The notes below the pieces were generated by a model. It had not been told where the DNA came from and searched no databases. It saw only the letters and a program-made list of their open reading frames with translations. A stretch of 64,000 bases of DNA from Microbacterium sp. ABRD28. GTDB taxonomy: Bacteria; Actinomycetota; Actinomycetes; Actinomycetales; Microbacteriaceae. How positions within the stretch are numbered: the first letter of the stretch is position 1; each line of letters starts with the position of its first letter. Shown one piece after another: positions 1 to 64,000 of this stretch. The DNA lies in assembly GCF_003850245.1 (NCBI RefSeq), contig NZ_CP031015.1, forward strand, positions 2,914,001 to 2,978,000. The letters run 5' to 3'. The translations under genes and the position numbers were made by a program.

Positions 1-372
1 GATGCGGGCGTACTCGTCCTCGTAGCGGATCAGGAAGGCGTGCGTGAGGTCGAACGGGAAGCGCCCGTGCTGATGGGTGTCGCGATACAGGTGGTGCGCG
101 ATGCAGTAGACCGTGCCCGTGGCCCGGTCACCGTCGCGCGCGATGACCTGCGTCGTCACGGCGTGAAGTGTCCGCTCGTAGCGCGCCAGCTGGTCGCCGG
201 GGATGGTGAGGACGTCGTCTCGTCCGCGGACGGTGTCGCCGCTTGCGAAGGCGATGTCGTCGGCGAAGAGCGCCGCCCATGCGTCGGCGTCGCCGCGGTC
301 GAGCGCGACGGCGTAGCGGTGGGACAGATCCCGGATCTCCCGCTCGTCCTCACCCTCCCCGGCGGATGTCAC
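1..372 (-). CDS. SnoaL-like (NTF2-fold) protein, 3' end outside window
   Basis: The reverse strand encodes at least 124 residues of a small NTF2/SnoaL-like protein. It begins with an acidic leader, then a helix with RYAVALDRGDADAWAALFADD, the usual first helix of this fold, and later YCIAHHLYRDTHQHGRF with clustered histidines. The family covers isomerases, dehydratases, small ring-hydroxylating subunits and proteins of unknown role, so no reaction can be named. The start is a GTG that overlaps the stop of the upstream GcvPB-like gene (GTGA), so it is the last visible gene of the leftward operon that begins at 5873. A second SnoaL-like protein lies at 45120-45524. The stop codon is beyond base 1. 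Confidence 0.75.
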   Translation of the reverse strand, partial: MTSAGEGEDEREIRDLSHRYAVALDRGDADAWAALFADDIAFASGDTVRGRDDVLTIPGDQLARYERTLHAVTTQVIARDGDRATGTVYCIAHHLYRDTHQHGRFPFDLTHAFLIRYEDEYARI

Positions 373-1907
373 GAGCCGACCGTCTGGCGCGCGGCGGTCT
401 TGCGCCGATAGGCGGCCCAGGTGACCGCCCACGTGTCGGGGTCGTCGAGACCGGAACCGTCGATCTGGGCGACGACCTGGTTGTGCGGCGCGGTGCGCAC
501 GAGCTCCGGGTCACGCCGGCCCTCCTCGAGGACGTGCGCGAGCACGGCGATCCACTCGTCCAGATCCTCCTTGGACCACATCTCCCCCGCCTCGGGGGTG
601 AAGGGTTCGGGGATGAAGGCCGGCTCGTGGGATGTCCAGAACGCGTCGATGCCGAAGTCCGTCATCCGGTTCTGCACGTCATGGCCGGTCACACCGGTCT
701 CGGCGGTGTACTCCTCCAGCGAGTAGCGCGTCATCTCCAGGCGCGGCAGAGCCTTTCCGGGGAAGGCCATCGTCACCCCCGGGATGGCCATCAGCTGCTT
801 CTCCATGTAGTTGTTGGCCAGCACCGACAGGTCGGCGGCCTCGCGCAGCCCATCGGTGCCCATCGCGCGGGTCCAGGAGTAGGCCTTCACCAGCTGCTGG
901 ACGTTGCCGAGGAACTCGCGGACGCGGCCGACGCTGTTCTCGGGCTCGATGAGGTCGTAGGTCTCGCCGTTCTTGACCACGCGGGGTCCCGGGAGGAAGC
1001 GGGCGAGCTCCTCGGAGCAGCCGTACGCACCGACCGAGGGGCCGTTGCCGCCCTTGGGCACACCGAAGGTCTTGTGGAGCATGTACATGCAGGCGTCGAA
1101 CCCGAGGTCGCGGGCGCGCAGCCGCGTCATCACCCCGTTGAAGTTCGCGCTGTCGTAGAACGCCAGCCCGCCGACCTCGTGCACGGCGTCGATGAACTCG
1201 GTGATGTGCGGGTTGTAGATCCCTATGTCATCCGGGTTGTTCAGCATCAGTGCGGCCGTGTGAGGTCCGACCACGGCCCGCAGCGCCTCGACGCTGGGGT
1301 ATCCGTCCTCCTCGATCGGGAGGGTGATGACCTCGAAGCCCGCCGCCTTCGCCGTCGCCGGGTTGCAGGGGTGCGCTTGGGCGGTCGTGATGATCTGCCG
1401 CCGCTGGGCGAGCTCGCCCTTCGAGGCGAAGTAGGCCCGGGTGATCACGGTGTGGAGGTACGCCGCGTCGGCGCCGCCTCCGGGCTGGAAGCTGAAGGCC
1501 GACATCCCCGAGAGGTTTCGCAGCTCGTCCTCCAGCGAGTGCACGATCCCGAGCAGCCCCTGGTAGGTCGAAGGATCCTGCCGCGGGTGCACGGCGGCGA
1601 CCTCGGGACGGGCTGTGATCTGCTCGTTCACGGTCGGGTTGTGCTTCATCGTGCACGTGCCGAAGAGGCTGATGCCCACCATCCCCATCGTCTGCTGAGA
1701 CAGGTGGGTGTAGTGACGGCGGACCTCGTACTCGGCCAGCTCGGGCAGGTCGGGGTCGGCCGCGCGGCGCAGGTCCGCGGGGATCAGGTCATCGGCCGCC
1801 GGCGCCCAGGACGACGGCGGGACGACGCCGCGGCGCCCGGGGGCGCCCAGCTCGTAGATGACGGGCTCATCCCACGACGCGGCGTGGTAGCGACGGATGG
1901 TGCTCAT
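369..1907 (-). CDS. gcvPB: GcvPB-like PLP-dependent decarboxylase subunit
   Basis: A 512-residue homologue of glycine dehydrogenase (decarboxylating) subunit 2. Visible family signatures are LFGTCTMKHNP (81-91, cf. LGSCTMKYNP), AHPCNPATAKAAG (178-190), FYDSAN (250-255) and the PLP-lysine segment MLHKTFGVPKGGNGP, with Lys279 as expected Schiff-base residue. The start overlaps the stop of the GcvPA-like gene by 4 nt, the usual split P-protein arrangement. Several normally fixed positions are changed, for example HKTFxxPHGGGGPG has become HKTFGVPKGGNGPS, and no gcvT or gcvH is present in the window. The symbol therefore marks homology. A glycine cleavage role is possible, but a dedicated decarboxylase for another amino acid fits the operon better (inference). 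Confidence 0.85.
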   Translation of the reverse strand: MSTIRRYHAASWDEPVIYELGAPGRRGVVPPSSWAPAADDLIPADLRRAADPDLPELAEYEVRRHYTHLSQQTMGMVGISLFGTCTMKHNPTVNEQITARPEVAAVHPRQDPSTYQGLLGIVHSLEDELRNLSGMSAFSFQPGGGADAAYLHTVITRAYFASKGELAQRRQIITTAQAHPCNPATAKAAGFEVITLPIEEDGYPSVEALRAVVGPHTAALMLNNPDDIGIYNPHITEFIDAVHEVGGLAFYDSANFNGVMTRLRARDLGFDACMYMLHKTFGVPKGGNGPSVGAYGCSEELARFLPGPRVVKNGETYDLIEPENSVGRVREFLGNVQQLVKAYSWTRAMGTDGLREAADLSVLANNYMEKQLMAIPGVTMAFPGKALPRLEMTRYSLEEYTAETGVTGHDVQNRMTDFGIDAFWTSHEPAFIPEPFTPEAGEMWSKEDLDEWIAVLAHVLEEGRRDPELVRTAPHNQVVAQIDGSGLDDPDTWAVTWAAYRRKTAARQTVGS

Positions 1908-3304
1908 GAGGCGACGACCTCCTCCAGTGCGGTGATCAAGCGACGGACGTCCGATTCGGAGGTGACCTCCGTGACGCAGTACAGAGCGCAGCCCTCGAGT
2001 CCCTCACCCGTGCCGGACAGGTCGTGGCCCCCGAGGATTCCGCGGGCGAACAGCGCGGCGTTGATCCGGGCGACCGAGAGGCCGGTGTCCGAGAAGTCGA
2101 CGATGAATTCCTTGAAGATGCCGTCGGCGTATCTCACCGACACCCCGGGCACCTCGGCGATCAGGGCGGCTGCCCGCCGAGCGTTGCCGACCACCGTGGT
2201 GGCCAGCTCCCGCATCCCCTGCGGTCCGAGGAGCGCGAGGTAGATCGCCGCGCGCACGGCCCACAGGTAGACCGAGTTGCCGGTCCAGTCGTTGCCGAGT
2301 TCGCGGGCGCCGTAGGAGCTCTGGCCGAACAGCGTCATCCCGAACGCCCGCTCGCCCTCGCGGATCGTCGGGGCGATGCTGACCTGCAGCGTGGGGAACT
2401 GCCGGGCGTAGCGCTCCTCGTCGCGGCTGGCGATGAAGCCGCCGACACCACCGCCGGCGTTCAGCGGAATCCCGAGGGGCTGCAGCGAACCCACGACGAT
2501 GTCGGCCCCGAAGCTCGCCGGCGACGCCATGACCCCGAGCGAGATCGGGTCGACCCCGACGATGGCCTCCGCCCCGACCGCGTGGGCGGCGTCGATGATG
2601 CGCGCGATGTCGGCCTCGATGACCCCCCACGAGTTGGGCGTCTCGACGTAGACGGCGGCCACGGCGTCATCCAGCACGTCGGCCAGGGCGGCGAGCGAGA
2701 CCGTGCCGGTGGCGGGGTCCAGCGCCACCTCGCGGATGCTGAGCGAGCCGTCCAACTCGCGGTAGCCGCAATAGGTCTCGATCACGAGGCGGCGCTCACG
2801 GTCGAGCCCCGCGGGGATGACCACGACCGAGCGCCCGGTGAGGCGGGCCGCCATGCGCAGCGCGTGACCGGCGGCGCACCCCCAGCTGTAGACCGGCAGG
2901 CCGACGAACTCGAGGTCGACGAGCGCGCCCATCTGGGAGGTGAACTCGAACCACGCCTGGTTGCGCCCGTGATCGGAGCTCGGCGTGCCCCACACCGACG
3001 TCGAGATCTCGGGCCGAGCCGCGATCTCGTCGCACAGCGCCGGGATGTGGTGCTTCCAGTACCCGCCGCCGAGGAACGACACGTGCGAGTCGGTCGAGGC
3101 GACACCGCGGAGCCGGTCTTCGAGCATGCGGCGCAGCTCGAACTCCGAGCGGATGCCGGCGGACGGCACGATCGCGTCATCCGAGCGGTGGTCCGCCGGG
3201 ATCTGCCGGAACAGTTCGTCCGGGTCGCTCACGCCGACCGCCTCGAGGAGGGCGTTCCTGCTCCCCTCCGCCGAGTTGGCCATGTAGGGATGGGACGGGC
3301 TCAT
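1904..3304 (-). CDS. gcvPA: GcvPA-like PLP-fold subunit, divergent
   Basis: A 466-residue homologue of glycine dehydrogenase subunit 1, the non-PLP-lysine half of the split P-protein. The N-terminus LLEAVGVSDPDELFRQIPAD and the block SFLGGGYWKHHIPAL are typical. Downstream, the stretch that reads approximately AYTPYQPEVSQG in true GcvPA is replaced by WGTPSSDHGRNQ, and DGATA by SWGCAAG. These lie around the active site, so substrate preference has probably changed. C-terminal family features remain (VDPISLGV, FGADIVVGSLQPLGIPL, LLGPQGMRELA). The ATG is preceded by AAGGAG at good spacing. It is followed directly by the GcvPB-like gene and lies 45 nt after the AcoX-like gene in the same operon. 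Confidence 0.85.
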   Translation of the reverse strand: MSPSHPYMANSAEGSRNALLEAVGVSDPDELFRQIPADHRSDDAIVPSAGIRSEFELRRMLEDRLRGVASTDSHVSFLGGGYWKHHIPALCDEIAARPEISTSVWGTPSSDHGRNQAWFEFTSQMGALVDLEFVGLPVYSWGCAAGHALRMAARLTGRSVVVIPAGLDRERRLVIETYCGYRELDGSLSIREVALDPATGTVSLAALADVLDDAVAAVYVETPNSWGVIEADIARIIDAAHAVGAEAIVGVDPISLGVMASPASFGADIVVGSLQPLGIPLNAGGGVGGFIASRDEERYARQFPTLQVSIAPTIREGERAFGMTLFGQSSYGARELGNDWTGNSVYLWAVRAAIYLALLGPQGMRELATTVVGNARRAAALIAEVPGVSVRYADGIFKEFIVDFSDTGLSVARINAALFARGILGGHDLSGTGEGLEGCALYCVTEVTSESDVRRLITALEEVVAS

Positions 3305-3349
3305 CTGCAGTGCTCCTTCGCGGGCGATGACGGAAACGGGTGGGGATTC

Positions 3350-4483
3350 TCAGGCTGCGGCGTCGACGACCCTGAGGACCCGGATGTCGCGGGCCCCGGT
3401 GCGCACGCGCCGATAACCGAGGAGGGGATGGGGGGACGAAGAGCCGGCGGCGAGGCCGGGCGAGGGGTCGGCGTCGACGAAGAGGACCGGCGGATGCAGA
3501 GCGCCGACCTTGTCCTCGGTCGCGACGATCTCGATGTTGTCGGCGCCGACGGCGGCGACAACGCGGGGGCTTATCTCCTGATTGCCGCGCCCGAGGAGGA
3601 ATCCCTGTCCTCCGACGACGCCGAGCACGAGTCGGGGGTGGCGGGCCTTGCCCACGAGGTCGAACAGTCGCGGTTCGGTGACGTCGTGCTCGAGCGCGCC
3701 GCCCGGCAGGCGCACGTCCACGCCCCGTAGGGTGGCGGTGAACCCCAGCACCTCCGCCAGCGCGGCCGTGGTGGTCCCGGGGCCGAGGATCCACGTGGTG
3801 TCGGGGTGGGCTGCGGCCACGAGCGCCTCGGCGATCCGGCGGCGATCGCCCTCGCCCGTGCCGGGCGGCGCGACGGCCTTCGCCCCCTGCAGCGGGTCGG
3901 TGGAAACCGGTGCGATGACGGTGTGCAGCCGGCGCGGGCATCCGGACTCGCCCGGGACGACGTCGAGGATCTCGACCCGGCGGCGCGAGGCCCGCCCGGC
4001 GACGAGGTCGCGGAGCAGACGACCGGCGCTCTCGGGCGATCGGGCGAACACCTCCGAGTGCATCTTCACCCCCGCAGGGACGCCGATGACCGGTACCGCA
4101 TCGCCGAGCACCTCGGCGATGTCGGTCGCGGTGCCGTCACCGCCGGCGAACACCAGGCAGTCCGCCCCCGCCGCCAGAAGCGCGCGGACGGCGGCCTGCG
4201 TGTCGGCCGACGACGTGCGGTGCGGCGTCGCGGCGGCCGAGACCACGTCGAACGCGACACCGGCCTCGGCGAGCGCGTCAGCGCCCAGGATGCCGTCGGC
4301 GGTGAGGAAGACCGCGGCCTCCCGCTCCGCTTCGGCGCGCCGCAGCATCCGCACGAGCCGGTCGCGGGCACGCCCGGCGCTCACCGCCGCGTCGAACTGC
4401 TCGGGCGACAGGTCGTCGGTGCCGTGCATCGCACGCGTGCCGCCGTACCCCGCAACGGGGTTCAGCACCACGCCCACGCGCAC
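3350..4483 (-). CDS. AcoX / ATP-NAD kinase-like protein
   Basis: About 377 residues with the NAD-kinase/diacylglycerol-kinase fold signature: VGVVLNPVAGYGG at the N-terminus and FAGGDGTATDIAEV with GGDGT at about 114-118, followed by IGVPAGVKMHSEVFA. This is the ATP-NAD/AcoX group, whose members accompany acetoin and other catabolic operons; their substrate is usually unknown. I place the start at a GTG 7 nt after the aminotransferase stop, because the family begins at RVGVVLNP and the longer frame would run 74 nt into the aminotransferase gene. The C-terminal half has FLLGRGNQEISPRVV, common to AcoX-like proteins. A nucleotide- or cofactor-phosphorylating role beside the GcvP-like pair is an inference. 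Confidence 0.8.
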   Translation of the reverse strand: MRVGVVLNPVAGYGGTRAMHGTDDLSPEQFDAAVSAGRARDRLVRMLRRAEAEREAAVFLTADGILGADALAEAGVAFDVVSAAATPHRTSSADTQAAVRALLAAGADCLVFAGGDGTATDIAEVLGDAVPVIGVPAGVKMHSEVFARSPESAGRLLRDLVAGRASRRRVEILDVVPGESGCPRRLHTVIAPVSTDPLQGAKAVAPPGTGEGDRRRIAEALVAAAHPDTTWILGPGTTTAALAEVLGFTATLRGVDVRLPGGALEHDVTEPRLFDLVGKARHPRLVLGVVGGQGFLLGRGNQEISPRVVAAVGADNIEIVATEDKVGALHPPVLFVDADPSPGLAAGSSSPHPLLGYRRVRTGARDIRVLRVVDAAA

Positions 4484-4490
4484 GGGAACC

Positions 4491-5873
4491 TCAGCTGCGG
4501 CGGAGGTCGGCGACGGCGCGATCGAGTCCGGTGCGCACACCGGCGACCATGCGCTCGAGCTCATCGGGGGTGGTGACGAACGGCGGCGAGAACGACACCG
4601 TGTCGGCAGCCGGGAGGGCGCGGGTGATGACGCCCGCGGCGAGGGAGGCCTTGGTGACCGCGGCGGCGAACGAGCCCTGCGCGGCGAAGGGGCGCAGCGG
4701 ATCGCGAGACTCCACGAACTCCACCGCCGCCATGAGGCCCCGCCCGCGCACCTCGGCGACGTGGGGGTGATCGGCGAACGCGTCGCGCAGCATCTCGTGC
4801 AGCAGCTCGCCGTTGCGCGCCACGGTGGCGATCAGGTCCTCGCGTTCGATGATGTCGAGGTTCGCCATCGCCGCCGCCGCCGCCAGCGGGTGGGCGGAGT
4901 AGGTGTAGCCGTGGCCGAAGCTGCCGTACTTCGTCGATCCGTCCAGCAGCACCTTCCAGACCTTCTCGCTGACGAGGATGGCCGACAGGGGAACGTAGGC
5001 GGAGGTGATGCCCTTGGCGAGCGTCATCAGGTCGGGCTTCATCCCGACCGACTGGCTGCCGAAGGGAACCCCCAGGCGTCCGAAGCCGTTGACGACCTCG
5101 TCGGCGATGAGGAGCACGTCGTGCCGGTCCAGCACCTCCTGGATCTTCGGGAAGTAGGTGTCGGGGGGAACGATCACCCCACCGGCGGCCATGACCGGCT
5201 CGGCGATCATCGCGGCGACCGTCTCGGGGCCCTCCTCGATGATGAAGCGGTCGAGTTCAGCCGCGAGCGCCGTGGCGAATTCGTCGTCGGTCTGCCCGGG
5301 TGCCCGCTCCCAGAGGCGGTGAGGCGGGCGGACGTGACGGATCATCGGCAGGGGCAGGTCGAACCCGTCATGGAGGTTCTGCAGGCCCGTCAGTCCGCCG
5401 GACAGCACCGTCACGCCGTGGTACCCGCGACGGCGGGCGATGATCTTCTTCTTCTCGGGACGGCCGAGGACGTTGTTGTAGTACCAGACGAGCTTGGCCT
5501 GGGTGTCATTGGCGTCCGAGCCCGAGTTGCCGTAGAAGACCGTGCTCATCGGCACCGGGGCCATCCGGATGAGGCGCTCGGACAGGCGCGCGGGGAGGTC
5601 GGTGCCCATCGACGAGAAGGCGTGGAAGTAGGGCAGCTTCAACGCCTGGGCGCGCAGCGCCTCGGCCATGTCGGGGTGGGAGTAGCCCACGTTGACGCAC
5701 CATAGCCCCGCCATGGCGTCGAGATATCGATTGCCGGCACGATCGATGATCGTCGCGCCGTGACCCTCGACCACGGTCATGTGGGGGCCGTTCTGCGCGT
5801 GGGCAGCAAGGTTGGTCATCGGGTGGAACAGGTAGTTCCGGTCCAACTCCTCGACGTTCGTCATGGGCTTCAT
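4491..5873 (-). CDS. Class III (omega-type) aminotransferase
   Basis: A 460-residue fold-type I aminotransferase of the omega-amino acid:pyruvate group. Landmarks are NRYLDAMAGLWCVNVGYSHP (48-67), FYGNSGSDAND (113-123) for PLP phosphate contact, ARRRGYHGVT (146-155), LLIADEVVNGFGR with the pyridine-N Asp258, and TLAKGITS with the PLP Lys287. Such enzymes move the amino group of a beta-alanine-, GABA-, polyamine- or amine-type donor to pyruvate, producing an aldehyde or oxo acid. It is the first gene of the leftward operon and diverges from an aldehyde dehydrogenase, a common aldehyde-handling pair. Its ATG lies directly beside the inner of two tandem operator-like sites, and its ribosome-binding sequence is poor. 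Confidence 0.9.
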   Translation of the reverse strand: MKPMTNVEELDRNYLFHPMTNLAAHAQNGPHMTVVEGHGATIIDRAGNRYLDAMAGLWCVNVGYSHPDMAEALRAQALKLPYFHAFSSMGTDLPARLSERLIRMAPVPMSTVFYGNSGSDANDTQAKLVWYYNNVLGRPEKKKIIARRRGYHGVTVLSGGLTGLQNLHDGFDLPLPMIRHVRPPHRLWERAPGQTDDEFATALAAELDRFIIEEGPETVAAMIAEPVMAAGGVIVPPDTYFPKIQEVLDRHDVLLIADEVVNGFGRLGVPFGSQSVGMKPDLMTLAKGITSAYVPLSAILVSEKVWKVLLDGSTKYGSFGHGYTYSAHPLAAAAAMANLDIIEREDLIATVARNGELLHEMLRDAFADHPHVAEVRGRGLMAAVEFVESRDPLRPFAAQGSFAAAVTKASLAAGVITRALPAADTVSFSPPFVTTPDELERMVAGVRTGLDRAVADLRRS

Positions 5874-5874
5874 C

Positions 5875-5909
5875 CGTTCGCATTACGCACTTATGGTCGC
5901 TTCTCGCAC
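5875..5909. promoter_or_regulatory. Tandem operator pair A (19-bp pitch)
   Basis: Two direct copies of the regulon site: CGTTCGCATTACGCAC at 5875-5890 and TGGTCGCTTCTCGCAC at 5894-5909 (12/16 identical to the first). They sit in the 103-bp divergent gap between the class III aminotransferase and the aldehyde dehydrogenase, and cover the presumed transcription start of the leftward operon, which suggests repression. Confidence 0.65.
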
Positions 5910-5936
5910 ACTACCTCTATGCTGGGTGAGGATCAA
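5908..5936 (-). promoter_or_regulatory. Candidate promoter of the leftward aminotransferase operon
   Basis: On the minus strand TTGATC (-35-like, plus-strand 5931-5936) is followed after exactly 17 nt by TAGTGT (-10-like, 5908-5913). Initiation would fall just downstream, inside the tandem operator pair. Assigned by eye only. Confidence 0.4.
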
Positions 5937-5976
5937 ACACCACCTTCTGTTCGGTCCGGAAAGGACGAGGGCGCCC

Positions 5977-7443
5977 ATGTCCACACCAGCGACGCTGATC
6001 GCCGACGATCTGCTACGTACCCAGCTTCACATCGCCGGCGGGTGGCGGGACGGTTCCGCCGGAGAGTCCTCCCCGGTCATCGATCCGGCCACCGGCGAGA
6101 CCGTCGCCGAGGTGGCCGTCGCGACCCCCGATGACATGGTGGCGGCGATCGACGCGGCGCAGGAGGCCTTCGCCAGCTGGTCGCGCACGCCGGCTCCGCA
6201 GCGCTCGCGCCTTCTGCGCCGCTGGTACGAGCTCATCGTCGAGCGCGCGGACGACCTCGCACAGCTGCTGACCGCCGAGCAGGGCAAGCCACTGGCCGAA
6301 GCGCGCGGCGAGATCCTCTACGGCGCCGGCTTCATCGAGTGGTTCGCCGAGGAGGCCAAGCGTCTCTACGGCGAGGTCATCCCGACCAACAACCCCGACC
6401 GCCGCATGATGACCATCCGCAGCGCCGTCGGCGTGACCGCGGCGATCACACCGTGGAACTTCCCGTGCGCGATGATCCTGCGCAAGGCCGCGCCCGCCCT
6501 CGCGGCCGGCTGCTCGATGATCATCAAGCCCGCCGAAGAGACGCCGCTGTCGGCCCTCGCCCTGGCCGCCCTCGCCCAGGAGGCGGGGATCCCCGCCGGC
6601 GTGCTGAGCGTCGTCACCGGGTCCGGCCCCCGCCTGGGCGAGGTGCTGACCCGTGACGAGCGCGTGCGCACCATCAGCTTCACCGGCTCCACCGAGGTCG
6701 GGCGCATCCTCATGGCCCAGTCGGCGGGCACCCTCAAGCGCCTGGCTCTCGAGCTCGGCGGGAACGCCCCCCTCATCGTCTTCGACGACGCCGACCTCGA
6801 CAACGCCGTCAAGGGCGCGATGGACTCGAAGTTCCGCAACGCCGGGCAGACCTGTGTGTGCGCCAACCGCATCTTCGTCCAGGACGGCATCCACGACGCG
6901 TTCGTCGAGGCGCTCGGCCGCGAGATGGCGAAGCTTCGGGTCGGCGACGGCCGCGAGCCCGGGACGACCCAGGGGCCCCTCATCTCCCCCGCCGCCGTCG
7001 ACAAGGTCCGCCGCCACATCGACGACGCCCGAGACAAGGGCGCCCGCGTCGTGCAGGGCGGCGATCTCACCGAGCGAGGACGCACGTTCTTCACCCCCAC
7101 CCTCATCGTCGACGCGAGCCCCGACATGCTGCTCGCGCGCGAGGAGACCTTCGGACCGCTCGCCCCCGTCATCCGCTTCTCCACCGAGGAGGAGGCCATC
7201 CGGATGGCCAACGACACCGAGTTCGGCCTCGCCGGGTATTTCTTCAGCCGCGACATCGGACGCATCACGCGGGTGTCCGAAGCCCTCGAGGTCGGAGTGG
7301 TCGGTGTCAACACGGGCCTCATCTCCTATGAGGGCGCGCCCTTCGGCGGGGTGAAGCAGTCGGGCATCGGCCGCGAGGGCTCGCGGCACGGGATCGAGGA
7401 GTACACCGACCTGAAATACATCTGCATCGAGGGCGTCGCGTGA
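5977..7443 (+). CDS. NAD(P)-dependent aldehyde (succinate-semialdehyde-type) dehydrogenase
   Basis: A 488-residue aldehyde dehydrogenase of the GabD type. PWNFPCAMILRK contains Asn161, IIKPAEETP contains the cofactor Lys184, LELGGNAP contains general-base Glu259, and GQTCVCANR contains catalytic Cys293. The start is the ATG after AAGGACGAGG; an earlier in-frame ATG would put the N-terminus across the operators and promoter. It oxidises a semialdehyde to the acid, probably the product of the divergent aminotransferase or of the DHDPS-family lyases (alpha-ketoglutarate semialdehyde is a possible alternative substrate). An IclR gene follows 90 nt downstream. A second, differently built aldehyde dehydrogenase in the putrescine cluster suggests separate substrates. 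Confidence 0.88.
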   Translation: MSTPATLIADDLLRTQLHIAGGWRDGSAGESSPVIDPATGETVAEVAVATPDDMVAAIDAAQEAFASWSRTPAPQRSRLLRRWYELIVERADDLAQLLTAEQGKPLAEARGEILYGAGFIEWFAEEAKRLYGEVIPTNNPDRRMMTIRSAVGVTAAITPWNFPCAMILRKAAPALAAGCSMIIKPAEETPLSALALAALAQEAGIPAGVLSVVTGSGPRLGEVLTRDERVRTISFTGSTEVGRILMAQSAGTLKRLALELGGNAPLIVFDDADLDNAVKGAMDSKFRNAGQTCVCANRIFVQDGIHDAFVEALGREMAKLRVGDGREPGTTQGPLISPAAVDKVRRHIDDARDKGARVVQGGDLTERGRTFFTPTLIVDASPDMLLAREETFGPLAPVIRFSTEEEAIRMANDTEFGLAGYFFSRDIGRITRVSEALEVGVVGVNTGLISYEGAPFGGVKQSGIGREGSRHGIEEYTDLKYICIEGVA

Positions 7444-7533
7444 CCCGGATGCCGCGGGGCGGCCGGTCCACGGCTGAGGCGGATTGATATGGTGATCCCA
7501 CTTTCCGCCGACGTCACAGAGGAACGTAGCGCG

Positions 7534-8337
7534 ATGACCGACACCGAGACCGACCGCAAGTCGGGCGAGTTCATCCAGTCCCTGGATCGCGGGCTCGCCG
7601 TCATCCGCGCCTTCTCCAACGAACGCGACCTGCTGTCCCTGGCCGACGTCGCCAAGATCACCCACCTCAGCCGCGCATCGGTGCGCCGGGCGCTGTTGAC
7701 CCTCGAGACCCTGGGGTACGTCGGCAGCCGTCAGAACCGGTTCTACCTGCGCCCTCGGGTGCTCGACCTCGGCTACGCGTTCCTGTCGTCCTCGAGCCGG
7801 ATCGACATCATCCAGGACCACCTGCGGCGACTGTCGGCGCAGATCGGCGAGTCGGTGTCGGCGTGCGAGTACGACGACGGCGATGTGGTCTACGTCGCCC
7901 GCGCCGCGACCGAGACGATCATGCCCATCCGCCTGGGAATCGGCCGGCGGCTGCCCGCCTTCTGCACCTCGACCGGACGGGTGCTGCTCTCGGAGTTCGA
8001 TGACGCCGCGCTCGATGAGTACTTCCGCACCTATCCGCGCGAGAAGCTCTCCCCCGCGACGATCGTCGACGAGCAGGAGTTGCGCGAACGCATCGCCGAG
8101 GTCCGTCAGCAGGGCTGGGCGCTGAACAACCAGGAGGTCGACCTCGGCGCGCGTTCCGTCGCGGCCCCCGTCATCGGCGCCGACGGTCGTTACGTCAGCG
8201 CGGTGAACCTCTCGGTGTCGACCTCTCGGGTCTCGGTCGAGCAGCTCGTCACCGACTACCTCCCGCAGCTGCTCGACGCCACCCGCGCCATGAGCGCGGA
8301 CCTCGCGCTGCTGGACCGGCGCAAGACCTACGAGTGA
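7534..8337 (+). CDS. IclR-family transcriptional regulator (PcaR/PcaU-like subgroup)
   Basis: About 267 residues. The N-terminal winged helix reads SLDRGLAVIRAFSNERDLLSLADVAKITHLSRASVRRALLTLETLGYV, in the style of PcaR/CatR/PobR regulators of aromatic catabolism; the C-terminal IclR effector domain includes ARAATETIMPIRLGIGRRLPAFCTSTGRVLL. The ATG is chosen for AGAGGA upstream; an in-frame ATG 45 nt earlier is possible but has a weaker site. The family binds palindromic DNA, often as tetramers on paired sites. Tandem operators at six promoters in this window have arms GTTCG/CGCAC, like the PcaR site I recall, making this protein the best candidate regulator (inference). No such site lies in its own 90-bp upstream gap, so it may be co-transcribed with the dehydrogenase gene. 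Confidence 0.88.
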   Translation: MTDTETDRKSGEFIQSLDRGLAVIRAFSNERDLLSLADVAKITHLSRASVRRALLTLETLGYVGSRQNRFYLRPRVLDLGYAFLSSSSRIDIIQDHLRRLSAQIGESVSACEYDDGDVVYVARAATETIMPIRLGIGRRLPAFCTSTGRVLLSEFDDAALDEYFRTYPREKLSPATIVDEQELRERIAEVRQQGWALNNQEVDLGARSVAAPVIGADGRYVSAVNLSVSTSRVSVEQLVTDYLPQLLDATRAMSADLALLDRRKTYE

Positions 8338-8357
8338 TCCCCTCGTAGATCGCATCA

Positions 8358-8385
8358 CTTTCTCGCTCTTTCTCGCTCTTTCTCG
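8358..8385. repeat. 10-bp short tandem repeat (2.8 copies)
   Basis: The unit CTTTCTCGCT is repeated with perfect 10-bp phase, two full copies and eight bases of a third, immediately upstream of the AAGGA ribosome-binding site of the Old Yellow Enzyme gene. The pyrimidine-rich copies could affect translation initiation or copy number could vary by slippage. Confidence 0.8.
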
Positions 8386-8395
8386 AAGGACCCCT

Positions 8396-9478
8396 GTGCC
8401 TCGTCTGTCTCCGCGCCTGTTCGACCCCATCACCGTCGGCGGCCTGACCGTTCCCCATCGTCTCTGGGTCGCTCCCATGTGCCAGTACTCCTCGGTCGAC
8501 GGCATGCCCGGCGAATGGCATCTGGTCCACCTCGGCTCGTTCGCCATCGGGCGCGCCGGCCTCATCATGACCGAGGCCGCGGCGGTCTCGCCCATCGGAC
8601 GCATCACGCCCGACGACGCGGGCATCTGGAACGACGACCACACCGCCGGATGGCGGCGTGTGGTCGATTTCGTCCACGGCATGGACGGCCTGATCGGCAT
8701 CCAGCTGTCGCACGCCGGGCGGAAGGCCTCGACCTATCCCCCGACGCGAGGGCGCGGATCGGTGCCGGCGTCCGAGGGCGGGTGGACCACGGTCGGGCCG
8801 TCAGCGGTCGCGTGGGGACCGTTCACGCCGCCGGTCGAACTCGACCGCGAGGGGATCGCGCGCATCGTCGCGGAGTTCGGCGATGCCGCTGCGCGATCGG
8901 TGGAGGCCGGCTTCGACCTCGTCGAGATCCATGCGGCGCACGGATACCTGCTGGGCCAGTTCCTGTCCCCCACCTCCAACCTCCGCACCGATGAGTACGG
9001 CGGCGACGTCGCGGGGCGCTCGCGCATCGTGCGCGAGGTCGTCGAGGCCGTGCGTGCGCGCGTTCCGTCCGAGATGCCCGTGGTGCTGCGCGTGTCGGCG
9101 TCGGAGTGGGTGCCGGGCGGGGTCACCGTCGACGACACCATCGCTGCGCTCCACCTGATCGAGGGTGTCGACCTCGTGAGCGTGTCCTCCGGGGGGAACA
9201 ATCCCGACCAGGCCATCCCCTCCGGGCCCGGTTACCAGCAGCCGCTCTCGCGCGCCGTACGCGCCGCGATCGACGCTCCGGTCGGTGTGGCGGGCCTGAT
9301 CACCACCCCCGAGCAGGCCGAGGCGGCGCTCGGGGCGGAAGACACCGACGTCGTCTACGTCGCCCGGCAGTTCCTGCGCGAGCCGACGTTCGCCCTGCGC
9401 GCGGCGGCGGCGCTCGGCGGTGAGCTGGCGTGGCCGTGGCAGTACAACCGCGCGAAGTACGTCGAGAGCATCCCCTGA
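8396..9478 (+). CDS. Old Yellow Enzyme-family NADH:flavin oxidoreductase (YqjM-like)
   Basis: A 360-residue FMN-dependent TIM-barrel ene-reductase. Typical positions are VAPMCQYSS with Cys29, as in the thermophilic/YqjM subclass, QLSHAGRKA with His106, EIHAAHGYLLGQFLSPTSNLRTDEYGG with His179 and His182 for substrate binding, and the FMN phosphate region near VGVAGLITTPEQAEAAL. It would reduce an activated C=C bond of an enone- or enoate-type intermediate with NAD(P)H. The start is GTG, 7 nt after AAGGA. It follows the IclR gene on the same strand and converges on the [2Fe-2S] gene. I see no tandem operator in the 58-bp upstream gap. Confidence 0.92.
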   Translation: MPRLSPRLFDPITVGGLTVPHRLWVAPMCQYSSVDGMPGEWHLVHLGSFAIGRAGLIMTEAAAVSPIGRITPDDAGIWNDDHTAGWRRVVDFVHGMDGLIGIQLSHAGRKASTYPPTRGRGSVPASEGGWTTVGPSAVAWGPFTPPVELDREGIARIVAEFGDAAARSVEAGFDLVEIHAAHGYLLGQFLSPTSNLRTDEYGGDVAGRSRIVREVVEAVRARVPSEMPVVLRVSASEWVPGGVTVDDTIAALHLIEGVDLVSVSSGGNNPDQAIPSGPGYQQPLSRAVRAAIDAPVGVAGLITTPEQAEAALGAEDTDVVYVARQFLREPTFALRAAAALGGELAWPWQYNRAKYVESIP

Positions 9479-9515
9479 GCCGCGACCCGTCCCGCCTCGC
9501 GCCGACCGCGGAGGG

Positions 9516-9839
9516 TCAGTGGGCGATGTCGGGCTCCGGCTCGCCGGCACCGGCTCCCACCTGGTGCTCGACGGTCATCCCTTCGCGCACCCACGTCATG
9601 CAGGTGCGGGTCTGCGGCACTCCGTCGACCACCATCGTGCAGTCGAAGCACACCCCCATGCCGCAGAAGTATCCGCGCGGGGCGCCGCCCTCGGTCAGGC
9701 GCAGGGCCAGCGTCTCGGCGGCCATGACGGCGGCGGCGACGCTCTCACCCTCGTAAGCGGTCACCGCGACGCCGTCCACGACGATGTCGACCGGACGGCC
9801 GCGCTCCAGCCCGTGGCCGGGCAGCCTGCGGCCGCTCAC
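9516..9839 (-). CDS. (2Fe-2S)-binding protein, HcnA-like small subunit
   Basis: About 107 residues with a plant-type ferredoxin motif CGMGVCFDC plus a later TRTC: Cys59, Cys64, Cys67 and Cys80 (C-x4-C-x2-C-x12-C). This is the small subunit found in HcnABC-like flavoprotein dehydrogenases such as opine, D-hydroxyproline or proline dehydrogenases and cyanide synthase. The GTG start overlaps the stop of the DHDPS-family gene (GTGA); the frame stays open far upstream, but there it only shadows that gene. The matching B and C subunits are fused in the 897-residue protein two genes upstream. In the second module the equivalent domain is fused to subunit B. Confidence 0.87.
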   Translation of the reverse strand: MSGRRLPGHGLERGRPVDIVVDGVAVTAYEGESVAAAVMAAETLALRLTEGGAPRGYFCGMGVCFDCTMVVDGVPQTRTCMTWVREGMTVEHQVGAGAGEPEPDIAH

Positions 9840-10780
9840 GCGGTCACCCGATCCGGTGCGAGCAGCCCCTCCTCCTGGAGGATCGATCGCATCGTGCGAA
9901 GGTCGTCGGCGTCGGTGATGGGCAGCCGCGGTCGGCGCACGTGGCCCGCCGGCTGATCCAGCATGTGCATCAGGGCCTTCAGCTGCGCCTGGTACGAGCC
10001 GAACTGCCCCGCCCAACCGCCGGGAAGCCACAGCTTCGGGAACAGACGGTCCGATCGTTCGGCGTGCGCGCGCATCCGATCGACGTCGCCCGCCCAGTGG
10101 TCCTCCCAGAACTGCGGATCCGGTCGGCCGTAGAGCGAACCGCCCCCGACGGTGCCGTCGCCGCCCTCGCTGCGGAGCACCTCGACCCCTCGCGCCGACA
10201 TGTACGGACCGAAGACCCGTACCCGATCGCGCACGCGCCGCGACGTCTCGAAGAACTGATCGGCGTCCGGCGTGGAGTCCTTGATCGCCACGACGGCATC
10301 GACGTCGGCCAGGCGGTCGGCCAGCTCCGTGCCGATGTCGATGCCGGTCCCGTGCGGCCAGTTGTAGACCACCACGGGCGCTCGGAGCGACGCGCCGATC
10401 TCCTCGTACCAGGCGACGACCTCGTTCGGGAAGAGCTTGATGTACGGCGGCGGCGAGACGAGCACGCCGTCGACGCCGGCATCGATCGCATGACGGCCGA
10501 GGGCCTGGACATTGGCGGCGGTGTTCGACGTGCATCCCACCAGAACGCGGAGCCGGCCACGCGCGGCAGCGACCGCGGTCTCGGCAACCTGCCGTCGCTC
10601 GTCCTCGCTCTGCGAGAACCACTCGCCGCAGGTGCCGTTCACGACCACGCCGTGCATGCCGCGGTCGGCGTACTGATCGATCAGCGCGTGGAGGGTGGGC
10701 AGGTCGAGTTCGCCGGTCTCGGTGAAGGGGGTGACGACGGCGGGGTAATAGCCGGCCCAGTCGACATCGTCGCGGTTCAT
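9836..10780 (-). CDS. Dihydrodipicolinate synthase-family lyase/deaminase (module 1)
   Basis: A 314-residue class I aldolase-fold protein of the DapA/NanA family. The Schiff-base lysine is in VVAIKDSTPD (Lys167) and the proton-relay Tyr139 in VVVYNWPHGTG; GTTGE is changed to GTCGEW at about 49-54. ATG follows a GAGGAG site. The changes and the catabolic operon argue against lysine biosynthesis. In hydroxyproline catabolism a member of this family deaminates the cyclic imine made by an HcnABC-like dehydrogenase, and here the gene sits between parts of just such a dehydrogenase. A lyase or deaminase step after amine/imino-acid oxidation is therefore likely, but the substrate is unknown. Confidence 0.85.
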   Translation of the reverse strand: MNRDDVDWAGYYPAVVTPFTETGELDLPTLHALIDQYADRGMHGVVVNGTCGEWFSQSEDERRQVAETAVAAARGRLRVLVGCTSNTAANVQALGRHAIDAGVDGVLVSPPPYIKLFPNEVVAWYEEIGASLRAPVVVYNWPHGTGIDIGTELADRLADVDAVVAIKDSTPDADQFFETSRRVRDRVRVFGPYMSARGVEVLRSEGGDGTVGGGSLYGRPDPQFWEDHWAGDVDRMRAHAERSDRLFPKLWLPGGWAGQFGSYQAQLKALMHMLDQPAGHVRRPRLPITDADDLRTMRSILQEEGLLAPDRVTA

Positions 10781-10805
10781 CAGGCAGTGCTCCTCAGGGT
10801 TGTTG

Positions 10806-13499
10806 TCATCGCGTCGGTGCCGAGGCGATGGTGCGGTCCAGCGAGAACCGGGTCGGGAATCGGGAGGCGGTGCGCGCGGGATCGACGATGGACTCGGCGA
10901 CCTGGCGGGCGTAGATCGGGGAGAAGGTGAAGCCGGTCGAGGCGACACAGGCGTGATAGCCGGGCACCCGCTCGGACTCTCCGACGATCGGCGAGTAGTC
11001 GTCGGTGAAGGCGATGACCCCCGACCACGTGCGCACGACACGGACGTCCTCGAGCTGCGGGACGACGTCGAGGGCCACTCGCAGATTGCCTGCGGCGCTG
11101 CGCCAGGTGGTCGGATAGCGGCGCGGGTAGCCCGTCGCCGGGCTCGGCCACCCGCCGCCGATGATGAACGACCCGTGATGGGTCTGCTTGAGGGTGAGCC
11201 GGCGGCCGATGTGCTGGATCATGGAGGGCAGGAGAGGCCTGCGCGCCTCGGTGACGTTGACGTGCAGACCCTCGCGCCTGATGGGGAAGTCCAGTCCCAC
11301 CATCGCGCCGATCTCGCCCGCCCAGCCGCCTGCGCAGTTGACGATGTGGCGCGCACGGATGACACCGGCGCTCGTCGTCACTCGGAAGCGGAACGAGGAG
11401 TCGGACTCGTCGACCTCGATGGCGAACACCTCGGTGTCCACGCGGAACCGCGCGCCGTGCTCTCGCGCCCTCCGGGCGTACAGCGGCGCGACGATGAGCG
11501 GATTGGCATGACCCTCGAGGTCGCAGTAGGTCGCCCCGAGCACGCGATCGGAGAAGTACGGGGCACGGGCGCGCAGCGCCGCACCTTCGAGCACCTCGGT
11601 GTGGATGCCCGCTTCCTCCTCGAGAAGGTGCTTCTCGTGAAGGAGGGCGAGCTGCTCCGGCGTCTCGGCGACCATCCAGCCGCCGGTCTGATGGAGCCCG
11701 ACATCGGCGCCGAGCTCCTGGGAGAGAGACGTCCACAGCGCATAGGCCTCGACGCTCGCCCGCGCGTCGCTGAGAAGCCGCGACCGATCGGCCTCGGTGC
11801 CCTTCCCAGAGAGCTGATGAATGGCGAGTTGGAAGTGGAAGCTGCCGGCGTTGGTCCCGGATGCTTCGCGGTTGAGCTGGCCGCGATCGAGCAGTTCCAC
11901 CTCGACACCTTCGCGGGCGAGGTAGTAGGCGACGGCCGCACCGGCGATGCCGCCGCCGATGACGAGGACGTCAGTGTCGGTCAGCGGGTCGCGTGGCCGG
12001 CTCGCGAGGTCGCCCGGGGCGAGGTCGGTGCGCTCGGGTTCGACGGGATCGTCTTCCCCCGCCTGGAACAGGCCCGGATCGGCCACGTCGGCATCGGCGA
12101 TCGCGCCGATCGGCACGGGCCGCGCAGGCATTCGCGGGGTGGCCGGCATCACCGTCGCCGGGGCCACGCCCTTCTCCCCCGCGATCAGGGCGGCGATGTG
12201 CCGGCCGCACATCCGGCCCTGGCACGGACCCATGCCCGCACGGGTGAGCGCCTTGACGGCGCTGACGTCGGGTGCTTCGGCGACCGCGGCACGGATCTCG
12301 CCTTCGCGGACGCCCTCGCAACGGCAGACGACGGTGTCGTCCTCGGCGAGGTCGAAGATCCCCTCGCCCACGTGGTACATCCGGGTGGTCGCGCGGGTGA
12401 GCGCCCGGCGCCGGCTGATCCGGCGACGCAGGCCCTCGATCGCCGGGCTGTCGACGGATGTGCCGATGTCCTGCGTCACGGCGAGCGCCGCGAGGCGCCC
12501 CTCGTCGGCGGCCACGGCGGATCCTTCGACGCCCGCGCCGTCACCGGCGACATAGATGCCGGCGACATCGGTGCGGCCGAGGTCGTCGCGGTGCACGACG
12601 GGGCCGCCGAGATCCTCGTCGATGTCGAAACGGCAGCCGACGAGCCGCAAGAGCTCGGCACTGGGGGTGAACCCGTAGCCGATGCAGAGGATGTCGGCCT
12701 CGATGCTCTCCTCGGTACCGGGAAGCACGCGCCACCGCTCGTCCACGCGCGCGTGGACGACGCGTTCGACGCGCCCTTCACCCTCGGCGCGCACGACGAT
12801 GCGCCGATACTTCAGTGGGATCCCGCGACGCAGCAGGGTCGCCTGGTACCGCGCGGCGTCGCCGAGCAGGCCGACGTTGCCCGGGGCGGCGGCGGCGATC
12901 CGGGCGAGGTCGGTGACGGATGGTGCGGGCCCGGCCTCGAGCGCGGTGACGATGTTGGCGCCGTATCCGGCCAGCTGCGCGGGGAAGGCGAGGGCGACCG
13001 GACCGGAGCCTGCGAACACCACCCGGTCTCCCGGGACGAAGGACTGCGTCTTGGCCAGGGTCTGCAGACCGCCGGCGGTGATGACACCGGGGAGATCCCA
13101 GCCGGGGAAGACGACCGGACGGTCGTGCGCTCCCGTCGCGAGGATGACCGCTCGCGCACGGAGCGGAACGACGGCGCCGTCTTCGGGGTGGACCATGGCC
13201 GTCCACCCCGTCTCGGACGGCTCGAGATCCACCACGCTGGAGCGAAGCCGCACCGTCGCCCCCGAGGCCTCGACCTCGTCGATGAGACTCCGACCCTGGC
13301 GGTACTGCTTCCCCATCTCGCGGGCGTTCACCACCTGCATCCCGGGACCCGGCTGCTTGTACACCTGCCCACCGAGGGTCGGACGCTCGTCGATGAGCAC
13401 CGCATCCAGTCCGCGCGTCGCCGCGGTCGCGGCGGCGGCCATGCCGGCCGGACCGCCCCCGATGATCAGGACGTCGTGCACGTGCTCATCGACGGTCAT
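10806..13499 (-). CDS. HcnB-HcnC-type fusion flavoprotein (amine/imino-acid dehydrogenase large subunit)
   Basis: An 897-residue two-enzyme fusion. The N-terminal half is an HcnB-like FAD/NAD(P)-fold oxidoreductase, with GGGPAG at 14-19, a second nucleotide motif VVFAGSGPVAL near 160-170, and a BFD-type [2Fe-2S] site CRCEG...CQGRMC (Cys392, Cys394, Cys426, Cys431). A Pro/Ala/acid-rich linker at about 450-505 leads to a DadA/HcnC-like oxidase with GGGIAG at 515-520 and the C-terminal motif TFSPIYARQVAES. In related systems these are separate alpha and beta subunits passing electrons through FAD, FeS and FMN. It is followed 25 nt later by the DHDPS-family gene and preceded by an amino-acid importer. 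It would oxidise an amino or imino acid imported by that transporter. Confidence 0.9.
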   Translation of the reverse strand: MTVDEHVHDVLIIGGGPAGMAAAATAATRGLDAVLIDERPTLGGQVYKQPGPGMQVVNAREMGKQYRQGRSLIDEVEASGATVRLRSSVVDLEPSETGWTAMVHPEDGAVVPLRARAVILATGAHDRPVVFPGWDLPGVITAGGLQTLAKTQSFVPGDRVVFAGSGPVALAFPAQLAGYGANIVTALEAGPAPSVTDLARIAAAAPGNVGLLGDAARYQATLLRRGIPLKYRRIVVRAEGEGRVERVVHARVDERWRVLPGTEESIEADILCIGYGFTPSAELLRLVGCRFDIDEDLGGPVVHRDDLGRTDVAGIYVAGDGAGVEGSAVAADEGRLAALAVTQDIGTSVDSPAIEGLRRRISRRRALTRATTRMYHVGEGIFDLAEDDTVVCRCEGVREGEIRAAVAEAPDVSAVKALTRAGMGPCQGRMCGRHIAALIAGEKGVAPATVMPATPRMPARPVPIGAIADADVADPGLFQAGEDDPVEPERTDLAPGDLASRPRDPLTDTDVLVIGGGIAGAAVAYYLAREGVEVELLDRGQLNREASGTNAGSFHFQLAIHQLSGKGTEADRSRLLSDARASVEAYALWTSLSQELGADVGLHQTGGWMVAETPEQLALLHEKHLLEEEAGIHTEVLEGAALRARAPYFSDRVLGATYCDLEGHANPLIVAPLYARRAREHGARFRVDTEVFAIEVDESDSSFRFRVTTSAGVIRARHIVNCAGGWAGEIGAMVGLDFPIRREGLHVNVTEARRPLLPSMIQHIGRRLTLKQTHHGSFIIGGGWPSPATGYPRRYPTTWRSAAGNLRVALDVVPQLEDVRVVRTWSGVIAFTDDYSPIVGESERVPGYHACVASTGFTFSPIYARQVAESIVDPARTASRFPTRFSLDRTIASAPTR

Positions 13500-13502
13500 C
13501 GA

Positions 13503-14363
13503 TCAGCAGCCTCCGGGCATCTCGGGCATGGTCGGGGCCATCCACTTCGTGTACAGCTCCTCGAGGGTGCCGTCCTCCTGAGCCTGGCACAGGAATGCAT
13601 CGAGCTGGTCGACCAGAGCGCCGTTGTCCTTCTGCACGCCCCACGCGCCGTAGTAGAGGCTGAGGGGCTCGTCCAGGTCGAGCGCGGTGAGCTGGTCGGG
13701 GTTGGACCGATCGAACTCGGCGAGGATGTAGTCCTCCACGACCACCGCGTCCGCGCGGCCGGTGGCGACTTCGAGAAGCGCCGCGTTCTGGTCGGGGAAG
13801 CCGGCAACGGTCGCATTGGGGAAGGTGTCGCGCACGAGCTGCTCGCCGGTCGAGCCCTGGAGCGCGGTGATGACGACACCTTCCTGGTTGTAGTCCTCGA
13901 GCGTCGACCCGAGCTCCTCGCCGGGCTGAACGCCCAGGATGGTGGCGTAGGGGACATAGCCGCGGCTGAAGTCGATGACCTCTTTGCGCTCGTCGGTGGC
14001 GCCCAGGCCCACCGACACCATGTCGAACTGCCGGGACTGCAGACCCGGGATCAGACCGTTGAAGTCGAGGTTCTGGATGTCCAGTTCCACACCGAGCTCG
14101 TCGGCGAGCGCGTTGAGGAGATCGACGTCGTAGCCCGAGGGGGTATCGCCCTCGAGGAACATCTGCGGCTTGTACTGGAGGTTCATTCCGACCACCAGGG
14201 TTCCCGGGGTCATGAGGCCGATGTCGTCCGCCGGAGCCTCACCGCCGGAATCCGCGTCGGCGCCCGCGTTGCCTCCGCCGCAGGCGGAGAGCACCAGTGC
14301 TGCCGCCGCCAGAGCGGTGATGACGGGAAGGCGCAGCGCCTTCCGGCTGAATCGTGTGTTCAC
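13503..14363 (-). CDS. Polar amino-acid ABC transporter substrate-binding lipoprotein (module 1)
   Basis: About 286 residues of a SBP_bac_3-type binding protein. Start chosen at GTG, giving MNTRFSRKALRL, a hydrophobic signal segment and lipobox LVLSAC (Cys28); a TTG four codons upstream is an alternative. The mature domain has GTLVVGMNLQYKPQMF, PSGYDVDLLNALADELG and DFNGLIPGLQSRQFD, the typical ligand-pocket strands of HisJ/GlnH-like proteins. It lies 52 nt after the permease and 3 nt before the fusion flavoprotein, so import and oxidation are transcribed together. Ligand unknown: a polar amino acid, imino acid or opine. Confidence 0.92.
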   Translation of the reverse strand: MNTRFSRKALRLPVITALAAAALVLSACGGGNAGADADSGGEAPADDIGLMTPGTLVVGMNLQYKPQMFLEGDTPSGYDVDLLNALADELGVELDIQNLDFNGLIPGLQSRQFDMVSVGLGATDERKEVIDFSRGYVPYATILGVQPGEELGSTLEDYNQEGVVITALQGSTGEQLVRDTFPNATVAGFPDQNAALLEVATGRADAVVVEDYILAEFDRSNPDQLTALDLDEPLSLYYGAWGVQKDNGALVDQLDAFLCQAQEDGTLEELYTKWMAPTMPEMPGGC

Positions 14364-14415
14364 AACGGTTTCCAATCGTTCGGATGGGTGGGAGTGCTCG
14401 AAGGGTCGAGAGGGA

Positions 14416-15192
14416 TCATTTGGGGGTGGCGATGACCCCGGTGCCGGGCGTGACGGCCTTCACCCGTGCCGCCAGCGCCTCGATACGTCGCCGCTGGCGG
14501 GCTCGCAGGGCACGGCCGAGGACCCCGAGGGGCGGGCGGACGTACGTGCTCTCGATGAGGCGGAACACCAGATCGATGGCGAAAGCGGCGAGGACGTAGA
14601 TCACGGCAGCGGCGGTGTACAGCACGAACGGCTGGAAACTCGTCGCGACGAGGTTCTGGGTCACCCGCACGACCTCGAGCAACCCGATGACGGTGAAGGT
14701 CGAGGTGTCCTTGACCATGCCGATGAACATGCTGCCGATGTTCGGCAGGGCGATCTTCACCGCCTGCGGGAGCGTGACGGAGAAGAAGATCTGGATCGAC
14801 CGCATTCCCAGCGCCCAACCGGCCTCGGTGTGGCCGCTCGGCACCGCCTGGAGAGCGGAACGGAAGATCTCGGCGAAGAAGGCGCTGTAGAGCAGCGAGA
14901 GGGCGATCACTCCGGCCTCGAAGACCGAGAATCGCACTCCGAGCAGCAGGGCCAGTCCGAAGTACACCCAGATCACGCTCACGAGCGCCGGTACGCCGCG
15001 GAAGATGTTGATGTAGGCCAGGGCGATCCAGGAGAACGGCTTCGGCGCGGAGCGGAGCACCGCGAGCAGGAGACCGAAGACGAGCGAGATGGCCAGGCCC
15101 ACGATCGCCACGGCGAATGCGGTCCACAGGCCGGCAAGGAGCGCCTCGCGGTTCTCCCAGATGAGGCTCCAGTCGTAGTCGGTGATCGACAT
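14416..15192 (-). CDS. Amino-acid ABC transporter permease (module 1)
   Basis: About 258 residues with five or more hydrophobic helices and the HisM/GlnP-type loop EIFRSALQAVPSGHTEAGWALGM (the EAA motif contacting the ATPase) followed by LPQAVKIALPNIGSMFIGMVKDTS. The ATG overlaps the ATPase stop (TGATG); a GTG one codon earlier is equally possible. The basic C-terminal tail RALRARQRRRIEALAARVK is cytoplasmic. A single permease gene implies a homodimeric membrane unit with the adjacent ATPase and binding protein. Confidence 0.93.
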   Translation of the reverse strand: MSITDYDWSLIWENREALLAGLWTAFAVAIVGLAISLVFGLLLAVLRSAPKPFSWIALAYINIFRGVPALVSVIWVYFGLALLLGVRFSVFEAGVIALSLLYSAFFAEIFRSALQAVPSGHTEAGWALGMRSIQIFFSVTLPQAVKIALPNIGSMFIGMVKDTSTFTVIGLLEVVRVTQNLVATSFQPFVLYTAAAVIYVLAAFAIDLVFRLIESTYVRPPLGVLGRALRARQRRRIEALAARVKAVTPGTGVIATPK

Positions 15193-15983
15193 CACATCAC
15201 CGCCCGAAGGAACTCGCGGGCGCGCTCGCTGCGGCAGTTGTCGTAGAACCCGCGCGGTCCGGTCTCCACGATCCGCCCATCCTCCATGAAGACGTTGAGA
15301 TCCCCGATCTCGCGGGCGAATCCGAGCTCGTGGGTGACGACGACCATCGTCATCCCGGTCTCGGCGACTTCTCTCATCGTCTTCAGCACCTCACCCACCA
15401 GTTCCGGGTCGAGGGCCGACGTGGGTTCGTCGAACAGCATGACCTCCGGGTCCAGGGCGAGCGCGCGAGCGATGGCGACGCGCTGCTGCTGTCCGCCGCT
15501 GAGCTCAGCCGGGTAGTTCGCCGCGCGGTCGATCAGGCCCACTCGGCGCAGCGTCACGGCCGCCTTCTCGCGCGCCGCCGACCGACTCATCCCCCGCACC
15601 TTCCGCAGTGGCAGGGCCACGTTGTCGAGGGCGCACAGGTGAGGGAACAGATTGAACTGCTGGAAGACCATTCCCACCCGGCGGCGCAGCGCCAAGCGGC
15701 CGCCGCGCGGTGCCCGGTCACCGGCGAGCCCAGGGCCGAACTCGACCCCGTCGACCTTGAGAGAACCCGAATCGGGGTCGGCGAGCAGGTTGATGCTGCG
15801 CAGGACCGTCGACTTGCCCGACCCGGACGGGCCGAACAGCACGACGTGCTGACCCCGCTCGATCGTGAGGTCGATGTCGAACAGCACCTGCGTCTTGCCG
15901 AAGGATTTGTTGATCTTCTGGAGTTGGATGATCGGGACAGCGTGCGACGTGACCTCGTCCACCGTGGCTGTGCGCGTGCTCAC
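15192..15983 (-). CDS. Amino-acid ABC transporter ATP-binding protein (module 1)
   Basis: About 263 residues of the GlnQ/HisP type: Walker [10 protein letters not shown] (51-59), Q-loop VFQQFNLFPHL, signature LSGGQQQR, Walker [15 protein letters not shown] and switch VTHELGFARE. The start is the GTG whose second and third bases begin the stop of the upstream VOC gene (GTGA overlap); the frame stays open further upstream but there it overlaps the VOC coding region. It powers the importer encoded by the next two genes and is closely similar in design to the module-2 ATPase at 51313-52125. Confidence 0.93.
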   Translation of the reverse strand: MSTRTATVDEVTSHAVPIIQLQKINKSFGKTQVLFDIDLTIERGQHVVLFGPSGSGKSTVLRSINLLADPDSGSLKVDGVEFGPGLAGDRAPRGGRLALRRRVGMVFQQFNLFPHLCALDNVALPLRKVRGMSRSAAREKAAVTLRRVGLIDRAANYPAELSGGQQQRVAIARALALDPEVMLFDEPTSALDPELVGEVLKTMREVAETGMTMVVVTHELGFAREIGDLNVFMEDGRIVETGPRGFYDNCRSERAREFLRAVM

Positions 15984-16942
15984 GCCCGCACCTCCGTGAC
16001 CGACACGTAGAGGTCGTCGGGGTCGCGGAAGTAGGCGTAGCGCCACGAGCGACGGTCATCGAGGGCGATCTCCGCGGGTTCGCCGACGAGCTCGACGCCG
16101 ATCGATCCGAGATGGTCGACGGCGAGGTCGAGGTTGCGCGCACCGATCGCGAATTCGAAGGTGCCGAGGTGCCCCCACTCGCCCCGCATGTCCGGACCGG
16201 CGGGGGTCTGCTCGACGGGCTCGAGCGAGCCGCCGTGCGGGCTCATCAGCATCATCATCCGCTGGCTGGGCGGCTGGCGGCCGACGTCGAGGAACCACTG
16301 ATTCATCGGCTCGTTGATGCCGGCCATGTCGAAGAGCTTCGCGGTGAAGCCGAGCTTGCGGTAGAACTCCTCGGTCCGATCGGCGCTGCCGACGCCGAAG
16401 GCGACGTGATTGACCCCCTGGGGGCCGTCGGGGTAGGGCCAGCCCGCTTCGAGGGATCGCCACTCGATGAACTCGAGTTTGGCCCCGTCGGGGTCTTCGA
16501 CGTACGACAGGCCGCAGTGGGTGTCGTAGGGCTCGAGGACCTGGTCGTTCGGCTCCATCAGGACGCGGTGCCCCGCGGCCACGAGCTTGTCGTGGAACTC
16601 CTCGTAGGACTGCACGTGGATGCAGACCTCGCAGATGCCCGGCTCGCCATACGCGAATCCATCCGGAAGCGGGGGCTGGGGGCGGTCGAGGATCTGGACC
16701 AGCTTGATCCCCGACCGACCCAGCACGGTCGGCTGGCTCGAGCGCAGATAGACCACGCGCGCGCGTGTGCTCGCGTGCCCGGTGAGAGGAGACATCCCGG
16801 GGAGTTCGCCGGTGTAGTCGAAGGCCACGTCGATGAAGCCGAGCTGGGCGTAGAAGGCCAGCGACGCCGCCATGTCGGAGACTCCGACCCCGATGTGGTC
16901 GACCCCCAGCAGCGTTCCGAATCGGAAATCTGTCCCGTGCAT
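15980..16942 (-). CDS. Two-domain VOC (glyoxalase/extradiol-dioxygenase fold) protein
   Basis: About 320 residues with two vicinal-oxygen-chelate domains. The first starts at GVDHIGVGVSDMAASLAFY (His16 a candidate metal ligand) and ends with DPDGAKLEFIEW; the second starts at GVNHVAFGVGSADRTEEFY and ends with FRDPDDLYVSVTE. Such proteins include ring-cleaving dioxygenases, isomerases and epimerases; no specific substrate can be read from the sequence. The ATG follows GGGGAAGAAG and is the first gene of the leftward module-1 operon, directly downstream of the four-copy operator array, so it is probably a pathway enzyme and not a resistance protein. Confidence 0.8.
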   Translation of the reverse strand: MHGTDFRFGTLLGVDHIGVGVSDMAASLAFYAQLGFIDVAFDYTGELPGMSPLTGHASTRARVVYLRSSQPTVLGRSGIKLVQILDRPQPPLPDGFAYGEPGICEVCIHVQSYEEFHDKLVAAGHRVLMEPNDQVLEPYDTHCGLSYVEDPDGAKLEFIEWRSLEAGWPYPDGPQGVNHVAFGVGSADRTEEFYRKLGFTAKLFDMAGINEPMNQWFLDVGRQPPSQRMMMLMSPHGGSLEPVEQTPAGPDMRGEWGHLGTFEFAIGARNLDLAVDHLGSIGVELVGEPAEIALDDRRSWRYAYFRDPDDLYVSVTEVRA

Positions 16943-16974
16943 CTCTTCTTCCCCGGACTGTCGTTGTGGAGTGA

Positions 16975-17049
16975 TGTTTGCACAACGAACACTTGTCCGC
17001 AATACGCACAGAACTGTTCGGATTGCGATACTTCGTTCGCATAACGTAC
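16975..17049. promoter_or_regulatory. Four-copy tandem operator array B
   Basis: Four direct 16-bp copies starting at 16975 (TGTTTGCACAACGAAC), 16994 (TGTCCGCAATACGCAC), 17015 (TGTTCGGATTGCGATA) and 17034 (CGTTCGCATAACGTAC), spaced 19, 21 and 19 bp. They fill most of the 136-bp divergent region between the VOC-led operon and the SDR-led operon, so both directions are probably controlled together. Confidence 0.7.
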
Positions 17050-17078
17050 GTTACTGACAACGAAACAAAGGCAGACAG

Positions 17079-17876
17079 GTGGCACAGGACGATCTCTCCT
17101 CCGGCGCATCGCCCGCAGCGGCGATGGCGCCGACCTTGCTTTCCGGCCGCCGATTCCTCGTGACGGGCGGAGCGCGTGGCCTGGGCGCCGCCGTGGTCGA
17201 GGCGTTGTCGGCGGCAGGCGCCACCGGTGCGGTGGTCGATCTGCTCCCCCCTGAACCCGGCGTCGCCTCCACATGGCCCTCGGCGCAGGCCGACCTGACC
17301 GACGAGCGCGGGGCGCGCGAGGCGATCCGGGCCCTCGCCGAGGAAAGCGGACCCTTCGACGGTCTCGTCGCCGCCGCGGGGATCGTTCCGTCCTGGCACG
17401 CTCCCGACCAGGTGGATCTGGAGGACTTCGACCGCGTGATGGCCGTCAACGTCACAGGCGTCGTCACCACGATCGCCGCGGTCTCGCCCGCCATGCCGCC
17501 GGGATCGACGATCGTCGCGATCGGATCCCTCAACTCCTGGCGCGGTGATCCCCACCTGCTGTCCTATGTCGCCAGCAAGCACGCGGTGCTGGGCGTCGTG
17601 CGGTCGGCGGCGATGGCGCTCGGCCCGCGCGGCATCCGCGTGAATGCGATCGCGCCCGGTCCCGTCGCCACCGCTGCCCTCCTCTCCCGCGTCGACGGCC
17701 GTACCGCAACCACGGGCCTCTCCCGCACCGAGGCGTTGGCCAAGGCGGCGGAACTCACCGCGCTCGGCCGGCTGGCAGAGGAGCAGGATGTCGCGGATGC
17801 GGCCGTGTTCCTCTCTTCCCCGCTCTCGCGGGCCATCACGGGGCACCTCCTCCCCGTCGACGGCGGGATGCTCTGA
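17079..17876 (+). CDS. SDR-family NAD(P)-dependent oxidoreductase (first of pair)
   Basis: A 265-residue classical short-chain dehydrogenase: TGGARGLG nucleotide loop at 29-36, NNAG-like segment VAAAGIV, catalytic Ser150 and Tyr163-x3-Lys167 (YVASK), and a C-terminal GHLLPVDGGML typical of the family. The GTG start has AAAGG upstream. It opens the rightward operon SDR, SDR, 3-hydroxyacyl-CoA-dehydrogenase-like, HpaI-type aldolase. It probably interconverts a hydroxy and oxo group on an intermediate; the substrate is unknown. Confidence 0.92.
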   Translation: MAQDDLSSGASPAAAMAPTLLSGRRFLVTGGARGLGAAVVEALSAAGATGAVVDLLPPEPGVASTWPSAQADLTDERGAREAIRALAEESGPFDGLVAAAGIVPSWHAPDQVDLEDFDRVMAVNVTGVVTTIAAVSPAMPPGSTIVAIGSLNSWRGDPHLLSYVASKHAVLGVVRSAAMALGPRGIRVNAIAPGPVATAALLSRVDGRTATTGLSRTEALAKAAELTALGRLAEEQDVADAAVFLSSPLSRAITGHLLPVDGGML

Positions 17877-17883
17877 GAACGCC

Positions 17884-18642
17884 ATGACGACGCTTGCGGA
17901 ACGCACCGCCCTCATCACCGGAGTATCCGGGGCTCTCGGAGCCGCCGCCGCCGCAACGTTCGGCCGGGAGGGCGCCCGGGTCATCGGCACCTTCCGCAGC
18001 CGACCCGCCGAAGCCGAAGGCGCCCTCGCCGGCATCCCCGAGTCGCGACGCGCTCTGCTCCACGCCGATCTCGACACCGCCGAGGCTGCCCGCACCCTCT
18101 GGCACCGCGCATGCGAGATGTCGACCATCGACACCGTCGTCGTCAATGCCGCCGCCCTCACGCCCACGCCTCTGGACGGCGCGGACGAGATCTGGGACCC
18201 AGGCTGGCAGCTGTCGCTCCAGGTCAACGTCGTGGCCGCGGCCACGCTCATGCGGGAAGCGGCGGCGACGATGTCGGCCCGCGGTTCGGGAACCATCATC
18301 GCGATCTCCAGCTGGGCGGCACTGCAGGGCAGCCGCATCCCCGATCTCGGCGCCTACGCCGCCTCGAAGGCGGCCCTGCGCAACTTCGCCCAGACACTCG
18401 CTCGCGCCCATGCACGGTCGGGTGTGCGGGTCTACACGATCGCGCCCGGCGTCGTGGGTGCCGGGATGGGCACCGCCGACCTGGATCCCGCGCAGATCGA
18501 CGCCGTCGCCGACGGCCTGGCGATGGGTGACCACGTCCACCCCTCGGAGGTCGCCGAACTGGCCGCTTTCCTCGCCTCGGATCGATGCCCGAGCCTCACC
18601 GGTTCGACGATCGACCTCAACGGAGCCTCGTACATCCGGTGA
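17884..18642 (+). CDS. SDR-family oxidoreductase (paralogue of 49741-50505)
   Basis: About 252 residues with ITGVSGALG, NAAA, Ser142 and YAASK (Tyr158, Lys162). The ATG lies 7 nt after the preceding stop; the longer frame overlaps the first SDR. It closely resembles the SDR at 49741-50505: both have a SSW motif after the catalytic strand, a segment LAMG..V.P.E.AEL, and an identical style of C-terminus (NGASYIR versus NGATYVR). The same enzyme type thus appears in both operator-marked regions. Role: oxidation or reduction of a pathway hydroxy/oxo intermediate (inference). Confidence 0.92.
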   Translation: MTTLAERTALITGVSGALGAAAAATFGREGARVIGTFRSRPAEAEGALAGIPESRRALLHADLDTAEAARTLWHRACEMSTIDTVVVNAAALTPTPLDGADEIWDPGWQLSLQVNVVAAATLMREAAATMSARGSGTIIAISSWAALQGSRIPDLGAYAASKAALRNFAQTLARAHARSGVRVYTIAPGVVGAGMGTADLDPAQIDAVADGLAMGDHVHPSEVAELAAFLASDRCPSLTGSTIDLNGASYIR

Positions 18643-19733
18643 CCGTCTTCGATCACCGCCTAGAACGCCACCTCGGATCGGATGCCGATATGACCTCACC
18701 CCCGCCCGCTCGACCCGACGCCGCGGCGTCCGTCGCCGATACCGTGGCGGTCATCGGCGCCGGCAGCATCGGCATCGCCTGGACGATCGTCTTCGCCTCC
18801 GCAGGGATCCGCGTGCGCATCTTCGAGGCCGCGCCGGGGGTGCGCAGAGCCGCGATGGACGAGGTGGCCCACATGCTCGGCGAGCTGTCCGGAGCGGGGC
18901 TCCTGGATGAGCCGGTCGCCACGGTGCTGAAGCGGGTGCAGGTGCTCGAGAGCCTCGAGGCGGCGGTGAGCGGGGCCGATTTCGTGCAGGAGTGCGTGAT
19001 CGAAGACCTCGGCGTCAAGCAGGGTCTCTTCGCCCAGCTCGATGCACTGACCGATCCCCGAGTGGTGCTGGCCAGCTCCACCTCGACGATCACGGCCTCG
19101 GCCTTCGCCGAGGGTCTCGCCGGACGTGAGCGGTGTCTCGTCGTCCACCCCGCCAATCCCCCGTACTTCCTCCGCGTCGCCGAGGTCGTTCCCGCGCCGT
19201 TCACCGCCGCGAGCACCGTCGCCACCGCCCAGGCGCTCCTCCTGCGCGCGCGGCTGACCCCGATCGTGCTCGGCCGCGAGATCGAGGGATTCGCCTTCAA
19301 CCGCCTGCAGGCCGCGATGCTCCGCGAGGCCTACTGCCTCGTCCGTGACGGCGTGGTGTCGGCCGAGGACATCGACACCCTCGTGCGGGAGGGCCTGGGC
19401 CTGCGCTGGTCGGTGATCGGCCCCTTCACCACGAGTGAGCTCAACACGCGGGGTGGGCTGCGCCGCCACGCCGAGGTCCTCGGGCCGGTGTACGCCCGCA
19501 TCGCGCTCGAGCGCGGCGGCGACAACCCCTGGAATCCCGACACCATCGAACACGTGGCCACGACCATCGAGCAGCGCCTGCCGCATCCGGCATGGGAGGA
19601 CAACGTGCGCGAGCGCGACCGCGCGATGATGCGTCTGGCGTCTCTGCTGCAGCACTTCGACAACCCCCTCGCCGACGTCCGCCCCCGCCGGGAGGATCTG
19701 GCCGGTGTGACGCCGATGGCGGCGCCTCAGTAG
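18639..19733 (+). CDS. 3-hydroxyacyl-CoA dehydrogenase-family protein
   Basis: About 364 residues with an N-terminal Rossmann fold (VAVIGAGSIGIAW, GAGSIG near 40-45), the HAD motif SSTSTITASAFAEGL and HPANPPYFLRVAEVVP, and a C-terminal helical dimerisation domain. Members that act on non-CoA substrates, such as L-carnitine dehydrogenase and L-gulonate 3-dehydrogenase, share this layout with HP.NP. I give the GTG start that overlaps the SDR stop by 4 nt; an ATG at 18690 is a good alternative, leaving 18 residues before the Rossmann strand. It likely oxidises a small 3-hydroxy acid to the 3-oxo acid. Confidence 0.85.
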   Translation: MTVFDHRLERHLGSDADMTSPPPARPDAAASVADTVAVIGAGSIGIAWTIVFASAGIRVRIFEAAPGVRRAAMDEVAHMLGELSGAGLLDEPVATVLKRVQVLESLEAAVSGADFVQECVIEDLGVKQGLFAQLDALTDPRVVLASSTSTITASAFAEGLAGRERCLVVHPANPPYFLRVAEVVPAPFTAASTVATAQALLLRARLTPIVLGREIEGFAFNRLQAAMLREAYCLVRDGVVSAEDIDTLVREGLGLRWSVIGPFTTSELNTRGGLRRHAEVLGPVYARIALERGGDNPWNPDTIEHVATTIEQRLPHPAWEDNVRERDRAMMRLASLLQHFDNPLADVRPRREDLAGVTPMAAPQ

Positions 19734-19742
19734 AGTCGGCCC

Positions 19743-20507
19743 GTGACCTCCTCCCCCTCCCCGGTGCGCCTCGCCGCATGGTCGATGCTCGGCGTCCCCG
19801 CCGCGGCATCCCTCCTCGCCGGGATCGGCGCCGATCTGCTCGTGCTCGACGGGCAGCACGGCCTGTACGACGACGCCGCCCTGGTCGCGGCCATCCCCGG
19901 CGCCGCACGAGTCCCGGTGCACGTGCGCGTGCCGCACAACTCCCCCGCTCTCATCGGACGTGCCCTCGACGCCGGGGCGCGCGGGGTGATCGTGCCGATG
20001 GTCCAGAGCGGCGACGAGGCGATCGCGGCGGCACGCGCCAGCCGGTACCCCCCGCTCGGAGAGCGCTCCTGGGGTCCTCTCGCGGCCTACCGGGGCGAAC
20101 CGACGATCGACCCGGTGACGGCGAACGAAGCCGTCTGGTGTGCCGTCATGGTCGAGACCGCGCGCGCCGTGGCCGACGTCGAGGCGATCGCCGCGGCCCC
20201 CGGGGTGGATGAGGTGTTCGTCGGTCCCTTCGACCTCGCCCTTGCCCTGGGCACCACGGTCGGCGATCTCCTGGCCGACCGGTCGCCCGGCAACCCGCTC
20301 GACACCGTCGTGGCGGCGTGCCGCCGGGCGGGCACGGTGGCGGGCGCTTTCGCGGGAGGTCTGGCAGCGGCCGAGAACCTCATCGGCCGCGGGTACACCA
20401 GCGTCGCGGTGGCCGTGGACACCCAGGTGATCGCCGCCGCCGGCGCCGACCTCATCAGCGCCGCGCGCTCGCTTCCCGCTCCCGCGAGTCCGCCGCCCGC
20501 GGCGTGA
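19743..20507 (+). CDS. HpcH/HpaI-type class II aldolase
   Basis: A 254-residue TIM-barrel aldolase/citrate-lyase-fold protein. Visible landmarks: LVLDGQHGLYDD with the catalytic-type His39, arginine-containing strand VHVRVPH, the metal ligands Glu138 (AVMVETARAV) and Asp164 (GPFDLALALG), and GYTSVAVAVDT near the C-terminus. These enzymes split 4-hydroxy-2-oxo acids into pyruvate and an aldehyde using a divalent metal. It ends the rightward operon after the SDRs and dehydrogenase, which suits a final carbon-carbon cleavage. Its last 53 nt overlap the 3' end of the opposing ABC gene. Confidence 0.88.
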   Translation: MTSSPSPVRLAAWSMLGVPAAASLLAGIGADLLVLDGQHGLYDDAALVAAIPGAARVPVHVRVPHNSPALIGRALDAGARGVIVPMVQSGDEAIAAARASRYPPLGERSWGPLAAYRGEPTIDPVTANEAVWCAVMVETARAVADVEAIAAAPGVDEVFVGPFDLALALGTTVGDLLADRSPGNPLDTVVAACRRAGTVAGAFAGGLAAAENLIGRGYTSVAVAVDTQVIAAAGADLISAARSLPAPASPPPAA

Positions 20508-21543
20508 GGTGAGCGGCGGCTCCGTCATCCGCGACGGTCGCGACCACTCCCTCGACGATCACACCGACCCGATCACCGGGACCGAGGTCGGCGGGCGTCA
20601 CGGCCTCGATCTCGCCCCCGCCCGGAAGGGCGATCCGCACCAGTCGGTCGGCACCGCGGAAGGAGGCGCGGACGACCGTTGCGCCGAGACCGGCGGCCGG
20701 ATCGGTGAGCGACACCGACTCGGGCCGGAGCACCGCCAGACGCGCGCCCGGCGGTGTTTCGGGGTCGACGGCGATCTGGCCGAGCGGGGTGACGGCGACG
20801 CCGGGCCGTGTCACCCGCGCCGGAAGAAGGGTGGATCGCCCGACGAACTCGGCGGTGAAACGGTCGGCCGGGCGCCGGTAGACCTCGGCCGGATGCCCTG
20901 CCTGGTGGACCCGACCGGCCCCCATGACCACCACGCGATCGGCGACGGCGAGCGCCTCGCCCTGATCGTGGGTGACCAGCAGCGCCGAGGTCCCGGTGCG
21001 GCGCAGCGCCGCGACGGTCTCGTCACGAACGTGTTCGCGCAGACTCGCATCGAGGTGCGAGAAGGGCTCGTCCAGAAGCACCAGCGCGGGCCGCGCCGCC
21101 AGGGTCCTCGCCAGGGCCACCCGCTGCTGCTCGCCGCCGCTGATCTCCGACGGCATCCGCGCCGCCAGGTGCGCGATGCCCAGGAGGTCGAGGATGCGGC
21201 CCGCCTGCGCCATCCGATCGGCCCCGCGCAGTCCGAAGGCGGCGTTGCCGGCGACGTCGAGGTGAGGGAAGAGGACGCTGTCCTGGAAAACCAGCCCGAC
21301 CCCGCGCGCCTCGGGCGGCACGAACCGCGCACCCCCGCTCATGCGCACCCCGGCGATGTCGACAGTCCCCGCGCCGCGGTCGAGGCCGGCGACCAGGCGC
21401 AGGATCGAGGTCTTTCCGCAGCCCGACGGTCCGAGAAGGGCGACCAGCTCGCCCTGCCGAACCGTGAGATCGACGTGATCGACGGCGACGACGTCGCCGA
21501 AGCGGCGGACCAGTGCGCGCGCGTCGAGCGCTGCGACGCTCAC
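20455..21543 (-). CDS. Iron(III)-type ABC transporter ATP-binding protein
   Basis: About 362 residues: Walker A GPSGCGKT (38-45), Q-loop VFQDSVLFPHLDV, signature ISGGEQQR, Walker B LVLLDEPFSHLDA, switch VTHDQGEAL, then a TOBE-like C-terminal region with LRPESVSL. This is the FbpC/PotA-like group. The GTG start overlaps the permease stop (GTGA). It is the last gene of the long leftward block and its end overlaps the convergent aldolase gene by 53 nt. Confidence 0.92.
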   Translation of the reverse strand: MSVAALDARALVRRFGDVVAVDHVDLTVRQGELVALLGPSGCGKTSILRLVAGLDRGAGTVDIAGVRMSGGARFVPPEARGVGLVFQDSVLFPHLDVAGNAAFGLRGADRMAQAGRILDLLGIAHLAARMPSEISGGEQQRVALARTLAARPALVLLDEPFSHLDASLREHVRDETVAALRRTGTSALLVTHDQGEALAVADRVVVMGAGRVHQAGHPAEVYRRPADRFTAEFVGRSTLLPARVTRPGVAVTPLGQIAVDPETPPGARLAVLRPESVSLTDPAAGLGATVVRASFRGADRLVRIALPGGGEIEAVTPADLGPGDRVGVIVEGVVATVADDGAAAHLTPRAADSREREASARR

Positions 21544-23150
21544 GACGCCACGCTCACACGCACCTGCGACCGCGCGTGCAGCGCGAGGAGGGGGACACTG
21601 ATGACGACCATGAGGAGTGCGGCGATGCTGGCAGTGGTGTACTGCCCCTCGATCATCGCACCCCACAGGCGCACCGCGAGCGTCTCCGACCCCGTCGGAC
21701 GCAGCAACAGCGTCACCGGCAGCTCGTGCAGCGTCGCGAAGAACACCAGCGCCGCCCCGGTCAGCATGGCAGGTCGGACCAGTGGCAGGACGACGCCGAC
21801 GAGGGTGCGCATCTCACTTCGTCCGAGAGACCGGGAGACGTCGAGAAGCCGTTCGTCGATGCCGCGCAGCGCCTCGGAGAGCGGACCGATCGCCAAGGGG
21901 AGGAACAGTGCGGCGTACGCGAGGACGAGCGTGGTGCGGGACTGGTAGAGCGCCGCCGGGCCGGCGATGGAGAGGACCAGGATCGCCAGGCCCACCGCAA
22001 GGTGCGGCAGGGAATGGGTGATCCACGGCACGCCTTCCATCGCCCGCGTGAATCTGCTGCGCCTCCGCGCCGCCAGGGCGATGGGGAACGCCAGGAGCGT
22101 CGTGACCGCACCCGCCAGGAGGGCGAGACCGAAAGCGTTCACCGCCTCTTCCAGGACGGGGCCGGGCCGCGCCCCCGCTGCCCATCCCCGCAGAGCCCAG
22201 GTTGTCAGCGTCATCACGGGCAGCACGGTCGAGAAGAGCACGAGCACTCCGAGGAGCGTCGAGGCGATCGCCGCGGCGAGCGGTCGGAGCGGGGTGACGG
22301 CCGCCGGCCGGGTGTGGGCGGCCCCGGCGCCGTGCCGGCCGCGCAGCATGACCTGACCGGCGATGAGAACGCCCGAGACCAGGACCAGGGTGAGGCACAG
22401 CGCGAAAGCCGGGCCGACCTCGACGCGTCCGCGGAACTGTGCGTAGATCGCCCGGGTGAAGGTCTCGTAGCGCAGCATCGACACCGCGCCGAAGTCGGAG
22501 ATGACGTACAGCGCGACCACGCAGGCGGCGAGGGCGAGAGTGCCGCGCAGCTGCGGGAGGATCACGCGGAAGAACAGCCTCGGGCCGCTCTGGCCGAGGA
22601 GGCGCGCGGTCTCCTCGAGCGCCGGGTCCATCCTCGAGAGCGCGACGGTGACCAGGGTGTGGACGATAGGCACCGCCACGATCGTGAGGCACAGTGTCGC
22701 CGCCCAGAGCCCCGCAGCGGGCGGCAGGCGGGAGATCCCCCAGGGGCGGAGAATGTCGGTGAGAAGCCCGTCTCCGCCGAACATGCCCGACAGGGCGACC
22801 GCGACGACGTAGGCGGGAAGCACGAGGGGGATCGTGATCACCGTCGCCCACACCCGCCGGCCCGCGAAGGTCGTGCGCACCGTCAGCCACGCCGTGGCCG
22901 TGCCGACGGGCAGCGAGAGGGCGACGACGAGGGCGGCGAGCAGGAGGGTGTTCCCCAGGAGCATCAGCAAGCGTGCCGGAGGGACGGTTTCAGCTCCCAT
23001 CCCCGCCACCCCCTGGACCACGAGGACGACGAGCGGCGGCACGCTGAGTCCGAGGACCACGACCACGGCGATGATCGTCGCGACTCGGCCTCTGCTCGCC
23101 GCCGCGCCGCCGCGCACCACCGGGCTCACCGTCACGGTCGACGATCTCAC
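21540..23150 (-). CDS. Iron(III)-type ABC transporter permease (fused double unit)
   Basis: A 536-residue FbpB-type permease with two homologous halves of about six helices each. EAA-like ATPase-contact loops occur in both, ALEETARLLGQSGPRLFFRVILPQL in the first and LLDVSRSLGRSEMRTLVGVVLPLV in the second. The internal duplication means one polypeptide forms the whole channel. GTG start 5 nt after the binding-protein stop. It works with the adjacent ATPase and binding lipoprotein. Confidence 0.93.
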   Translation of the reverse strand: MRSSTVTVSPVVRGGAAASRGRVATIIAVVVVLGLSVPPLVVLVVQGVAGMGAETVPPARLLMLLGNTLLLAALVVALSLPVGTATAWLTVRTTFAGRRVWATVITIPLVLPAYVVAVALSGMFGGDGLLTDILRPWGISRLPPAAGLWAATLCLTIVAVPIVHTLVTVALSRMDPALEETARLLGQSGPRLFFRVILPQLRGTLALAACVVALYVISDFGAVSMLRYETFTRAIYAQFRGRVEVGPAFALCLTLVLVSGVLIAGQVMLRGRHGAGAAHTRPAAVTPLRPLAAAIASTLLGVLVLFSTVLPVMTLTTWALRGWAAGARPGPVLEEAVNAFGLALLAGAVTTLLAFPIALAARRRSRFTRAMEGVPWITHSLPHLAVGLAILVLSIAGPAALYQSRTTLVLAYAALFLPLAIGPLSEALRGIDERLLDVSRSLGRSEMRTLVGVVLPLVRPAMLTGAALVFFATLHELPVTLLLRPTGSETLAVRLWGAMIEGQYTTASIAALLMVVISVPLLALHARSQVRVSVAS

Positions 23151-23155
23151 ACGGG

Positions 23156-24205
23156 TCAGATCAGGCCTGCCCGTGCGATCAGGTCGGTGGCGACATCCAG
23201 GTTGCCGGCCACCTCGGCGAGGTTCATGGCATCGATGAGTTCCGGATCGAGCGGCCGCTCGCCCGCGGGCGTTCCGATGCCGGGCACGAGCGGGTACTCA
23301 CCGACCTCGTCGAGGAAGTGGCGCTGCGCCTGGTCTGAGAGGAGGAACCGGATGAACTCCACCGCAGCCTCGGGGTGCGCACCGCCGGTCAGGCGGCCGA
23401 TCGCGGTGGGCATCAGCACGTCGCCGGCGTCGCCCGCGGCGAAGGAGTGGTTGCGCACCGAGAAGGCGGGATCCTCGGCCCGCAGCCGGTGGACGTAGTA
23501 GTGGTTGACCAGCCCCACATCCAGATCTCCCGCCGCGATCGCTCGCAGCTGCTCCTCGTTGCCGTCGAAGATCTGGGGATCGTTGGCGGCGATGCCCTCG
23601 AGCCAGGCGAGCGCCTCGCCCTCGCCGCGGATCGCCACGAGAGCCGCCACGAACGAGACGAAGGAGCTGTGGGTGGGCGCGAGCCCCACCCGCCCGCGCC
23701 ACGGCTCTTCCACGAGCTCCGAGATCGTGTCCGGAAGCTGATCGGCCGATGTCGTCGCGGGGTCGTAGGCCAGGACCCGCCGTCGAGCCGTCACGCCGAC
23801 CCAGTCGCCGTCGCTTCCCGCGATCCCGGGGACGACGGCGTCGAGAACATCGTCGGGCAGGCGGCTCAGCAGCCCTGCCTCCGAGATCGCGCCGATGTAG
23901 GCGGGGTCCTGCGTGAAGAAGAGGTCGGCGGGAGACGACGCCCCCTCCTGCAGGATGGTCGTCGCGAGCTCACCGGTGCTGCCGTACCGCGCGTCGACGT
24001 CGAGCCCGGTGCGCCGCTCGAACTCCTCCACGAGCGGCCGCACGTGGTCTTCGTTGCGCCCGACATAGACGACGAGGTCGGCTCCCCCCATCGCCGACGC
24101 CCCATCCGTCGACGAGGAGCCCCCGGGGGCACCGGTACCCGTTGCGCAGCCGGTGAGGGCGAGCACGGCGGCGAGCGCCAGAACGACGGAACGGGGGGCA
24201 CGCAT
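23156..24205 (-). CDS. Iron(III)-type ABC transporter substrate-binding lipoprotein
   Basis: About 349 residues. Start at the ATG preceded by AGGAG; a GTG two codons earlier is an alternative. The signal segment ends in lipobox ALTGC (Cys20). The mature part resembles FbpA/FutA: VVYVGRNEDHVRPLVEEFERRTGLDV, DLFFTQDPAYIGAI, and the adjacent tyrosines in GLVNHYYVHRL, the usual ferric-iron ligands of this group. Ferric iron, or an iron chelate, is therefore the likely cargo, although the family also binds thiamine or phosphonates. It starts 13 nt after an Asp-box repeat protein in the same transcription unit. Confidence 0.88.
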   Translation of the reverse strand: MRAPRSVVLALAAVLALTGCATGTGAPGGSSSTDGASAMGGADLVVYVGRNEDHVRPLVEEFERRTGLDVDARYGSTGELATTILQEGASSPADLFFTQDPAYIGAISEAGLLSRLPDDVLDAVVPGIAGSDGDWVGVTARRRVLAYDPATTSADQLPDTISELVEEPWRGRVGLAPTHSSFVSFVAALVAIRGEGEALAWLEGIAANDPQIFDGNEEQLRAIAAGDLDVGLVNHYYVHRLRAEDPAFSVRNHSFAAGDAGDVLMPTAIGRLTGGAHPEAAVEFIRFLLSDQAQRHFLDEVGEYPLVPGIGTPAGERPLDPELIDAMNLAEVAGNLDVATDLIARAGLI

Positions 24206-24218
24206 GCGCACGACTCTC

Positions 24219-27200
24219 CTACAGACTCAGTCCGAGCAAGGGGACGGTGGTGTCCGCGCGCAGGGCTGCATCGAGCTGCGGCAGCCCGTCCGCGCGCAGG
24301 GCGGCCAGGCGCCGGAGTGCCTCGTCGGCCTCGGCCTCGAAGCGGTCGAGCACCTCGTACACCCCCGGCACGGGCCGGGTGTCGGAGAGCTCGACGACGA
24401 TCTCGGGCAGGAGCACGATCTTCTGCTCGAGGCCCGCCGCCATCTTCAGCGCGTCGTTGTGATCCTTCATGTCGGGATTGGTGAGGATCCGACGCACCGC
24501 GTCGGCCTCCTCGGCGATCTCGGCGATGCGTGCCGTGAGCGGATGATCCCCGAGGCGGCGTGTGAGCCCCGAGAGCACGTCGTGCACGGCCGTCGATGTG
24601 CCGATGCCGTCGGCGACCCGCTGCAGCAGGTCCCGGATGCGCAGAAGCAGGCGGTACTGCTCGCGCAGATCGTCGTCGTCGGCCACGCCGCGGGGGTCGC
24701 GGTGCACCGCCACGACCTGCGCACGGCTGTCGCCGTCGGCCGTGATCGTGACGGTGTAGCGCCCTGGCGCCACACGGGGACCGGGGTAGACCACGCCGCG
24801 TCGCCCGTCCTCACCCGGCGCGGTGAGGGCCGGCTCCACGCGCAGATCCCACAGGAAGGCGTGCGCGCCGGCGTCGGTGGACGGCACTTCGGCGGGCGGG
24901 AGTTTCCGGTCTTCCGGCACGGAGGAGCGGAAGGTGCGCAGCGTCTGGCCCTCGGCGTCGGCGATGGCGATCGTGACCGAAGAGACGTCGGCGGGCAGGC
25001 GATAGATGAGCTGTGCGCCGTTCGGCGGGTTCTTCCCCCCGTCCAGCCACACCGTCTCGGCACTGCCGTCCGGCAGGTGGCGACGGGTGAAGGTCGCACC
25101 GCCCAGGGGAACCCCCGGGAAGCCGCCCACCCAGGTGCCCTCGCCGGGCATGTCGAAGCCGTCCGGAGTGGGATAGCGGTAGACCGTCGGCGGGGTGAAG
25201 AGGTGAAGCCCGTCGGATGCGAGCGCGGCGATCTCGCGCAGCGGCGCCAGATCGTCGAGGATCCAGAACGCCCGCCCGTGCGTGCCCGCGATGAGTTCGT
25301 GGTCGCGCACCTTGATGTCGTAGACCGGCACCGAGGGCATGTTCCCGCGCAGGCTCGCCCAGGTGCTCCCCCGGTCGACCGAGAACCACACCCGCCGTTC
25401 GGTGGCCAGGAACAGCAGGTCGGGCTGCGTGGGATCCTCGCGGATGCTGCGCGCCCACTCCGACTCGGGGATGCCGGTGGCGATCGCCTCCCACGTCGCG
25501 CCGAAGTCATCCGTCCGATAGACCAGCGGCCGCAGGTCTTGCAGCCGGTAGGCATGCGCAGTGAGGTAGGCACGCCCGGCGCGGTGCTGGGAGGGCTCGA
25601 TCCGGGTGACCGTCGCCCACTCCGGCAGACCCGTCGGGAACAGCTCCGTCCATTCGCCGCCGCCGTCGCGGGAGAGGTGGACGCGTCCGTCATCGGTCCC
25701 GACCCACAGTTCGCCCGGCGTGATCGGCGACTCGGCGAAGGCGTGGATCGTGCAGTAGACCTCGGCTCCGGTGGAATCCCCCGAGATCGGCCCGCCCGTC
25801 GGCTGCTGCTTGGCGGGGTCGTCACGGGTGAGGTCGCCGCTGATGCTCTGCCAGGTGATCCCGCCGTCGGGCGAGCGGAAGACCCGCTCACCGCCGACGT
25901 AGAGCACCTTCGGCTCGTGCGGCGAGAACTCGATCGGATACGTCCATCCGAAGCGGTGCTTCATCTCGCTCGCACCGATGCCCATGAAGTACTCCGGCCA
26001 CACCGCCACGTCGCGGGCCTGCTCCGTGACCTGATCGAAGCGCAGCAGCGGACCGGGGTGGCCGAAGCCGGCCCCGCCCAGCATGACGAAACGAGGGTCG
26101 GAGCGATCCAGAGCGACATCGCCGGCCTCGGCCTCGCCGAGCTCGAGGCAATCGGGCCAGCGCAAGGCCCCCTTCCACGACCGCGAGGGCGCGCGGATGC
26201 CGGAGTTGTCCTGCTGGGTGGCGTAGAGGTCGAACGGGAACCGGTGGTCGACGTCGAACCGGTAGAACTGCGCGGTGGGCTGGTTGTAGATCGACGACCA
26301 GGTCATCCCGCCGTTGACGCTCACGCACGCGCCACCGTCGTTGCCGTTGATCATCCGCTGCGGGTCGCTCGGGTCGATCCACAGATCGTGGTTGTCGCCG
26401 TGCGGGGTCTGGACCTGCTGGAAGGTCCGGCCGCCGTCGCGCGAACGCCAGGCCCAGGTGTTCATGCACCACACGGTGTCGGCCTCGGTGGGGTGCGCGA
26501 TGATGTGGCTGTAGTACCAGGGTCGGCCCTGCACCGACCGCTCGGTGGACACCTGCGACCAGGTCTGGCCCGCGTCATCCGATCGGTAGACGCCGCCCTG
26601 TTCCCCGATCGCCTCGACCAGCGCCCACACCCGACCGGGGCGCGCCGGGCTGGCCGCGATGCCGATCCGCCCGAGCAGGCCGGAGGCGAAGCCGGGGTGA
26701 TCGGAGATCCGCTCCCACGTGTCTCCGGCGTCGCGCGATCGCCACAGGCCCGAGTCCTCCCCGCCCGAGACGATGTCCCAGGGGTGGCGGACCATCTGCC
26801 AGATGGAGGCGTACACGACGCGGGGATTCGTCGGGTCCAGAACGAGGTCGGCGGCCCCGGCACGTTCGGAGACGTGCAGCACGAGGTCCCAGGTGTCGCC
26901 GCCGTCGCGGGTGCGGTACACGCCGCGCTCGGCGGAGGGGCCGAACACGTCTCCGAGCGCCGCGACGAACGCGACGTCGGCGTCGCGCGGATCGACGCGG
27001 ACCTTGGCGATGTGCTTGGTGGCATCCAGCCCCCGGTGCTGCCAGGTCTGGCCGCCGTCGACGGTGCGGTACACCCCATCACCGGGCACGACGTTGTTGC
27101 GGGCGAAGGATTCGCCCGTTCCCACCCAGATCACCTGCGGATCGGCGTCGGCGACGGCGATCGCCCCCACCGAGGCGGACTCGAGGAAGCCGTCGGACAT

Positions 27201-27392
27201 GGGCTTCCAGTACTGGCCGGCATCGTCGGTCATCCAGACCCCGCCGGAGCACGCGCCCATCCAGAAACGGGAGCGGTCGGAAGGATCGCCCGCGACGGCG
27301 ACGACGCGGCCGCCGCGGGAGGGTCCGACGCTGCGCCAGCGGATGACGTCGGGGCCGAGTTCGGCGGCCAGGTCCTCGCTCGAACGGGTCAT
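24219..27392 (-). CDS. Large BNR/Asp-box repeat (sortilin/VPS10-like propeller) protein
   Basis: About 1057 residues without a signal peptide. The first two thirds contain roughly ten Asp-box turns of the form S-x-D-x-G-x-T-W, for example SDDAGQTW, TRDGGDTW, SRDAGDTW, SPDGGITW, TDDFGATW and SVDRGSTW, which build one or two beta-propellers. The last third has a beta-rich region and a helical tail (LLLRIRDLLQRVADGIG). Such proteins are often named glycosyl hydrolases, but the Asp-box is structural and I see no catalytic residues. The chosen ATG follows GGAGAAGG; an in-frame ATG 24 nt earlier overlaps the previous gene. It is embedded between an F420-type protein and iron transport genes; function unknown. 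Confidence 0.85.
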   Translation of the reverse strand: MTRSSEDLAAELGPDVIRWRSVGPSRGGRVVAVAGDPSDRSRFWMGACSGGVWMTDDAGQYWKPMSDGFLESASVGAIAVADADPQVIWVGTGESFARNNVVPGDGVYRTVDGGQTWQHRGLDATKHIAKVRVDPRDADVAFVAALGDVFGPSAERGVYRTRDGGDTWDLVLHVSERAGAADLVLDPTNPRVVYASIWQMVRHPWDIVSGGEDSGLWRSRDAGDTWERISDHPGFASGLLGRIGIAASPARPGRVWALVEAIGEQGGVYRSDDAGQTWSQVSTERSVQGRPWYYSHIIAHPTEADTVWCMNTWAWRSRDGGRTFQQVQTPHGDNHDLWIDPSDPQRMINGNDGGACVSVNGGMTWSSIYNQPTAQFYRFDVDHRFPFDLYATQQDNSGIRAPSRSWKGALRWPDCLELGEAEAGDVALDRSDPRFVMLGGAGFGHPGPLLRFDQVTEQARDVAVWPEYFMGIGASEMKHRFGWTYPIEFSPHEPKVLYVGGERVFRSPDGGITWQSISGDLTRDDPAKQQPTGGPISGDSTGAEVYCTIHAFAESPITPGELWVGTDDGRVHLSRDGGGEWTELFPTGLPEWATVTRIEPSQHRAGRAYLTAHAYRLQDLRPLVYRTDDFGATWEAIATGIPESEWARSIREDPTQPDLLFLATERRVWFSVDRGSTWASLRGNMPSVPVYDIKVRDHELIAGTHGRAFWILDDLAPLREIAALASDGLHLFTPPTVYRYPTPDGFDMPGEGTWVGGFPGVPLGGATFTRRHLPDGSAETVWLDGGKNPPNGAQLIYRLPADVSSVTIAIADAEGQTLRTFRSSVPEDRKLPPAEVPSTDAGAHAFLWDLRVEPALTAPGEDGRRGVVYPGPRVAPGRYTVTITADGDSRAQVVAVHRDPRGVADDDDLREQYRLLLRIRDLLQRVADGIGTSTAVHDVLSGLTRRLGDHPLTARIAEIAEEADAVRRILTNPDMKDHNDALKMAAGLEQKIVLLPEIVVELSDTRPVPGVYEVLDRFEAEADEALRRLAALRADGLPQLDAALRADTTVPLLGLSL

Positions 27393-27408
27393 GCCTTCTC
27401 CTTCGCGC

Positions 27409-27783
27409 TCACGCATGGGGCCGGATCTTGCAGATGACGCGTTCGCTCTCGATCTGCTCGGCGATGTAGGGGCGCCCGAAGTACCGTTCGGACAGCTCGT
27501 CGATGTGGGCGCGCGCCCGATCGCCGAGGATGAACTCGACCACCTCGCCGCGCACCTCGGCGTAGCTGTAGGGGTTCGCCTGATCGATGATCAGCACCGC
27601 GACCCGGGGGTCGCGTCTCATATGACGGTACTTCAGACGGTGCACCTCGGTGTTGATGAGGATGTGCTCGTCGTCGCAGTCGACCCACATCACCTGCGCG
27701 GTGGGCGATCCGTCTTTGCGCAGCGTCGTCAGAGAGGCGAAGTTCTTCCCCTTGGCGAGGGCGCGCGTGTGCTCATCGAGCAT
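27409..27783 (-). CDS. PPOX-class F420/FMN-dependent split-barrel oxidoreductase
   Basis: A 124-residue pyridoxamine-phosphate-oxidase-fold protein: FASLTTLRKDGSPTAQVMWVDCDDEHILINT, then RLKYRHMRRDPRVAVLIIDQANPYSYAEVRGEV, both typical of actinobacterial F420-binding PPOX proteins. They transfer hydride to or from F420 or FMN on small substrates; the substrate here is unknown. ATG start with AAAGG. It lies 18 nt after the peptide-transporter permease and 16 nt before the repeat protein, so it belongs to that leftward operon. An LLM-type flavoenzyme that could also use F420 is encoded at 35323-36360. Confidence 0.85.
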   Translation of the reverse strand: MLDEHTRALAKGKNFASLTTLRKDGSPTAQVMWVDCDDEHILINTEVHRLKYRHMRRDPRVAVLIIDQANPYSYAEVRGEVVEFILGDRARAHIDELSERYFGRPYIAEQIESERVICKIRPHA

Positions 27784-27801
27784 GATGACCTTTCTTCGAT
27801 C

Positions 27802-28761
27802 TCACTTCACGCGGACGCGCGAATCGAGCAGCGCGTACACGATGTCGACCAGGATCGACGAGATCACCACGAACAGCGAGGCCAGCAGCATCGTTCCGAT
27901 GATGACCGGCTGGTCGCCGCGGGTGACCGACTGGATCGCCAGACGACCGATGCCGTTGATCCCGAAGATCTGCTCGGTCACGACCAGGCCGCCCATGAGC
28001 ACCGCGATGTCCAGGCTCACCTGGGTGACGACAGGCGTCAGGGCGCTGCGCATTCCGTGCCGGTAGACCACGGCGCCCTCGCTCAAGCCCTTTGCGCGGG
28101 CGGTGCGGATGTAGTCCTCGCCGAGCACCCCCGCCAGCTGGCTGCGCGTGAGTCGGGCGTAGGTCGCCGCCGAGACGAAGCCCACCGTGATCCACGGGAG
28201 GATCAGGTGCCGCGCCCACTCCCAGGGGTTCTCGGTGAGGGGAACGTACCCCGCGGCGGGGAAGAGGGGCAGCCCCAGCACGGTGAGCTGGAAGAAGAAG
28301 ACGTACAGCAGAAGCAGGCCGACGACGAAGGTGGGGACGCTCAGACCGCTGAGCACGAACACGGTGCTCACCCGGTCGCGGAACGATCCGGGACGCCGGG
28401 CGGCGCCGATGCCGATGCTGATGCCGATCAGAAGCGCCATCGCAAGTCCGCCGATCGCGATGGAGGCGGTCTCGGGAAGGCGCGCGACGATCGAGTCGAG
28501 GACCGGCTGCTGGTTGAAGAACGAATACCCGAGGTCGCCCCTGAGCAGTCCGCCCATGTAGATCGCGTAGCGCTCGAGGATCGGCAGATCCAGCCCCAGG
28601 CGCTCGCGCACCTGGTCGACCTGGGCGTTCGTCGCCTGCACGCCCGCGATGGTGCGTGCCGGGTCGTTGGGCGCGACGTAGAACAGCAGGAACATGATCG
28701 CGCTGATCGCGAACAGGGTGAGGATGCCGGAGACCACCCGGCGGCTGAGGAAGCGGATCAT
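27802..28761 (-). CDS. Peptide-type ABC transporter permease DppB-like (system 1)
   Basis: A 319-residue DppB/OppB-type permease with a leading helix (RFLSRRVVSGILTLFAISAIMFLLFYV), the periplasmic segment GLDLPILERYAIYMGGLLRGDLGYS, and the cytoplasmic ATPase-contact loop DYIRTARAKGLSEGAVVYRHGMRSAL. The ATG overlaps the DppC-like stop by 4 nt; the frame is open much further upstream but there it overlaps DppC. It forms the channel with DppC for peptide or related cargo. Confidence 0.93.
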   Translation of the reverse strand: MIRFLSRRVVSGILTLFAISAIMFLLFYVAPNDPARTIAGVQATNAQVDQVRERLGLDLPILERYAIYMGGLLRGDLGYSFFNQQPVLDSIVARLPETASIAIGGLAMALLIGISIGIGAARRPGSFRDRVSTVFVLSGLSVPTFVVGLLLLYVFFFQLTVLGLPLFPAAGYVPLTENPWEWARHLILPWITVGFVSAATYARLTRSQLAGVLGEDYIRTARAKGLSEGAVVYRHGMRSALTPVVTQVSLDIAVLMGGLVVTEQIFGINGIGRLAIQSVTRGDQPVIIGTMLLASLFVVISSILVDIVYALLDSRVRVK

Positions 28762-29813
28762 GCGTGCGCGGCCTTCCGTGCGGCGCGCTTGGCGGCGCGG
28801 CGGCGGGCGAGACCTCGGCGTCCGGCGAAGAGCGTCTGCCGCGGGTCCAACGCGTCGCGGATCGAGTCGCCGAGGAGGTTGAAGGCGAGGGTCACCGACA
28901 GCAGCGCCGCCGAGGGGAAGATGACCAGCCACGGAGCGATCGTGTAGAGCGACCCCTGGGAGGCGATCGAGAGCATGTTCCCCCAGGTCGCCGTCGGAGG
29001 CAGCACACCGAGCCCGAGGAACGACAGGGTCGCTTCGAAGACGATCGCCTGCGGGATCAGCAGGGTGCCGTAGACGAGGATCGGCACGAGCAGGTTCGGC
29101 AGCACGTCCACGCGCATGATGCGCCAGTTCGACGCACCGAGGGAACGGGCGGCTTCGACGAACTCGCGTTCGCGAAGCGAGAGCACCTGCCCACGCACCA
29201 CTCGGGCGATCGGTGCCCAGGAGAACAGCACGATGACCACCACGGTCGTCGTCAGCGACGGTCCGACGAGCGCCACGAGGGAGATGGCGAAGAGCAGCTG
29301 CGGAAGGCTGAGGGTCGTGTCCATCAGCCACGTCAGGACGGTGTCGACCCAGCCGCGCAGGAACCCGGCGATGAGTCCGACCAGCGTGCCGATCCCCAGC
29401 GCCCCGATGGTGGCCGCGAAGGCGACGATGAGGCTGACCTGGGCACCGTAGACGAGTCGGACCAGTACGTCGCGACCGAGGTTGTCGGTGCCGAGGAGGA
29501 ACTGCGGCCCCGGCGGGACGGGAGCACCGAACTCCGAGAGTCCTTCCTGACGGAACTGCTCGTTCGGACCGTGGCCCACCCACGCGGCGACCAGCGGCGC
29601 GGCGAAGGCCGCGACGATGACGAGGAGGATGACGACGGCGGAGATCATCGCCGTGCGGTCGCGCCGCAGGCGGCCCCAGACCAGCTGGAGCGGGCTGCGC
29701 GCGACGACAGCGGTCTGCCGGGTCTGGCCCGGGACCGCCTGCGCCTCGATGGCCTCGGCCTCCTCCTCACGTTCTGCCTCCACGCGCGCATCCGTGGGTC
29801 CGGGCCCGCTCAT
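28758..29813 (-). CDS. Peptide-type ABC transporter permease DppC-like (system 1)
   Basis: A 351-residue DppC/OppC-type permease. A Glu/Ala-rich cytoplasmic N-terminus precedes RDRTAMISAVVILLVIVAAFAAPL; the family motif FLLGTDNLGRDVLVRLVYGAQVSL and the EAA loop EFVEAARSLGASNWRIMRVDVLPNLL follow, then FLGLGVLPPTATWGNML and LLGDSIRDALDPR. The tail is unusually rich in Arg and Ala. Overlaps both neighbours by 4 nt. Confidence 0.93.
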   Translation of the reverse strand: MSGPGPTDARVEAEREEEAEAIEAQAVPGQTRQTAVVARSPLQLVWGRLRRDRTAMISAVVILLVIVAAFAAPLVAAWVGHGPNEQFRQEGLSEFGAPVPPGPQFLLGTDNLGRDVLVRLVYGAQVSLIVAFAATIGALGIGTLVGLIAGFLRGWVDTVLTWLMDTTLSLPQLLFAISLVALVGPSLTTTVVVIVLFSWAPIARVVRGQVLSLREREFVEAARSLGASNWRIMRVDVLPNLLVPILVYGTLLIPQAIVFEATLSFLGLGVLPPTATWGNMLSIASQGSLYTIAPWLVIFPSAALLSVTLAFNLLGDSIRDALDPRQTLFAGRRGLARRRAAKRAARKAAHA

Positions 29814-31657
29814 CGCTCTCCACCTTTCGCGAACATCCCGCCGCCGTCCAGAGCGGCATCCACGTGCGGCGCGGCTTCGAGAAGCGCACGGGTGTAGTCC
29901 TCCTTCGGCGAACGGTAGATCTCGTCCACCGTCCCCTTCTCGACCACCACGCCGCGATACATCACGGCCACCACATCGGCGATGTGCTCGACGACCGCGA
30001 GGTCATGGGCGATGAAGACGTAGGTGAGTCCGAGCTCGTCCTGCAGCGAGCTGAGGAGGTTGAGGATCTGCGCCTGGATCGACACGTCGAGCGCCGAGAC
30101 GGGCTCGTCGCAGACGATCAGCTTGGGATTGAGTGCGAGCGCCCGGGCGATGCCGATGCGCTGGCGCTGTCCACCCGAGAATTCGGCCGGGAAGCGGTTG
30201 TAGTGCTCGGGGTTCAACCCCACGAGCTCCATCAGCTCCTGCACACGAGGGCGCAGTCCCCTGCCCTCGGCCTGGTCGTGGATGACGAGCGGGTCGGCGA
30301 TGATCGATCCGACCCGTCGCTGCTGGTTCAGAGAGCCGTACGGGTCCTGGAAGACCATCTGCACTTCTCGACGAAGCGCGCGCCGCTCCGCGCGTCGCAT
30401 CGTGGAGATGTCGCGACCTTCGAACTCGACGCGGCCGCTGGTGAGCGGGATGAGCCCGGTCAGCGCGCGAGCGAGGGTCGATTTGCCGCTTCCTGACTCT
30501 CCGACGATGCCGAGGGTTCCGCCGCGCGGAATGTCGAGGCTGACGCCGTCGACGGCGACGACCGTGTCGGACTTCAGGCCCAGGACACCCTTCCGCGCAC
30601 CGGGGAAGGTGATCCGGACGTCCTCGATCCTGGCGAGGATCTCCCGGTCGGCACTCGCGGCGGCGTGGACCTCTTCGATGACGGGGAGGACGACGGGGCC
30701 GGCGTTCTCGACCGGCAGGACGCAGGCCGATCCGTGCCCCGGCGCGATCCGCTTCTCCTCGGGGAATCTCGGGAGGCACTCGGCGTGCGCGAAGGCGCAC
30801 CGCGAGGCGAAGGGGCAGCCGGGCTCATCGATCAGCAGGCTCGGGGGATTTCCGGGGATGGCCTGCAGCACCGTGCGCTGCGAGCCGACCCGGGGGACGG
30901 AGCCGAGCAGACCCCGCGTGTAGGGGTGGTGAGGCTGGGCGAGGACGTCGGTGCGCGAGCCCCGCTCGACGATCCGCCCGCCGTACATCGTGATGACGCG
31001 GTCGGCGATGCCGGCGACAACCCCGAGGTCGTGGGTGATCATCAGGATGGCCGTGCCATGCTCGCGCTGGAGACGGTTCATCAGCTCGAGCAGCTGCGCC
31101 TGCACCGTGACATCCAGCGCCGTGGTCGGCTCGTCCGCGATCAGCAGCGACGGGCGCAGCGCGAGAGCGAGACCGATCATGACGCGCTGGCGCATGCCGC
31201 CCGAGAACTGGTGCGGGTAGTCGTCCACGCGCTTGTCGGGATTCGGGATCCCGACCTCGTCGAGGACGTCGATCACCCGCGAGCGCAGCGCCTTCGGCGA
31301 GGTGCGCTCATGAACCCGGATCGCCTCGGCGATCTGGGCGCCGACGCGGAACTGCGGATGCAGCGACGACAGCGGGTCCTGGAAGACCATGCCGATCTCG
31401 CGCCCTCGGATCGAGCGCAGGTCGGCGTCACCCATCGTCAGCAGGTCGCGTCCCTCGAACAGCGCGCGTCCGGAGACGATCGCGCCGCTGGAGAGCCCGA
31501 CCATCGCCTGGGTGCTGACGGACTTGCCCGAACCGGACTCTCCGACCACACCGAGGGTCTCCCCCCGGTCGAGATCGAAGGAGATGCCACGCACCGCGTG
31601 TAGTCGACCGTCTCCCGTGTCGAACGACACATCAAGATCCTCGACGCTCAGCAACAC
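29810..31657 (-). CDS. Peptide-type ABC transporter ATPase, fused DppD-DppF (system 1)
   Basis: A 615-residue polypeptide with two complete nucleotide-binding domains. Domain 1 has Walker A GESGSGKS, signature FSGGMRQR and Walker [15 protein letters not shown]; domain 2 (about residue 340 onward) has [44 protein letters not shown] cysteine-bearing segment [14 protein letters not shown] joins the first domain to the second, where OppD/DppD proteins usually carry this motif. The GTG start has AGGAGG upstream. System 2 keeps the two ATPases as separate genes. Confidence 0.93.
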
Positions 31658-31705
31658 GTGGCACCTCCTTCTCTCTCATTCAGCGGTATTCAGATTCCTC
31701 GACGA

Positions 31706-33496
31706 TCACTCGTTGAGGAACACCTTCGTCATGTCACCGTTGTTGGTCCACGCGTTCCACTCGAACCCGCCGACCCGCTCGGAGTGGAAGACGGGGGTGC
31801 GAGCGAAGGCGATCGGCACCCAGGCCGCATCCTCGGTCGCGACCGCGTCGGCCTCGATCCACAGCTCGTTCGCCTGTTCCGGGGTCTCTGCCGCGAGGGC
31901 CTCGTCCACGAGGGCGTTGAACTCCTCGTTGTTCCAGCCACCGAAGTTCGGCGAGCCGTCGACGTAGCCGCGACCGTCGAGCATGGGGACGAGGTAGGGG
32001 CGCCCACCGAAGTAGTCCGCACTCCACGCCGCGATGGCGATGTCCCACTCGCCGGCCTCGGTGATGTCCTGGTTGAGCAGGAACTCGCCGTAGAAGGCGT
32101 TCTGAGTGGTGACCTTCATCTCGACCTGGAAGCCTGCGGCCTCGAGGTCCTGCTGCATCGCCGTGGCGAGCGAGGCATAGGGCTCGGTCTCGCGGTAGAG
32201 CAGCTTGACGGGAAGACCGTCGGCGTAACCGGCTTCTTCCAGCAGCTCCTGCGCACGCTCGGTGTCACCCTCGGCGGGCACGTCGAGAACGTTGGCCTGC
32301 TCGGTGCCCAGAACCTCGGGCGGAAGGATCTGCGTGGCGACCTCGGCAAGGCCCGGGCCACCCAGGATCTGCTGCGACGCGGCGCGGTCGATGGCGAAGT
32401 TGAGCGCCTGACGCACCGTGGTGTCGCCGTACGCGCCGTCAGCGTTGGGGCTGAGGGTGTTGATCACCACGTAGGGACGGATCGCGCCGTCGCTGCCGAT
32501 GACAAGACGCTCGTCGTTCGCACCGATCAGCGCCGGGACCGAGGCGGTCGGGGTGACCGTGTCGGCCCACTGCATGTCGACGGTGCCGGCTTCCAGCTGC
32601 TGCTGCACGGCGGCGGCGTCCTGACCCATCGAGATCTCGATCGCGTCGACGTTGGCGTCGCGGATCGGGTCGAGCTCGGCGTTCCACACCGGGTTGCGCT
32701 CGAGGGTGAAGCTCTCCTCGGGGACGTACTCGGCGATGCGGTACGGGCCCGTCGAGATGATGTTCTGGCGAAGCTCCGGGGAGTCGGGCAGGTACTCCAG
32801 GTACTCGACCGGCTGCGGCGCGAGGAAGACGCCGAGGGCCATGATGTCGATGAAGTCGGCGGCCGGCTGCGTGATGGTGAACTCGACGGTGCGCTCGTCC
32901 ACGGCGCGCACGCCCTCGACGTCATTGCCCTCGATGTACTCGCGGATCGCCTCGACCGTCGGCTCCACCTCGGCGAACCCCTCGCAGTACGCGTCGAGGC
33001 CGACGATGGTGTCGGTGAAGTAGCCGAGGGCGTTGGACGGCGAGACCGGGTTGCAGATGCGCTTCGCGGCGAGCACGACGTCTTCGGCGACGATCTCGCG
33101 CGCGCCGTCGGGCGCGTCGAACTCGACACCCTCCTGGAGTTCGACGGTGTAGACGGTCCCGTCCTCGGAGATGCCGCCGTTCTCCACGGTCGGGATCTCC
33201 AGGGCCAGGTCGGGCACGATCTCGGTGTTGCCGGTGTCGTTGCCGGTCGGGACGTGCGCGAAGAGCGTCCGGGTGAGGGTGCGGTGGATTTGGTAGTCCG
33301 GCGCGGAGTAGGCCGCCGCAGGATCCAGGTAGAGCACGTCGGAGTTCCCCGCGAGGCGGAGGGTGCCGCCCGTCGCGGCGTCGTCGCCGCCGGATGCGTC
33401 CGTCTCGCCTCCCCCGGGGTTGGAGCACGCGCTCAGAACGAGCGCGGGCAACGCGAGGGCTGCGGCGATGACCGCCAGCCGTGATCTCTTATGCAT
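31706..33496 (-). CDS. Peptide-type ABC transporter substrate-binding lipoprotein (system 1)
   Basis: About 596 residues of a SBP_bac_5 (DppA/OppA) protein. The ATG with AGAGGAAA upstream gives a basic signal peptide MHKRSRLAVI and lipobox LVLSAC (Cys24); an in-frame ATG 66 nt earlier would disrupt the signal peptide. Mature-domain features include YLDPAAAYSAPDYQIHRTLTRTL, the middle TVRQALNFAIDRAASQQI and the C-terminal WSADYFGGRPYLVPML. First gene of the operon that continues through the DppDF, DppC and DppB genes and on to the iron-type genes. Ligand unknown; peptides, opines or amine conjugates are plausible. Confidence 0.93.
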   Translation of the reverse strand: MHKRSRLAVIAAALALPALVLSACSNPGGGETDASGGDDAATGGTLRLAGNSDVLYLDPAAAYSAPDYQIHRTLTRTLFAHVPTGNDTGNTEIVPDLALEIPTVENGGISEDGTVYTVELQEGVEFDAPDGAREIVAEDVVLAAKRICNPVSPSNALGYFTDTIVGLDAYCEGFAEVEPTVEAIREYIEGNDVEGVRAVDERTVEFTITQPAADFIDIMALGVFLAPQPVEYLEYLPDSPELRQNIISTGPYRIAEYVPEESFTLERNPVWNAELDPIRDANVDAIEISMGQDAAAVQQQLEAGTVDMQWADTVTPTASVPALIGANDERLVIGSDGAIRPYVVINTLSPNADGAYGDTTVRQALNFAIDRAASQQILGGPGLAEVATQILPPEVLGTEQANVLDVPAEGDTERAQELLEEAGYADGLPVKLLYRETEPYASLATAMQQDLEAAGFQVEMKVTTQNAFYGEFLLNQDITEAGEWDIAIAAWSADYFGGRPYLVPMLDGRGYVDGSPNFGGWNNEEFNALVDEALAAETPEQANELWIEADAVATEDAAWVPIAFARTPVFHSERVGGFEWNAWTNNGDMTKVFLNE

Positions 33497-33691
33497 GGTG
33501 TTTCCTCTCATGCGTTTCGTCGGCTTTCCCTCCGCACGGGCGCCGAAGGGGGTTGTGAACACCGTGCCGCGACTGTGTTTCGATGCACGGCCACATGTGT
33601 TTCAGTTTTGCAAACAATCACTCTTCATTGCGTGAAGTTTGGCTTTGACAAGCCTAACGTCAAACTCACCTTACATTCGATACCAATTCGG
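33497..33691. promoter_or_regulatory. Upstream region of peptide-transport system 1
   Basis: A 195-bp gap, AT-rich between about 33600 and 33680 unlike its surroundings. It should hold the promoter of the leftward transport operon. It contains GGCTT-GTCA-AAGCC as a small hairpin (minus strand) and a TAACGTCAAAC element at 33656-33666 related to elements at 37650 and 45623. I cannot assign a convincing -35/-10 pair. Confidence 0.4.
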
Positions 33692-35326
33692 TTACGCCTG
33701 CGCAGGGGTCGCCTCGATCGCGTCGAGGTCGCTCCGATCCCCGAGGATCTCCCAGCGCTGCAGTGAGAAGGGCACGTTGCCGTTCTGCCACACCCGGTCG
33801 TGAAGGCGCTGCAGCGAGAAGCTCTCACCCTCGGCGACCATCGCGTCGGTGACGAGGCGCAGCAGCTGCTGCTTGCCCACGTGGTACGACATCGCGAGCC
33901 CCGGGGTCGCCAGATACATGGCGCACTCTTCGCGCGCGGTCTCGACGTCCATCGGGACGAGGCGGACGAAGAAGTCGATCGCCTCGTCGAGGGAGAAGGC
34001 GCCGGTGGCGAGGTTCACGTCGACCACGACGCGCAGGCTCCGCAGGCGGTTGAAGTTGTGGACGACCTCCTGCGAGTGGGGGGCGTCGTCGAACAGCCCG
34101 GCGAGCAGCATCAGCTCCTCGTTGTAGAAGGCGATGCCCTCGTTCGCGACGGAATCGACGTAGCGACGGCGTACCGGATCCGGGTTCGCCCACGACAGCG
34201 CCAGCTGCTTGTAATGGGCGCCCTCGTGGATGATCCCCAGGCGGGGGTCGCGGGCGTTGGCGGCGTAGAAGTAGGGCAGGTCCGGTCGGGGCGGCGGCAT
34301 GTACGACACCCCGTCCTGGTCGAGCCGGTCCTGGTCGGTGAGGTCGTCGGTGACGCCGAGGAATCGGATCGGTTCGAGGTAGGCCGGCATCGGCGCCACG
34401 TGGTATCGCTGCAGGCCGTCGGGCTGCGACAGCAGGCCCTCGCGCTCGGAGAAGGCGCGCACCTCGGCTTCCTGGACGATCTGTCGCTGCACCTGATCGT
34501 CGATGGTCGCGGCGATCGGATCGGGCGCAACATCTCGGAAGCGGTTGCGGGTGACGGTCTCGGCGAGTACCGCGCGACGGTAGTCCTGCAAAGCGGCGCG
34601 GACCAGTTCTTCGGGCTCCTCGGCGATGAAGGCGATGTTGCGCAGGAACCAGACGAACTTCTCGCGCCCCACCGGCACCGACGGGGCGAAGCCCGAGGCC
34701 TCGGCGTCCAGCCACTCGCCGAACCGCGCCAGCGCTTCGCCGGCAGCCGGCGCGAGGAGGCGCAGCTCGCGGAGCACGTCGCCGGCGACGACACCGTCGA
34801 GGGCCTCGACCGAGGCGGGGAAGCGCTCGCGCATGCCGCGGAGCTCGAGAGCGGCCACGCGGGCCAGGTCGGCCACCCCCGCGCGCCGGAGGTTCTCCTC
34901 GGCGAGTGAGACCCGCTCGGGGATCGACCGGGCGACCTCGATGAGCCCCTCCTGAACCTCGGCGGCGAAGGGAGGCCGGGGAAGGAGCAGGTCGAACCAG
35001 GGGCCCAGGATCTGACCGACCAGGAAGACCGCATCCCGTTCCCAGTTGCGGAGCACATCGGTGTCCCACTCCATCCTGTTCAGCACCGAGCGCAGGAGCC
35101 GGAGATCGACCTGCCCGGCGACATCGCCGTCGGCGATCCGAAGCGCGTCCAGCCGCTCGCGGAACTCCGACACCGCCCGACGCCGATCCTCGATGGAGGC
35201 GGGAGTGAAGTCGGGCAGCCACCGGGGGTCGCGGCGCAGGCGTGGGATGTCGTCGGACGAGCGGAAGGCCGCGCGGCGCGCCCACTCCTCGATGTCGTTG
35301 GAGAGCGCGATCAGGGCGTCGTTCAT
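33692..35326 (-). CDS. DUF885-family zinc-metallopeptidase-like protein
   Basis: About 544 residues. The DUF885 hallmark HExxHxxQ is present as HEGAHYKQ (367-374), with NEGIAFYNEELM (Glu396 a candidate third zinc ligand), followed by ATPGLAMSYHVGKQQLLRL, also typical of the family. It is soluble, without signal peptide. A cytoplasmic gluzincin-like peptidase or amidase role is reasonable, which suits a position between peptide importers and an aminotransferase. The ATG has AGGAG and overlaps the stop of the LLM gene (ATGA). Confidence 0.87.
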   Translation of the reverse strand: MNDALIALSNDIEEWARRAAFRSSDDIPRLRRDPRWLPDFTPASIEDRRRAVSEFRERLDALRIADGDVAGQVDLRLLRSVLNRMEWDTDVLRNWERDAVFLVGQILGPWFDLLLPRPPFAAEVQEGLIEVARSIPERVSLAEENLRRAGVADLARVAALELRGMRERFPASVEALDGVVAGDVLRELRLLAPAAGEALARFGEWLDAEASGFAPSVPVGREKFVWFLRNIAFIAEEPEELVRAALQDYRRAVLAETVTRNRFRDVAPDPIAATIDDQVQRQIVQEAEVRAFSEREGLLSQPDGLQRYHVAPMPAYLEPIRFLGVTDDLTDQDRLDQDGVSYMPPPRPDLPYFYAANARDPRLGIIHEGAHYKQLALSWANPDPVRRRYVDSVANEGIAFYNEELMLLAGLFDDAPHSQEVVHNFNRLRSLRVVVDVNLATGAFSLDEAIDFFVRLVPMDVETAREECAMYLATPGLAMSYHVGKQQLLRLVTDAMVAEGESFSLQRLHDRVWQNGNVPFSLQRWEILGDRSDLDAIEATPAQA

Positions 35327-36360
35327 GGGGTGCTCCTCAGGGCGGGAAGGACGCGGCGACCGAGCAGCTCGATCGCGGCGACGGGATCGGGGCCGAGCGG
35401 GGGTCCGAAGGAGAGATGGTCGACCCCGAGCGCCATCAGCGCCCGGCACCGCTCGATGACCGTGTCGGGATCTCCGGAGATGCCGAGGGACAGCATCTGC
35501 GGGGTGATGGTGTCGATCGCCGCCTCCTCGTCGCCCTCGCGCAGCGCGTCCGACGCCGCAGCGAAGTCCTCCGTGCGTAGGCCCGCCCGTTCCAGGAGGT
35601 AGGGCGAGAACGCCCCGCCGTAATAGGCGAGCTTGCGGGCGAGGGCGCGATCCGCCGATCGACGGTCCTCGTCGATCGAGAGCCAGATGCAGGCGGGCAT
35701 GTCGACCGAGGCCATCGTGCGGCCGGCGCGCTGTGCGCCGTCTGCGACCAGAGCCGACGCGGTGGTGAAGTGCTCCGGAGGGAACAGCAGCGCCAGAACG
35801 CCGTCGGCTTCTTCGCCCGCGAGCCCCAGCATCCGGGGGCTCATCGCCCCGATGTAGATGGGGACCGACGTCGGCGCGAGACGCAGATAGGCGTCACGGG
35901 TCCACCCCTCCCCCGCTCCAACCACGTCCATCGGCCGCTGGCCGGACAGGAGCGCACGCACGGACCGGAGGGCTTCGCGGGTGGCGGTGAGGGGCCTCGG
36001 CTGCTCGATCCCGATCCACGACAGGAATTCGCCCGAGCCCGCCGCGAGGCCGAGCAGGAATCGTCCACCGGAGATCTCCTGCAGCGTCGCTGCCGTCATC
36101 GCCAGCTCAGCGGGATGGACGGAGTACGGATTCATGATGCCGATGCCGAGGTGGATGCGCGTCGTGCGCGTGAACAGCGCTCCCAGGAGTGCGGGCGCCG
36201 AACGCAACATCAGGTCATGGGAGACCCACAGCTGGTCGATCCCCGCCTCCTCGGCGGCGAGTGCCATGGCGCTCAGCGCCTCGAGGTCGAGGTCGTTGTT
36301 GACGCGAAGGCTGAAGCGAAGAGGCTTCTCGGTCGCTGAGCCCGTCGGCGTTTCGGACAT
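35323..36360 (-). CDS. LLM-class flavin/F420-dependent oxidoreductase
   Basis: About 345 residues of the luciferase-like TIM barrel: LRFSLRVNNDLDLEALSAMALAAEEAGIDQLWVSHDLMLRSAP, THxLG-type strand TRTTRIHLGIGIMNPYSVHP, and GGRFLLGLAAGSGEFLSWIG. The N-terminal pattern is closest to F420-dependent methylene-H4MPT-reductase-like proteins, although FMN use cannot be excluded. It starts 2 nt after the aminotransferase stop. Possibly oxidises or reduces a product of the imported substrate; no specific reaction can be named. Confidence 0.87.
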   Translation of the reverse strand: MSETPTGSATEKPLRFSLRVNNDLDLEALSAMALAAEEAGIDQLWVSHDLMLRSAPALLGALFTRTTRIHLGIGIMNPYSVHPAELAMTAATLQEISGGRFLLGLAAGSGEFLSWIGIEQPRPLTATREALRSVRALLSGQRPMDVVGAGEGWTRDAYLRLAPTSVPIYIGAMSPRMLGLAGEEADGVLALLFPPEHFTTASALVADGAQRAGRTMASVDMPACIWLSIDEDRRSADRALARKLAYYGGAFSPYLLERAGLRTEDFAAASDALREGDEEAAIDTITPQMLSLGISGDPDTVIERCRALMALGVDHLSFGPPLGPDPVAAIELLGRRVLPALRSTP

Positions 36361-36362
36361 CG

Positions 36363-37544
36363 TCAGGCTCCTCGGACCGAGACACCAGAGCCGGTCGGCA
36401 GCGTGAGACGTGCGTCCCGCCACGTGAGGAAGCGGCCGAGTCCCTCGCGGATCGTCTCGTCGGCGGCCGCGAGCGACACCCGGAGATGGTGCGGGGTCTG
36501 CCGACCGAAGGCGGTGCCCGGAGCGAACGAGACACCGTGAGCGACGAGCTCGAGCGCTGCGCTGCGCGCATCGATGTCACCGGGGAGCGGAAGCATCAGA
36601 TAGAAGGCACCGTGCGGGCGGACGATCTCGGTACCGGCACCGGCGAGGATGCCGACCGCCAGATCGCGACGCCGGCGGTAGGCGTCGCGCATCTCGCCGA
36701 CGATCTTCTGCGGACCCGTGATCGCCGCCAGCGCGGCAGCCTGGGTGACGCTGGACACGCACGAGGACTGCAGCTCGAGGATGCGAACGACGGTGTCGGC
36801 GAGCCAGCTCGGCACGAGCGCGTATCCCACGCGCCATCCGGTCATGGCGTAGGTCTTGGAGAAGCTGAAGACCGACACGACGTGCTGCGGAGCCAGGGCC
36901 GCAGCCGTGGTGTGTCCCCCGTCGAAGACCATCTCGTCGTAGACCTCGTCGCTGATGACGAGGATGTCGCGCGACACGGCGAACTCGACGATCGCCGCCA
37001 CCGTCTCGGCGGGCATCACCGCGCCGGTGGGATTGCTCGGAGAGTTGATCACGATCACCCGCGTCCGGGGCGTCACGAGCGCACGGATCTCGGCGAGGTC
37101 CGGCTGGAAGGCGTCTTCGGGACGCAGACCGTAGCGCACCGGAACGGCGCCGAGCAGGGTCGCCTGCATCTCGTAGTTCGGCCACGCGGGGTCGGGGATG
37201 AGGACCTCGTCCCCCGCCGCGACCACCGCCGCCATCACGGCGTCGACCGCCTGGACGGCGCCGTGGGAGATGAGAACGCGTTCGATCGGTGCCCGGAGGC
37301 CGTAATCACCCGCCAGACGCTCGGAGATCGCCTCACGCAGCACGGGGATGCCGGCGGTCTGCACGTAGGAGGTCTTCTTCCGCGCCGCTTCGAAGGCGGC
37401 GTCGATGATGTGTGCCGGTGTCGCGAAGTCCGGTTCGCCGATCTCGAGACGGATCATCGGCGATGACGAACCCAATGCCAGGTCGACGATCTCGCGGATG
37501 CCCGAGTGCGGCAGGTGCGACGCCGGAACGGCGGTGCGTGGCAT
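36363..37544 (-). CDS. Class I/II aminotransferase (AspC-like)
   Basis: About 393 residues: RLEIGEPDFATPAHI at the N-terminus, YVQTAGIPVLREAISERL, INSPSNPTGAVMP, the pyridine-binding ISDEVYDEMVF, the PLP-lysine segment SFSKTYAMTGWRVGY, and a C-terminal LRVSLAAADETIREGL with the carboxylate-binding Arg. It transfers an alpha-amino group, probably from amino acids released by the neighbouring peptidases, to 2-oxoglutarate. Start is the ATG after AAAGGA. It leads the aminotransferase, LLM, DUF885 operon; an Lrp regulator gene lies upstream on the same strand. Confidence 0.92.
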   Translation of the reverse strand: MPRTAVPASHLPHSGIREIVDLALGSSSPMIRLEIGEPDFATPAHIIDAAFEAARKKTSYVQTAGIPVLREAISERLAGDYGLRAPIERVLISHGAVQAVDAVMAAVVAAGDEVLIPDPAWPNYEMQATLLGAVPVRYGLRPEDAFQPDLAEIRALVTPRTRVIVINSPSNPTGAVMPAETVAAIVEFAVSRDILVISDEVYDEMVFDGGHTTAAALAPQHVVSVFSFSKTYAMTGWRVGYALVPSWLADTVVRILELQSSCVSSVTQAAALAAITGPQKIVGEMRDAYRRRRDLAVGILAGAGTEIVRPHGAFYLMLPLPGDIDARSAALELVAHGVSFAPGTAFGRQTPHHLRVSLAAADETIREGLGRFLTWRDARLTLPTGSGVSVRGA

Positions 37545-37733
37545 CTCAGGTCCTTTCTGACAGGGGGGAGCCGAACGCACGACGGTGTGCGTCATCCGGA
37601 ATCATTCGTAAACACCGCAATGCTCTGGAATTTCCCATCGCCAAGAATCTTACGTGAAACTCCGAACATTTGAATTACCGTCCGCGCGCGCGGCAGCGCG
37701 CCGGCGTTCGCGGTCGAACCAGATCGGGAACCG
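37545..37733. promoter_or_regulatory. AT-rich gap upstream of the class I aminotransferase
   Basis: 189 bp between the Lrp gene end and the aminotransferase start. It holds an inverted repeat ACGCAC-N6-GTGCGT at 37575-37592, an AT-rich stretch at 37600-37680 with TTACGTGAAACT (37650-37661), and CAATGCTCTGGAATTT (37618-37633), which shares 12 of 16 bases with 39789-39804 upstream of the second transporter/M24 genes. These are candidate Lrp or promoter elements; none is proven. Confidence 0.4.
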
Positions 37734-38351
37734 TCAGGCGGCGTCGTCGCCGGAGTGGTCCTCGACGTCTTCCGCGGCGTCGTCGACAGAGCCCTCGAGC
37801 AGTTCGCGCACCGCGCGTTCGCGGATGACCTCGCCGAGGCTGAGGAACGTCTCGATGCGCTGGAGGCCGCGAATCGGCCAGATCCGATCCAGCAGCAGCG
37901 CCTGCAGGTGGGCATGATCGCGGATGCGGAACCGAGCGATCATGTCGAAGCTGCCGGTGACGACGACCAGCTCGGTGAGCTCGGAGATCGACCGGAGCTC
38001 GGTCAGGATCTCCCCGAGATCGGCGTCGGTCGCGAGCGTCATCGGGATGTAGACCAGCCCCGGGTAGCCGAGCGCCGACCAGTCCACGACGGTCGTGTAC
38101 CCCCTGATGACCTGCTGCCGCTCCAGACGCGCGATGCGCTCGCCGACGGCCGGAGGCGACATCCCCACCGCACGAGCGAGCTGGCGCTGGGACACCCGCG
38201 GGTCGTCGCTGAGCAGGAAGAGGATCCTCCGGTCGATCTCGTCGAGTTCGACCACCGGGTGGGGCTTCTCCACCTCACGGGTCATGTTCGACATGGGCGA
38301 GCGCTTCGCGCGGACCTCCGGCGGTTCCTCCGGCGAGGATGATCGGGCCAT
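37734..38351 (-). CDS. Lrp/AsnC-family transcriptional regulator (peptide/amino-acid block)
   Basis: About 205 residues. After a charged N-terminal extension comes the DNA-binding domain ELDEIDRRILFLLSDDPRVSQRQLARAVGMSPPAVGERIARLERQQVIRGYTTVVDW, then the RAM effector domain (LVVVTGSFDMIARFRIRDHAHLQALL). The acidic C-terminal tail EGSVDDAAEDVEDHSGDDAA is unusual for the family. The ATG used has GGAA 5 nt upstream; later in-frame ATGs give a more typical length. It probably senses an amino acid and controls the neighbouring aminotransferase, peptidase and transport genes. Confidence 0.88.
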   Translation of the reverse strand: MARSSSPEEPPEVRAKRSPMSNMTREVEKPHPVVELDEIDRRILFLLSDDPRVSQRQLARAVGMSPPAVGERIARLERQQVIRGYTTVVDWSALGYPGLVYIPMTLATDADLGEILTELRSISELTELVVVTGSFDMIARFRIRDHAHLQALLLDRIWPIRGLQRIETFLSLGEVIRERAVRELLEGSVDDAAEDVEDHSGDDAA

Positions 38352-38449
38352 GCCGTTCCTTGTCTGGTCGTGATGATGGTCTTCGTCGATCACTGTCGGA
38401 TCGAGCATACGGTCGGCGTCCACCGGGGTGACAGCGGCACGCGAAGGGC

Positions 38450-38483
38450 TGCGGGGGTGCCACAAGAGGGAAGCACCCCCGCA
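38450..38483 (-). terminator. Hairpin terminator after the M24 peptidase gene
   Basis: An 11-bp perfect stem (TGCGGGGGTGC / GCACCCCCGCA) with a 12-nt loop, starting 2 nt past the M24 stop codon. No T-run follows, as is common in high-GC actinobacteria. Confidence 0.75.
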
Positions 38484-38485
38484 GG

Positions 38486-39748
38486 TCAGTTGACGACGGG
38501 CGCGTTGGGGTGGTCGTTGATCGACGCGCAGCCGTCGTCGGAGAGCAGGAACACGTCCTCGACGCGGACCCCCACCCGGCCGGGCCAGAAGACCGACGGC
38601 TCGATGGTGAAGAGCATCCCTGCTTCCAGAGGCGTCTCATCCTCTTCGGAGATGTACGGCAGCTCGTGGACATCGAGTCCGATGCAGTGGCCGGTGCGGT
38701 GACGGAACCAATCTCCGTATCCCGCGTCCTCGATGACCGCGCGGGTCGCTCGGTGGACATCGCCTCCCGTCGCCCCGACGACCGCGGCTCGACGCCCGGC
38801 CTCCTGGGCGGCGATGACGATGTCGTAGACCTCGAGGTACTCCTCGTTCGGATCGCCGATGTGCACCGTGCGCCCGAAGTCGGAGCAGTAGCCCCGGGTG
38901 ATGGCACCGAAGTCGAAGCTGACGCCCGACCCCGGGCCGAGCGTGTTCGTCGACACCCGCACCGAGGCATCGCGACCCAGCGCCGGCCCCATCGCCCAGA
39001 CGCCGGTGTCGAACGAGGCACCGGGAGACCCCAGGCGCCGCATCTGCAGATCCACCTCGGCGGCGAGATCGAGCTCGGTCACCCCCGACACGACCAGAGG
39101 AGCCACCGCCTGCATCACGTGGTCCACAATGGCGGCCGATCGCCGCATGAGGGCGATCTCCTGGTCATCCTTGATCCGTCGGATCTCGTTGATGAGACCA
39201 TCGGCGACGACGAACTCGGCCTCCGGCCGGTGGTTGCGCAGCTCGACGGCGGTCTCGGCCCAGGTGCGACCGGCCAGCGCGATCCGCTCCGAGCTCACGC
39301 CCTCGTGAGCGCAGTGCTCATCGGTCGGGCGCCCGCCGATCGCCACCACACCCGTACGCGCGCGGTAGCTGTCGAAGGCGCGGCGGAACACCTCGCGGCC
39401 GTCATCGCTTTCGGTGGCGGTGACCACCTCGCCCGAGACCCCCTCGGGGAGGTCGAACTCCTGGAAGTGGCGCGTCAGGACGAACAGCGGCTCCTCGCCG
39501 GGGCTGACGAAGGCCCCCGAGATCCAGTGGTTGGTGTAGCCGATGTTCCCGAACGACGGCGCACGTCGTGGGACCCCGGTGAAGTACTCCAGGTCGGACT
39601 GGGACGCGGGAAGGAACAGCACGTCGACGCCCGCGGCGTCCATCTTCTCCCAGAGCCGGCGTTGCCGCGCAGCGTGATCGAAGGGGGTCGAGAGGGTGTC
39701 GGTGCCCGACGCGGAATCGGTGGTGAGCATGGGAACAGTCTGCCTCAT
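38486..39748 (-). CDS. M24-family metallopeptidase (Xaa-Pro peptidase / creatinase-like)
   Basis: About 420 residues. The N-terminal creatinase-type domain (RQRRLWEKMDAAGVDVLFLPASQSDLEYFTG) is followed by a pita-bread domain with all five metal ligands: Asp279 and Asp290 (SFDFGAITRGYCSDF), His354 (RTGHCIGLDVHELPY), Glu383 (FTIEPSVF) and Glu397 (VRVEDVF). It would cleave X-Pro peptides, or a C-N bond as creatinase-like enzymes do. Two ATGs 18 nt apart are possible starts. It follows the peptide-transport system 2 genes by 74 nt and ends in a strong hairpin. Confidence 0.9.
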   Translation of the reverse strand: MRQTVPMLTTDSASGTDTLSTPFDHAARQRRLWEKMDAAGVDVLFLPASQSDLEYFTGVPRRAPSFGNIGYTNHWISGAFVSPGEEPLFVLTRHFQEFDLPEGVSGEVVTATESDDGREVFRRAFDSYRARTGVVAIGGRPTDEHCAHEGVSSERIALAGRTWAETAVELRNHRPEAEFVVADGLINEIRRIKDDQEIALMRRSAAIVDHVMQAVAPLVVSGVTELDLAAEVDLQMRRLGSPGASFDTGVWAMGPALGRDASVRVSTNTLGPGSGVSFDFGAITRGYCSDFGRTVHIGDPNEEYLEVYDIVIAAQEAGRRAAVVGATGGDVHRATRAVIEDAGYGDWFRHRTGHCIGLDVHELPYISEEDETPLEAGMLFTIEPSVFWPGRVGVRVEDVFLLSDDGCASINDHPNAPVVN

Positions 39749-39822
39749 CTCACCGCCGTTTGGCTAGCGAATGTCACGTACATCCCGCCAATGCTTTGAA
39801 CTTGAAAAGCCAGAGTGACCTT
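39749..39822. promoter_or_regulatory. Short AT-rich gap before the M24 gene
   Basis: 74 bp between the OppF-like stop and the M24 start. It contains CAATGCTTTGAACTTG (39789-39804), similar to 37618-37633, and TACGTGACA on the minus strand (39772-39780). It may hold a separate M24 promoter. Confidence 0.35.
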
Positions 39823-40710
39823 TCACATTACTTTCGTGACATCCTGTTCCACGGCTTCGGCGGCGACGAAGTGGCCGGGTGCGCATTCCACCAGTCGGGC
39901 CTCCTCGTCGCTCACCTCTCGCGGGACGCGCCGGTCGGGTTCGCTCGGCAGGGGCGCTCCCCGGCCCATCCGCGGAATGGCGCCGATGAGCGTGCGCGTA
40001 TAGGGGTGACGCGGCTGTGCCCAGATCGCCTCGGTCGGCCCCGTCTCCACGATGCGTCCGAAGTACATCACCGCCAGGCGGTGGGCGATGGTGCGCAATC
40101 CCGACAGGTCGTGCGAGATCATCAGCAGTGCGACCCCCCGGGCGGTCGCGGTGTCCGAGAGGAGGCCCGCCACCTGCTGCCGGGTCGAGGCGTCCAGGGC
40201 CGACACCGGTTCGTCGGCGACGATCACGCTCGGATCGGATGCCAGGGCGCGGGCGATCGCGATGCGCTGGCGTTGTCCTCCCGAGAACTGGTGGGGGAAG
40301 CGCAGGAGGGCCGACGCCGGCAAGCCGACGGATTCGAGCAGCTCTCCGGCTCGCGCCGAGCCGCCGCGGGCGGAGATCGCATCCTGGATCTGGCGACCGA
40401 TCCGGCGCCGCGGGTTGAGGGAGGAGTACGGATCCTGGAAGACCATCTGCACGGCACGGTCAGCCACGGGCCGGGCGCGGCGGCGGAGGGGCGCGAGTTC
40501 GCGCCCCTCGACCAGGATGTGTCCGGAGCTGAGCGGGTTCAACCCCACGATGGCCTTGCCGAGCGAGGACTTGCCGCAGCCGGATTCGCCGACCAGGCCC
40601 AGGACCTCGCCCGCCTCGACCCGGAGGGAGACCCGCGAGACCGCCCGAACGGTCTTCGCGCCGGGAACGCGGTATTCCACGACGGCGTCCTGCACCTCCA
40701 GTGCGCTCAT
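39823..40710 (-). CDS. Peptide-type ABC transporter ATP-binding protein OppF-like (system 2)
   Basis: About 295 residues: Walker A GESGCGKSS, Q-loop VFQDPYSSLNPR, signature [34 protein letters not shown], then RHPYTRTLIGAIPRMG typical of the OppF/DppF tail. The final segment VECAPGHFVAAEAVEQDV keeps a single Cys where OppD-type proteins have several. The ATG overlaps the OppD-like stop; the long frame continuing upstream only shadows that gene. Confidence 0.93.
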   Translation of the reverse strand: MSALEVQDAVVEYRVPGAKTVRAVSRVSLRVEAGEVLGLVGESGCGKSSLGKAIVGLNPLSSGHILVEGRELAPLRRRARPVADRAVQMVFQDPYSSLNPRRRIGRQIQDAISARGGSARAGELLESVGLPASALLRFPHQFSGGQRQRIAIARALASDPSVIVADEPVSALDASTRQQVAGLLSDTATARGVALLMISHDLSGLRTIAHRLAVMYFGRIVETGPTEAIWAQPRHPYTRTLIGAIPRMGRGAPLPSEPDRRVPREVSDEEARLVECAPGHFVAAEAVEQDVTKVM

Positions 40711-41492
40711 GCGATGGCCTCCGTGTCGGGCAGGGCGTCCACGAGCGCCCGGGTGTAGTCGTCGGTGGGGGCGGCGAGCACCTCTCGCGTGGAGCCCGAC
40801 TCGACCACGCGACCGGAGCGCATGACGTACAGGCGATCGGTCAGCACGTTCATCACCGCCAGGTCGTGTGTGATGAACAGCATGGCCATGCCCAGCTCCT
40901 GCCGGAGTCCCTCGAGAAGTCGGAGGATTCCGGCCTGCACGGTGACATCGAGGGCGGTGGTCACTTCGTCGGCGATCAGCAGCTCGGGCTCGCAGGCCAG
41001 CGCCGACGCGATCGCGATGCGCTGCCGCATCCCCCCGGAGAACCGGTGAGGATACGAGCGGATCGCGAGGTGCGGGTCGGGGATTCGGACGCGGTCCAGC
41101 AGCTCGATGCCGCGCTGGCGCGCCTGCTTGCGCGTCACCGATCGATGGACGAGCTGGTGCTCGGTCAGCTGTCGTTCGATGGTCAGCATCGGATGCAGGG
41201 ACGTCATCGGGTCCTGGAACACCACGGAGACGCGGTCCCCCCGCAGCGCCCGGAGATCGCGCTTGCTGAGGGTCAGGACGTCGCGACCGTCGAACAGCAC
41301 CTCCCCCTCCGTCGCCGAGCCATCGGGGATGAGCCCGAGGGCGGTCAGGGCGGTGAGGGTCTTGCCGCTTCCGCTCTCGCCGGCCAGCCCCACGATCTCG
41401 CCCGGGGCCACCGAGAGCGAGACCCCGTCGACCAGGGCACGACCGCCCAAGCGCAGGCGGAGGTCGCGGACATCGAGGAGAGGCGCGTTCAC
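40707..41492 (-). CDS. Peptide-type ABC transporter ATP-binding protein OppD-like (system 2)
   Basis: About 261 residues: Walker [11 protein letters not shown]-loop [12 protein letters not shown], signature [34 protein letters not shown], in which the usual Walker-B-adjacent DEPT reads DEVT. It is short for an OppD protein, ending soon after [16 protein letters not shown] without the C-terminal cysteine cluster. The GTG start overlaps the OppC-like stop. Confidence 0.92.
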
Positions 41493-42403
41493 AGTTCCAC
41501 CGCCTGCACGGCGCGCGAGGTGCGGGGGTCGAGCGCGTCGCGGAGCGAGTCGCCGATGAAGTTGAACGCCAGCACGATGCTGAGGATCGCCACGCCCGGG
41601 AAGAGGGCCACCCAGTAGTTGTAGAACACCCGCGACCCTTCGGAGACCATGGCCCCCCACTCGGGGGTGGGGGGCACCGCACCGAGACCGAGGTAACTGA
41701 GCCCCGCCAGCAGCAGGATGGCGTTGCCGAGTTCGAGCGTCGAGATCACGGCGATGGGGCCGAGGATGTTCGGCGCGATGTCGCGAAGCAGTGTGCGAAG
41801 CGACGATGCACCCAGCAGCCGGGAGGCGGCGATGAAGTTGCTGTCGCGCAGCCCCAGCACGAGCGATCGGGTCACGCGCGCATAAGCGGGCCACGACACC
41901 ACCACGATCGCCAGCACCGCATTCACCAGCGACGGGCCGAGGGCCGCAGAGACGGCCATCGCCAGGATGATGGCGGGGAAGGAGAAGAACAGGTCGACGA
42001 TGCGCATCAGGACGGCATCGACGGCGCCACCGAAGTACCCCGCGACGGCTCCCACCGTCGAGCCGACGATGAGCGAGAGCGCGACGAGCATGATGGCGAT
42101 GGGGATGCTGATGCGGGCGCCGTAGATCACGCGCGAGAGGACATCGCGCCCCACTCCGTCGGTGCCGAAGGGATGCTCGAGCGAGGGCGGCAGGAAGCGG
42201 GCCGAGTCCTGGGCGAGCGGATCGTAGGGAGCCAGCAGCGGCGCGAAGATGATCACGACGATCCAGAACACCACGATGACGATGCCGACGATCGCGAGCG
42301 GACGCCGCCACGCCGCGGGGAGGCGCCAGCGCGGCATCCATCGACGACCGTCTGCCGCCTCGATGGGATCGACCGTGTCGAGGGCCTTCTCTGTGGTGCT
42401 CAT
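41489..42403 (-). CDS. Peptide-type ABC transporter permease OppC-like (system 2)
   Basis: About 304 residues: basic N-terminus then IVGIVIVVFWIVVIIFAPLLAPYDPLAQD, the motif HPFGTDGVGRDVLSRVIYGARISI, EAA loop NFIAASRLLGASSLRTLLRDIAPNIL, and YLGLGAVPPTPEWGAMVSEG. It pairs with the OppB-like permease to form the channel. Overlaps both neighbours by 4 nt. Confidence 0.93.
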   Translation of the reverse strand: MSTTEKALDTVDPIEAADGRRWMPRWRLPAAWRRPLAIVGIVIVVFWIVVIIFAPLLAPYDPLAQDSARFLPPSLEHPFGTDGVGRDVLSRVIYGARISIPIAIMLVALSLIVGSTVGAVAGYFGGAVDAVLMRIVDLFFSFPAIILAMAVSAALGPSLVNAVLAIVVVSWPAYARVTRSLVLGLRDSNFIAASRLLGASSLRTLLRDIAPNILGPIAVISTLELGNAILLLAGLSYLGLGAVPPTPEWGAMVSEGSRVFYNYWVALFPGVAILSIVLAFNFIGDSLRDALDPRTSRAVQAVEL

Positions 42404-43413
42404 GCGCGCCGGATCCTCGGGTCGATGATGCCGTACAGGATGTCGGTGATCAGGTTCACGAAGATGTAGATCAGCGCGACGAAGATCGTCACTCCCACGA
42501 TCGCCGACAGGTCGAGCGTGGAGGCCGCCCGGTAGGCGTAGGAGCCGATGCCCGGCCAAGCGAAGATCTGCTCGACCAGCACCGTTCCCGCCAGAAGCGA
42601 CGCGAAGGCCGTTCCCACGACGGTGATCACCGGCACGAGCGCGCCGCGGAGGACGTGACCGAAGACGACCGAGCGGGGACTGAGGCCCTTGGCTTCGGCG
42701 GCGCGGATGTACTCCTGTCCGAGGACGTCGAGCACGGAAGCCCGGGTGAAGCGCATCAGCAGCCCCACCATCGGTGCCGACAGCACGATGGCGGGGAGGA
42801 TCAGGTGATCCACGGCCTGGAAGAACAGGGGCAGGTCGCCGGCCAGCAGCGAGTCGATCGTGTAGAAGCCGGTGACACGTGGCGGCGGGATCTCTCCCGC
42901 GTCCAATCGCCCGGAGGAGGGGAACCACTGCAGCCGGGTGGCGAAGATCGAGGTGGCGATCAACGCGAACCAGAAGATCGGGATGGACACGCCGCCGAGG
43001 CTGAATGCCCGCAGCACGTTGTCCACCGCGGTGTTGGCCCGCAGGGCCGCCACGATTCCCAGCCCGCCGCCGACCACGACGGCGATCAGCGTGGCCGAGA
43101 GCGCCAGCTCTGCAGAGGCGGGCCCGAACAGCATGAGATCGGTCAGGACGGGGCGCGTGGTCTGGACGGAGTCGCCGAGGTCACCACGGAAGAGCCCGCC
43201 GAGATAGATGAAGAACTGCTCGTACAGGGGGCGGTCGAGCCCCATCTGCCGGCGCATCGCCTCGACGATCTCGGGGTTCGCAGCGGCCTGTTCGCCCAGG
43301 CGCGCCGTCGCGGCGTCGCCGGGGAGGACGGCGGTGAGCACGAACGCCACCAGGATGGTGCCGACGACCAGGAGAAGGGCAGCGCCGAGACGTTTGGCGA
43401 TGAACAATGCCAC
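42400..43413 (-). CDS. Peptide-type ABC transporter permease OppB-like (system 2)
   Basis: A 337-residue permease starting with GTG after GAGG. The leader helix FIAKRLGAALLLVVGTILVAFVLTAVLPGD, segment MGLDRPLYEQFFIYLGGLFRGDLGDS and loop EYIRAAEAKGLSPRSVVFGHVLRGAL are standard for OppB/DppB. A strong hairpin in the 84-bp gap after the binding-protein gene probably keeps its expression below that of the binding protein. Confidence 0.93.
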   Translation of the reverse strand: MALFIAKRLGAALLLVVGTILVAFVLTAVLPGDAATARLGEQAAANPEIVEAMRRQMGLDRPLYEQFFIYLGGLFRGDLGDSVQTTRPVLTDLMLFGPASAELALSATLIAVVVGGGLGIVAALRANTAVDNVLRAFSLGGVSIPIFWFALIATSIFATRLQWFPSSGRLDAGEIPPPRVTGFYTIDSLLAGDLPLFFQAVDHLILPAIVLSAPMVGLLMRFTRASVLDVLGQEYIRAAEAKGLSPRSVVFGHVLRGALVPVITVVGTAFASLLAGTVLVEQIFAWPGIGSYAYRAASTLDLSAIVGVTIFVALIYIFVNLITDILYGIIDPRIRRA

Positions 43414-43454
43414 GCGACGACCTCGATCTGGATGGGGTGGGGGGAAGGGGAGGA

Positions 43455-43490
43455 GAGCACGCTCCCGGATGCGTTCCCGGGAGCGTGCTC
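43455..43490 (-). terminator. Strong intra-operon hairpin after the OppA-like gene
   Basis: A perfect 14-bp inverted repeat, GAGCACGCTCCCGG / CCGGGAGCGTGCTC, with an 8-nt loop, 7 nt past the binding-protein stop and 41 nt before the OppB-like start. It is likely a partial terminator or 3'-end RNA stabiliser that favours binding-protein mRNA. Confidence 0.8.
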
Positions 43491-43497
43491 CCCGTGC

Positions 43498-45093
43498 TCA
43501 GCGACCGATGGCCGCGATGTCGAGCGAGAATACCGGGTCGTACGCGACCTCGCCGACAGCGGACGTGGACACCACCGACGCCGCGGGCTGGAACAGCGGC
43601 ACGATCACACCGGCTTCGTTGCTGAGCTCCTGGAACTCCTGGTACAGAGGCTCGCGTGCCGCGGGGTCGATCTCGCTGCGCACTTCCTCCATGACCGCTT
43701 CGATCTCAGGCGCCATCCCGGCCGTCCAGCCGGCGCGTTCGCCGACGATCCCACCGGGGCCGAACGCGAGGTAGTCGGCCGAGTCCGGGTAGTCCGGGTT
43801 CCACAGCCACAGGCCCATCTCTTCGGTACCCGCGCGGTAGCTCTCGAGCGTCGTCGCGATCGGGCCGGGAGCGAGGTTGACGGTGATGCCGACCTCGGCG
43901 AGCTGTGCCGCGATGCGCTCGGCGAACGGGCCCATGCTCAGACCGTTGCTCGAGAAGTCGCTGGCGTATTCCAGCTCGACGGTGACATCGCCACCCAGTC
44001 GCTCGACGGCAGCCTGGGCGCGCTCGACGTCGCGCTCGACGGCGCTGTCCGCTCCGAGCGCCCCCAGATACGACGAGGGGATGATCCCGTAGGCGCGTTC
44101 TGCGCCCTCGCCGGCGAGCTCGAGCATCGCATCGAAGTCGATGCCGTACCGGACGGCCTCGCGGAAGTCGGGCGACGAGGTGATCTCGGAGACCTCGGGG
44201 TTGGCGTTGAGGAAGAAGAAGAACATCGTCGGCGCCTGTGCGGTGTCGATCACGACATCGCCGCCGAGACCGTTGATCTGGTCCGAACCGAGGTCGAGCG
44301 CGATGTCGGCCGTCCCGCTCTGGATGTCCATCAGCTGCGCCTCTGCGGTGGCGTTGCGCAGCACGACGCGGTCGTACACCGGCGCCTCGCCCCAGTACTC
44401 GGGGTTCGCCACGAGCACGGTCTCGGTGGTCGTGTCGAAGGTCTCGAGCATGTAGGGTCCGCTGCCGGCGGAGGTGGTGTTCAAGAACTCCTCCGCCGTG
44501 TCGGTCTCGGCGGCATCCTCGGCGTCCGTGCCGCCGTTCTCGCTCACCAGAGCGCTGTTGACGATTCCGAGCGTGGGGCTGGTCACGATGGCCGGGACCG
44601 CGGTGTTCGCCGTCTCCGACGTGATGACCACGGTGGATTCGTCCGGCGAGGTGACGCTCAGGCCGCTCATCAGGAAGGATCCGTTGCCCTGGACGTTCTT
44701 CACGCGGTTGAGCGAGAAGACGACGTCTTCGGCCGTCAGCGGGGTGCCGTCGGAGAACGTGATGCCGTCGCGGATCGTGAAGGTGTACTCCGTCGCGTCG
44801 TCGTTGACGGACCATTCGGACGCCACACTCGGCAGCGGCTCGGTGGCATCCCCATCCGCGAAGGTGAGGAGGCTGTCATAGACCGCGTGCAGCACGATGT
44901 TTCCGGTGGTCTCGAACATCCGCGCGGGGTCGGCCGTGACGAGGTCGAAGGACTTGTCGATGACGAGCGATTCGCTCTGCTCGCCATCGGGCTGGTCGGT
45001 GTCGGTGTCGGCCGGAGCCGCGCACGCGGCGAGGGCGAGGGCCGTGGCGGCGACGAGGGTCGCCGCCGTGAGGAGCCTTCTGGGTGTTTTCAC
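43498..45093 (-). CDS. Peptide-type ABC transporter substrate-binding lipoprotein (system 2)
   Basis: About 531 residues of a DppA/OppA-like protein. The GTG start after AAGAAGAG gives MKTPRRLLTAATLVAATALALAAC with lipobox Cys24; the frame is open 72 nt further upstream but lacks signal features. Mature part: SFDLVTADPARMFETTGNIVLHAVYDSLL, DGITFSDGTPLTAEDVVFSLNRV and WLWNPDYPDSADYLAFGPGG, strongly typical of SBP_bac_5. Follows the SnoaL-like gene by 26 nt. Ligand unknown. Confidence 0.93.
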   Translation of the reverse strand: MKTPRRLLTAATLVAATALALAACAAPADTDTDQPDGEQSESLVIDKSFDLVTADPARMFETTGNIVLHAVYDSLLTFADGDATEPLPSVASEWSVNDDATEYTFTIRDGITFSDGTPLTAEDVVFSLNRVKNVQGNGSFLMSGLSVTSPDESTVVITSETANTAVPAIVTSPTLGIVNSALVSENGGTDAEDAAETDTAEEFLNTTSAGSGPYMLETFDTTTETVLVANPEYWGEAPVYDRVVLRNATAEAQLMDIQSGTADIALDLGSDQINGLGGDVVIDTAQAPTMFFFFLNANPEVSEITSSPDFREAVRYGIDFDAMLELAGEGAERAYGIIPSSYLGALGADSAVERDVERAQAAVERLGGDVTVELEYASDFSSNGLSMGPFAERIAAQLAEVGITVNLAPGPIATTLESYRAGTEEMGLWLWNPDYPDSADYLAFGPGGIVGERAGWTAGMAPEIEAVMEEVRSEIDPAAREPLYQEFQELSNEAGVIVPLFQPAASVVSTSAVGEVAYDPVFSLDIAAIGR

Positions 45094-45119
45094 GGGACTC
45101 TTCTTTCTCGGGTGGGGGG

Positions 45120-45524
45120 TTACTGCTCGGGCAGGACGTCTTCGTGATTGTGGACGAGGAGCCACGTGCCCTCTCGCCGCCGCCAGACGCCGGTGTTCCG
45201 GACACGTTCAGGGCGGGCGGCGGGATCGGTGAAACGAACGGTGAAGGTGTGCCGGACGAGCGCGAAGTCGTCCCAGACGTCGATGACCGGTTCGGTGACG
45301 TCGATTCCGGCGACGGCCGCGACGCTTCCCGCGGGCCGGCTGTCGCGCAGCGCATTCAGGCCCGAGAGCCCGAAGACCAGGGGCTCGTGCTCGGTGTCCC
45401 AGAGCGTGACGTCTTCGGCGATGTAGCTGTCGGCTCGCGCACGGTCACTGGTCAGGTACGCGTCGTACATGGCGTACACGGCGTCGTGCAGCCACTTCTC
45501 GTCGTCGGTCACGGGTGCTGACAT
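45120..45524 (-). CDS. SnoaL-like (NTF2-fold) protein
   Basis: A 134-residue NTF2-fold protein with WLHDAVYAMYDAYLTSDRARADSYIAEDVTLWDTEHEPLVFGLSGLNALRDSR, the AraC-binding/SnoaL type, ending in GVWRRREGTWLLVHNHEDVLP, the ketosteroid-isomerase-like final strand. It is the first gene of the system-2 peptide-transport operon. It has no assigned reaction; it could act on the imported substrate or bind a ligand. ATG preceded by GAGGAAG. Compare the partial SnoaL-like protein at the left edge of the window. Confidence 0.82.
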   Translation of the reverse strand: MSAPVTDDEKWLHDAVYAMYDAYLTSDRARADSYIAEDVTLWDTEHEPLVFGLSGLNALRDSRPAGSVAAVAGIDVTEPVIDVWDDFALVRHTFTVRFTDPAARPERVRNTGVWRRREGTWLLVHNHEDVLPEQ

Positions 45525-45687
45525 GTCACTTCCTCGGTGTTGGGGGGGGAACCGCGGTTGCTCAGATGGAAACAGATTCTTCGTTTCAGCCGTATTTCGT
45601 AAAGAGAAATCCGTCTCACGTCTTACGTTCAGAAGAAATCTGACGGATCAACCGGCCGTTTGTCTATAGGGAGTTGCAACGGAATCG
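45525..45687. promoter_or_regulatory. AT-rich promoter region of the SnoaL/peptide-transport operon
   Basis: 163 bp between the module-2 DHDPS gene end and the SnoaL start, notably AT-rich from 45570 to 45650. It contains the inverted repeat ATTTC-N7-GAAAT (45594-45610), CAGA-N5-TCTG (45630-45642) and TTACGTTCAGA (45623-45633). It must hold the promoter of the leftward system-2 operon; individual elements are unassigned. Confidence 0.4.
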
Positions 45688-46620
45688 TCACAGTCCGAGC
45701 TGGCGGGTCACGTCGTCCAGCTCGTCGATCACGACGCCGATGCGCCCGAGACGCTCTTCGCCCTCCGCTCCCAGCTGCGCGAACGTCGTCAGCGGCGGGC
45801 GCACCGTGCCCATCGGGAAGCCGGCTCGCTCGGCAAGCCGCTTGGAGTAGCACTGGTGACCGTAGGTGGGGTGCCCCGCGGCGATGATCGCGTCGAACCG
45901 CTTGATCAGATCGTCGATCCGTCGAGCATCCTCGATGCGTCCTTCCTCCAGCAGACCCCAGATTCCCGCGGAAGCGCGGGGGATGTAGTTGCCGTACGGA
46001 TTGACGTACCCCTTCGCGCCCAGGAGGTAGGAGTCCACCACCCGCTCACCCGCGTAGACGGTGATGGCGTCACCGGCGAGGTCGATCACGTCGCGCACGC
46101 GCGCGATGTCCTGGGAGGACTCCTTGATGTACGAGATCGTGGCGAAGTCCTTCGCCAGACGCGCGACGAGCTCAGCGCTCATGTCCACGTTCGAGGTGAC
46201 GGGATTGTTGTAGAGCATGATCGGCAGATCGACCGCTCCGACGATCGCTTCGTAGTGACGATAGATCTCGTCGTCGGTGGGCGTGTAGTAGTAGGGGGGC
46301 ACGATCATCAGGCCGTCCGCCCCGAGGTCCTGCGCCTCGACGCTGAACTGCACCGCCCGTGTCGTGGAGGCGTCGGCTGTGCCGACGAGCACGGGAATCC
46401 GCCCGTCGATGTGCTCGACGGTCGCCCCCACCAGCTCGCGACGCTCTTCCGGCGTGACCGACAGGAACTCGCCCGTCGTTCCGAGCATGATGATTCCGGG
46501 AACGCCCTCTGCGAGCTGCCAATCGAGGAACGCACGCAGCCGGTCGAGGTCGATCCGGCTGAGGTCGTCGGTGAAGGGCGTGACCGCGACGGTGTAGGAA
46601 CCCGAGAAAGTGGCGGGCAT
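45688..46620 (-). CDS. Dihydrodipicolinate synthase-family lyase/deaminase (module 2)
   Basis: A 310-residue DapA/NanA-family protein with MLGTTGEFLSV (GTTGE at 47-51), the relay Tyr137 in IMLYNNPVTSN and the Schiff-base Lys166 in ISYIKESSQD. It retains the canonical GTTGE, unlike the module-1 paralogue (GTCGE), so the two are probably not redundant. The catabolic neighbours, a DadA/HcnC-type oxidase starting 59 nt away in the other direction and an HcnA-HcnB-type fusion, argue for action on an imine or oxo acid released by that dehydrogenase. Confidence 0.87.
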   Translation of the reverse strand: MPATFSGSYTVAVTPFTDDLSRIDLDRLRAFLDWQLAEGVPGIIMLGTTGEFLSVTPEERRELVGATVEHIDGRIPVLVGTADASTTRAVQFSVEAQDLGADGLMIVPPYYYTPTDDEIYRHYEAIVGAVDLPIMLYNNPVTSNVDMSAELVARLAKDFATISYIKESSQDIARVRDVIDLAGDAITVYAGERVVDSYLLGAKGYVNPYGNYIPRASAGIWGLLEEGRIEDARRIDDLIKRFDAIIAAGHPTYGHQCYSKRLAERAGFPMGTVRPPLTTFAQLGAEGEERLGRIGVVIDELDDVTRQLGL

Positions 46621-46625
46621 GAAGT

Positions 46626-46660
46626 GACCTCTCTGCGAACAACTGTACGTAAAGTGAACA
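46626..46660. promoter_or_regulatory. Tandem operator pair F in a 59-bp divergent promoter
   Basis: On the minus strand TGTTCACTTTACGTAC (46660-46645) and TGTTCGCAGAGAGGTC (46641-46626) start 19 nt apart. The first matches the reference site at 13 of 16 positions, the second mainly in its left half. The pair fills most of the gap between the DHDPS-family gene and the DadA-like gene. Confidence 0.5.
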
Positions 46661-46679
46661 CCCAGGATACGGTGTAGGC

Positions 46680-47837
46680 ATGTTGGATCGGAAGCATCCC
46701 GGGCATGTCTTCGATGTCGCGGTGGTCGGTGGCGGCGCGAGCGGAGCTTCGGCGACCTACCATCTGAGCCGAGCCGGACTCGATGTGGTGCTCCTGGACC
46801 GCAACGATCTCAATACCGAGGCGTCTGGGCGAAACGCCGGAAGCCTCCACGGTCAGATCCAGCACGAGCCGTTCCTGGAGGAAGGTGCCGAGTGGGCGGA
46901 GGCGTGGCTGCCCGCACTGCGATTCCTGGCCGACTCCCTCACGCTCTGGGACGATCTGAGCGACGACCTGGGCACGGATCTGCAGGTGGCCAAGAAGGGC
47001 GGCATCCTCGTCGCAGACGACGTGAGCCAGCTCGCCGCGATCGAGCGGAAGGTCGCGCTCGAGAATCGGATCGGCATTCCCAGTCGGATGCTGTCCGCCG
47101 ACGAACTCCGAAGCCTCGCGCCGTGGCTCAGCGATGCCGTCGTCGGCGGAGAGCTGTGCCCCATCGAGGGGAAGGCGAATCCCCTGCTCGTCGCGCCGGC
47201 CTTCGCGCGCCGCGCCGTCGAGGCAGGAGCCCTCGTACGCACCCAGACCCCGGCGGTGGGCTTCGATCGCGACGGCGACACGCGCGTCATCCGGACCCCC
47301 GGCGGTGATGTGCGGGCGCGGCGCGTCGTCCTCGCGGGAGGGGACGGGATGCCGGACCTGGCCCGCCACTTCGACCTCGACCTGCCGATCTCGAGCGGCG
47401 CGGTGCAGGTGAGTGTCACCGAGCGCGTCGATCCGATGGTGGCGCACCTGTTCTACTACGCCGGCGGAAAGCTGACCTTCAAGCAGGCGCAGTCCGGCAC
47501 CCTGCTCATCGGCGGCGGATGGCCGGCCCGGCGCAATGCCGCCGGGGAATGGGTCGTCAACCCCGACTCGCTGCGTGCGAACCTGGCGATGGCGATCCGC
47601 ATCGCCCCGATGATCGCCGACCTCGCCCTCCTTCGCACCTGGACCGGCATCGGCAACGGAACCCCCGACCACAGCCCGATCATCGGCCCCGTGACGGCCG
47701 AGGGCGACGTCGTCGTCGGGTTCTATCCGTACATGGGCTTCACGGCGGCCCCCCTCATGGGGCGGATCCTCGCCGATCTGGCCCAGGGCAAGGATCCGGG
47801 ACTCGACCTCGCGCCGTTCGCCCCGACCCGGTTCTGA
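46680..47837 (+). CDS. DadA/HcnC-like FAD-dependent amino/imino-acid oxidase subunit (module 2)
   Basis: A 385-residue DAO-fold flavoprotein: FDVAVVGGGASGASATYHLSRAGLDVVLLDRNDLNTEASGRNAGSLHGQIQ is the FAD-binding N-terminus, and HSPIIGPVTAEGDVVVGFYPYMGFTAAPLMGRILADLAQG the typical C-terminus. It is the free-standing counterpart of the C-terminal half of the module-1 fusion: both share LNxEASGxNAGSxHxQ near the FAD site and LTFKQ/LTLKQ followed by a GGGWP motif. It should oxidise an amino or imino acid and pass electrons to the HcnA-HcnB-type protein encoded convergently 30 nt away. ATG start. Confidence 0.9.
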   Translation: MLDRKHPGHVFDVAVVGGGASGASATYHLSRAGLDVVLLDRNDLNTEASGRNAGSLHGQIQHEPFLEEGAEWAEAWLPALRFLADSLTLWDDLSDDLGTDLQVAKKGGILVADDVSQLAAIERKVALENRIGIPSRMLSADELRSLAPWLSDAVVGGELCPIEGKANPLLVAPAFARRAVEAGALVRTQTPAVGFDRDGDTRVIRTPGGDVRARRVVLAGGDGMPDLARHFDLDLPISSGAVQVSVTERVDPMVAHLFYYAGGKLTFKQAQSGTLLIGGGWPARRNAAGEWVVNPDSLRANLAMAIRIAPMIADLALLRTWTGIGNGTPDHSPIIGPVTAEGDVVVGFYPYMGFTAAPLMGRILADLAQGKDPGLDLAPFAPTRF

Positions 47838-47867
47838 GCGGGCGGAGCGCTTCCGGGCCGACGGCTC

Positions 47868-49583
47868 TCACCCCTGGGCGACGTCCCCGAGCGGAACCGG
47901 CTTGACCGGGGCCTGCGGGGCGAACCCGGAGCGCTCCGCGACGGCGACACCGGTGCGCGCAGCCTGCATCGCCGTGAGGACCGGTCCGCAGTACCGCCCC
48001 TGGCATTTGCCCATGCCGGCGCGCGTGACGCGCTTGACCGCGCCGGCCGTCGTCACGCCGTCGGTCATCGACTCGGCGAGGTCGCCGTACGTCGTGCCTT
48101 CGCAACGGCAGACCACCGTGTCGGGCCGGGCGAGCTGGTCGGTGAGGACCGGGGCGGCGAACAGCGTGTTGACGGCCCGCTGGAACGCCGCCTGACGGCG
48201 TGCGTCCGCCGCCGCCTGCCGCGGGGCGCCCGACGGCTCGCCCCGGAGGTCTCTGCGGATGGCGGCCGCAGCCAGTTTCGCCTGCGCCTGGGCGAACTTC
48301 GCGCCGCGCACGCCGGCAGTGTCTCCGATCGCGAAGACCGACTCGATCGATGTGCGGCCGTCACCGTCGGTGACCGTGCGCAACGCTCCGCGGGCCGCAT
48401 CCACCTCGTGCCGGCACCCGAGCGATCGTGCGAGATCGTTTCCCGGGAGGAAGCCGTAGCCGAGACACACCGCGTCGACGTCGAAGGAACGGAGCTCCCG
48501 CGTCATCCGCCCCTGTTCATCGATGCGCCCGATGTTCGCGCGGGAGACACCGTCTGCGGGATCCCCCTCGAGCCCCACCACGGCCGCGCCGGTGATGATC
48601 GGAACCCGGCGCGCGGTCAGCTCGGCGAGGTAACGGACGCCGTCGGCGGTGAGACCGGGGACCGCGAGGGCCATGCGCGCGACCGCGGCTGCCCGAAGCG
48701 GCGAGAAGATCCGCGCGGCCTCGACCAGCGCGACGACGTTCACTCCCCCGCGCGACAGCTCAGCGGCCAGCTGGACGTTCAAGGGGCCGTTCCCCGCCAC
48801 GAGGACACGGTCGCCGGGGGAGACCTGGTAGGACCGGAGCAGGGTCTGGCCGGCACCGGTGGTCATGACACCCGGGAGGGTCCACCCCGGGATCGGCGCG
48901 CCGCGCTCATAGGCGCCGGCGGCGATCACCACGCGTCGGGGGCGGATGATCCAGCGCTCCCGCTCCGACCGCGCGAGGAGGCGATCGGGCTCGAAGGCCG
49001 CCCACACCGTGGTGCCGAGGAGGGTACGCACCCCCGCGGTCTGAGCCGCGCGGATCAATCGGCGACCCGCGGTGTACTGCCCGTCCAGGCGGTCCTCGTC
49101 GACGTGGAACGCCGGGTCGGGCTGCTTGTAGTACTGCCCTCCGAGCTTCGGACGATCATCGACCAGCAGCACATCCAGACCCGCTGCGGCGAGATCTGTC
49201 GCAGCGACGAGACCTGCGGGCCCGGCCCCGATGACGAGGACGTCGGGCTCGATCTCGGTCTCGGGGCGCGCCGGGGCCGACGCGACGGGAACCCGACGCC
49301 GGGGCGGTTGGGTCTCGACGATCTGGCCGTCCCGCGCGGGGGTCATGCAGGCGAGCCGGGCATCCTCGCCATCGATGCGCACCGCGCACTCATGACACAC
49401 GCCCATGCCGCACCAGATCCCGCGCCGACCGCCCGTGTCATCGGCGCGATTGCCCCGCTCTCCCGCCGCGACCATCGCGCTGGCGACCGAGTCGGTGGCG
49501 GTGACGGGCACGGTGCCGCCGTCGAAGCACAGCGCGCCATCGCCCTCCGCGTCGCCGCTGATGCCGGGGGTGGTCACTCTCAT
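47868..49583 (-). CDS. HcnA-HcnB-type fusion: [2Fe-2S] domain plus FAD oxidoreductase (module 2)
   Basis: About 571 residues. An N-terminal ferredoxin-like domain carries Cys58, Cys63, Cys66 and Cys79 (WCGMGVCHEC...LAC). It is joined to an HcnB-like oxidoreductase beginning DVLVIGAGPAGLVAA (about 114), with a second motif RVLVAGNGPLNVQLA and a BFD-type site CRCEG...CQGRYC near 490-530. It is the electron-transfer partner of the DadA-like oxidase. The ATG with GAGGAG upstream is chosen; an in-frame ATG 39 nt earlier would place coding sequence over the operators. In module 1 the same A and B domains are in separate polypeptides. Confidence 0.9.
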   Translation of the reverse strand: MRVTTPGISGDAEGDGALCFDGGTVPVTATDSVASAMVAAGERGNRADDTGGRRGIWCGMGVCHECAVRIDGEDARLACMTPARDGQIVETQPPRRRVPVASAPARPETEIEPDVLVIGAGPAGLVAATDLAAAGLDVLLVDDRPKLGGQYYKQPDPAFHVDEDRLDGQYTAGRRLIRAAQTAGVRTLLGTTVWAAFEPDRLLARSERERWIIRPRRVVIAAGAYERGAPIPGWTLPGVMTTGAGQTLLRSYQVSPGDRVLVAGNGPLNVQLAAELSRGGVNVVALVEAARIFSPLRAAAVARMALAVPGLTADGVRYLAELTARRVPIITGAAVVGLEGDPADGVSRANIGRIDEQGRMTRELRSFDVDAVCLGYGFLPGNDLARSLGCRHEVDAARGALRTVTDGDGRTSIESVFAIGDTAGVRGAKFAQAQAKLAAAAIRRDLRGEPSGAPRQAAADARRQAAFQRAVNTLFAAPVLTDQLARPDTVVCRCEGTTYGDLAESMTDGVTTAGAVKRVTRAGMGKCQGRYCGPVLTAMQAARTGVAVAERSGFAPQAPVKPVPLGDVAQG

Positions 49584-49600
49584 CCGCGTCTCCTCTGTCT

Positions 49601-49635
49601 CGTTCGCAGGACGCACGTTCATTCGCCATACGAAC
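49601..49635. promoter_or_regulatory. Tandem operator pair C
   Basis: CGTTCGCAGGACGCAC at 49601-49616 (14/16 to the reference site) and CATTCGCCATACGAAC at 49620-49635 (12/16), 19 bp apart. They lie between the leftward HcnA-HcnB fusion and the rightward SDR unit. Confidence 0.65.
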
Positions 49636-49687
49636 CGGATCCATTATGCTGGTTCCCGACGTCCCGCGACCGTTCCCGGAGGCAATC

Positions 49688-49744
49688 ATGACCCGTCCGC
49701 CTGCTGATCTCCCCACGTCCGACCGCGTCGGCGGTGGACGATGA
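49688..49744 (+). CDS. 18-residue upstream ORF coupled to an SDR gene
   Basis: A short open frame MTRPPADLPTSDRVGGGR starts at an ATG 5 nt after a perfect GGAGG (49678-49682). Its TGA overlaps the ATG of the SDR gene (ATGA), while the SDR itself has only a weak site. The ribosome is probably loaded at the short ORF and re-initiates on the SDR. It is not rich in any one amino acid, so classical attenuation is unlikely. It could also be a spurious frame with the SD serving a leader. Confidence 0.5.
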   Translation: MTRPPADLPTSDRVGGGR

Positions 49745-50505
49745 GCGGGCTGGCGGGACGGACGATCCTCGTCACGGGCGCGTCCGGCGGGATCGGCCGC
49801 GCAACAGTCGAGCGGCTCGCGTCGACCGGCGCCCGGGTCATCGGGCATTGCCGCTCGAATCCCGAGGGGGCCCTGGAGGCCATCGCCGCTTTCCCCGAGG
49901 GAAAAGCCACGATCGTCCAGGCCGACCTCGCCGACCCGCAGGGCGCATCCGACCTGTGGCAGGCCGCTCTGGACTGGGCGGGACGGATCGACGTGGTGGT
50001 TCTGAATGCGGCGATGATGCCCAAGGTCGAGCTCGATGACACCGACGACGCGTGGAACGACACCTTCGAACAGGCCCTGCAGGTCAACACGCTCAGCCAG
50101 CTCACCCTCATCCGACGGTCGTTGGCGCACTTCCTGACCGAGGGCGGCGGCACGATCGTCGGACTCAGCAGTTGGGTGACACAGCGGGGAGCGGGAAACC
50201 CCAACCTCGTCGCCTACGCCGCTTCGAAGGCGGCGACGGCCGCGGCTCTGAAGACGGTCGCCCGCGCGTACGCAGCCGACGGCGTCCTGACCTACCTGAT
50301 CGCCCCCGGCGCCGTGGACACCGCGATGTCCGCCTCAGCGGGAGCCGACCGCGGCGGGCGCGACGCCGTGCTGCAGACGCTCGCCATGGGCGAGATGGTC
50401 CCGCCGGCCGAGATCGCCGAGCTCATCGCGCTGCTGGCCGGCGGTCGGGTTCGCCATCTGAGCGGCGCCACGCTCGACGTCAACGGCGCCACGTACGTGC
50501 GCTGA
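49741..50505 (+). CDS. SDR-family oxidoreductase (paralogue of 17884-18642)
   Basis: A 254-residue classical SDR: TGASGGIG (12-19), NAAM in place of NNAG, Ser143 and YAASK (Tyr159, Lys163). It resembles the SDR at 17884-18642 along its whole length, including the SSW segment and the NGATYVR C-terminus. It converges with the unusual SDR at 50516-51184, 10 nt away, and is expressed from the operator-C region. Likely interconverts hydroxy and oxo forms of a pathway intermediate. Confidence 0.92.
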   Translation: MSGLAGRTILVTGASGGIGRATVERLASTGARVIGHCRSNPEGALEAIAAFPEGKATIVQADLADPQGASDLWQAALDWAGRIDVVVLNAAMMPKVELDDTDDAWNDTFEQALQVNTLSQLTLIRRSLAHFLTEGGGTIVGLSSWVTQRGAGNPNLVAYAASKAATAAALKTVARAYAADGVLTYLIAPGAVDTAMSASAGADRGGRDAVLQTLAMGEMVPPAEIAELIALLAGGRVRHLSGATLDVNGATYVR

Positions 50506-50515
50506 CCTGCTGATC

Positions 50516-51184
50516 TCAGCGGGTGCCGACGCGCTCTTCGATGCGTTCGATGACGCTCCACCCCGACTCGATCACCACGAGGGCGCCGGTGACGTGTCGC
50601 GAGACATCGGAGGCGAGGAAGCGCAGCGCCGTCTCATCCTGATCGCCGGCGGGCGCCAGGGCGTTCACCCGCACACCGTGGGGCTGGAGCTCCTGAGCGA
50701 ACTCCCGCACCATCTGATTGATCGCCTCCGAGGTCATCGCGCGCGTGCCGCGTTCCCCGCCCGTCGCGGCACGAGTCCCCGAGTAGGCGATGATCGATCC
50801 GCGACCCCGGGCGGCCATCGCGGGAGCGAAATGGCGAAGCGCTGCCCAGCACGACGCGACCTCGGCGGCGAACGCATCGACGAGGTCCTGTTCCGCCGTC
50901 ATCGGGACAGCCGTGGTCGATCCGGCATCGGCGCAGTGGATCAGCACCTCGGTGTCGTCGAACTCCGCGGCCAACCGCTGCACGTGGGTGCCGTCGGTGA
51001 CGTCGGCTTCCCACACCTGGAAGCGGTCATCGGCGCCGAAGGCGGCCTCGAGCTGCGCGACATCCTCGTCGGCGACGATCACGCGCGCCCCGTGCCCCGC
51101 GAGCGTGCGCGCCGCCGAGCGCCCCATGGCGCCCGCGGCACCGAGGACCAGCACGGTGCGGCCGGTCAGGTCAGGGGCGGACAT
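50516..51184 (-). CDS. SDR-fold protein lacking the catalytic Tyr-Lys pair
   Basis: A 222-residue SDR-like protein with a Rossmann start VLVLGAAGAMGRSAARTLAGHGARVIVADED and the later SDR segments GRGSIIAYSGTR and GVRVNALAPAGDQDE. The active-site helix reads RAMTSEAINQMV: the position of the Tyr is Ala149 and that of the Lys is Glu153. Most likely it is not a standard oxidoreductase, and may be a binding, scaffolding or differently active protein. It is preceded by a tandem operator pair and lies 128 nt after the amino-acid importer genes. Confidence 0.82.
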   Translation of the reverse strand: MSAPDLTGRTVLVLGAAGAMGRSAARTLAGHGARVIVADEDVAQLEAAFGADDRFQVWEADVTDGTHVQRLAAEFDDTEVLIHCADAGSTTAVPMTAEQDLVDAFAAEVASCWAALRHFAPAMAARGRGSIIAYSGTRAATGGERGTRAMTSEAINQMVREFAQELQPHGVRVNALAPAGDQDETALRFLASDVSRHVTGALVVIESGWSVIERIEERVGTR

Positions 51185-51233
51185 GCCGCATCCGTCGATC
51201 GCGGGGGGTCATCACGGAAGTATCCTCGCCTCT

Positions 51234-51268
51234 TGTTCGCTTACCGCACAAACGTTCACTGTGCGTTC
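51234..51268. promoter_or_regulatory. Tandem operator pair D
   Basis: TGTTCGCTTACCGCAC at 51234-51249 (13/16) and CGTTCACTGTGCGTTC at 51253-51268, 19 bp apart, upstream of the SDR-like gene. The second copy matches the second copy of pair E at 14 of 16 positions, better than it matches the reference site. Confidence 0.6.
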
Positions 51269-51312
51269 ACCATGTCCATCTTGCCCCAGAACCACGGGGA
51301 CCGCATCCCCGA

Positions 51313-52125
51313 TCATGGGAAAGATTCGCCGGCATCCTCCGCGGAGCGCGTGTCGAGGATTCGGGAGAGGAAGCGTCGGGTGCGCTCCTCCACCGGGCGA
51401 TCGAGCACCTCTGCCGCACTGCCGCTTTCCACGATCCGTCCGTCGTCCATGAACACCACCCGGTCGGCGACCTCCCGCGCGAACTCGATCTCATGCGTGA
51501 CGACGATCATCGTCAATCCCTCGGACGCGAGGCGCCGCATGACGGAGAGCACCTCCCCGACGGTCTCGGGATCAAGGGCCGAGGTGGGCTCGTCGAAGAG
51601 CATGACGCGCGGGCGCATGGCCAGAGCCCGGGCGATCGCCGCGCGCTGCTGCTGACCGCCGGAGAGCTGCCGCGGGTAGGCCGACTCCTTGCCGCTCAGC
51701 TGTACCCACTCCAGCAGCTGTCGCGCATGGGTCTCCGCCTCGGCACGCGGGGTGCGCAGCACCTGGATCGGAGCTTCGATGATGTTCTGCAGCACCGTCA
51801 TGTGACCGAAGAGATTGAAGTTCTGGAACACCATGCCGATCTCGGTGCGCTGACGTGCGAGCTCCGCCGGGGCGATCTCGATGAGATGGCCCCGGCTCTC
51901 ACGCACCCCCACCGGCTCGTCACCGAGCCATACGATCCCCGCGGTCGGGGTCTCGAGGTGGTTGATGCAGCGCAGCAGCGTGGACTTCCCCGACCCGGAT
52001 GGACCGATCACGCAGACGACCTCGCCGCGGAAGACCTCGAGATCGACGGCATGGAGGACCGCAAGCGATCCGAAGCTCTTGCTCACCGATTGCAGACGGA
52101 TGACGGGATCGACGATCGTTGTCAT
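51313..52125 (-). CDS. Amino-acid ABC transporter ATP-binding protein (module 2)
   Basis: About 270 residues: Walker [11 protein letters not shown]-loop [13 protein letters not shown], signature [34 protein letters not shown], switch [11 protein letters not shown] HisP/GlnQ-type ATPase. The ATG overlaps the permease stop by 4 nt; the longer frame runs into the permease. Counterpart of the module-1 ATPase at 15192-15983. Confidence 0.93.
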
Positions 52126-53138
52126 ACCGGCGCCTTCTCTTTCAGCCCCGAAGAGGGCGTGGTGCGGGGAAGGAGCTTGCGCAGCTTCTGGGCGTACGTG
52201 TCGGGAGCGCTGCGGGTGGCGCCGCGCGCGTAGTACTTCTCGATGTAGTGCTGGCCGATGGAGAGCACGGTCGTCAGCACGAGGTACCAGATGCACGCCA
52301 CCACCAGAAGCGGGATGGTCTCGAACGTACGCGCGTAGATCACCTGGACGGTGTAGAGAAGCTCACTGATGGCGACGATGCTGACCAGGCTCGTTCCCTT
52401 GAGCATCGAGATCACCTGGTTGCCCGTCGGTGGGACGATGACCCGCATCGCCTGCGGCAGGACGATGCGCCGCATCGCGCGACGGCGCGACATGCCGAGC
52501 GCGGCCGCAGCCTCACTCTGGCCCTGATCGACCGATTGGATGCCGGCACGGATGATCTCGGACATGTACGCACCCTCGTTCAGCCCGAGCCCGAGCAGCG
52601 CGGCGATGAGGGAGCTGACCACCGTGTTGGTGTCCCATTCGAACCACTGCGGGCCGAACGGGATCCCGAGGGTGAGCTTGGGGAGGAAGCTGGCGAGGTT
52701 GTACCAGAACAGCAGCTGCACCAGCAGGGGCGTCCCCCGGAACAGCCAGATGTAGCCATCGGCCGCCACGTTGAACAGCAGGCTGTTCGAGATCTTCATC
52801 AGGGCGAGGATCAACCCGATGAGGCAGCCGAGCACCATCGCGACCGCGGTGAGGAACAGGGTCAGGCCGACCCCCTGAAGCACGCGGGCACTGAACAGGT
52901 ACTCGCCGACGACATCCCACCGCATGGCATCGGCGGTGAGGAACTTCGAGATGATCTCGAGCACGAACAGCACCAGCAGGATGCGCAGCGCCCAGCCCGC
53001 GGCCTTCAGAGCGATCTGGCGCCCGGTGGTGGTCCGTACCCGCGGCCCCTCCGGACCTCGGCCGATCTGCAGCGTCGCCGTCAGCGGCCCCCGGCTCCGA
53101 CGATCGTCGGGTGCCTCATCTGTGCCGGTCGAGGTCAC
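52122..53138 (-). CDS. Amino-acid ABC transporter permease (module 2)
   Basis: About 338 residues with an extended Arg-rich cytoplasmic N-terminus of about 45 residues before the first helix. Family features: [42 protein letters not shown], the EAA loop [47 protein letters not shown] start overlapping the binding-protein stop. Forms a homodimeric channel. Confidence 0.93.
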
Positions 53139-54070
53139 TGCTCGACGCTCGGATTGACGACCGCCTCGTCGAGGAGGCCGAAATCGACATCCCAGCTGGT
53201 CATGATCGTCTCGTACGTCCCGTCCTCGATCAGCTGGTTCATGGCCGCCGCGATGGCCTCGGTCATGCCGGAGTCCTTCCCCACGGCCACGCCCTCGAGG
53301 TTCGGCTGGTAGTCCAGCGGCTGGATCTCGAGACCCTCGGCGCTGCTGTCCTCGCGCAGCAGCCACGAGAGCTGCCCCTTGGCGGTCATGAACGCGTCGA
53401 TGCGGTCGGAGCTGACGGCCAGCAGCGCCGCGCCCTGCTGCGGGAAGGAGTCGATGGTCGGAGCAGGCTCCCCGGCGTCTTCGCAGATGGCGACGATCTC
53501 CTCGATCTGGATGAGGAACGCCGAGCCCGCCAAGGCCCCGACACGCAGGCCGCAGAGGTCCTCCGGGGTGCTGATGTCCAGGCCCGCGTCCTCACTCGTG
53601 ATGACCCCGGTCGTGCTCTCGTGCACGGCGACGATGTCGACGACGTCGAGCCGCTCCTGCGTCACGATGATCGACGCCCAGGAGCTGTCGAATCGGCCGT
53701 TATCGATCCCCGGGATGAATGTGTCGAACGCGCCCGACACCTCTGCGGTGTACTCCAATCCGAGGAGCGCTGCAGCCGCGCGACCGAGGTCAGGACCCCA
53801 TCCGGCGATCTCGTCGTTCTCGTCGAGGAACGTGTCGGCGGGGGCGTTGTCGAACTGGATGGCCGTCAGGGTTCCCCGTTCGGCCACGTCATCGGGCACA
53901 AGCGCGGCGAGCTCGTCGTTCGTCTCGATCGTGACTCCGGCGACCTCGATCGAGAGGTCCGAATCGCCGGCGTCCGCGGCGGAACCCGAGGTGCAGCCCG
54001 CGAGTGCGAGCCCGAGGGCGGAGAAGGCGGCAAGGCCGACGAGAACGCGGCGGGAGGCGGGGGTGTTCAT
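53135..54070 (-). CDS. Amino-acid ABC transporter substrate-binding lipoprotein (module 2)
   Basis: About 311 residues of the SBP_bac_3 type. ATG with GGAG upstream, signal segment and lipobox ALAGC (Cys26). Mature features: GTLTAIQFDNAPADTFLDENDEIAGWGPDLGRAAAALLGLEY and FIPGIDNGRFDSSWASIIVTQERLDVVDIV, typical pocket-forming strands. First gene of the module-2 importer operon, directly downstream of operator pair E. Ligand unknown; presumably the compound oxidised by the module-2 dehydrogenase. Confidence 0.92.
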   Translation of the reverse strand: MNTPASRRVLVGLAAFSALGLALAGCTSGSAADAGDSDLSIEVAGVTIETNDELAALVPDDVAERGTLTAIQFDNAPADTFLDENDEIAGWGPDLGRAAAALLGLEYTAEVSGAFDTFIPGIDNGRFDSSWASIIVTQERLDVVDIVAVHESTTGVITSEDAGLDISTPEDLCGLRVGALAGSAFLIQIEEIVAICEDAGEPAPTIDSFPQQGAALLAVSSDRIDAFMTAKGQLSWLLREDSSAEGLEIQPLDYQPNLEGVAVGKDSGMTEAIAAAMNQLIEDGTYETIMTSWDVDFGLLDEAVVNPSVEQ

Positions 54071-54110
54071 CGGGAGCTGCTCCTTCGAGGCATGACAACG
54101 GGGCGGGAAG

Positions 54111-54145
54111 TGTGCGTTATACGCACGAGTGTTCACTATGCGTTC
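54111..54145. promoter_or_regulatory. Tandem operator pair E over the module-2 importer promoter
   Basis: TGTGCGTTATACGCAC (54111-54126) contains the perfect palindrome GTGCGT-TAT-ACGCAC; TGTTCACTATGCGTTC (54130-54145) follows at 19 bp. A minus-strand TTGACT (54151-54156) beside them could be the -35 element, which would put both sites across the core promoter. Confidence 0.62.
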
Positions 54146-54184
54146 ATCGAAGTCAACACATCCGTCGGCCATGCAGCCCGGGGA

Positions 54185-54679
54185 TCAGCGGAACGAATCG
54201 ACGACGGCGTTGCGGTGGTAGTCGAAGATGATGTTCGTCCGCGTCGAAGCCACGCGGTCATGACCCGAGATCTGCTCGACGACGAATCGTCGCAGCGCTG
54301 AGGAGTCGGTCACCGCGACGTGGACGATGAAGTCGTCGGCGCCGCCGAGGAAGAACACCTGCACCACCTCCGCCAGCGAGCGGGTGTGTTCAGCGAAATC
54401 GGTGATGCTGGCCTGCCGAGCACCGGGGCGGAGCGTCACCCCGACCAGGGCCTGCAGCGCTCTTCCAAGCCTGGCCTGGGCGACGCTCGCGGTGAACGAC
54501 GAGATGACTCCGCGGTCGATGAGCCCCCGGAGGCGCGTGTGAGCGGTGGACGGGGCGACACCGACCTGCTCTGCCAGCGCCGCGTTGGTGATTCTGCCGT
54601 CCGCCGTGACCGCCTCGAGGATCCGGCGATCGAGCTCGTCCAGCGGAACAGGCTGTGGATCGTTCGGCTCACGCGTCAT
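54185..54679 (-). CDS. Lrp/AsnC-family regulator divergent from ald
   Basis: A 164-residue Lrp/AsnC protein: LDELDRRILEAVTADGRITNAALAEQVGVAPSTAHTRLRGLIDRGVISSFTASV (DNA-binding) and LAEVVQVFFLGGADDFIVHVAVTDSSALRRFVVEQI (RAM domain). ATG after AGGAGG. It is transcribed away from alanine dehydrogenase across a 122-bp gap, the arrangement of AldR-type activators of ald in actinobacteria, so alanine is a likely effector (inference). Confidence 0.92.
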   Translation of the reverse strand: MTREPNDPQPVPLDELDRRILEAVTADGRITNAALAEQVGVAPSTAHTRLRGLIDRGVISSFTASVAQARLGRALQALVGVTLRPGARQASITDFAEHTRSLAEVVQVFFLGGADDFIVHVAVTDSSALRRFVVEQISGHDRVASTRTNIIFDYHRNAVVDSFR

Positions 54680-54801
54680 CCGACACCTCCTTCTTCGTTG
54701 CAGACCCGCCGATCAGCGGTATCCGCCGAATCTTCATCGGAAGGACTGCCATCCTGACGACTTTTCTCCAACACTATTCATCAACTGCGAAAGGAGCTGT
54801 G
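54680..54801. promoter_or_regulatory. Divergent lrp-ald promoter region
   Basis: 122 bp with the two opposed start regions, an AT-rich stretch near 54755-54785 and AAAGGAG before ald. It carries none of the tandem 19-bp-pitch operators seen elsewhere. Lrp sites are expected here but I cannot define them by eye. Confidence 0.4.
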
Positions 54802-55920
54802 ATGCGCGTCGGTATCCCAGCAGAAATCAAGAACAACGAAGATCGCGTGGCAGCGACGCCCGCGATCGTGGACCAGCTGCGGCGCCGCGGCCACGAGGTC
54901 GTCATCCAATCCGGCGCCGGGGAGGGATCGCGCATCTCCGACGCCGACTTCTCCGCCGCGGGAGCCCGGATCGCCGCGAGCGCGGACGAGGTGTGGGAGC
55001 AGGGCGACCTGATCCTCAAGGTCAAGGAGCCGATCGCCGCCGAATACGGCAGGATGCGACGAGGGCAGGTGCTCTTCACCTTCCTCCACCTCGCTGCCTC
55101 GCGCGCGTGCACCGACGCGCTGCTTTCGAGCGGGGTCACCTCGATCGCCTACGAGACGGTGCAGCTCCCCGATCGCTCGCTGCCTCTGCTCACCCCCATG
55201 AGCGAGGTCGCCGGACGCCTCTCGATCCAGGTCGGTGCCACGAACCTCATGCGTCCGGCCGGGGGACGCGGCACGCTCCTCGGCGGAATCGCCGGCACCC
55301 GCAAGGGCAAGGTCGTCGTCATCGGCGGCGGGGTGGCCGGCGAGAACGCTGCCCGCAACGCCGTGGGGTTCGGGGCCGACGTCACGGTGATCGACATCTC
55401 GCTCCCCCGCCTGCGCGCCCTGGAATCGGAGTTCGGCGGTCTCATCCAGACCCGCCACTCCTCACCCCTCGAGATCGCCGACCAGCTCGTCGACGCCGAT
55501 CTCGTCATCGGATCGGTCCTGATCCCCGGGGCGGCCGCACCCAAGCTCGTCACCGACGACATGGTCGCGGCGATGAGGCCGGGGTCGGTGCTGGTGGACA
55601 TCGCCATCGACCAGGGCGGCTGCTTCGAGGGCTCGCGCCCCACCACCCACGATGAGCCGACCTTCGCCGTGCACGAGAGCCTGTACTACTGCGTCGCGAA
55701 CATGCCCGGTGCCGTTCCCGAGACCGCCACCCGGGCCCTCACGAACGCCACCGCGCCCTACGTGCTGCGCCTGGCCGACCGCGGATGGCAGGACGCGCTG
55801 CGCGCCGATGCGGCGCTGAAGGCCGGCCTCAGCACGCACGACGGGATGCTCACCAACGCCGACGTCGGCGCGGCGCTGCAGATCGAGGTGGCGAGCGCGG
55901 ACGTGGTCCTCGCGGCCTGA
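54802..55920 (+). CDS. ald: Alanine dehydrogenase
   Basis: A 372-residue L-alanine dehydrogenase: MRVGIPAEIKNNEDRVAATP with Arg15, LILKVKEP with substrate Lys75, FTFLHLAAS with catalytic His96, the NAD-binding VVVIGGGVAGENAARNAVGFGADVTVID, and LVDIAIDQGGCFEGSRPTTHDEPTF with the catalytic Asp. It deaminates L-alanine to pyruvate, NADH and ammonia. This would recycle alanine formed by pyruvate-dependent aminotransferases such as the class III enzyme. ATG after AAAGGAG. Confidence 0.97.
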   Translation: MRVGIPAEIKNNEDRVAATPAIVDQLRRRGHEVVIQSGAGEGSRISDADFSAAGARIAASADEVWEQGDLILKVKEPIAAEYGRMRRGQVLFTFLHLAASRACTDALLSSGVTSIAYETVQLPDRSLPLLTPMSEVAGRLSIQVGATNLMRPAGGRGTLLGGIAGTRKGKVVVIGGGVAGENAARNAVGFGADVTVIDISLPRLRALESEFGGLIQTRHSSPLEIADQLVDADLVIGSVLIPGAAAPKLVTDDMVAAMRPGSVLVDIAIDQGGCFEGSRPTTHDEPTFAVHESLYYCVANMPGAVPETATRALTNATAPYVLRLADRGWQDALRADAALKAGLSTHDGMLTNADVGAALQIEVASADVVLAA

Positions 55921-55935
55921 ACCACGCAAAGCGAC

Positions 55936-55975
55936 GTCGGGGGCGGTGCGGCACGATGCCGCGCCGCCCCCCGAC
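55936..55975. terminator. Bidirectional hairpin terminator between ald and the aldehyde dehydrogenase
   Basis: A long GC hairpin: left arm GTCGGGGGCGGTGCGGCA, loop CGA, right arm TGCCGCGCCGCCCCCCGAC (one bulge and one G-T pair). It lies in the 59-bp gap between converging genes and can serve both. Confidence 0.85.
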
Positions 55976-55979
55976 GCAC

Positions 55980-57344
55980 TCAGCCGGCGACCCGGATGAG
56001 CTTCTTGTTGACGAACTCGTCGGCGCCGATGAGTCCCAGTTCGCGTCCGGTACCCGAGCGCTTCACCCCGCCGAACGGGAGCTCGGGCGAGTCGGCCAGC
56101 ACCACGTTGACGTAGACCATGCCGGCATCGATCTCGTCGGCCACGCGCTGGGCCTGCTCAGGATCGGTGGTGAAGACATAAGATCCCAGCCCGAAGCCGG
56201 TGTCGTTGGCGACGCGGATGGCCTCGGCCTCGTCCTTGACGCGGTAGACGACTCCCGCCGGGCCGAAGAGCTCCTCGCCGTAGACATCCATCTCCGGCGT
56301 GACATCGGTGAGCACCGTGCCCGGGAAGAAGGCGCCGTCCCGCGCCCCTCCCGTCACCAGCCGGGCCCCCTGGGAGACGGCGTCATCGATCTGCTTCTGC
56401 AGTCGCTCGGCCGCCGTCTCGGAGGAGAGCGGACCGAGGATGGTGTCTTCGGCCAGCGGATCGCCCACTTTCGCCGCGCCCATCGCCGCGGAGAACTTCT
56501 CGAGGAAGGGCTCGTACAGCTCGTCGATGATGATGAAGCGCTTGGCCGCGTTGCACGACTGTCCGTTGTTGTCCAGACGGGCGTCCACCGCCGCCTGCAC
56601 GGTGGCGTCGAGATCATCCGTGGACAGGAGGATGAAGGGATCTGATCCGCCGAGCTCGAGAGCGACCTTCTTCAGGTGACGCCCGGCGACTTCGGCGACC
56701 GCCGCACCGGCCCGTTCCGAGCCCGTGACCGACACGCCCTGGACGCGCGGATCGGCAATGACCGCCGCGGCCTGATCGTTCGTGGCGTAGATGTTCGTGT
56801 ACGCACCGACGGGAAGTCCCGCGTCGCGGTAGATCGCCTCCAGGGCGGCCGCGGACTCGGGGCACTGCGGCGCATGCTTGAGCAGGATGGTGTTGCCGAG
56901 GATCAGGTTCGGGGCCGCGAAGCGCGCGACCTGGTAGTACGGGAAATTCCACGGCATGATGCCCAGGAGAACTCCGAGCGGCGTCCGACGGATGACGGCG
57001 GTACCCTCCCCCTCGATCTCCAGCGGCTGGTCGGCGGTGACCCGCTCGGCGACGTTCGCGTAGTACTCGGTGATGTCGGCGGCGAAGTCGACCTCGCCGA
57101 GGGCCGCGACGAGCGGCTTGCCCATCTCGCGCACGATGATGGCCGCCAGTTCGTCGCGACGCTCTCGGTGCAGGTCGGCGACCCGGCGGAGCAGCGCAGC
57201 GCGCTCCGAGACCGGCAGGTGGCGCCAGGAGCGATAGGCGATGTCGGCCCGATCGATCGCTGCAGCCAGTTCGTCGTCGCTGATCGTCGGGTAGGTGGCG
57301 AGGGTCTCCCCCGTGGCGGGGTTGATGACGGCATAGTCACTCAT
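55980..57344 (-). CDS. NAD(P)-dependent aldehyde dehydrogenase, putrescine/GABA cluster
   Basis: A 454-residue aldehyde dehydrogenase: MPWNFPYYQVARF with Asn133, LELGGSDPFIL with Glu230 and NNGQSCNAAKRF with catalytic Cys264. The short N-terminus and PxGVLLGIMPWNFPYYQV place it with NADP-type succinate-semialdehyde dehydrogenases. In this cluster it could oxidise 4-aminobutanal to GABA, succinate semialdehyde to succinate, or both. It is the last gene of the leftward putrescine block, 54 nt after the permease, and ends at a strong hairpin. Confidence 0.92.
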   Translation of the reverse strand: MSDYAVINPATGETLATYPTISDDELAAAIDRADIAYRSWRHLPVSERAALLRRVADLHRERRDELAAIIVREMGKPLVAALGEVDFAADITEYYANVAERVTADQPLEIEGEGTAVIRRTPLGVLLGIMPWNFPYYQVARFAAPNLILGNTILLKHAPQCPESAAALEAIYRDAGLPVGAYTNIYATNDQAAAVIADPRVQGVSVTGSERAGAAVAEVAGRHLKKVALELGGSDPFILLSTDDLDATVQAAVDARLDNNGQSCNAAKRFIIIDELYEPFLEKFSAAMGAAKVGDPLAEDTILGPLSSETAAERLQKQIDDAVSQGARLVTGGARDGAFFPGTVLTDVTPEMDVYGEELFGPAGVVYRVKDEAEAIRVANDTGFGLGSYVFTTDPEQAQRVADEIDAGMVYVNVVLADSPELPFGGVKRSGTGRELGLIGADEFVNKKLIRVAG

Positions 57345-57398
57345 CGGTTTCGTGCCTTTCTTGTCGTTCAGGTCGTATCGGCCATCGCCGTCTGATGG

Positions 57399-58979
57399 TC
57401 AGCGACGCCGGAGGCTCTCCGGCGCGTCGAGGCTGAGCGTCTCCCCCCGGAAGAACGCCGGACGCCTGATCGCCTGCCAGATCATGATGACGATACCGAG
57501 ACCGATGATGACCACGCCGAGCACGAACACGCTTCCGACCCCGAACCACTCGGTGCCGCTGCCGTAGTCGGGGTCGAGGCTCTCCACCAGGGTGATGACG
57601 AACAGGGCAGCCAGGATCACACCGCCGACCAGCGGGAACAGCAGCGTGAAGACGAAGCTGCGCACCGAGTCGAACCATTGCCGGCGGAAGTACCACACGC
57701 ACGCGAACGCCGTGATGCCGTAGTAGAAGCAGATCATCATGCCGAGTGTCGTGATGGTGTCCCACAGCACGTTCTCGTTGATGAAGCGCATCACCGCGTA
57801 GAACACCGACGCCACGACGGCCGAGACGACGGTGGCGTACCCGGGTGTGAAGAACCGCGGCGAGACGCGGGCGAACGCGGGCGGGAGCGCGCCGTAGTGC
57901 CCCATCGCGAGGAGCGTGCGGGCCGGGCCCACGAACGTCGACTGCAGCGACGACGCCGAGCTCGTGAGCACGGCGAGCGAGACCAGGAACGCGAGCGGCC
58001 CCAGGATGGGCCCGGAGAGGTAGAAGAAGACATTCGCCTGGATGTCGGGGTTCCCCAGGCCCAATCCCTCCTCGCCCGTGCCCGCGAAGGCGAGCAGCGC
58101 GATCGAGATGAGGAGGTACAGCGTGACGATCGTCACCACGGTGACGGTCGCGGCGCGTCCGGGCGTCTTCTCGGGGTTGCGGGTCTCCTCGTTCATCGTG
58201 AGCGTGACATCCCACCCCCAGAAGATGAAGATCGACAACGACAGGCCGGCCACGATCGCGATCGCCGGCGTGACGGTCAGCGGATTGAACCAGGAGGCCT
58301 CGACCGGACTCGCGTCGAACGCCGTGCCGTTCGCCACGTGCACGAAGGCGGCGATGGAGAAGACGAGGAGGACCAGCACCTGGAAGCTCACCAGCACGTA
58401 CTGCAGCTTCTGGGTCGTCTGCATGTCCCGATAGGAGATGAAGGTCGCACCCAGCATGAACAGCAGACACACCGCGACGTTGATGAAGGGGTTGAAGGCG
58501 AGTTCGGCGATCGTCCCGGGGCTTCCCGCGATCTGGTCGATCAGCAGGAAGAGGAATTCCACGGCGATGCCGGCGAGGTTCGACAGCACGAGGATCGTCG
58601 CCGCGACGAGGCCCCAGCCGGCCATCCACCCCACCCACGGCCCGAACGCCCGCACGGCCCACGTGAACGAGGTGCCCGAGTCGGGCATGGTGCGGTTGAG
58701 CTCGCGGTATCCGAACGCGACCAGGAGCATCGGGATGAACCCGAGCAGGATGATGGCCGGCACCTGGAAACCGACCTCCGAGACCGTCGGCCCGAGCGCC
58801 GCGGTGAGCGTGTAGGCCGGCGCGATACAGGAGATGCCGATGACGACCGCGCCGATGAGGCCGACCGTGCCCGCGCTCAGGCCTTTCTTGGACAGCCCGC
58901 CGGTCAGTGCCTCGGGTGCGGGGGCCGTGGCGGTCGGTGTCGGGCCGCCGCTTCGCGACCCGCGGTGTGCAGCGCTCAT
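57399..58979 (-). CDS. APC-family amino-acid/polyamine permease
   Basis: A 526-residue APC-superfamily transporter with about twelve helices. The first carries the substrate-binding unwound segment GLIGAVVIGISCIAPAYTLTAALGP; later come FTWAVRAFGPWVGWMAGWGLV and IFIFWGWDVTLTMNEETRNPEKTPG, a loop typical of putrescine, GABA or other amine permeases. It probably brings putrescine or GABA into the cell by secondary transport. Its ATG overlaps the universal-stress-protein stop by 4 nt. Confidence 0.92.
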   Translation of the reverse strand: MSAAHRGSRSGGPTPTATAPAPEALTGGLSKKGLSAGTVGLIGAVVIGISCIAPAYTLTAALGPTVSEVGFQVPAIILLGFIPMLLVAFGYRELNRTMPDSGTSFTWAVRAFGPWVGWMAGWGLVAATILVLSNLAGIAVEFLFLLIDQIAGSPGTIAELAFNPFINVAVCLLFMLGATFISYRDMQTTQKLQYVLVSFQVLVLLVFSIAAFVHVANGTAFDASPVEASWFNPLTVTPAIAIVAGLSLSIFIFWGWDVTLTMNEETRNPEKTPGRAATVTVVTIVTLYLLISIALLAFAGTGEEGLGLGNPDIQANVFFYLSGPILGPLAFLVSLAVLTSSASSLQSTFVGPARTLLAMGHYGALPPAFARVSPRFFTPGYATVVSAVVASVFYAVMRFINENVLWDTITTLGMMICFYYGITAFACVWYFRRQWFDSVRSFVFTLLFPLVGGVILAALFVITLVESLDPDYGSGTEWFGVGSVFVLGVVIIGLGIVIMIWQAIRRPAFFRGETLSLDAPESLRRR

Positions 58980-59872
58980 CGCCGCTCTCCGTTCATGCTT
59001 TCGTGGACGCGCGTTCGGGGCACGACGACCATCGGGACGGGAAGCTCGTGCAGCATCTTCGCTGCCGTCGAGCCGAGGAACAGCCGCCGGGGTTGCGCGA
59101 GGCGACTCGATCCGACGATCGCAAGCTCACCGGGCTCCCAGCTGAGGTGCGAGACGGCGTCCTCGATGCTCTCGCCACGCGCGACGACGACGTCGGCCGT
59201 GATGCCTTCGGGAAGCGACGCGAGAGCTTTGGTAAGCACGTCGTCGGCGTGGGCGGCGCCGGCCAGACGGATGACGCCGGTGTCGACGCTCGACGGCAGG
59301 TCGACCGAGACGAGCGACAGCAGCCGAAGCTCCGCCCCGGTCGCCGCGGCGAGCGCCACGCTCTCCTCCATGAGCGCTTCGGCGCCCGGACGTGTGCCGA
59401 TCGCGGCTGTGATGCGGGTGAGGCCGAGGGACGCGTCCTGGCGGCGCGACCCTTCAGGGGCGAGGACGACCGGCACGTCGGAGGAGTGCAGCAGCTCGGT
59501 CGCGACCGTGCCGAGGCGATGGCGGCCACGCAGGCCTCCGTTGGCCGCGCCGACAACGATGTGCGACGCGCCGAACTCGTCGGCGGCGGCGATCAGGCCC
59601 TCGGCGAACGAGTCGCTGTAGCGGACGTGGCCGACGTGCGCGATGTCTGCGGGGATGCCGGCGGCCGCGCCCTCCAACCAGGTCGTCGCCTGCTCGCGCA
59701 GGTAGCGGTCGTAGCTGGCGTTCGGGGGTGTGATGACGCTGCGGTCGTCGCTGGGAAGCACAACGACGAGGTCGAGCTGCGCGCTCGTCGCTTTCGCGAG
59801 CCGCGCCCCCAGGGCGACCGCATCGGCTCCGGCATCCGTCGCGGTGTAGCCGACGACGATGCGGCCGCTCAT
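58976..59872 (-). CDS. Tandem-domain universal stress protein
   Basis: About 298 residues with two UspA folds. Domain 1 (1-140) starts RIVVGYTATDAGADAVALGARLAK and contains HIVVGAANGGLRGRHRLGTVATELLHSSDVPVVLAP, the ATP-binding G-x2-G-x9-G type motif; domain 2 has AIVGSSRLAQPRRLFLGSTAAKMLHELPVPMVVVP. It probably binds ATP. Overlapping stop and start codons with puo and the permease tie it firmly to the putrescine operon, suggesting a regulatory link to transport or to the oxidative load of the H2O2-forming oxidase (inference). Confidence 0.92.
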   Translation of the reverse strand: MSGRIVVGYTATDAGADAVALGARLAKATSAQLDLVVVLPSDDRSVITPPNASYDRYLREQATTWLEGAAAGIPADIAHVGHVRYSDSFAEGLIAAADEFGASHIVVGAANGGLRGRHRLGTVATELLHSSDVPVVLAPEGSRRQDASLGLTRITAAIGTRPGAEALMEESVALAAATGAELRLLSLVSVDLPSSVDTGVIRLAGAAHADDVLTKALASLPEGITADVVVARGESIEDAVSHLSWEPGELAIVGSSRLAQPRRLFLGSTAAKMLHELPVPMVVVPRTRVHESMNGERR

Positions 59873-61242
59873 GCGCGCGCCGCCTCGACGATGTTCGCGG
59901 CGACGAGCCGGCCCATGCGGATGGCGCCGTCGACGTGCTGGTAGCCGAGGCCCGCCATGTCGCTGCAGGCGAAGTGGATCGGGCCGACCGGCTCGCGCTG
60001 ATCCGCGCCGTACCGCGCGAGCCCGCCGAGGTCGAAGCTCGCGGCGTACGCGCCGCGCGTCCACTCCTCGGTCCCCCAGTCGCTTTCGTAGTAGACCACC
60101 GGGTTCTTCGCCTCGGGCCCGTAGTAGTGCGAGAGCGACTCGAGGATCCGCTCCTTGCGCTCCTCGGCCGAAAGGCGGAAGACGTCGTCGGCATGCCGGT
60201 CGGAGACGAACCCGACCAGGGTGCCGCGCTCGTCGCCATGGTTGGTGTTGTCGTAGGCCTCGTGCGAAAGCTCGTACGGGCTGAAGGCCGTGCCCGAGAG
60301 CCCCTGCTCCCGCCAGAACGGGCGGTCGTAGACCGCGTGGACCTTGATGACGAATCCCATCGAGATGTGCTGGTGCATCTGGTGCTGCAGTCTCGGCAGG
60401 GGCGGCGAGAACGAGATGCGCGGGTAGAGCACCGGCGCCAGGGCCAGGATGACGAAGCGGGCGCGCACCGTCATCCGGTCGGCCTCCACGGTCACGCCGC
60501 CGTCGCTCCACTCGATGCGACGCACCGGCTGATCGAGGAAGACGTCGCCCCCCAGACGCTCGGCAAGGAGGAGCGGCACCTGCTGCAGACCCCCGACGAC
60601 GCGCTTGTCGAGGATGAAATCGGCATCGACCAGGTGCGAGAAGCTCCCGGCCGAGGCCGCCATGAGCAGTGCCTGAAGGGTGGAGAACGCGTGGGGCGGC
60701 TTGGTGAGCATCGCCCCCGCGATGAAGAGCGCGATGTTGTCGCGGGCCTCGACATCGTCGGTCTGCGCCGCCAACCACGCCTCGAAGGAGGTGCGGTCGA
60801 GCTCCTCGGCGTCGGGATGCTCCCAAGGACGGTCCGGGTCGATCTCTGCGACCATCCGGTCGAGCCGCTCGATGAGGTCGACCATCACCTTCTCGGTCGC
60901 CTCGGGCACGGGGAAGATCTCGCCGGTGAACCGCGTGAGCGCACCCTCGGCGTTGATGTACACCGAGTCGCCCTCGCGGTAACGGGAGTAGGTCTCCAGC
61001 CCGAGGTCCTCGAGCGTCTCGATCAGGGCCTCCTGGTCGGGCGAGACCCACTGTCCGCCCACTTCGAGCATGGCGCCGTCGATCACATCGGTGTGCAGGC
61101 GCCCGCCGACCCGGTCGCGCGCTTCGAGAACGGCGACCGAGAGGCCGGCCTTGCGCAGCTCATTCGCCGCGGTGAGGCCCGCCGCTCCCGCGCCGACGAC
61201 GACGACGTCGCGCGTCAGCACGCCGGTGGTGGGATCTGTCAT
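59869..61242 (-). CDS. puo: Putrescine oxidase (flavin monoamine oxidase family)
   Basis: A 457-residue FAD oxidase: DVVVVGAGAAGLTAANELRKAGLSVAVLEARDRVGGRLHTD at the N-terminus (GAGAAG 17-22) and FACSDMAGLGYQHVDGAIRMG at the C-terminus. Long stretches match, from memory, the Rhodococcus/Micrococcus putrescine oxidase: GGQWVSPDQ, ALLMAASAGSFSHLVD, LPRLQHQMHQHIS and YESDWGTEEWTRGAYAASFDLGGL. It converts putrescine with O2 to 4-aminobutanal (1-pyrroline), NH3 and H2O2. ATG after AAAGGAG. Located between gabT and the stress protein. Confidence 0.93.
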   Translation of the reverse strand: MTDPTTGVLTRDVVVVGAGAAGLTAANELRKAGLSVAVLEARDRVGGRLHTDVIDGAMLEVGGQWVSPDQEALIETLEDLGLETYSRYREGDSVYINAEGALTRFTGEIFPVPEATEKVMVDLIERLDRMVAEIDPDRPWEHPDAEELDRTSFEAWLAAQTDDVEARDNIALFIAGAMLTKPPHAFSTLQALLMAASAGSFSHLVDADFILDKRVVGGLQQVPLLLAERLGGDVFLDQPVRRIEWSDGGVTVEADRMTVRARFVILALAPVLYPRISFSPPLPRLQHQMHQHISMGFVIKVHAVYDRPFWREQGLSGTAFSPYELSHEAYDNTNHGDERGTLVGFVSDRHADDVFRLSAEERKERILESLSHYYGPEAKNPVVYYESDWGTEEWTRGAYAASFDLGGLARYGADQREPVGPIHFACSDMAGLGYQHVDGAIRMGRLVAANIVEAARA

Positions 61243-61273
61243 GGTGCTCCTTTGCATCGGGTTCGAGCAGGCC

Positions 61274-61295
61274 ACCCGGTGCCGCGGCACCGGGT
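61274..61295 (-). terminator. Perfect 22-bp palindrome between gabT and puo
   Basis: ACCCGGTGCC followed by GCGGCACCGGGT, self-complementary over 22 bp, folds to a 9-bp stem with a 4-nt loop. It sits in the 62-bp gap after the gabT stop and may weaken read-through into puo, or act as a protein site. Confidence 0.6.
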
Positions 61296-61304
61296 AATCC
61301 CGGG

Positions 61305-62717
61305 TCAGTCTGCCGTGGGGGCGGGGGCGTCGTCACCGACGAGCACGGGCTCGCTGTCGGTGCGGGACTCGTCGAGCACGTTCGCGAGGACATCGAGCCC
61401 CTCGTTCAGCAGCGCGTCGCCGATCGCCAGCGGAGGGAGGAATCGGATGACGTTGCCGAACGTCCCGCAGGTGAGGACGATCACTCCCTCGGCGATGCAC
61501 GCCTTCGCAACCGCAGCGGTCAGGGCGGCGTCGGGTGCACCGGTAGCCGGATCGACGAATTCGACCGCCACCATCGCGCCGCGGCCGCGGACGTCGCCCA
61601 GCCGCGGGTCCGTCGCCTGAATCGCCCGGAGGCGCTCGGTGAGGATGCCGCCGATCTCGCGGGCCCTGTCGATGAGGGCCTCCGTCTCGAAGGCCTCGAT
61701 CGCCGCCAGGGCCGCCGCGCAGGCGATGGGGTTTCCGCCGTACGTGCCGCCCAGTCCGCCGAGGTGGGAGGCGTCCATGATCTCCGCGCGCCCGGTGACG
61801 GCGGCCAGGGGCAGGCCCCCCGCCATTCCCTTGGCCGTGGTGATGAGGTCGGGCACGATGCCGAACACGTCGCTGGCGAACATCGCGCCGGTGCGGGCGA
61901 ACCCGGTCTGCACCTCGTCGGCGATGAAGACCACATCGTTCGCGCGGCACCACTCCACGAGCGCCGACAGGAAGCCGTCGGCGGGAACGATGAATCCGCC
62001 CTCGCCCTGGATGGGCTCGATGATGACGGCAGCGAGGTTGTCGGCCCCGACCTGCTTCTCGATGACCGAGATGGCTCGCGCCGCAGCATCCGCTCCACTC
62101 AGTCCGTCCCGGAACGGGTAGGACAGCGGCGCCCGGTAGATCTCCGAGGCGAACGGCCCGAACCCGCTCTTGTAGGGCATCGCCTTGGCGGTGAGCGCCA
62201 TCGTCAGATTCGTGCGCCCGTGGTAGCCGTGGTCGAAGGCGACGACGGCCGGCTTGCCGGTGTACTTGCGGGCGATCTTGACGGCGTTCTCCACCGCTTC
62301 GGCGCCGGAGTTGAACAGCGCGCTCTTCTTGGCGTGGTCGCCAGGGGTGACGCGGTTCAGCGCTTCGGCGACGGCGACGTACGACTCGTACGGCGAGATC
62401 ATGAAGCAGGTGTGGGTGAACTGCGCGACCTGGGCCTGCACGGCCTCGACGATGCGGGGGTGGGCGTTGCCGACCGTGGTGACGGCGATGCCCGACCCGA
62501 GATCGATGAAGGAGTTGCCGTCCGCGTCGACGACCACCCCGCCGCCGGCGGCGACGGCCTCGACCGGCACGGTGTGTCCGACACCGGCGCTGACGGCCGC
62601 GGCCTTCCGGGCCAGCAGCTCCTGCGACCGGGGGCCCGGGATGGAGGTGACGAGTCGGCGCTCCTGCGGAAGGGTCGGTCCGCCGAGCGGGGGCGCGATG
62701 AGGGTGGCAGCGGTCAT
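61305..62717 (-). CDS. gabT: 4-aminobutyrate:2-oxoglutarate aminotransferase
   Basis: About 470 residues of the GabT family: VVDADGNSFIDLGSGIAVTTVGNAHP, LFNSGAEAVENAVKIAR, FDHGYHGRTNLTMALTAK, VVFIADEVQTGFARTG with Asp267 and LITTAKGMAGGLPLAAVTG with PLP Lys296. It converts GABA and 2-oxoglutarate to succinate semialdehyde and glutamate. The start is the ATG 118 nt from the divergent PucR gene; its upstream site is weak and the much longer frame crosses the promoter and the PucR gene. The C-terminal tail (TDSEPVLVGDDAPAPTAD) is longer than usual. First gene of the leftward putrescine operon. Confidence 0.95.
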   Translation of the reverse strand: MTAATLIAPPLGGPTLPQERRLVTSIPGPRSQELLARKAAAVSAGVGHTVPVEAVAAGGGVVVDADGNSFIDLGSGIAVTTVGNAHPRIVEAVQAQVAQFTHTCFMISPYESYVAVAEALNRVTPGDHAKKSALFNSGAEAVENAVKIARKYTGKPAVVAFDHGYHGRTNLTMALTAKAMPYKSGFGPFASEIYRAPLSYPFRDGLSGADAAARAISVIEKQVGADNLAAVIIEPIQGEGGFIVPADGFLSALVEWCRANDVVFIADEVQTGFARTGAMFASDVFGIVPDLITTAKGMAGGLPLAAVTGRAEIMDASHLGGLGGTYGGNPIACAAALAAIEAFETEALIDRAREIGGILTERLRAIQATDPRLGDVRGRGAMVAVEFVDPATGAPDAALTAAVAKACIAEGVIVLTCGTFGNVIRFLPPLAIGDALLNEGLDVLANVLDESRTDSEPVLVGDDAPAPTAD

Positions 62718-62782
62718 GCCGGGAGCGTAGGGTTCCGGATGCCGCCGGCGCACCGGCCCCGGCGTACATTCTGCATCCGGGG

Positions 62783-62799
62783 CTGTACCATCCGTACAG
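62783..62799. promoter_or_regulatory. Palindromic site in the gabT-pucR divergent region
   Basis: CTGTAC-CATCC-GTACAG, a perfect 6-5-6 inverted repeat 37 nt before the PucR start and 66 nt before gabT. It is the obvious candidate operator for the PucR protein. It is unlike the GT(T/G)CG-N5-CG(C/A)AC sites elsewhere. Confidence 0.55.
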
Positions 62800-62835
62800 T
62801 GGAGCGGCGCGGACCGTTCCCCGCGAGGAGACACG

Positions 62836-64000
62836 ATGACGACGTCGGCCCATGCCGCTGCGCCCCCCACCCTGCGCTCCCTTCTCGCCCGCACCGACCT
62901 CCACCTCCGCGCCGAGGACACCGCCCCCGACGACGCCCTGTCTCGCCCCGTGCGGTGGGTCCACAGCACCGATCTGCTCGATCCGACGCCGTTTCTCTCC
63001 GAAGGCCTCGTGCTGCTGACCACCGGCACCCAGTTCCTCGAGTCCGCCGACGAGGCGTCCGTCGTCGACGCGTACGTGCGGCGCCTGTCGGAGCGGGGCG
63101 TGGTGGGGGTCGGGTTCGGCACCGAAGTCGTGCGCGACGGCATTCCGCCCACGCTCATCGACGCGTGCCGGCGCCACCGCATGCCGCTGTTCGAAGTGCC
63201 CTACCGCACGCCCTTCATCGCCGTCGCCCGCGCCAACGCCGAAGCCATCGCCGCCGTCGGCTACGCCCGCCGATCGTGGGCGCTCGCGGCGCAGCGCGCC
63301 ATCTCGATGGCGGCCCTGCGCCCCGACGGACTCGGAGCCACGGTGGCCGAGCTCGCCAAGCAGCTGGGCACCTGGGTCGGACTGTACGACGCCGCGGGCG
63401 AGCTCTCGCGCGAGCACCCCACCGGGGGCCTGGCCGAGGCGACCGCCGTGGCGCTGCACGGCGAGATCGACGCAGTGCTGCGTCGCGGTGCCCGTGCCGG
63501 GTCGTCGATGCGCCTGGGAGGTCTGCCGTTCACCCTGCAGACCCTCGGCCGCGGCGGGCACCTGCGCGGTGTCATCGCCATCGCCGCCGGCGACCTCGAT
63601 CAGGAGGGCCGCGGGGTCGTGACCGCGGTGATCGCGATGGCCGGCCTCGCCCTCGAACAGCAGCAGGGTCTCGCCCGCGCCCGAGGCACCCTTCGGGCCG
63701 GTCTCGTGCAGTCGCTGCTGTCGGGCGATCCCGCTCTCGCGCGGCGGATCTCCCGCGATCTCTGGGGTTCGCTGCCGGCCCCGCCGGTGGTGGTGGCGAT
63801 GACGGATGCCACGACCGCGCGCGTCGACAGTGTCGCCGAATTCCTGGAGCTGCGCGCTGAGGAACGGCGCGGGGCGGTGTTCTTCGGACGAAGCGGAGAC
63901 GGACTCGCGGTGGTCGTCCCGGCCGCAGCGCCCGACGTGCTCGACGAGCTCGTCGAGCGGTTCGATGCGCGACTCGGCGTGTCCGACGGCGCCGGCTACG
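62836..64000 (+). CDS. PucR-family transcriptional regulator, 3' end outside window
   Basis: The frame is open for 388 codons to the window edge. The N-terminal PucR sensor domain shows RPVRWVHSTDLLDPTPFLSEGLVLLTTGTQF and GVVGVGFGTEVVRDGIPPTLIDACRRHRMPLFEVPYRTPFIAVARA; a GAF/GGDEF-like middle region follows (QQQGLARARGTLRAGLVQSLLSGD). The CdaR-type C-terminal helix-turn-helix must lie beyond base 64000. Such regulators control purine, amine and GABA catabolism in actinobacteria, so it is the likely activator of the divergent gabT-puo operon. ATG after GAGGAG. Confidence 0.9.
   Translation, partial: MTTSAHAAAPPTLRSLLARTDLHLRAEDTAPDDALSRPVRWVHSTDLLDPTPFLSEGLVLLTTGTQFLESADEASVVDAYVRRLSERGVVGVGFGTEVVRDGIPPTLIDACRRHRMPLFEVPYRTPFIAVARANAEAIAAVGYARRSWALAAQRAISMAALRPDGLGATVAELAKQLGTWVGLYDAAGELSREHPTGGLAEATAVALHGEIDAVLRRGARAGSSMRLGGLPFTLQTLGRGGHLRGVIAIAAGDLDQEGRGVVTAVIAMAGLALEQQQGLARARGTLRAGLVQSLLSGDPALARRISRDLWGSLPAPPVVVAMTDATTARVDSVAEFLELRAEERRGAVFFGRSGDGLAVVVPAAAPDVLDELVERFDARLGVSDGAGY

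Follow-up and report, generated by a model that had tools for sequence, protein, structure and literature searches.

Tandem palindromes at six promoters as putative operators of a PcaR-like IclR regulator in a catabolic region of Microbacterium sp. ABRD28

Closest described systems

PcaR of Corynebacterium glutamicum and of Pseudomonas putida is an IclR-family regulator of the beta-ketoadipate pathway. Its motif is GTTCGC-N3-GCGAAC in C. glutamicum (available part of PMC8222616) and GTTCGATAATCGCAC in P. putida (available part of PMC12455658). According to the same sections of PMC8222616, IclR regulators with tandem sites 18–22 nt apart are found in 94 orthologous groups, and the two-turn spacing is explained by tetramers whose dimers face one side of the DNA. 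Both the motif class and the tandem spacing are already published for IclR regulators, which means that the arrangement as such is not new. The main text of PMC8222616 does not mention Microbacter, Leifsonia, Clavibacter, sarcosine, succinate-semialdehyde or opine, and a literature search returned no paper joining PcaR, IclR and Microbacterium. The new part of the present work is the predicted assignment of a regulator to its targets.

A second group of related systems comprises the three-part flavin dehydrogenases, namely the opine dehydrogenase OdhABC, D-hydroxyproline dehydrogenase and HcnABC (PMC4575208, in the part available). In the literature on HcnABC, opine or hydroxyproline dehydrogenases and IclR, only the opine dehydrogenase paper appeared relevant by title among the matches listed.

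We analysed a stretch of 64,000 nucleotides of the Microbacterium sp. ABRD28 chromosome (the window). It encodes a regulator related to PcaR with a similar putative operator motif, and the paired sites share the two-turn palindrome spacing of the IclR tandem sites described in that part of PMC8222616. Unlike those of PcaR, the predicted targets in the window encode flavin dehydrogenases, SDRs, lyases and transporters and are not pca genes; a separate PcaR-like gene lies next to pcaFJI in the host genome. As in OdhABC, D-hydroxyproline dehydrogenase and HcnABC, both modules in the window hold Fer2, pyridine-redox/Fer2_BFD and DAO parts together and have DHDPS-family and ABC transporter genes nearby (compared with the available part of PMC4575208); in contrast to these systems, the two modules differ in how the parts are fused. 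Among the window ORFs scanned, there was no proline-racemase-type epimerase.

The regulator gene and the tandem palindromes

The IclR-family gene lies at 7489..8337 on the plus strand (its start is perhaps at 7534), inside the first target operon. Its product belongs to the IclR family, matching the N-terminal HTH_IclR domain (PF09339; 50.3 bits, cut-off 22) and the C-terminal IclR_C domain (PF01614; 122.2 bits, cut-off 24), and its PDB sequence matches include 2ia2 and 8eju, a Pca regulon regulator. Against the PcaR/PcaU/PobR subfamily model TIGR02431 it scored 283.1 bits, missing the cut-off of 284.75 by 1.65 bits, and we therefore call it PcaR-like rather than file it as a subfamily member. 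Beta-ketoadipate control, a trait of PcaR/PcaU/PobR, was not evident, as none of the window targets that were scanned had a pca family as a leading match. This gene most likely encodes the regulator that the original prediction had left unnamed.

The prediction had placed 16-bp tandem sites at six promoters. We found every one of them, although the symmetric core is 15 bp (about GTTCGY-N3-RCGMAC) and starts one base later on the plus strand. At each of the six promoters, which are spread over 48 kb of chromosome, palindromes form pairs with a pitch of exactly 19 bp. There are 14 copies in the window, with plus-strand core starts at 5876/5895, 16976/16995/17016/17035, 46626/46645 (the pair formerly quoted on the minus strand), 49602/49621, 51235/51254 and 54112/54131. 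The start-to-start distance was 19 in seven pairs and 21 once, from 16995 to 17016, giving the four-site promoter a spacing of 19-21-19. These values fall within the IclR operator class GTNCG-N5-6-CGNAC with 18–22 nt between centres. No pair precedes the putrescine, lrp-ald, peptide or iron blocks of the window, as had been claimed.

The strict motif GTKCG-N5-CGMAC is matched by 4 of the 14 copies, and in the other 10 between one and three of the ten fixed positions differ, a degeneracy that could suggest chance or a dispersed repeat without a regulatory role. We scored sites with a matrix built from 13 window copies, 46626 being left out. With one promoter left out at a time, 12 of the 13 copies were within the top 15 positions of the window, while 5895 ranked 122nd; 46626 is also weak. 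The case for 5895 and 46626 therefore comes from spacing together with conservation. A background of 20 stretches of the same genome (400 kb, about 12% of it) yielded no pair at any spacing from 10 to 60 bp; the window has seven with a 19-bp spacing. Because the matrix was built from window sites, this latter count is partly by construction, unlike those for the background and the relatives. The same threshold gave 10 further pair calls at other spacings in the window, each of which included a strong copy from one of the six promoters, and a partnerless single site of similar score (12.6) at 40816, within an ORF having an ABC-ATPase domain. A genome-wide search with the pair model (E up to 10, with scores for 150 of the 237 candidates from a first look) recovered the seven window pairs and two more, both near a pca-linked second IclR gene. 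Pairs just as frequent inside coding regions, an outcome that would have spoken against the prediction, were not observed; outside the window, the candidates scored gave pairs only in the pca-linked region. The empty background, together with promoter alignments in which the operator columns are far more conserved than their flanks (see below), led us to reject chance and a dispersed repeat, readings that we regard as having next to no probability.

Promoters P1 to P6 and their genes

P1 (5876..5909) lies between a minus-strand aminotransferase operon and the plus-strand SSADH-IclR-OYE operon. The latter begins with a succinate-semialdehyde dehydrogenase (SSADH)-type ALDH gene (5977..7443; TIGR01780 score 687.4, cut-off 646.35, for ORF 5863-7443), and an OYE-family flavin oxidoreductase gene (8396..9478, plus; PF00724) is downstream of the regulator. 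The divergent operon is led by a class-III aminotransferase gene (4491..5873, minus; PF00202), followed by NAD-kinase-like, GcvPA-like and GcvPB-like genes (369..4564, minus; PF01513, PF02347, PDB 1wyt_B and 1wyt_A).

The four operators of P2 (16976..17049) separate two gene groups, annotated with Pfam and NCBIfam, that we presume from their layout to be operons. The minus-strand group (9516..16942) contains the first HcnABC-like module: a VOC gene, an ABC transporter (ATPase, permease, SBP), a fused pyridine-redox/Fer2_BFD/DAO gene, a DHDPS-family gene and Fer2. The plus-strand group (17079..20507) encodes two SDRs, a 3HCDH-type dehydrogenase and an HpaI-family aldolase.

P3 (46626..46659), with a weak distal copy, is located between a DHDPS-family lyase/deaminase gene (45688..46620, minus; PF00701) and the DAO-family FAD oxidoreductase gene of the second module (46680..47837, plus; PF01266), whose best PDB match is sarcosine oxidase beta. 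P4 (49602..49635) lies between the fused Fer2/pyridine-redox/Fer2_BFD gene of that module (47868..49583, minus; PF13510, PF07992 and PF04324, ORF 47868-49622) and SDR3 (49741..50505, plus; PF00106). P5 (51235..51268) is upstream of SDR4 (50516..51184, minus; PF13561), and P6 (54112..54145) precedes a family-3 solute-binding protein gene. The latter belongs to an ABC transporter (SBP, permease, ATPase; 51313..54070, minus; PF00497, PF00528, PF00005) whose substrate would be polar and amino-acid-like. The candidate pathway includes two flavin dehydrogenase modules together with proteins resembling GcvPA, GcvPB and NAD kinase, the class-III aminotransferase and SSADH; sequence matches in Pfam, NCBIfam and the PDB define these products only to the level of enzyme class. 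We also looked for a uniform promoter geometry, which was absent: a -10-like hexamer follows the proximal site by 7–9 bp at P1, P3 and P4, and not at P2, P5 and P6.

Conservation, association with IclR homologues and a second PcaR-type regulator

Of 149 Microbacterium genomes, 55 have, at E up to 1e-40, a close IclR homologue and 94 do not. Pairs (E up to 0.3) were detected in 52 of the former and in 1 of the latter; the 52 include the ABRD28 genome itself, which was used for training. The exceptions are three genomes with a homologue and no pair match, and one with a pair match and no homologue. This association bears on whether the pairs belong to an unrelated regulator travelling with the block, such as the Lrp-type gene beside P6. 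The lrp-ald pair does adjoin P6 in the window and is near the block in several relatives, but the genus-wide link is with IclR homologues and the motif is of the class published for PcaR/PcaU/PobR (available part of PMC8222616), so that we find this explanation scarcely credible.

At orthologous promoters, the operators are present again in as many as nine other genomes, Plantibacter, Leucobacter and Aeromicrobium among them; a lack of such conservation, the other outcome that would have spoken against the original prediction, was not observed. Spacing in relatives was counted over 25 non-randomly chosen loci, 23 of them from genomes with a match to the pair model, and protein matches were listed if they reached at least 80 bits and at least 30% or 40% of the query length. 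The 19-bp pair of P1 is kept in all nine other genomes having the aminotransferase/SSADH pair beside the regulator, and the 19-21-19 spacing of P2 in 7/7 with the VOC gene in view. The P3 pair is kept in 5/5 with the DHDPS/DAO gene pair in view (the distal copy being weak there too), the P4 pair in 5/5 with the Fer2/pyridine-redox and SDR3 genes in view, and the P6 pair before the same SBP gene in 7/7 where this gene is in view. P5 (51235) was not found in place among the relatives' loci compared; a second IclR gene occupies that position there. Across five aligned promoter regions, 158 of 210 columns in the operator span were invariant, compared with 100 of 358 in the flanks; after P1, TATGCT is present in nine of ten genomes and TAGAGT in the tenth.

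In Leucobacter and Aeromicrobium, genes from both ends of the window adjoin one IclR gene, which makes it very probable that the scattered promoters serve a single pathway. In several relatives the region contains two IclR paralogues (86–89% and 68–70%), so regulatory duty there may be shared. In M. kunmingense the regulator is kept (92%), yet the roughly 18 kb to each side of it contain neither the cluster nor a pair.

The second PcaR-type IclR gene of the genome (C1:325116-325877) lies beside pcaF-pcaJ-pcaI. The two additional 19-bp pairs are 2.6 and 10.6 kb from it, one of them directly before pcaI. A position-by-position comparison shows little difference between the operators of the window and those of the pca region (smallest uncorrected p 0.02), and the two regulators share 13 of the 19 residues in the putative recognition stretch. 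As the two operator sets are hardly distinguishable, the pca-linked paralogue may also bind the window sites. A rival reading, which we consider improbable, is that the sites belong to this paralogue and the window genes extend the beta-ketoadipate regulon, or that both regulators bind both sets. In three genomes (G017, G094 and G130) the search gave no pca-type paralogue with E of 1e-40 or below (15–17 candidates a genome, at most 16 scored), yet these genomes keep P1–P4 and P6, for which reason the paralogue is unlikely to be the sole binder. Moreover, among the four genomes searched that have just the roughly 48% type, most pair matches are at most 4 kb from an IclR homologue (one place in G074, on another contig, excluded).

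The sites, their spacing, their conservation and their association with the regulator are direct observations. With high probability, the PcaR-like regulator encoded at 7489-8337 uses the tandem palindromes as its operators; it would bind P1–P6 and control the six promoters. The genus-wide association, the conserved orthologous promoters and the empty background support the earlier reading of a scattered catabolic regulon, and the six control regions most likely belong to one IclR-type regulator running a single catabolic pathway.

Proposed mechanism and implications

We propose that one dimer binds each palindrome and that two dimers, 19 bp or about two helical turns apart, would sit on the same face of the DNA as a tetramer; the divergent P2 region would then hold two such units. 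The regulator would control its own operon from P1 and five other promoters, about 26 genes under the presumed operon limits. Their products may take up and oxidize one amino- or imino-acid-like compound, with flavin dehydrogenases, lyases and dehydrogenases leading to succinate semialdehyde and succinate. By analogy with PcaR, the likely effector would be a pathway intermediate, a dicarboxylic acid. At P1, P3 and P4 the proximal operator appears to replace the -35 box, 7–9 bp before the conserved -10-like hexamer, which would fit activation, while the P6 pair, downstream of a conserved TTGAC box, would fit repression.

More tentatively, a catabolic pathway so far undescribed in Actinomycetota may have come under the control of a recruited PcaR-derived regulator whose operator code stayed almost the same. 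The code would be shared with the host PcaR, cross-wiring aromatic and amino-compound catabolism, and the 19-21-19 region would act as one bidirectional switch; we regard this scenario as possible, though not the likelier outcome.

The assignment would link about 26 genes of a pathway found in several actinobacterial genera with one regulator and gives a short candidate list of genes and promoters for a substrate hunt. It also provides a natural case of two paralogous regulators with near-identical operators in one cell, in which insulation versus cross-talk is directly addressable.

Tandem operators and their frequency in the genome

The tandem palindromic sites of the original prediction were all present at six window promoters, namely P1 (5876, between the aminotransferase and SSADH genes), P2 (16976, between the VOC and SDR operons), P3 (46626, between the DHDPS-family and DAO-family genes), P4 (49602, between the Fer2/pyridine-redox and SDR3 genes), P5 (51235, before SDR4) and P6 (54112, before the ABC transporter SBP gene). 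The sites are palindromic as claimed, with a symmetric unit of 15 bp (roughly GTTCGY-N3-RCGMAC) instead of 16 bp; the strict motif proposed earlier fits four of the 14 copies, the other 10 being off at one to three positions. The constant 19-bp pitch was borne out: in seven pairs (two palindromes, 34 bp together) the starts are exactly 19 bp apart, and at P2 a 21-bp step links two such pairs.

We built a matrix from 13 window copies and took twenty 20-kb stretches of this genome as background. At a pair threshold of 20 bits in sum, with each copy over 4, no pairs at distances of 10 to 60 bp were found in this background, and single sites of at least 14 bits numbered 11 in the window versus none in the background. 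A 34-bp pair sequence model, trained on the seven window pairs, was also searched against the whole genome (one 3.27 Mb contig). Among the 150 scored of 237 first-look candidates, the model matched nine places with E values of 10 or less: besides the training set of seven window pairs, these were two extra pairs, at chromosomal positions 314525 and 328464. Pairs equally frequent inside genes, the outcome named as contrary to the prediction, were looked for in the background and genome-wide scans and were not seen.

Conservation of the operators in relatives

Conservation at orthologous promoters, with pairs at exactly 19 bp, was observed for P1, P2, P3, P4 and P6 and failed for P5; in relatives, a second IclR gene (about 69%) occupies the place of P5, and the SDR4-like gene is part of the P6 operon. 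Using the window matrix, we found the P1 pair in all nine other genomes in which the regulator has the aminotransferase/SSADH gene pair next to it (G017, G094, G130, Plantibacter G321, Marseille-Q6648, M. rhizomatis, Leucobacter soli, Aeromicrobium Root472D3 and a Salinibacterium MAG), the 19-21-19 spacing of P2 in 7/7 other genomes with the VOC gene in view, and, at orthologous genes, the pairs of P3 (5/5), P4 (5/5) and P6 (7/7). In five aligned promoter regions (4–5 genomes each), 158 of 210 columns were invariant in the operator spans vs 100 of 358 outside. When spacing was left free at 25 IclR-homologue loci, mostly from genomes with a pair match already known, 21 gave a pair, and of the 33 pairs called 23 had the 19-bp pitch. 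The tandem-operator arrangement is real and conserved.

An extra 19-bp pair, absent from the window, lies past the P6 operon in four relatives (G017:C11:173682, G094:C6:1405794, G130:C63:49201 and L165:16257), adjoined in three of them by a SnoaL-like gene (39–41%). The cluster is also carried by loci L161 and L169, recorded as Planococcus sp. APC 4015; this label looks wrong, the source apparently being G130, grouped in Microbacterium.

The window-type regulator is rare: among 299 genomes of the family, an E value of 1e-90 or better was reached only in its own and in G321, and the genus draw gave four other genomes with a regulator of >85% identity. In M. kunmingense (G051, L156 9986-10801) a 92% identical regulator adjoins lrp-ald, the catabolic cluster is absent and no pairs were found within about 18 kb; it is perhaps an orphan left after its targets were lost.

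The candidate regulator and its pca-type paralogue

A Pfam domain search across the window ORFs identified one full IclR-family protein. Its gene, at 7489-8337, follows the SSADH gene at a distance of 45 bp, and P1 is the promoter of the SSADH gene. We call it PcaR-like because it scored 283.1 bits against TIGR02431 (PcaR/PcaU/PobR family), under the cut-off of 284.75; its best PDB match was 2ia2, and the third was 8eju, a Pca regulon regulator.

Co-occurrence was surveyed in 149 Microbacterium genomes, its own included (pair model at E up to 0.3 with stricter filters, protein at E up to 1e-40). Pair matches were obtained in 53, protein matches in 55 and both in 52; three genomes had the protein without the pair (G004, G104, G131) and one the pair without the protein (G034, E 0.299). 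The Fisher p of 2.7e-35 for this association comes from genomes that are kin and is not that of independent cases. Among 16 chosen genomes, pair matches were present in 8/8 with a homologue and 0/8 without. Across these surveys, pair matches mostly lie near an IclR homologue, the exceptions being matches in G105, G090 and G074 that are tens of kb off or on another contig.

The sole other match in the genome at E up to 1e-40 is a homologue of 49% identity at 325116-325877, adjoining pcaF-, pcaJ- and pcaI-type genes. Of the extra pairs, that at 328464 (2.6 kb from this paralogue) is directly upstream of pcaI, and that at 314525 (10.6 kb) is upstream of an EmrB-like transporter gene, whose family score is below cut-off. 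Window-type and pca-type operators (84 and 37 distinct copies, both orientations counted for each) differed little, with uncorrected p of 0.02 to 0.7 by position, and the two regulators agree at 13 of 19 residues in the putative recognition stretch. In three genomes that carry the window-type regulator, the operators are kept and a search with an E limit of 1e-40 gave no pca-type paralogue; this favours the window-type proteins as candidate binders.

Promoter geometry and a putative pathway

According to PMC8222616, IclR regulators of 94 groups have tandem sites 18–22 nt apart, explained by tetramers whose dimers face one DNA side, and a table there gives GTTCGC-N3-GCGAAC as the C. glutamicum PcaR motif. 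This known mechanism would explain the tandem-operator arrangement. For P. putida PcaR, PMC12455658 names dicarboxylic acids as effectors and states that site position and promoter decide between repression and activation.

In the window and relatives, TATGCT is located 8–9 bp past the proximal site at P1 (9/10 genomes, TAGAGT in the tenth) and at P4 (5/6, TAAGCT in the sixth), and TACGGT 7–8 bp past it at P3 (6/6); at these distances the proximal site would therefore cover the -35 place. At P6, all four aligned genomes (4/4) keep a TTGAC box on the upstream side of the pair. Thus, both modes of control, activation and repression, are possible within one regulon.

The scattered promoters very probably serve one function, the best evidence being the gene grouping in Leucobacter and Aeromicrobium, where genes ~40 kb apart in the window are gathered around one IclR gene: one window end contributes the aminotransferase, SSADH and the GcvP-like pair, and the opposite end SDR3, Fer2/pyridine-redox and the ABC transporter. 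These clusters have pairs at P1 and upstream of the transporter gene. Judged from its families, the enzyme set suggests a route in which an amino- or imino-acid-like compound is taken up, is oxidized by HcnABC/opine-dehydrogenase-like flavoenzymes, passes through lyase steps and leaves via succinate semialdehyde.

The two HcnABC-like modules differ in their fusions: in the first (10806-13499), pyridine-redox/Fer2_BFD is fused to the DAO part and the Fer2 part is separate; in the second (47868-49583), Fer2 is fused to pyridine-redox/Fer2_BFD and the DAO protein is separate. Next after the class-III aminotransferase, at 369-4564, come genes for GcvPA-like, GcvPB-like and NAD-kinase-like proteins, and the inspected relatives that have the P1 region also keep them side by side.

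As far as literature searches show, what is new here is the assignment of regulator to targets, together with a pathway that had not been assigned.
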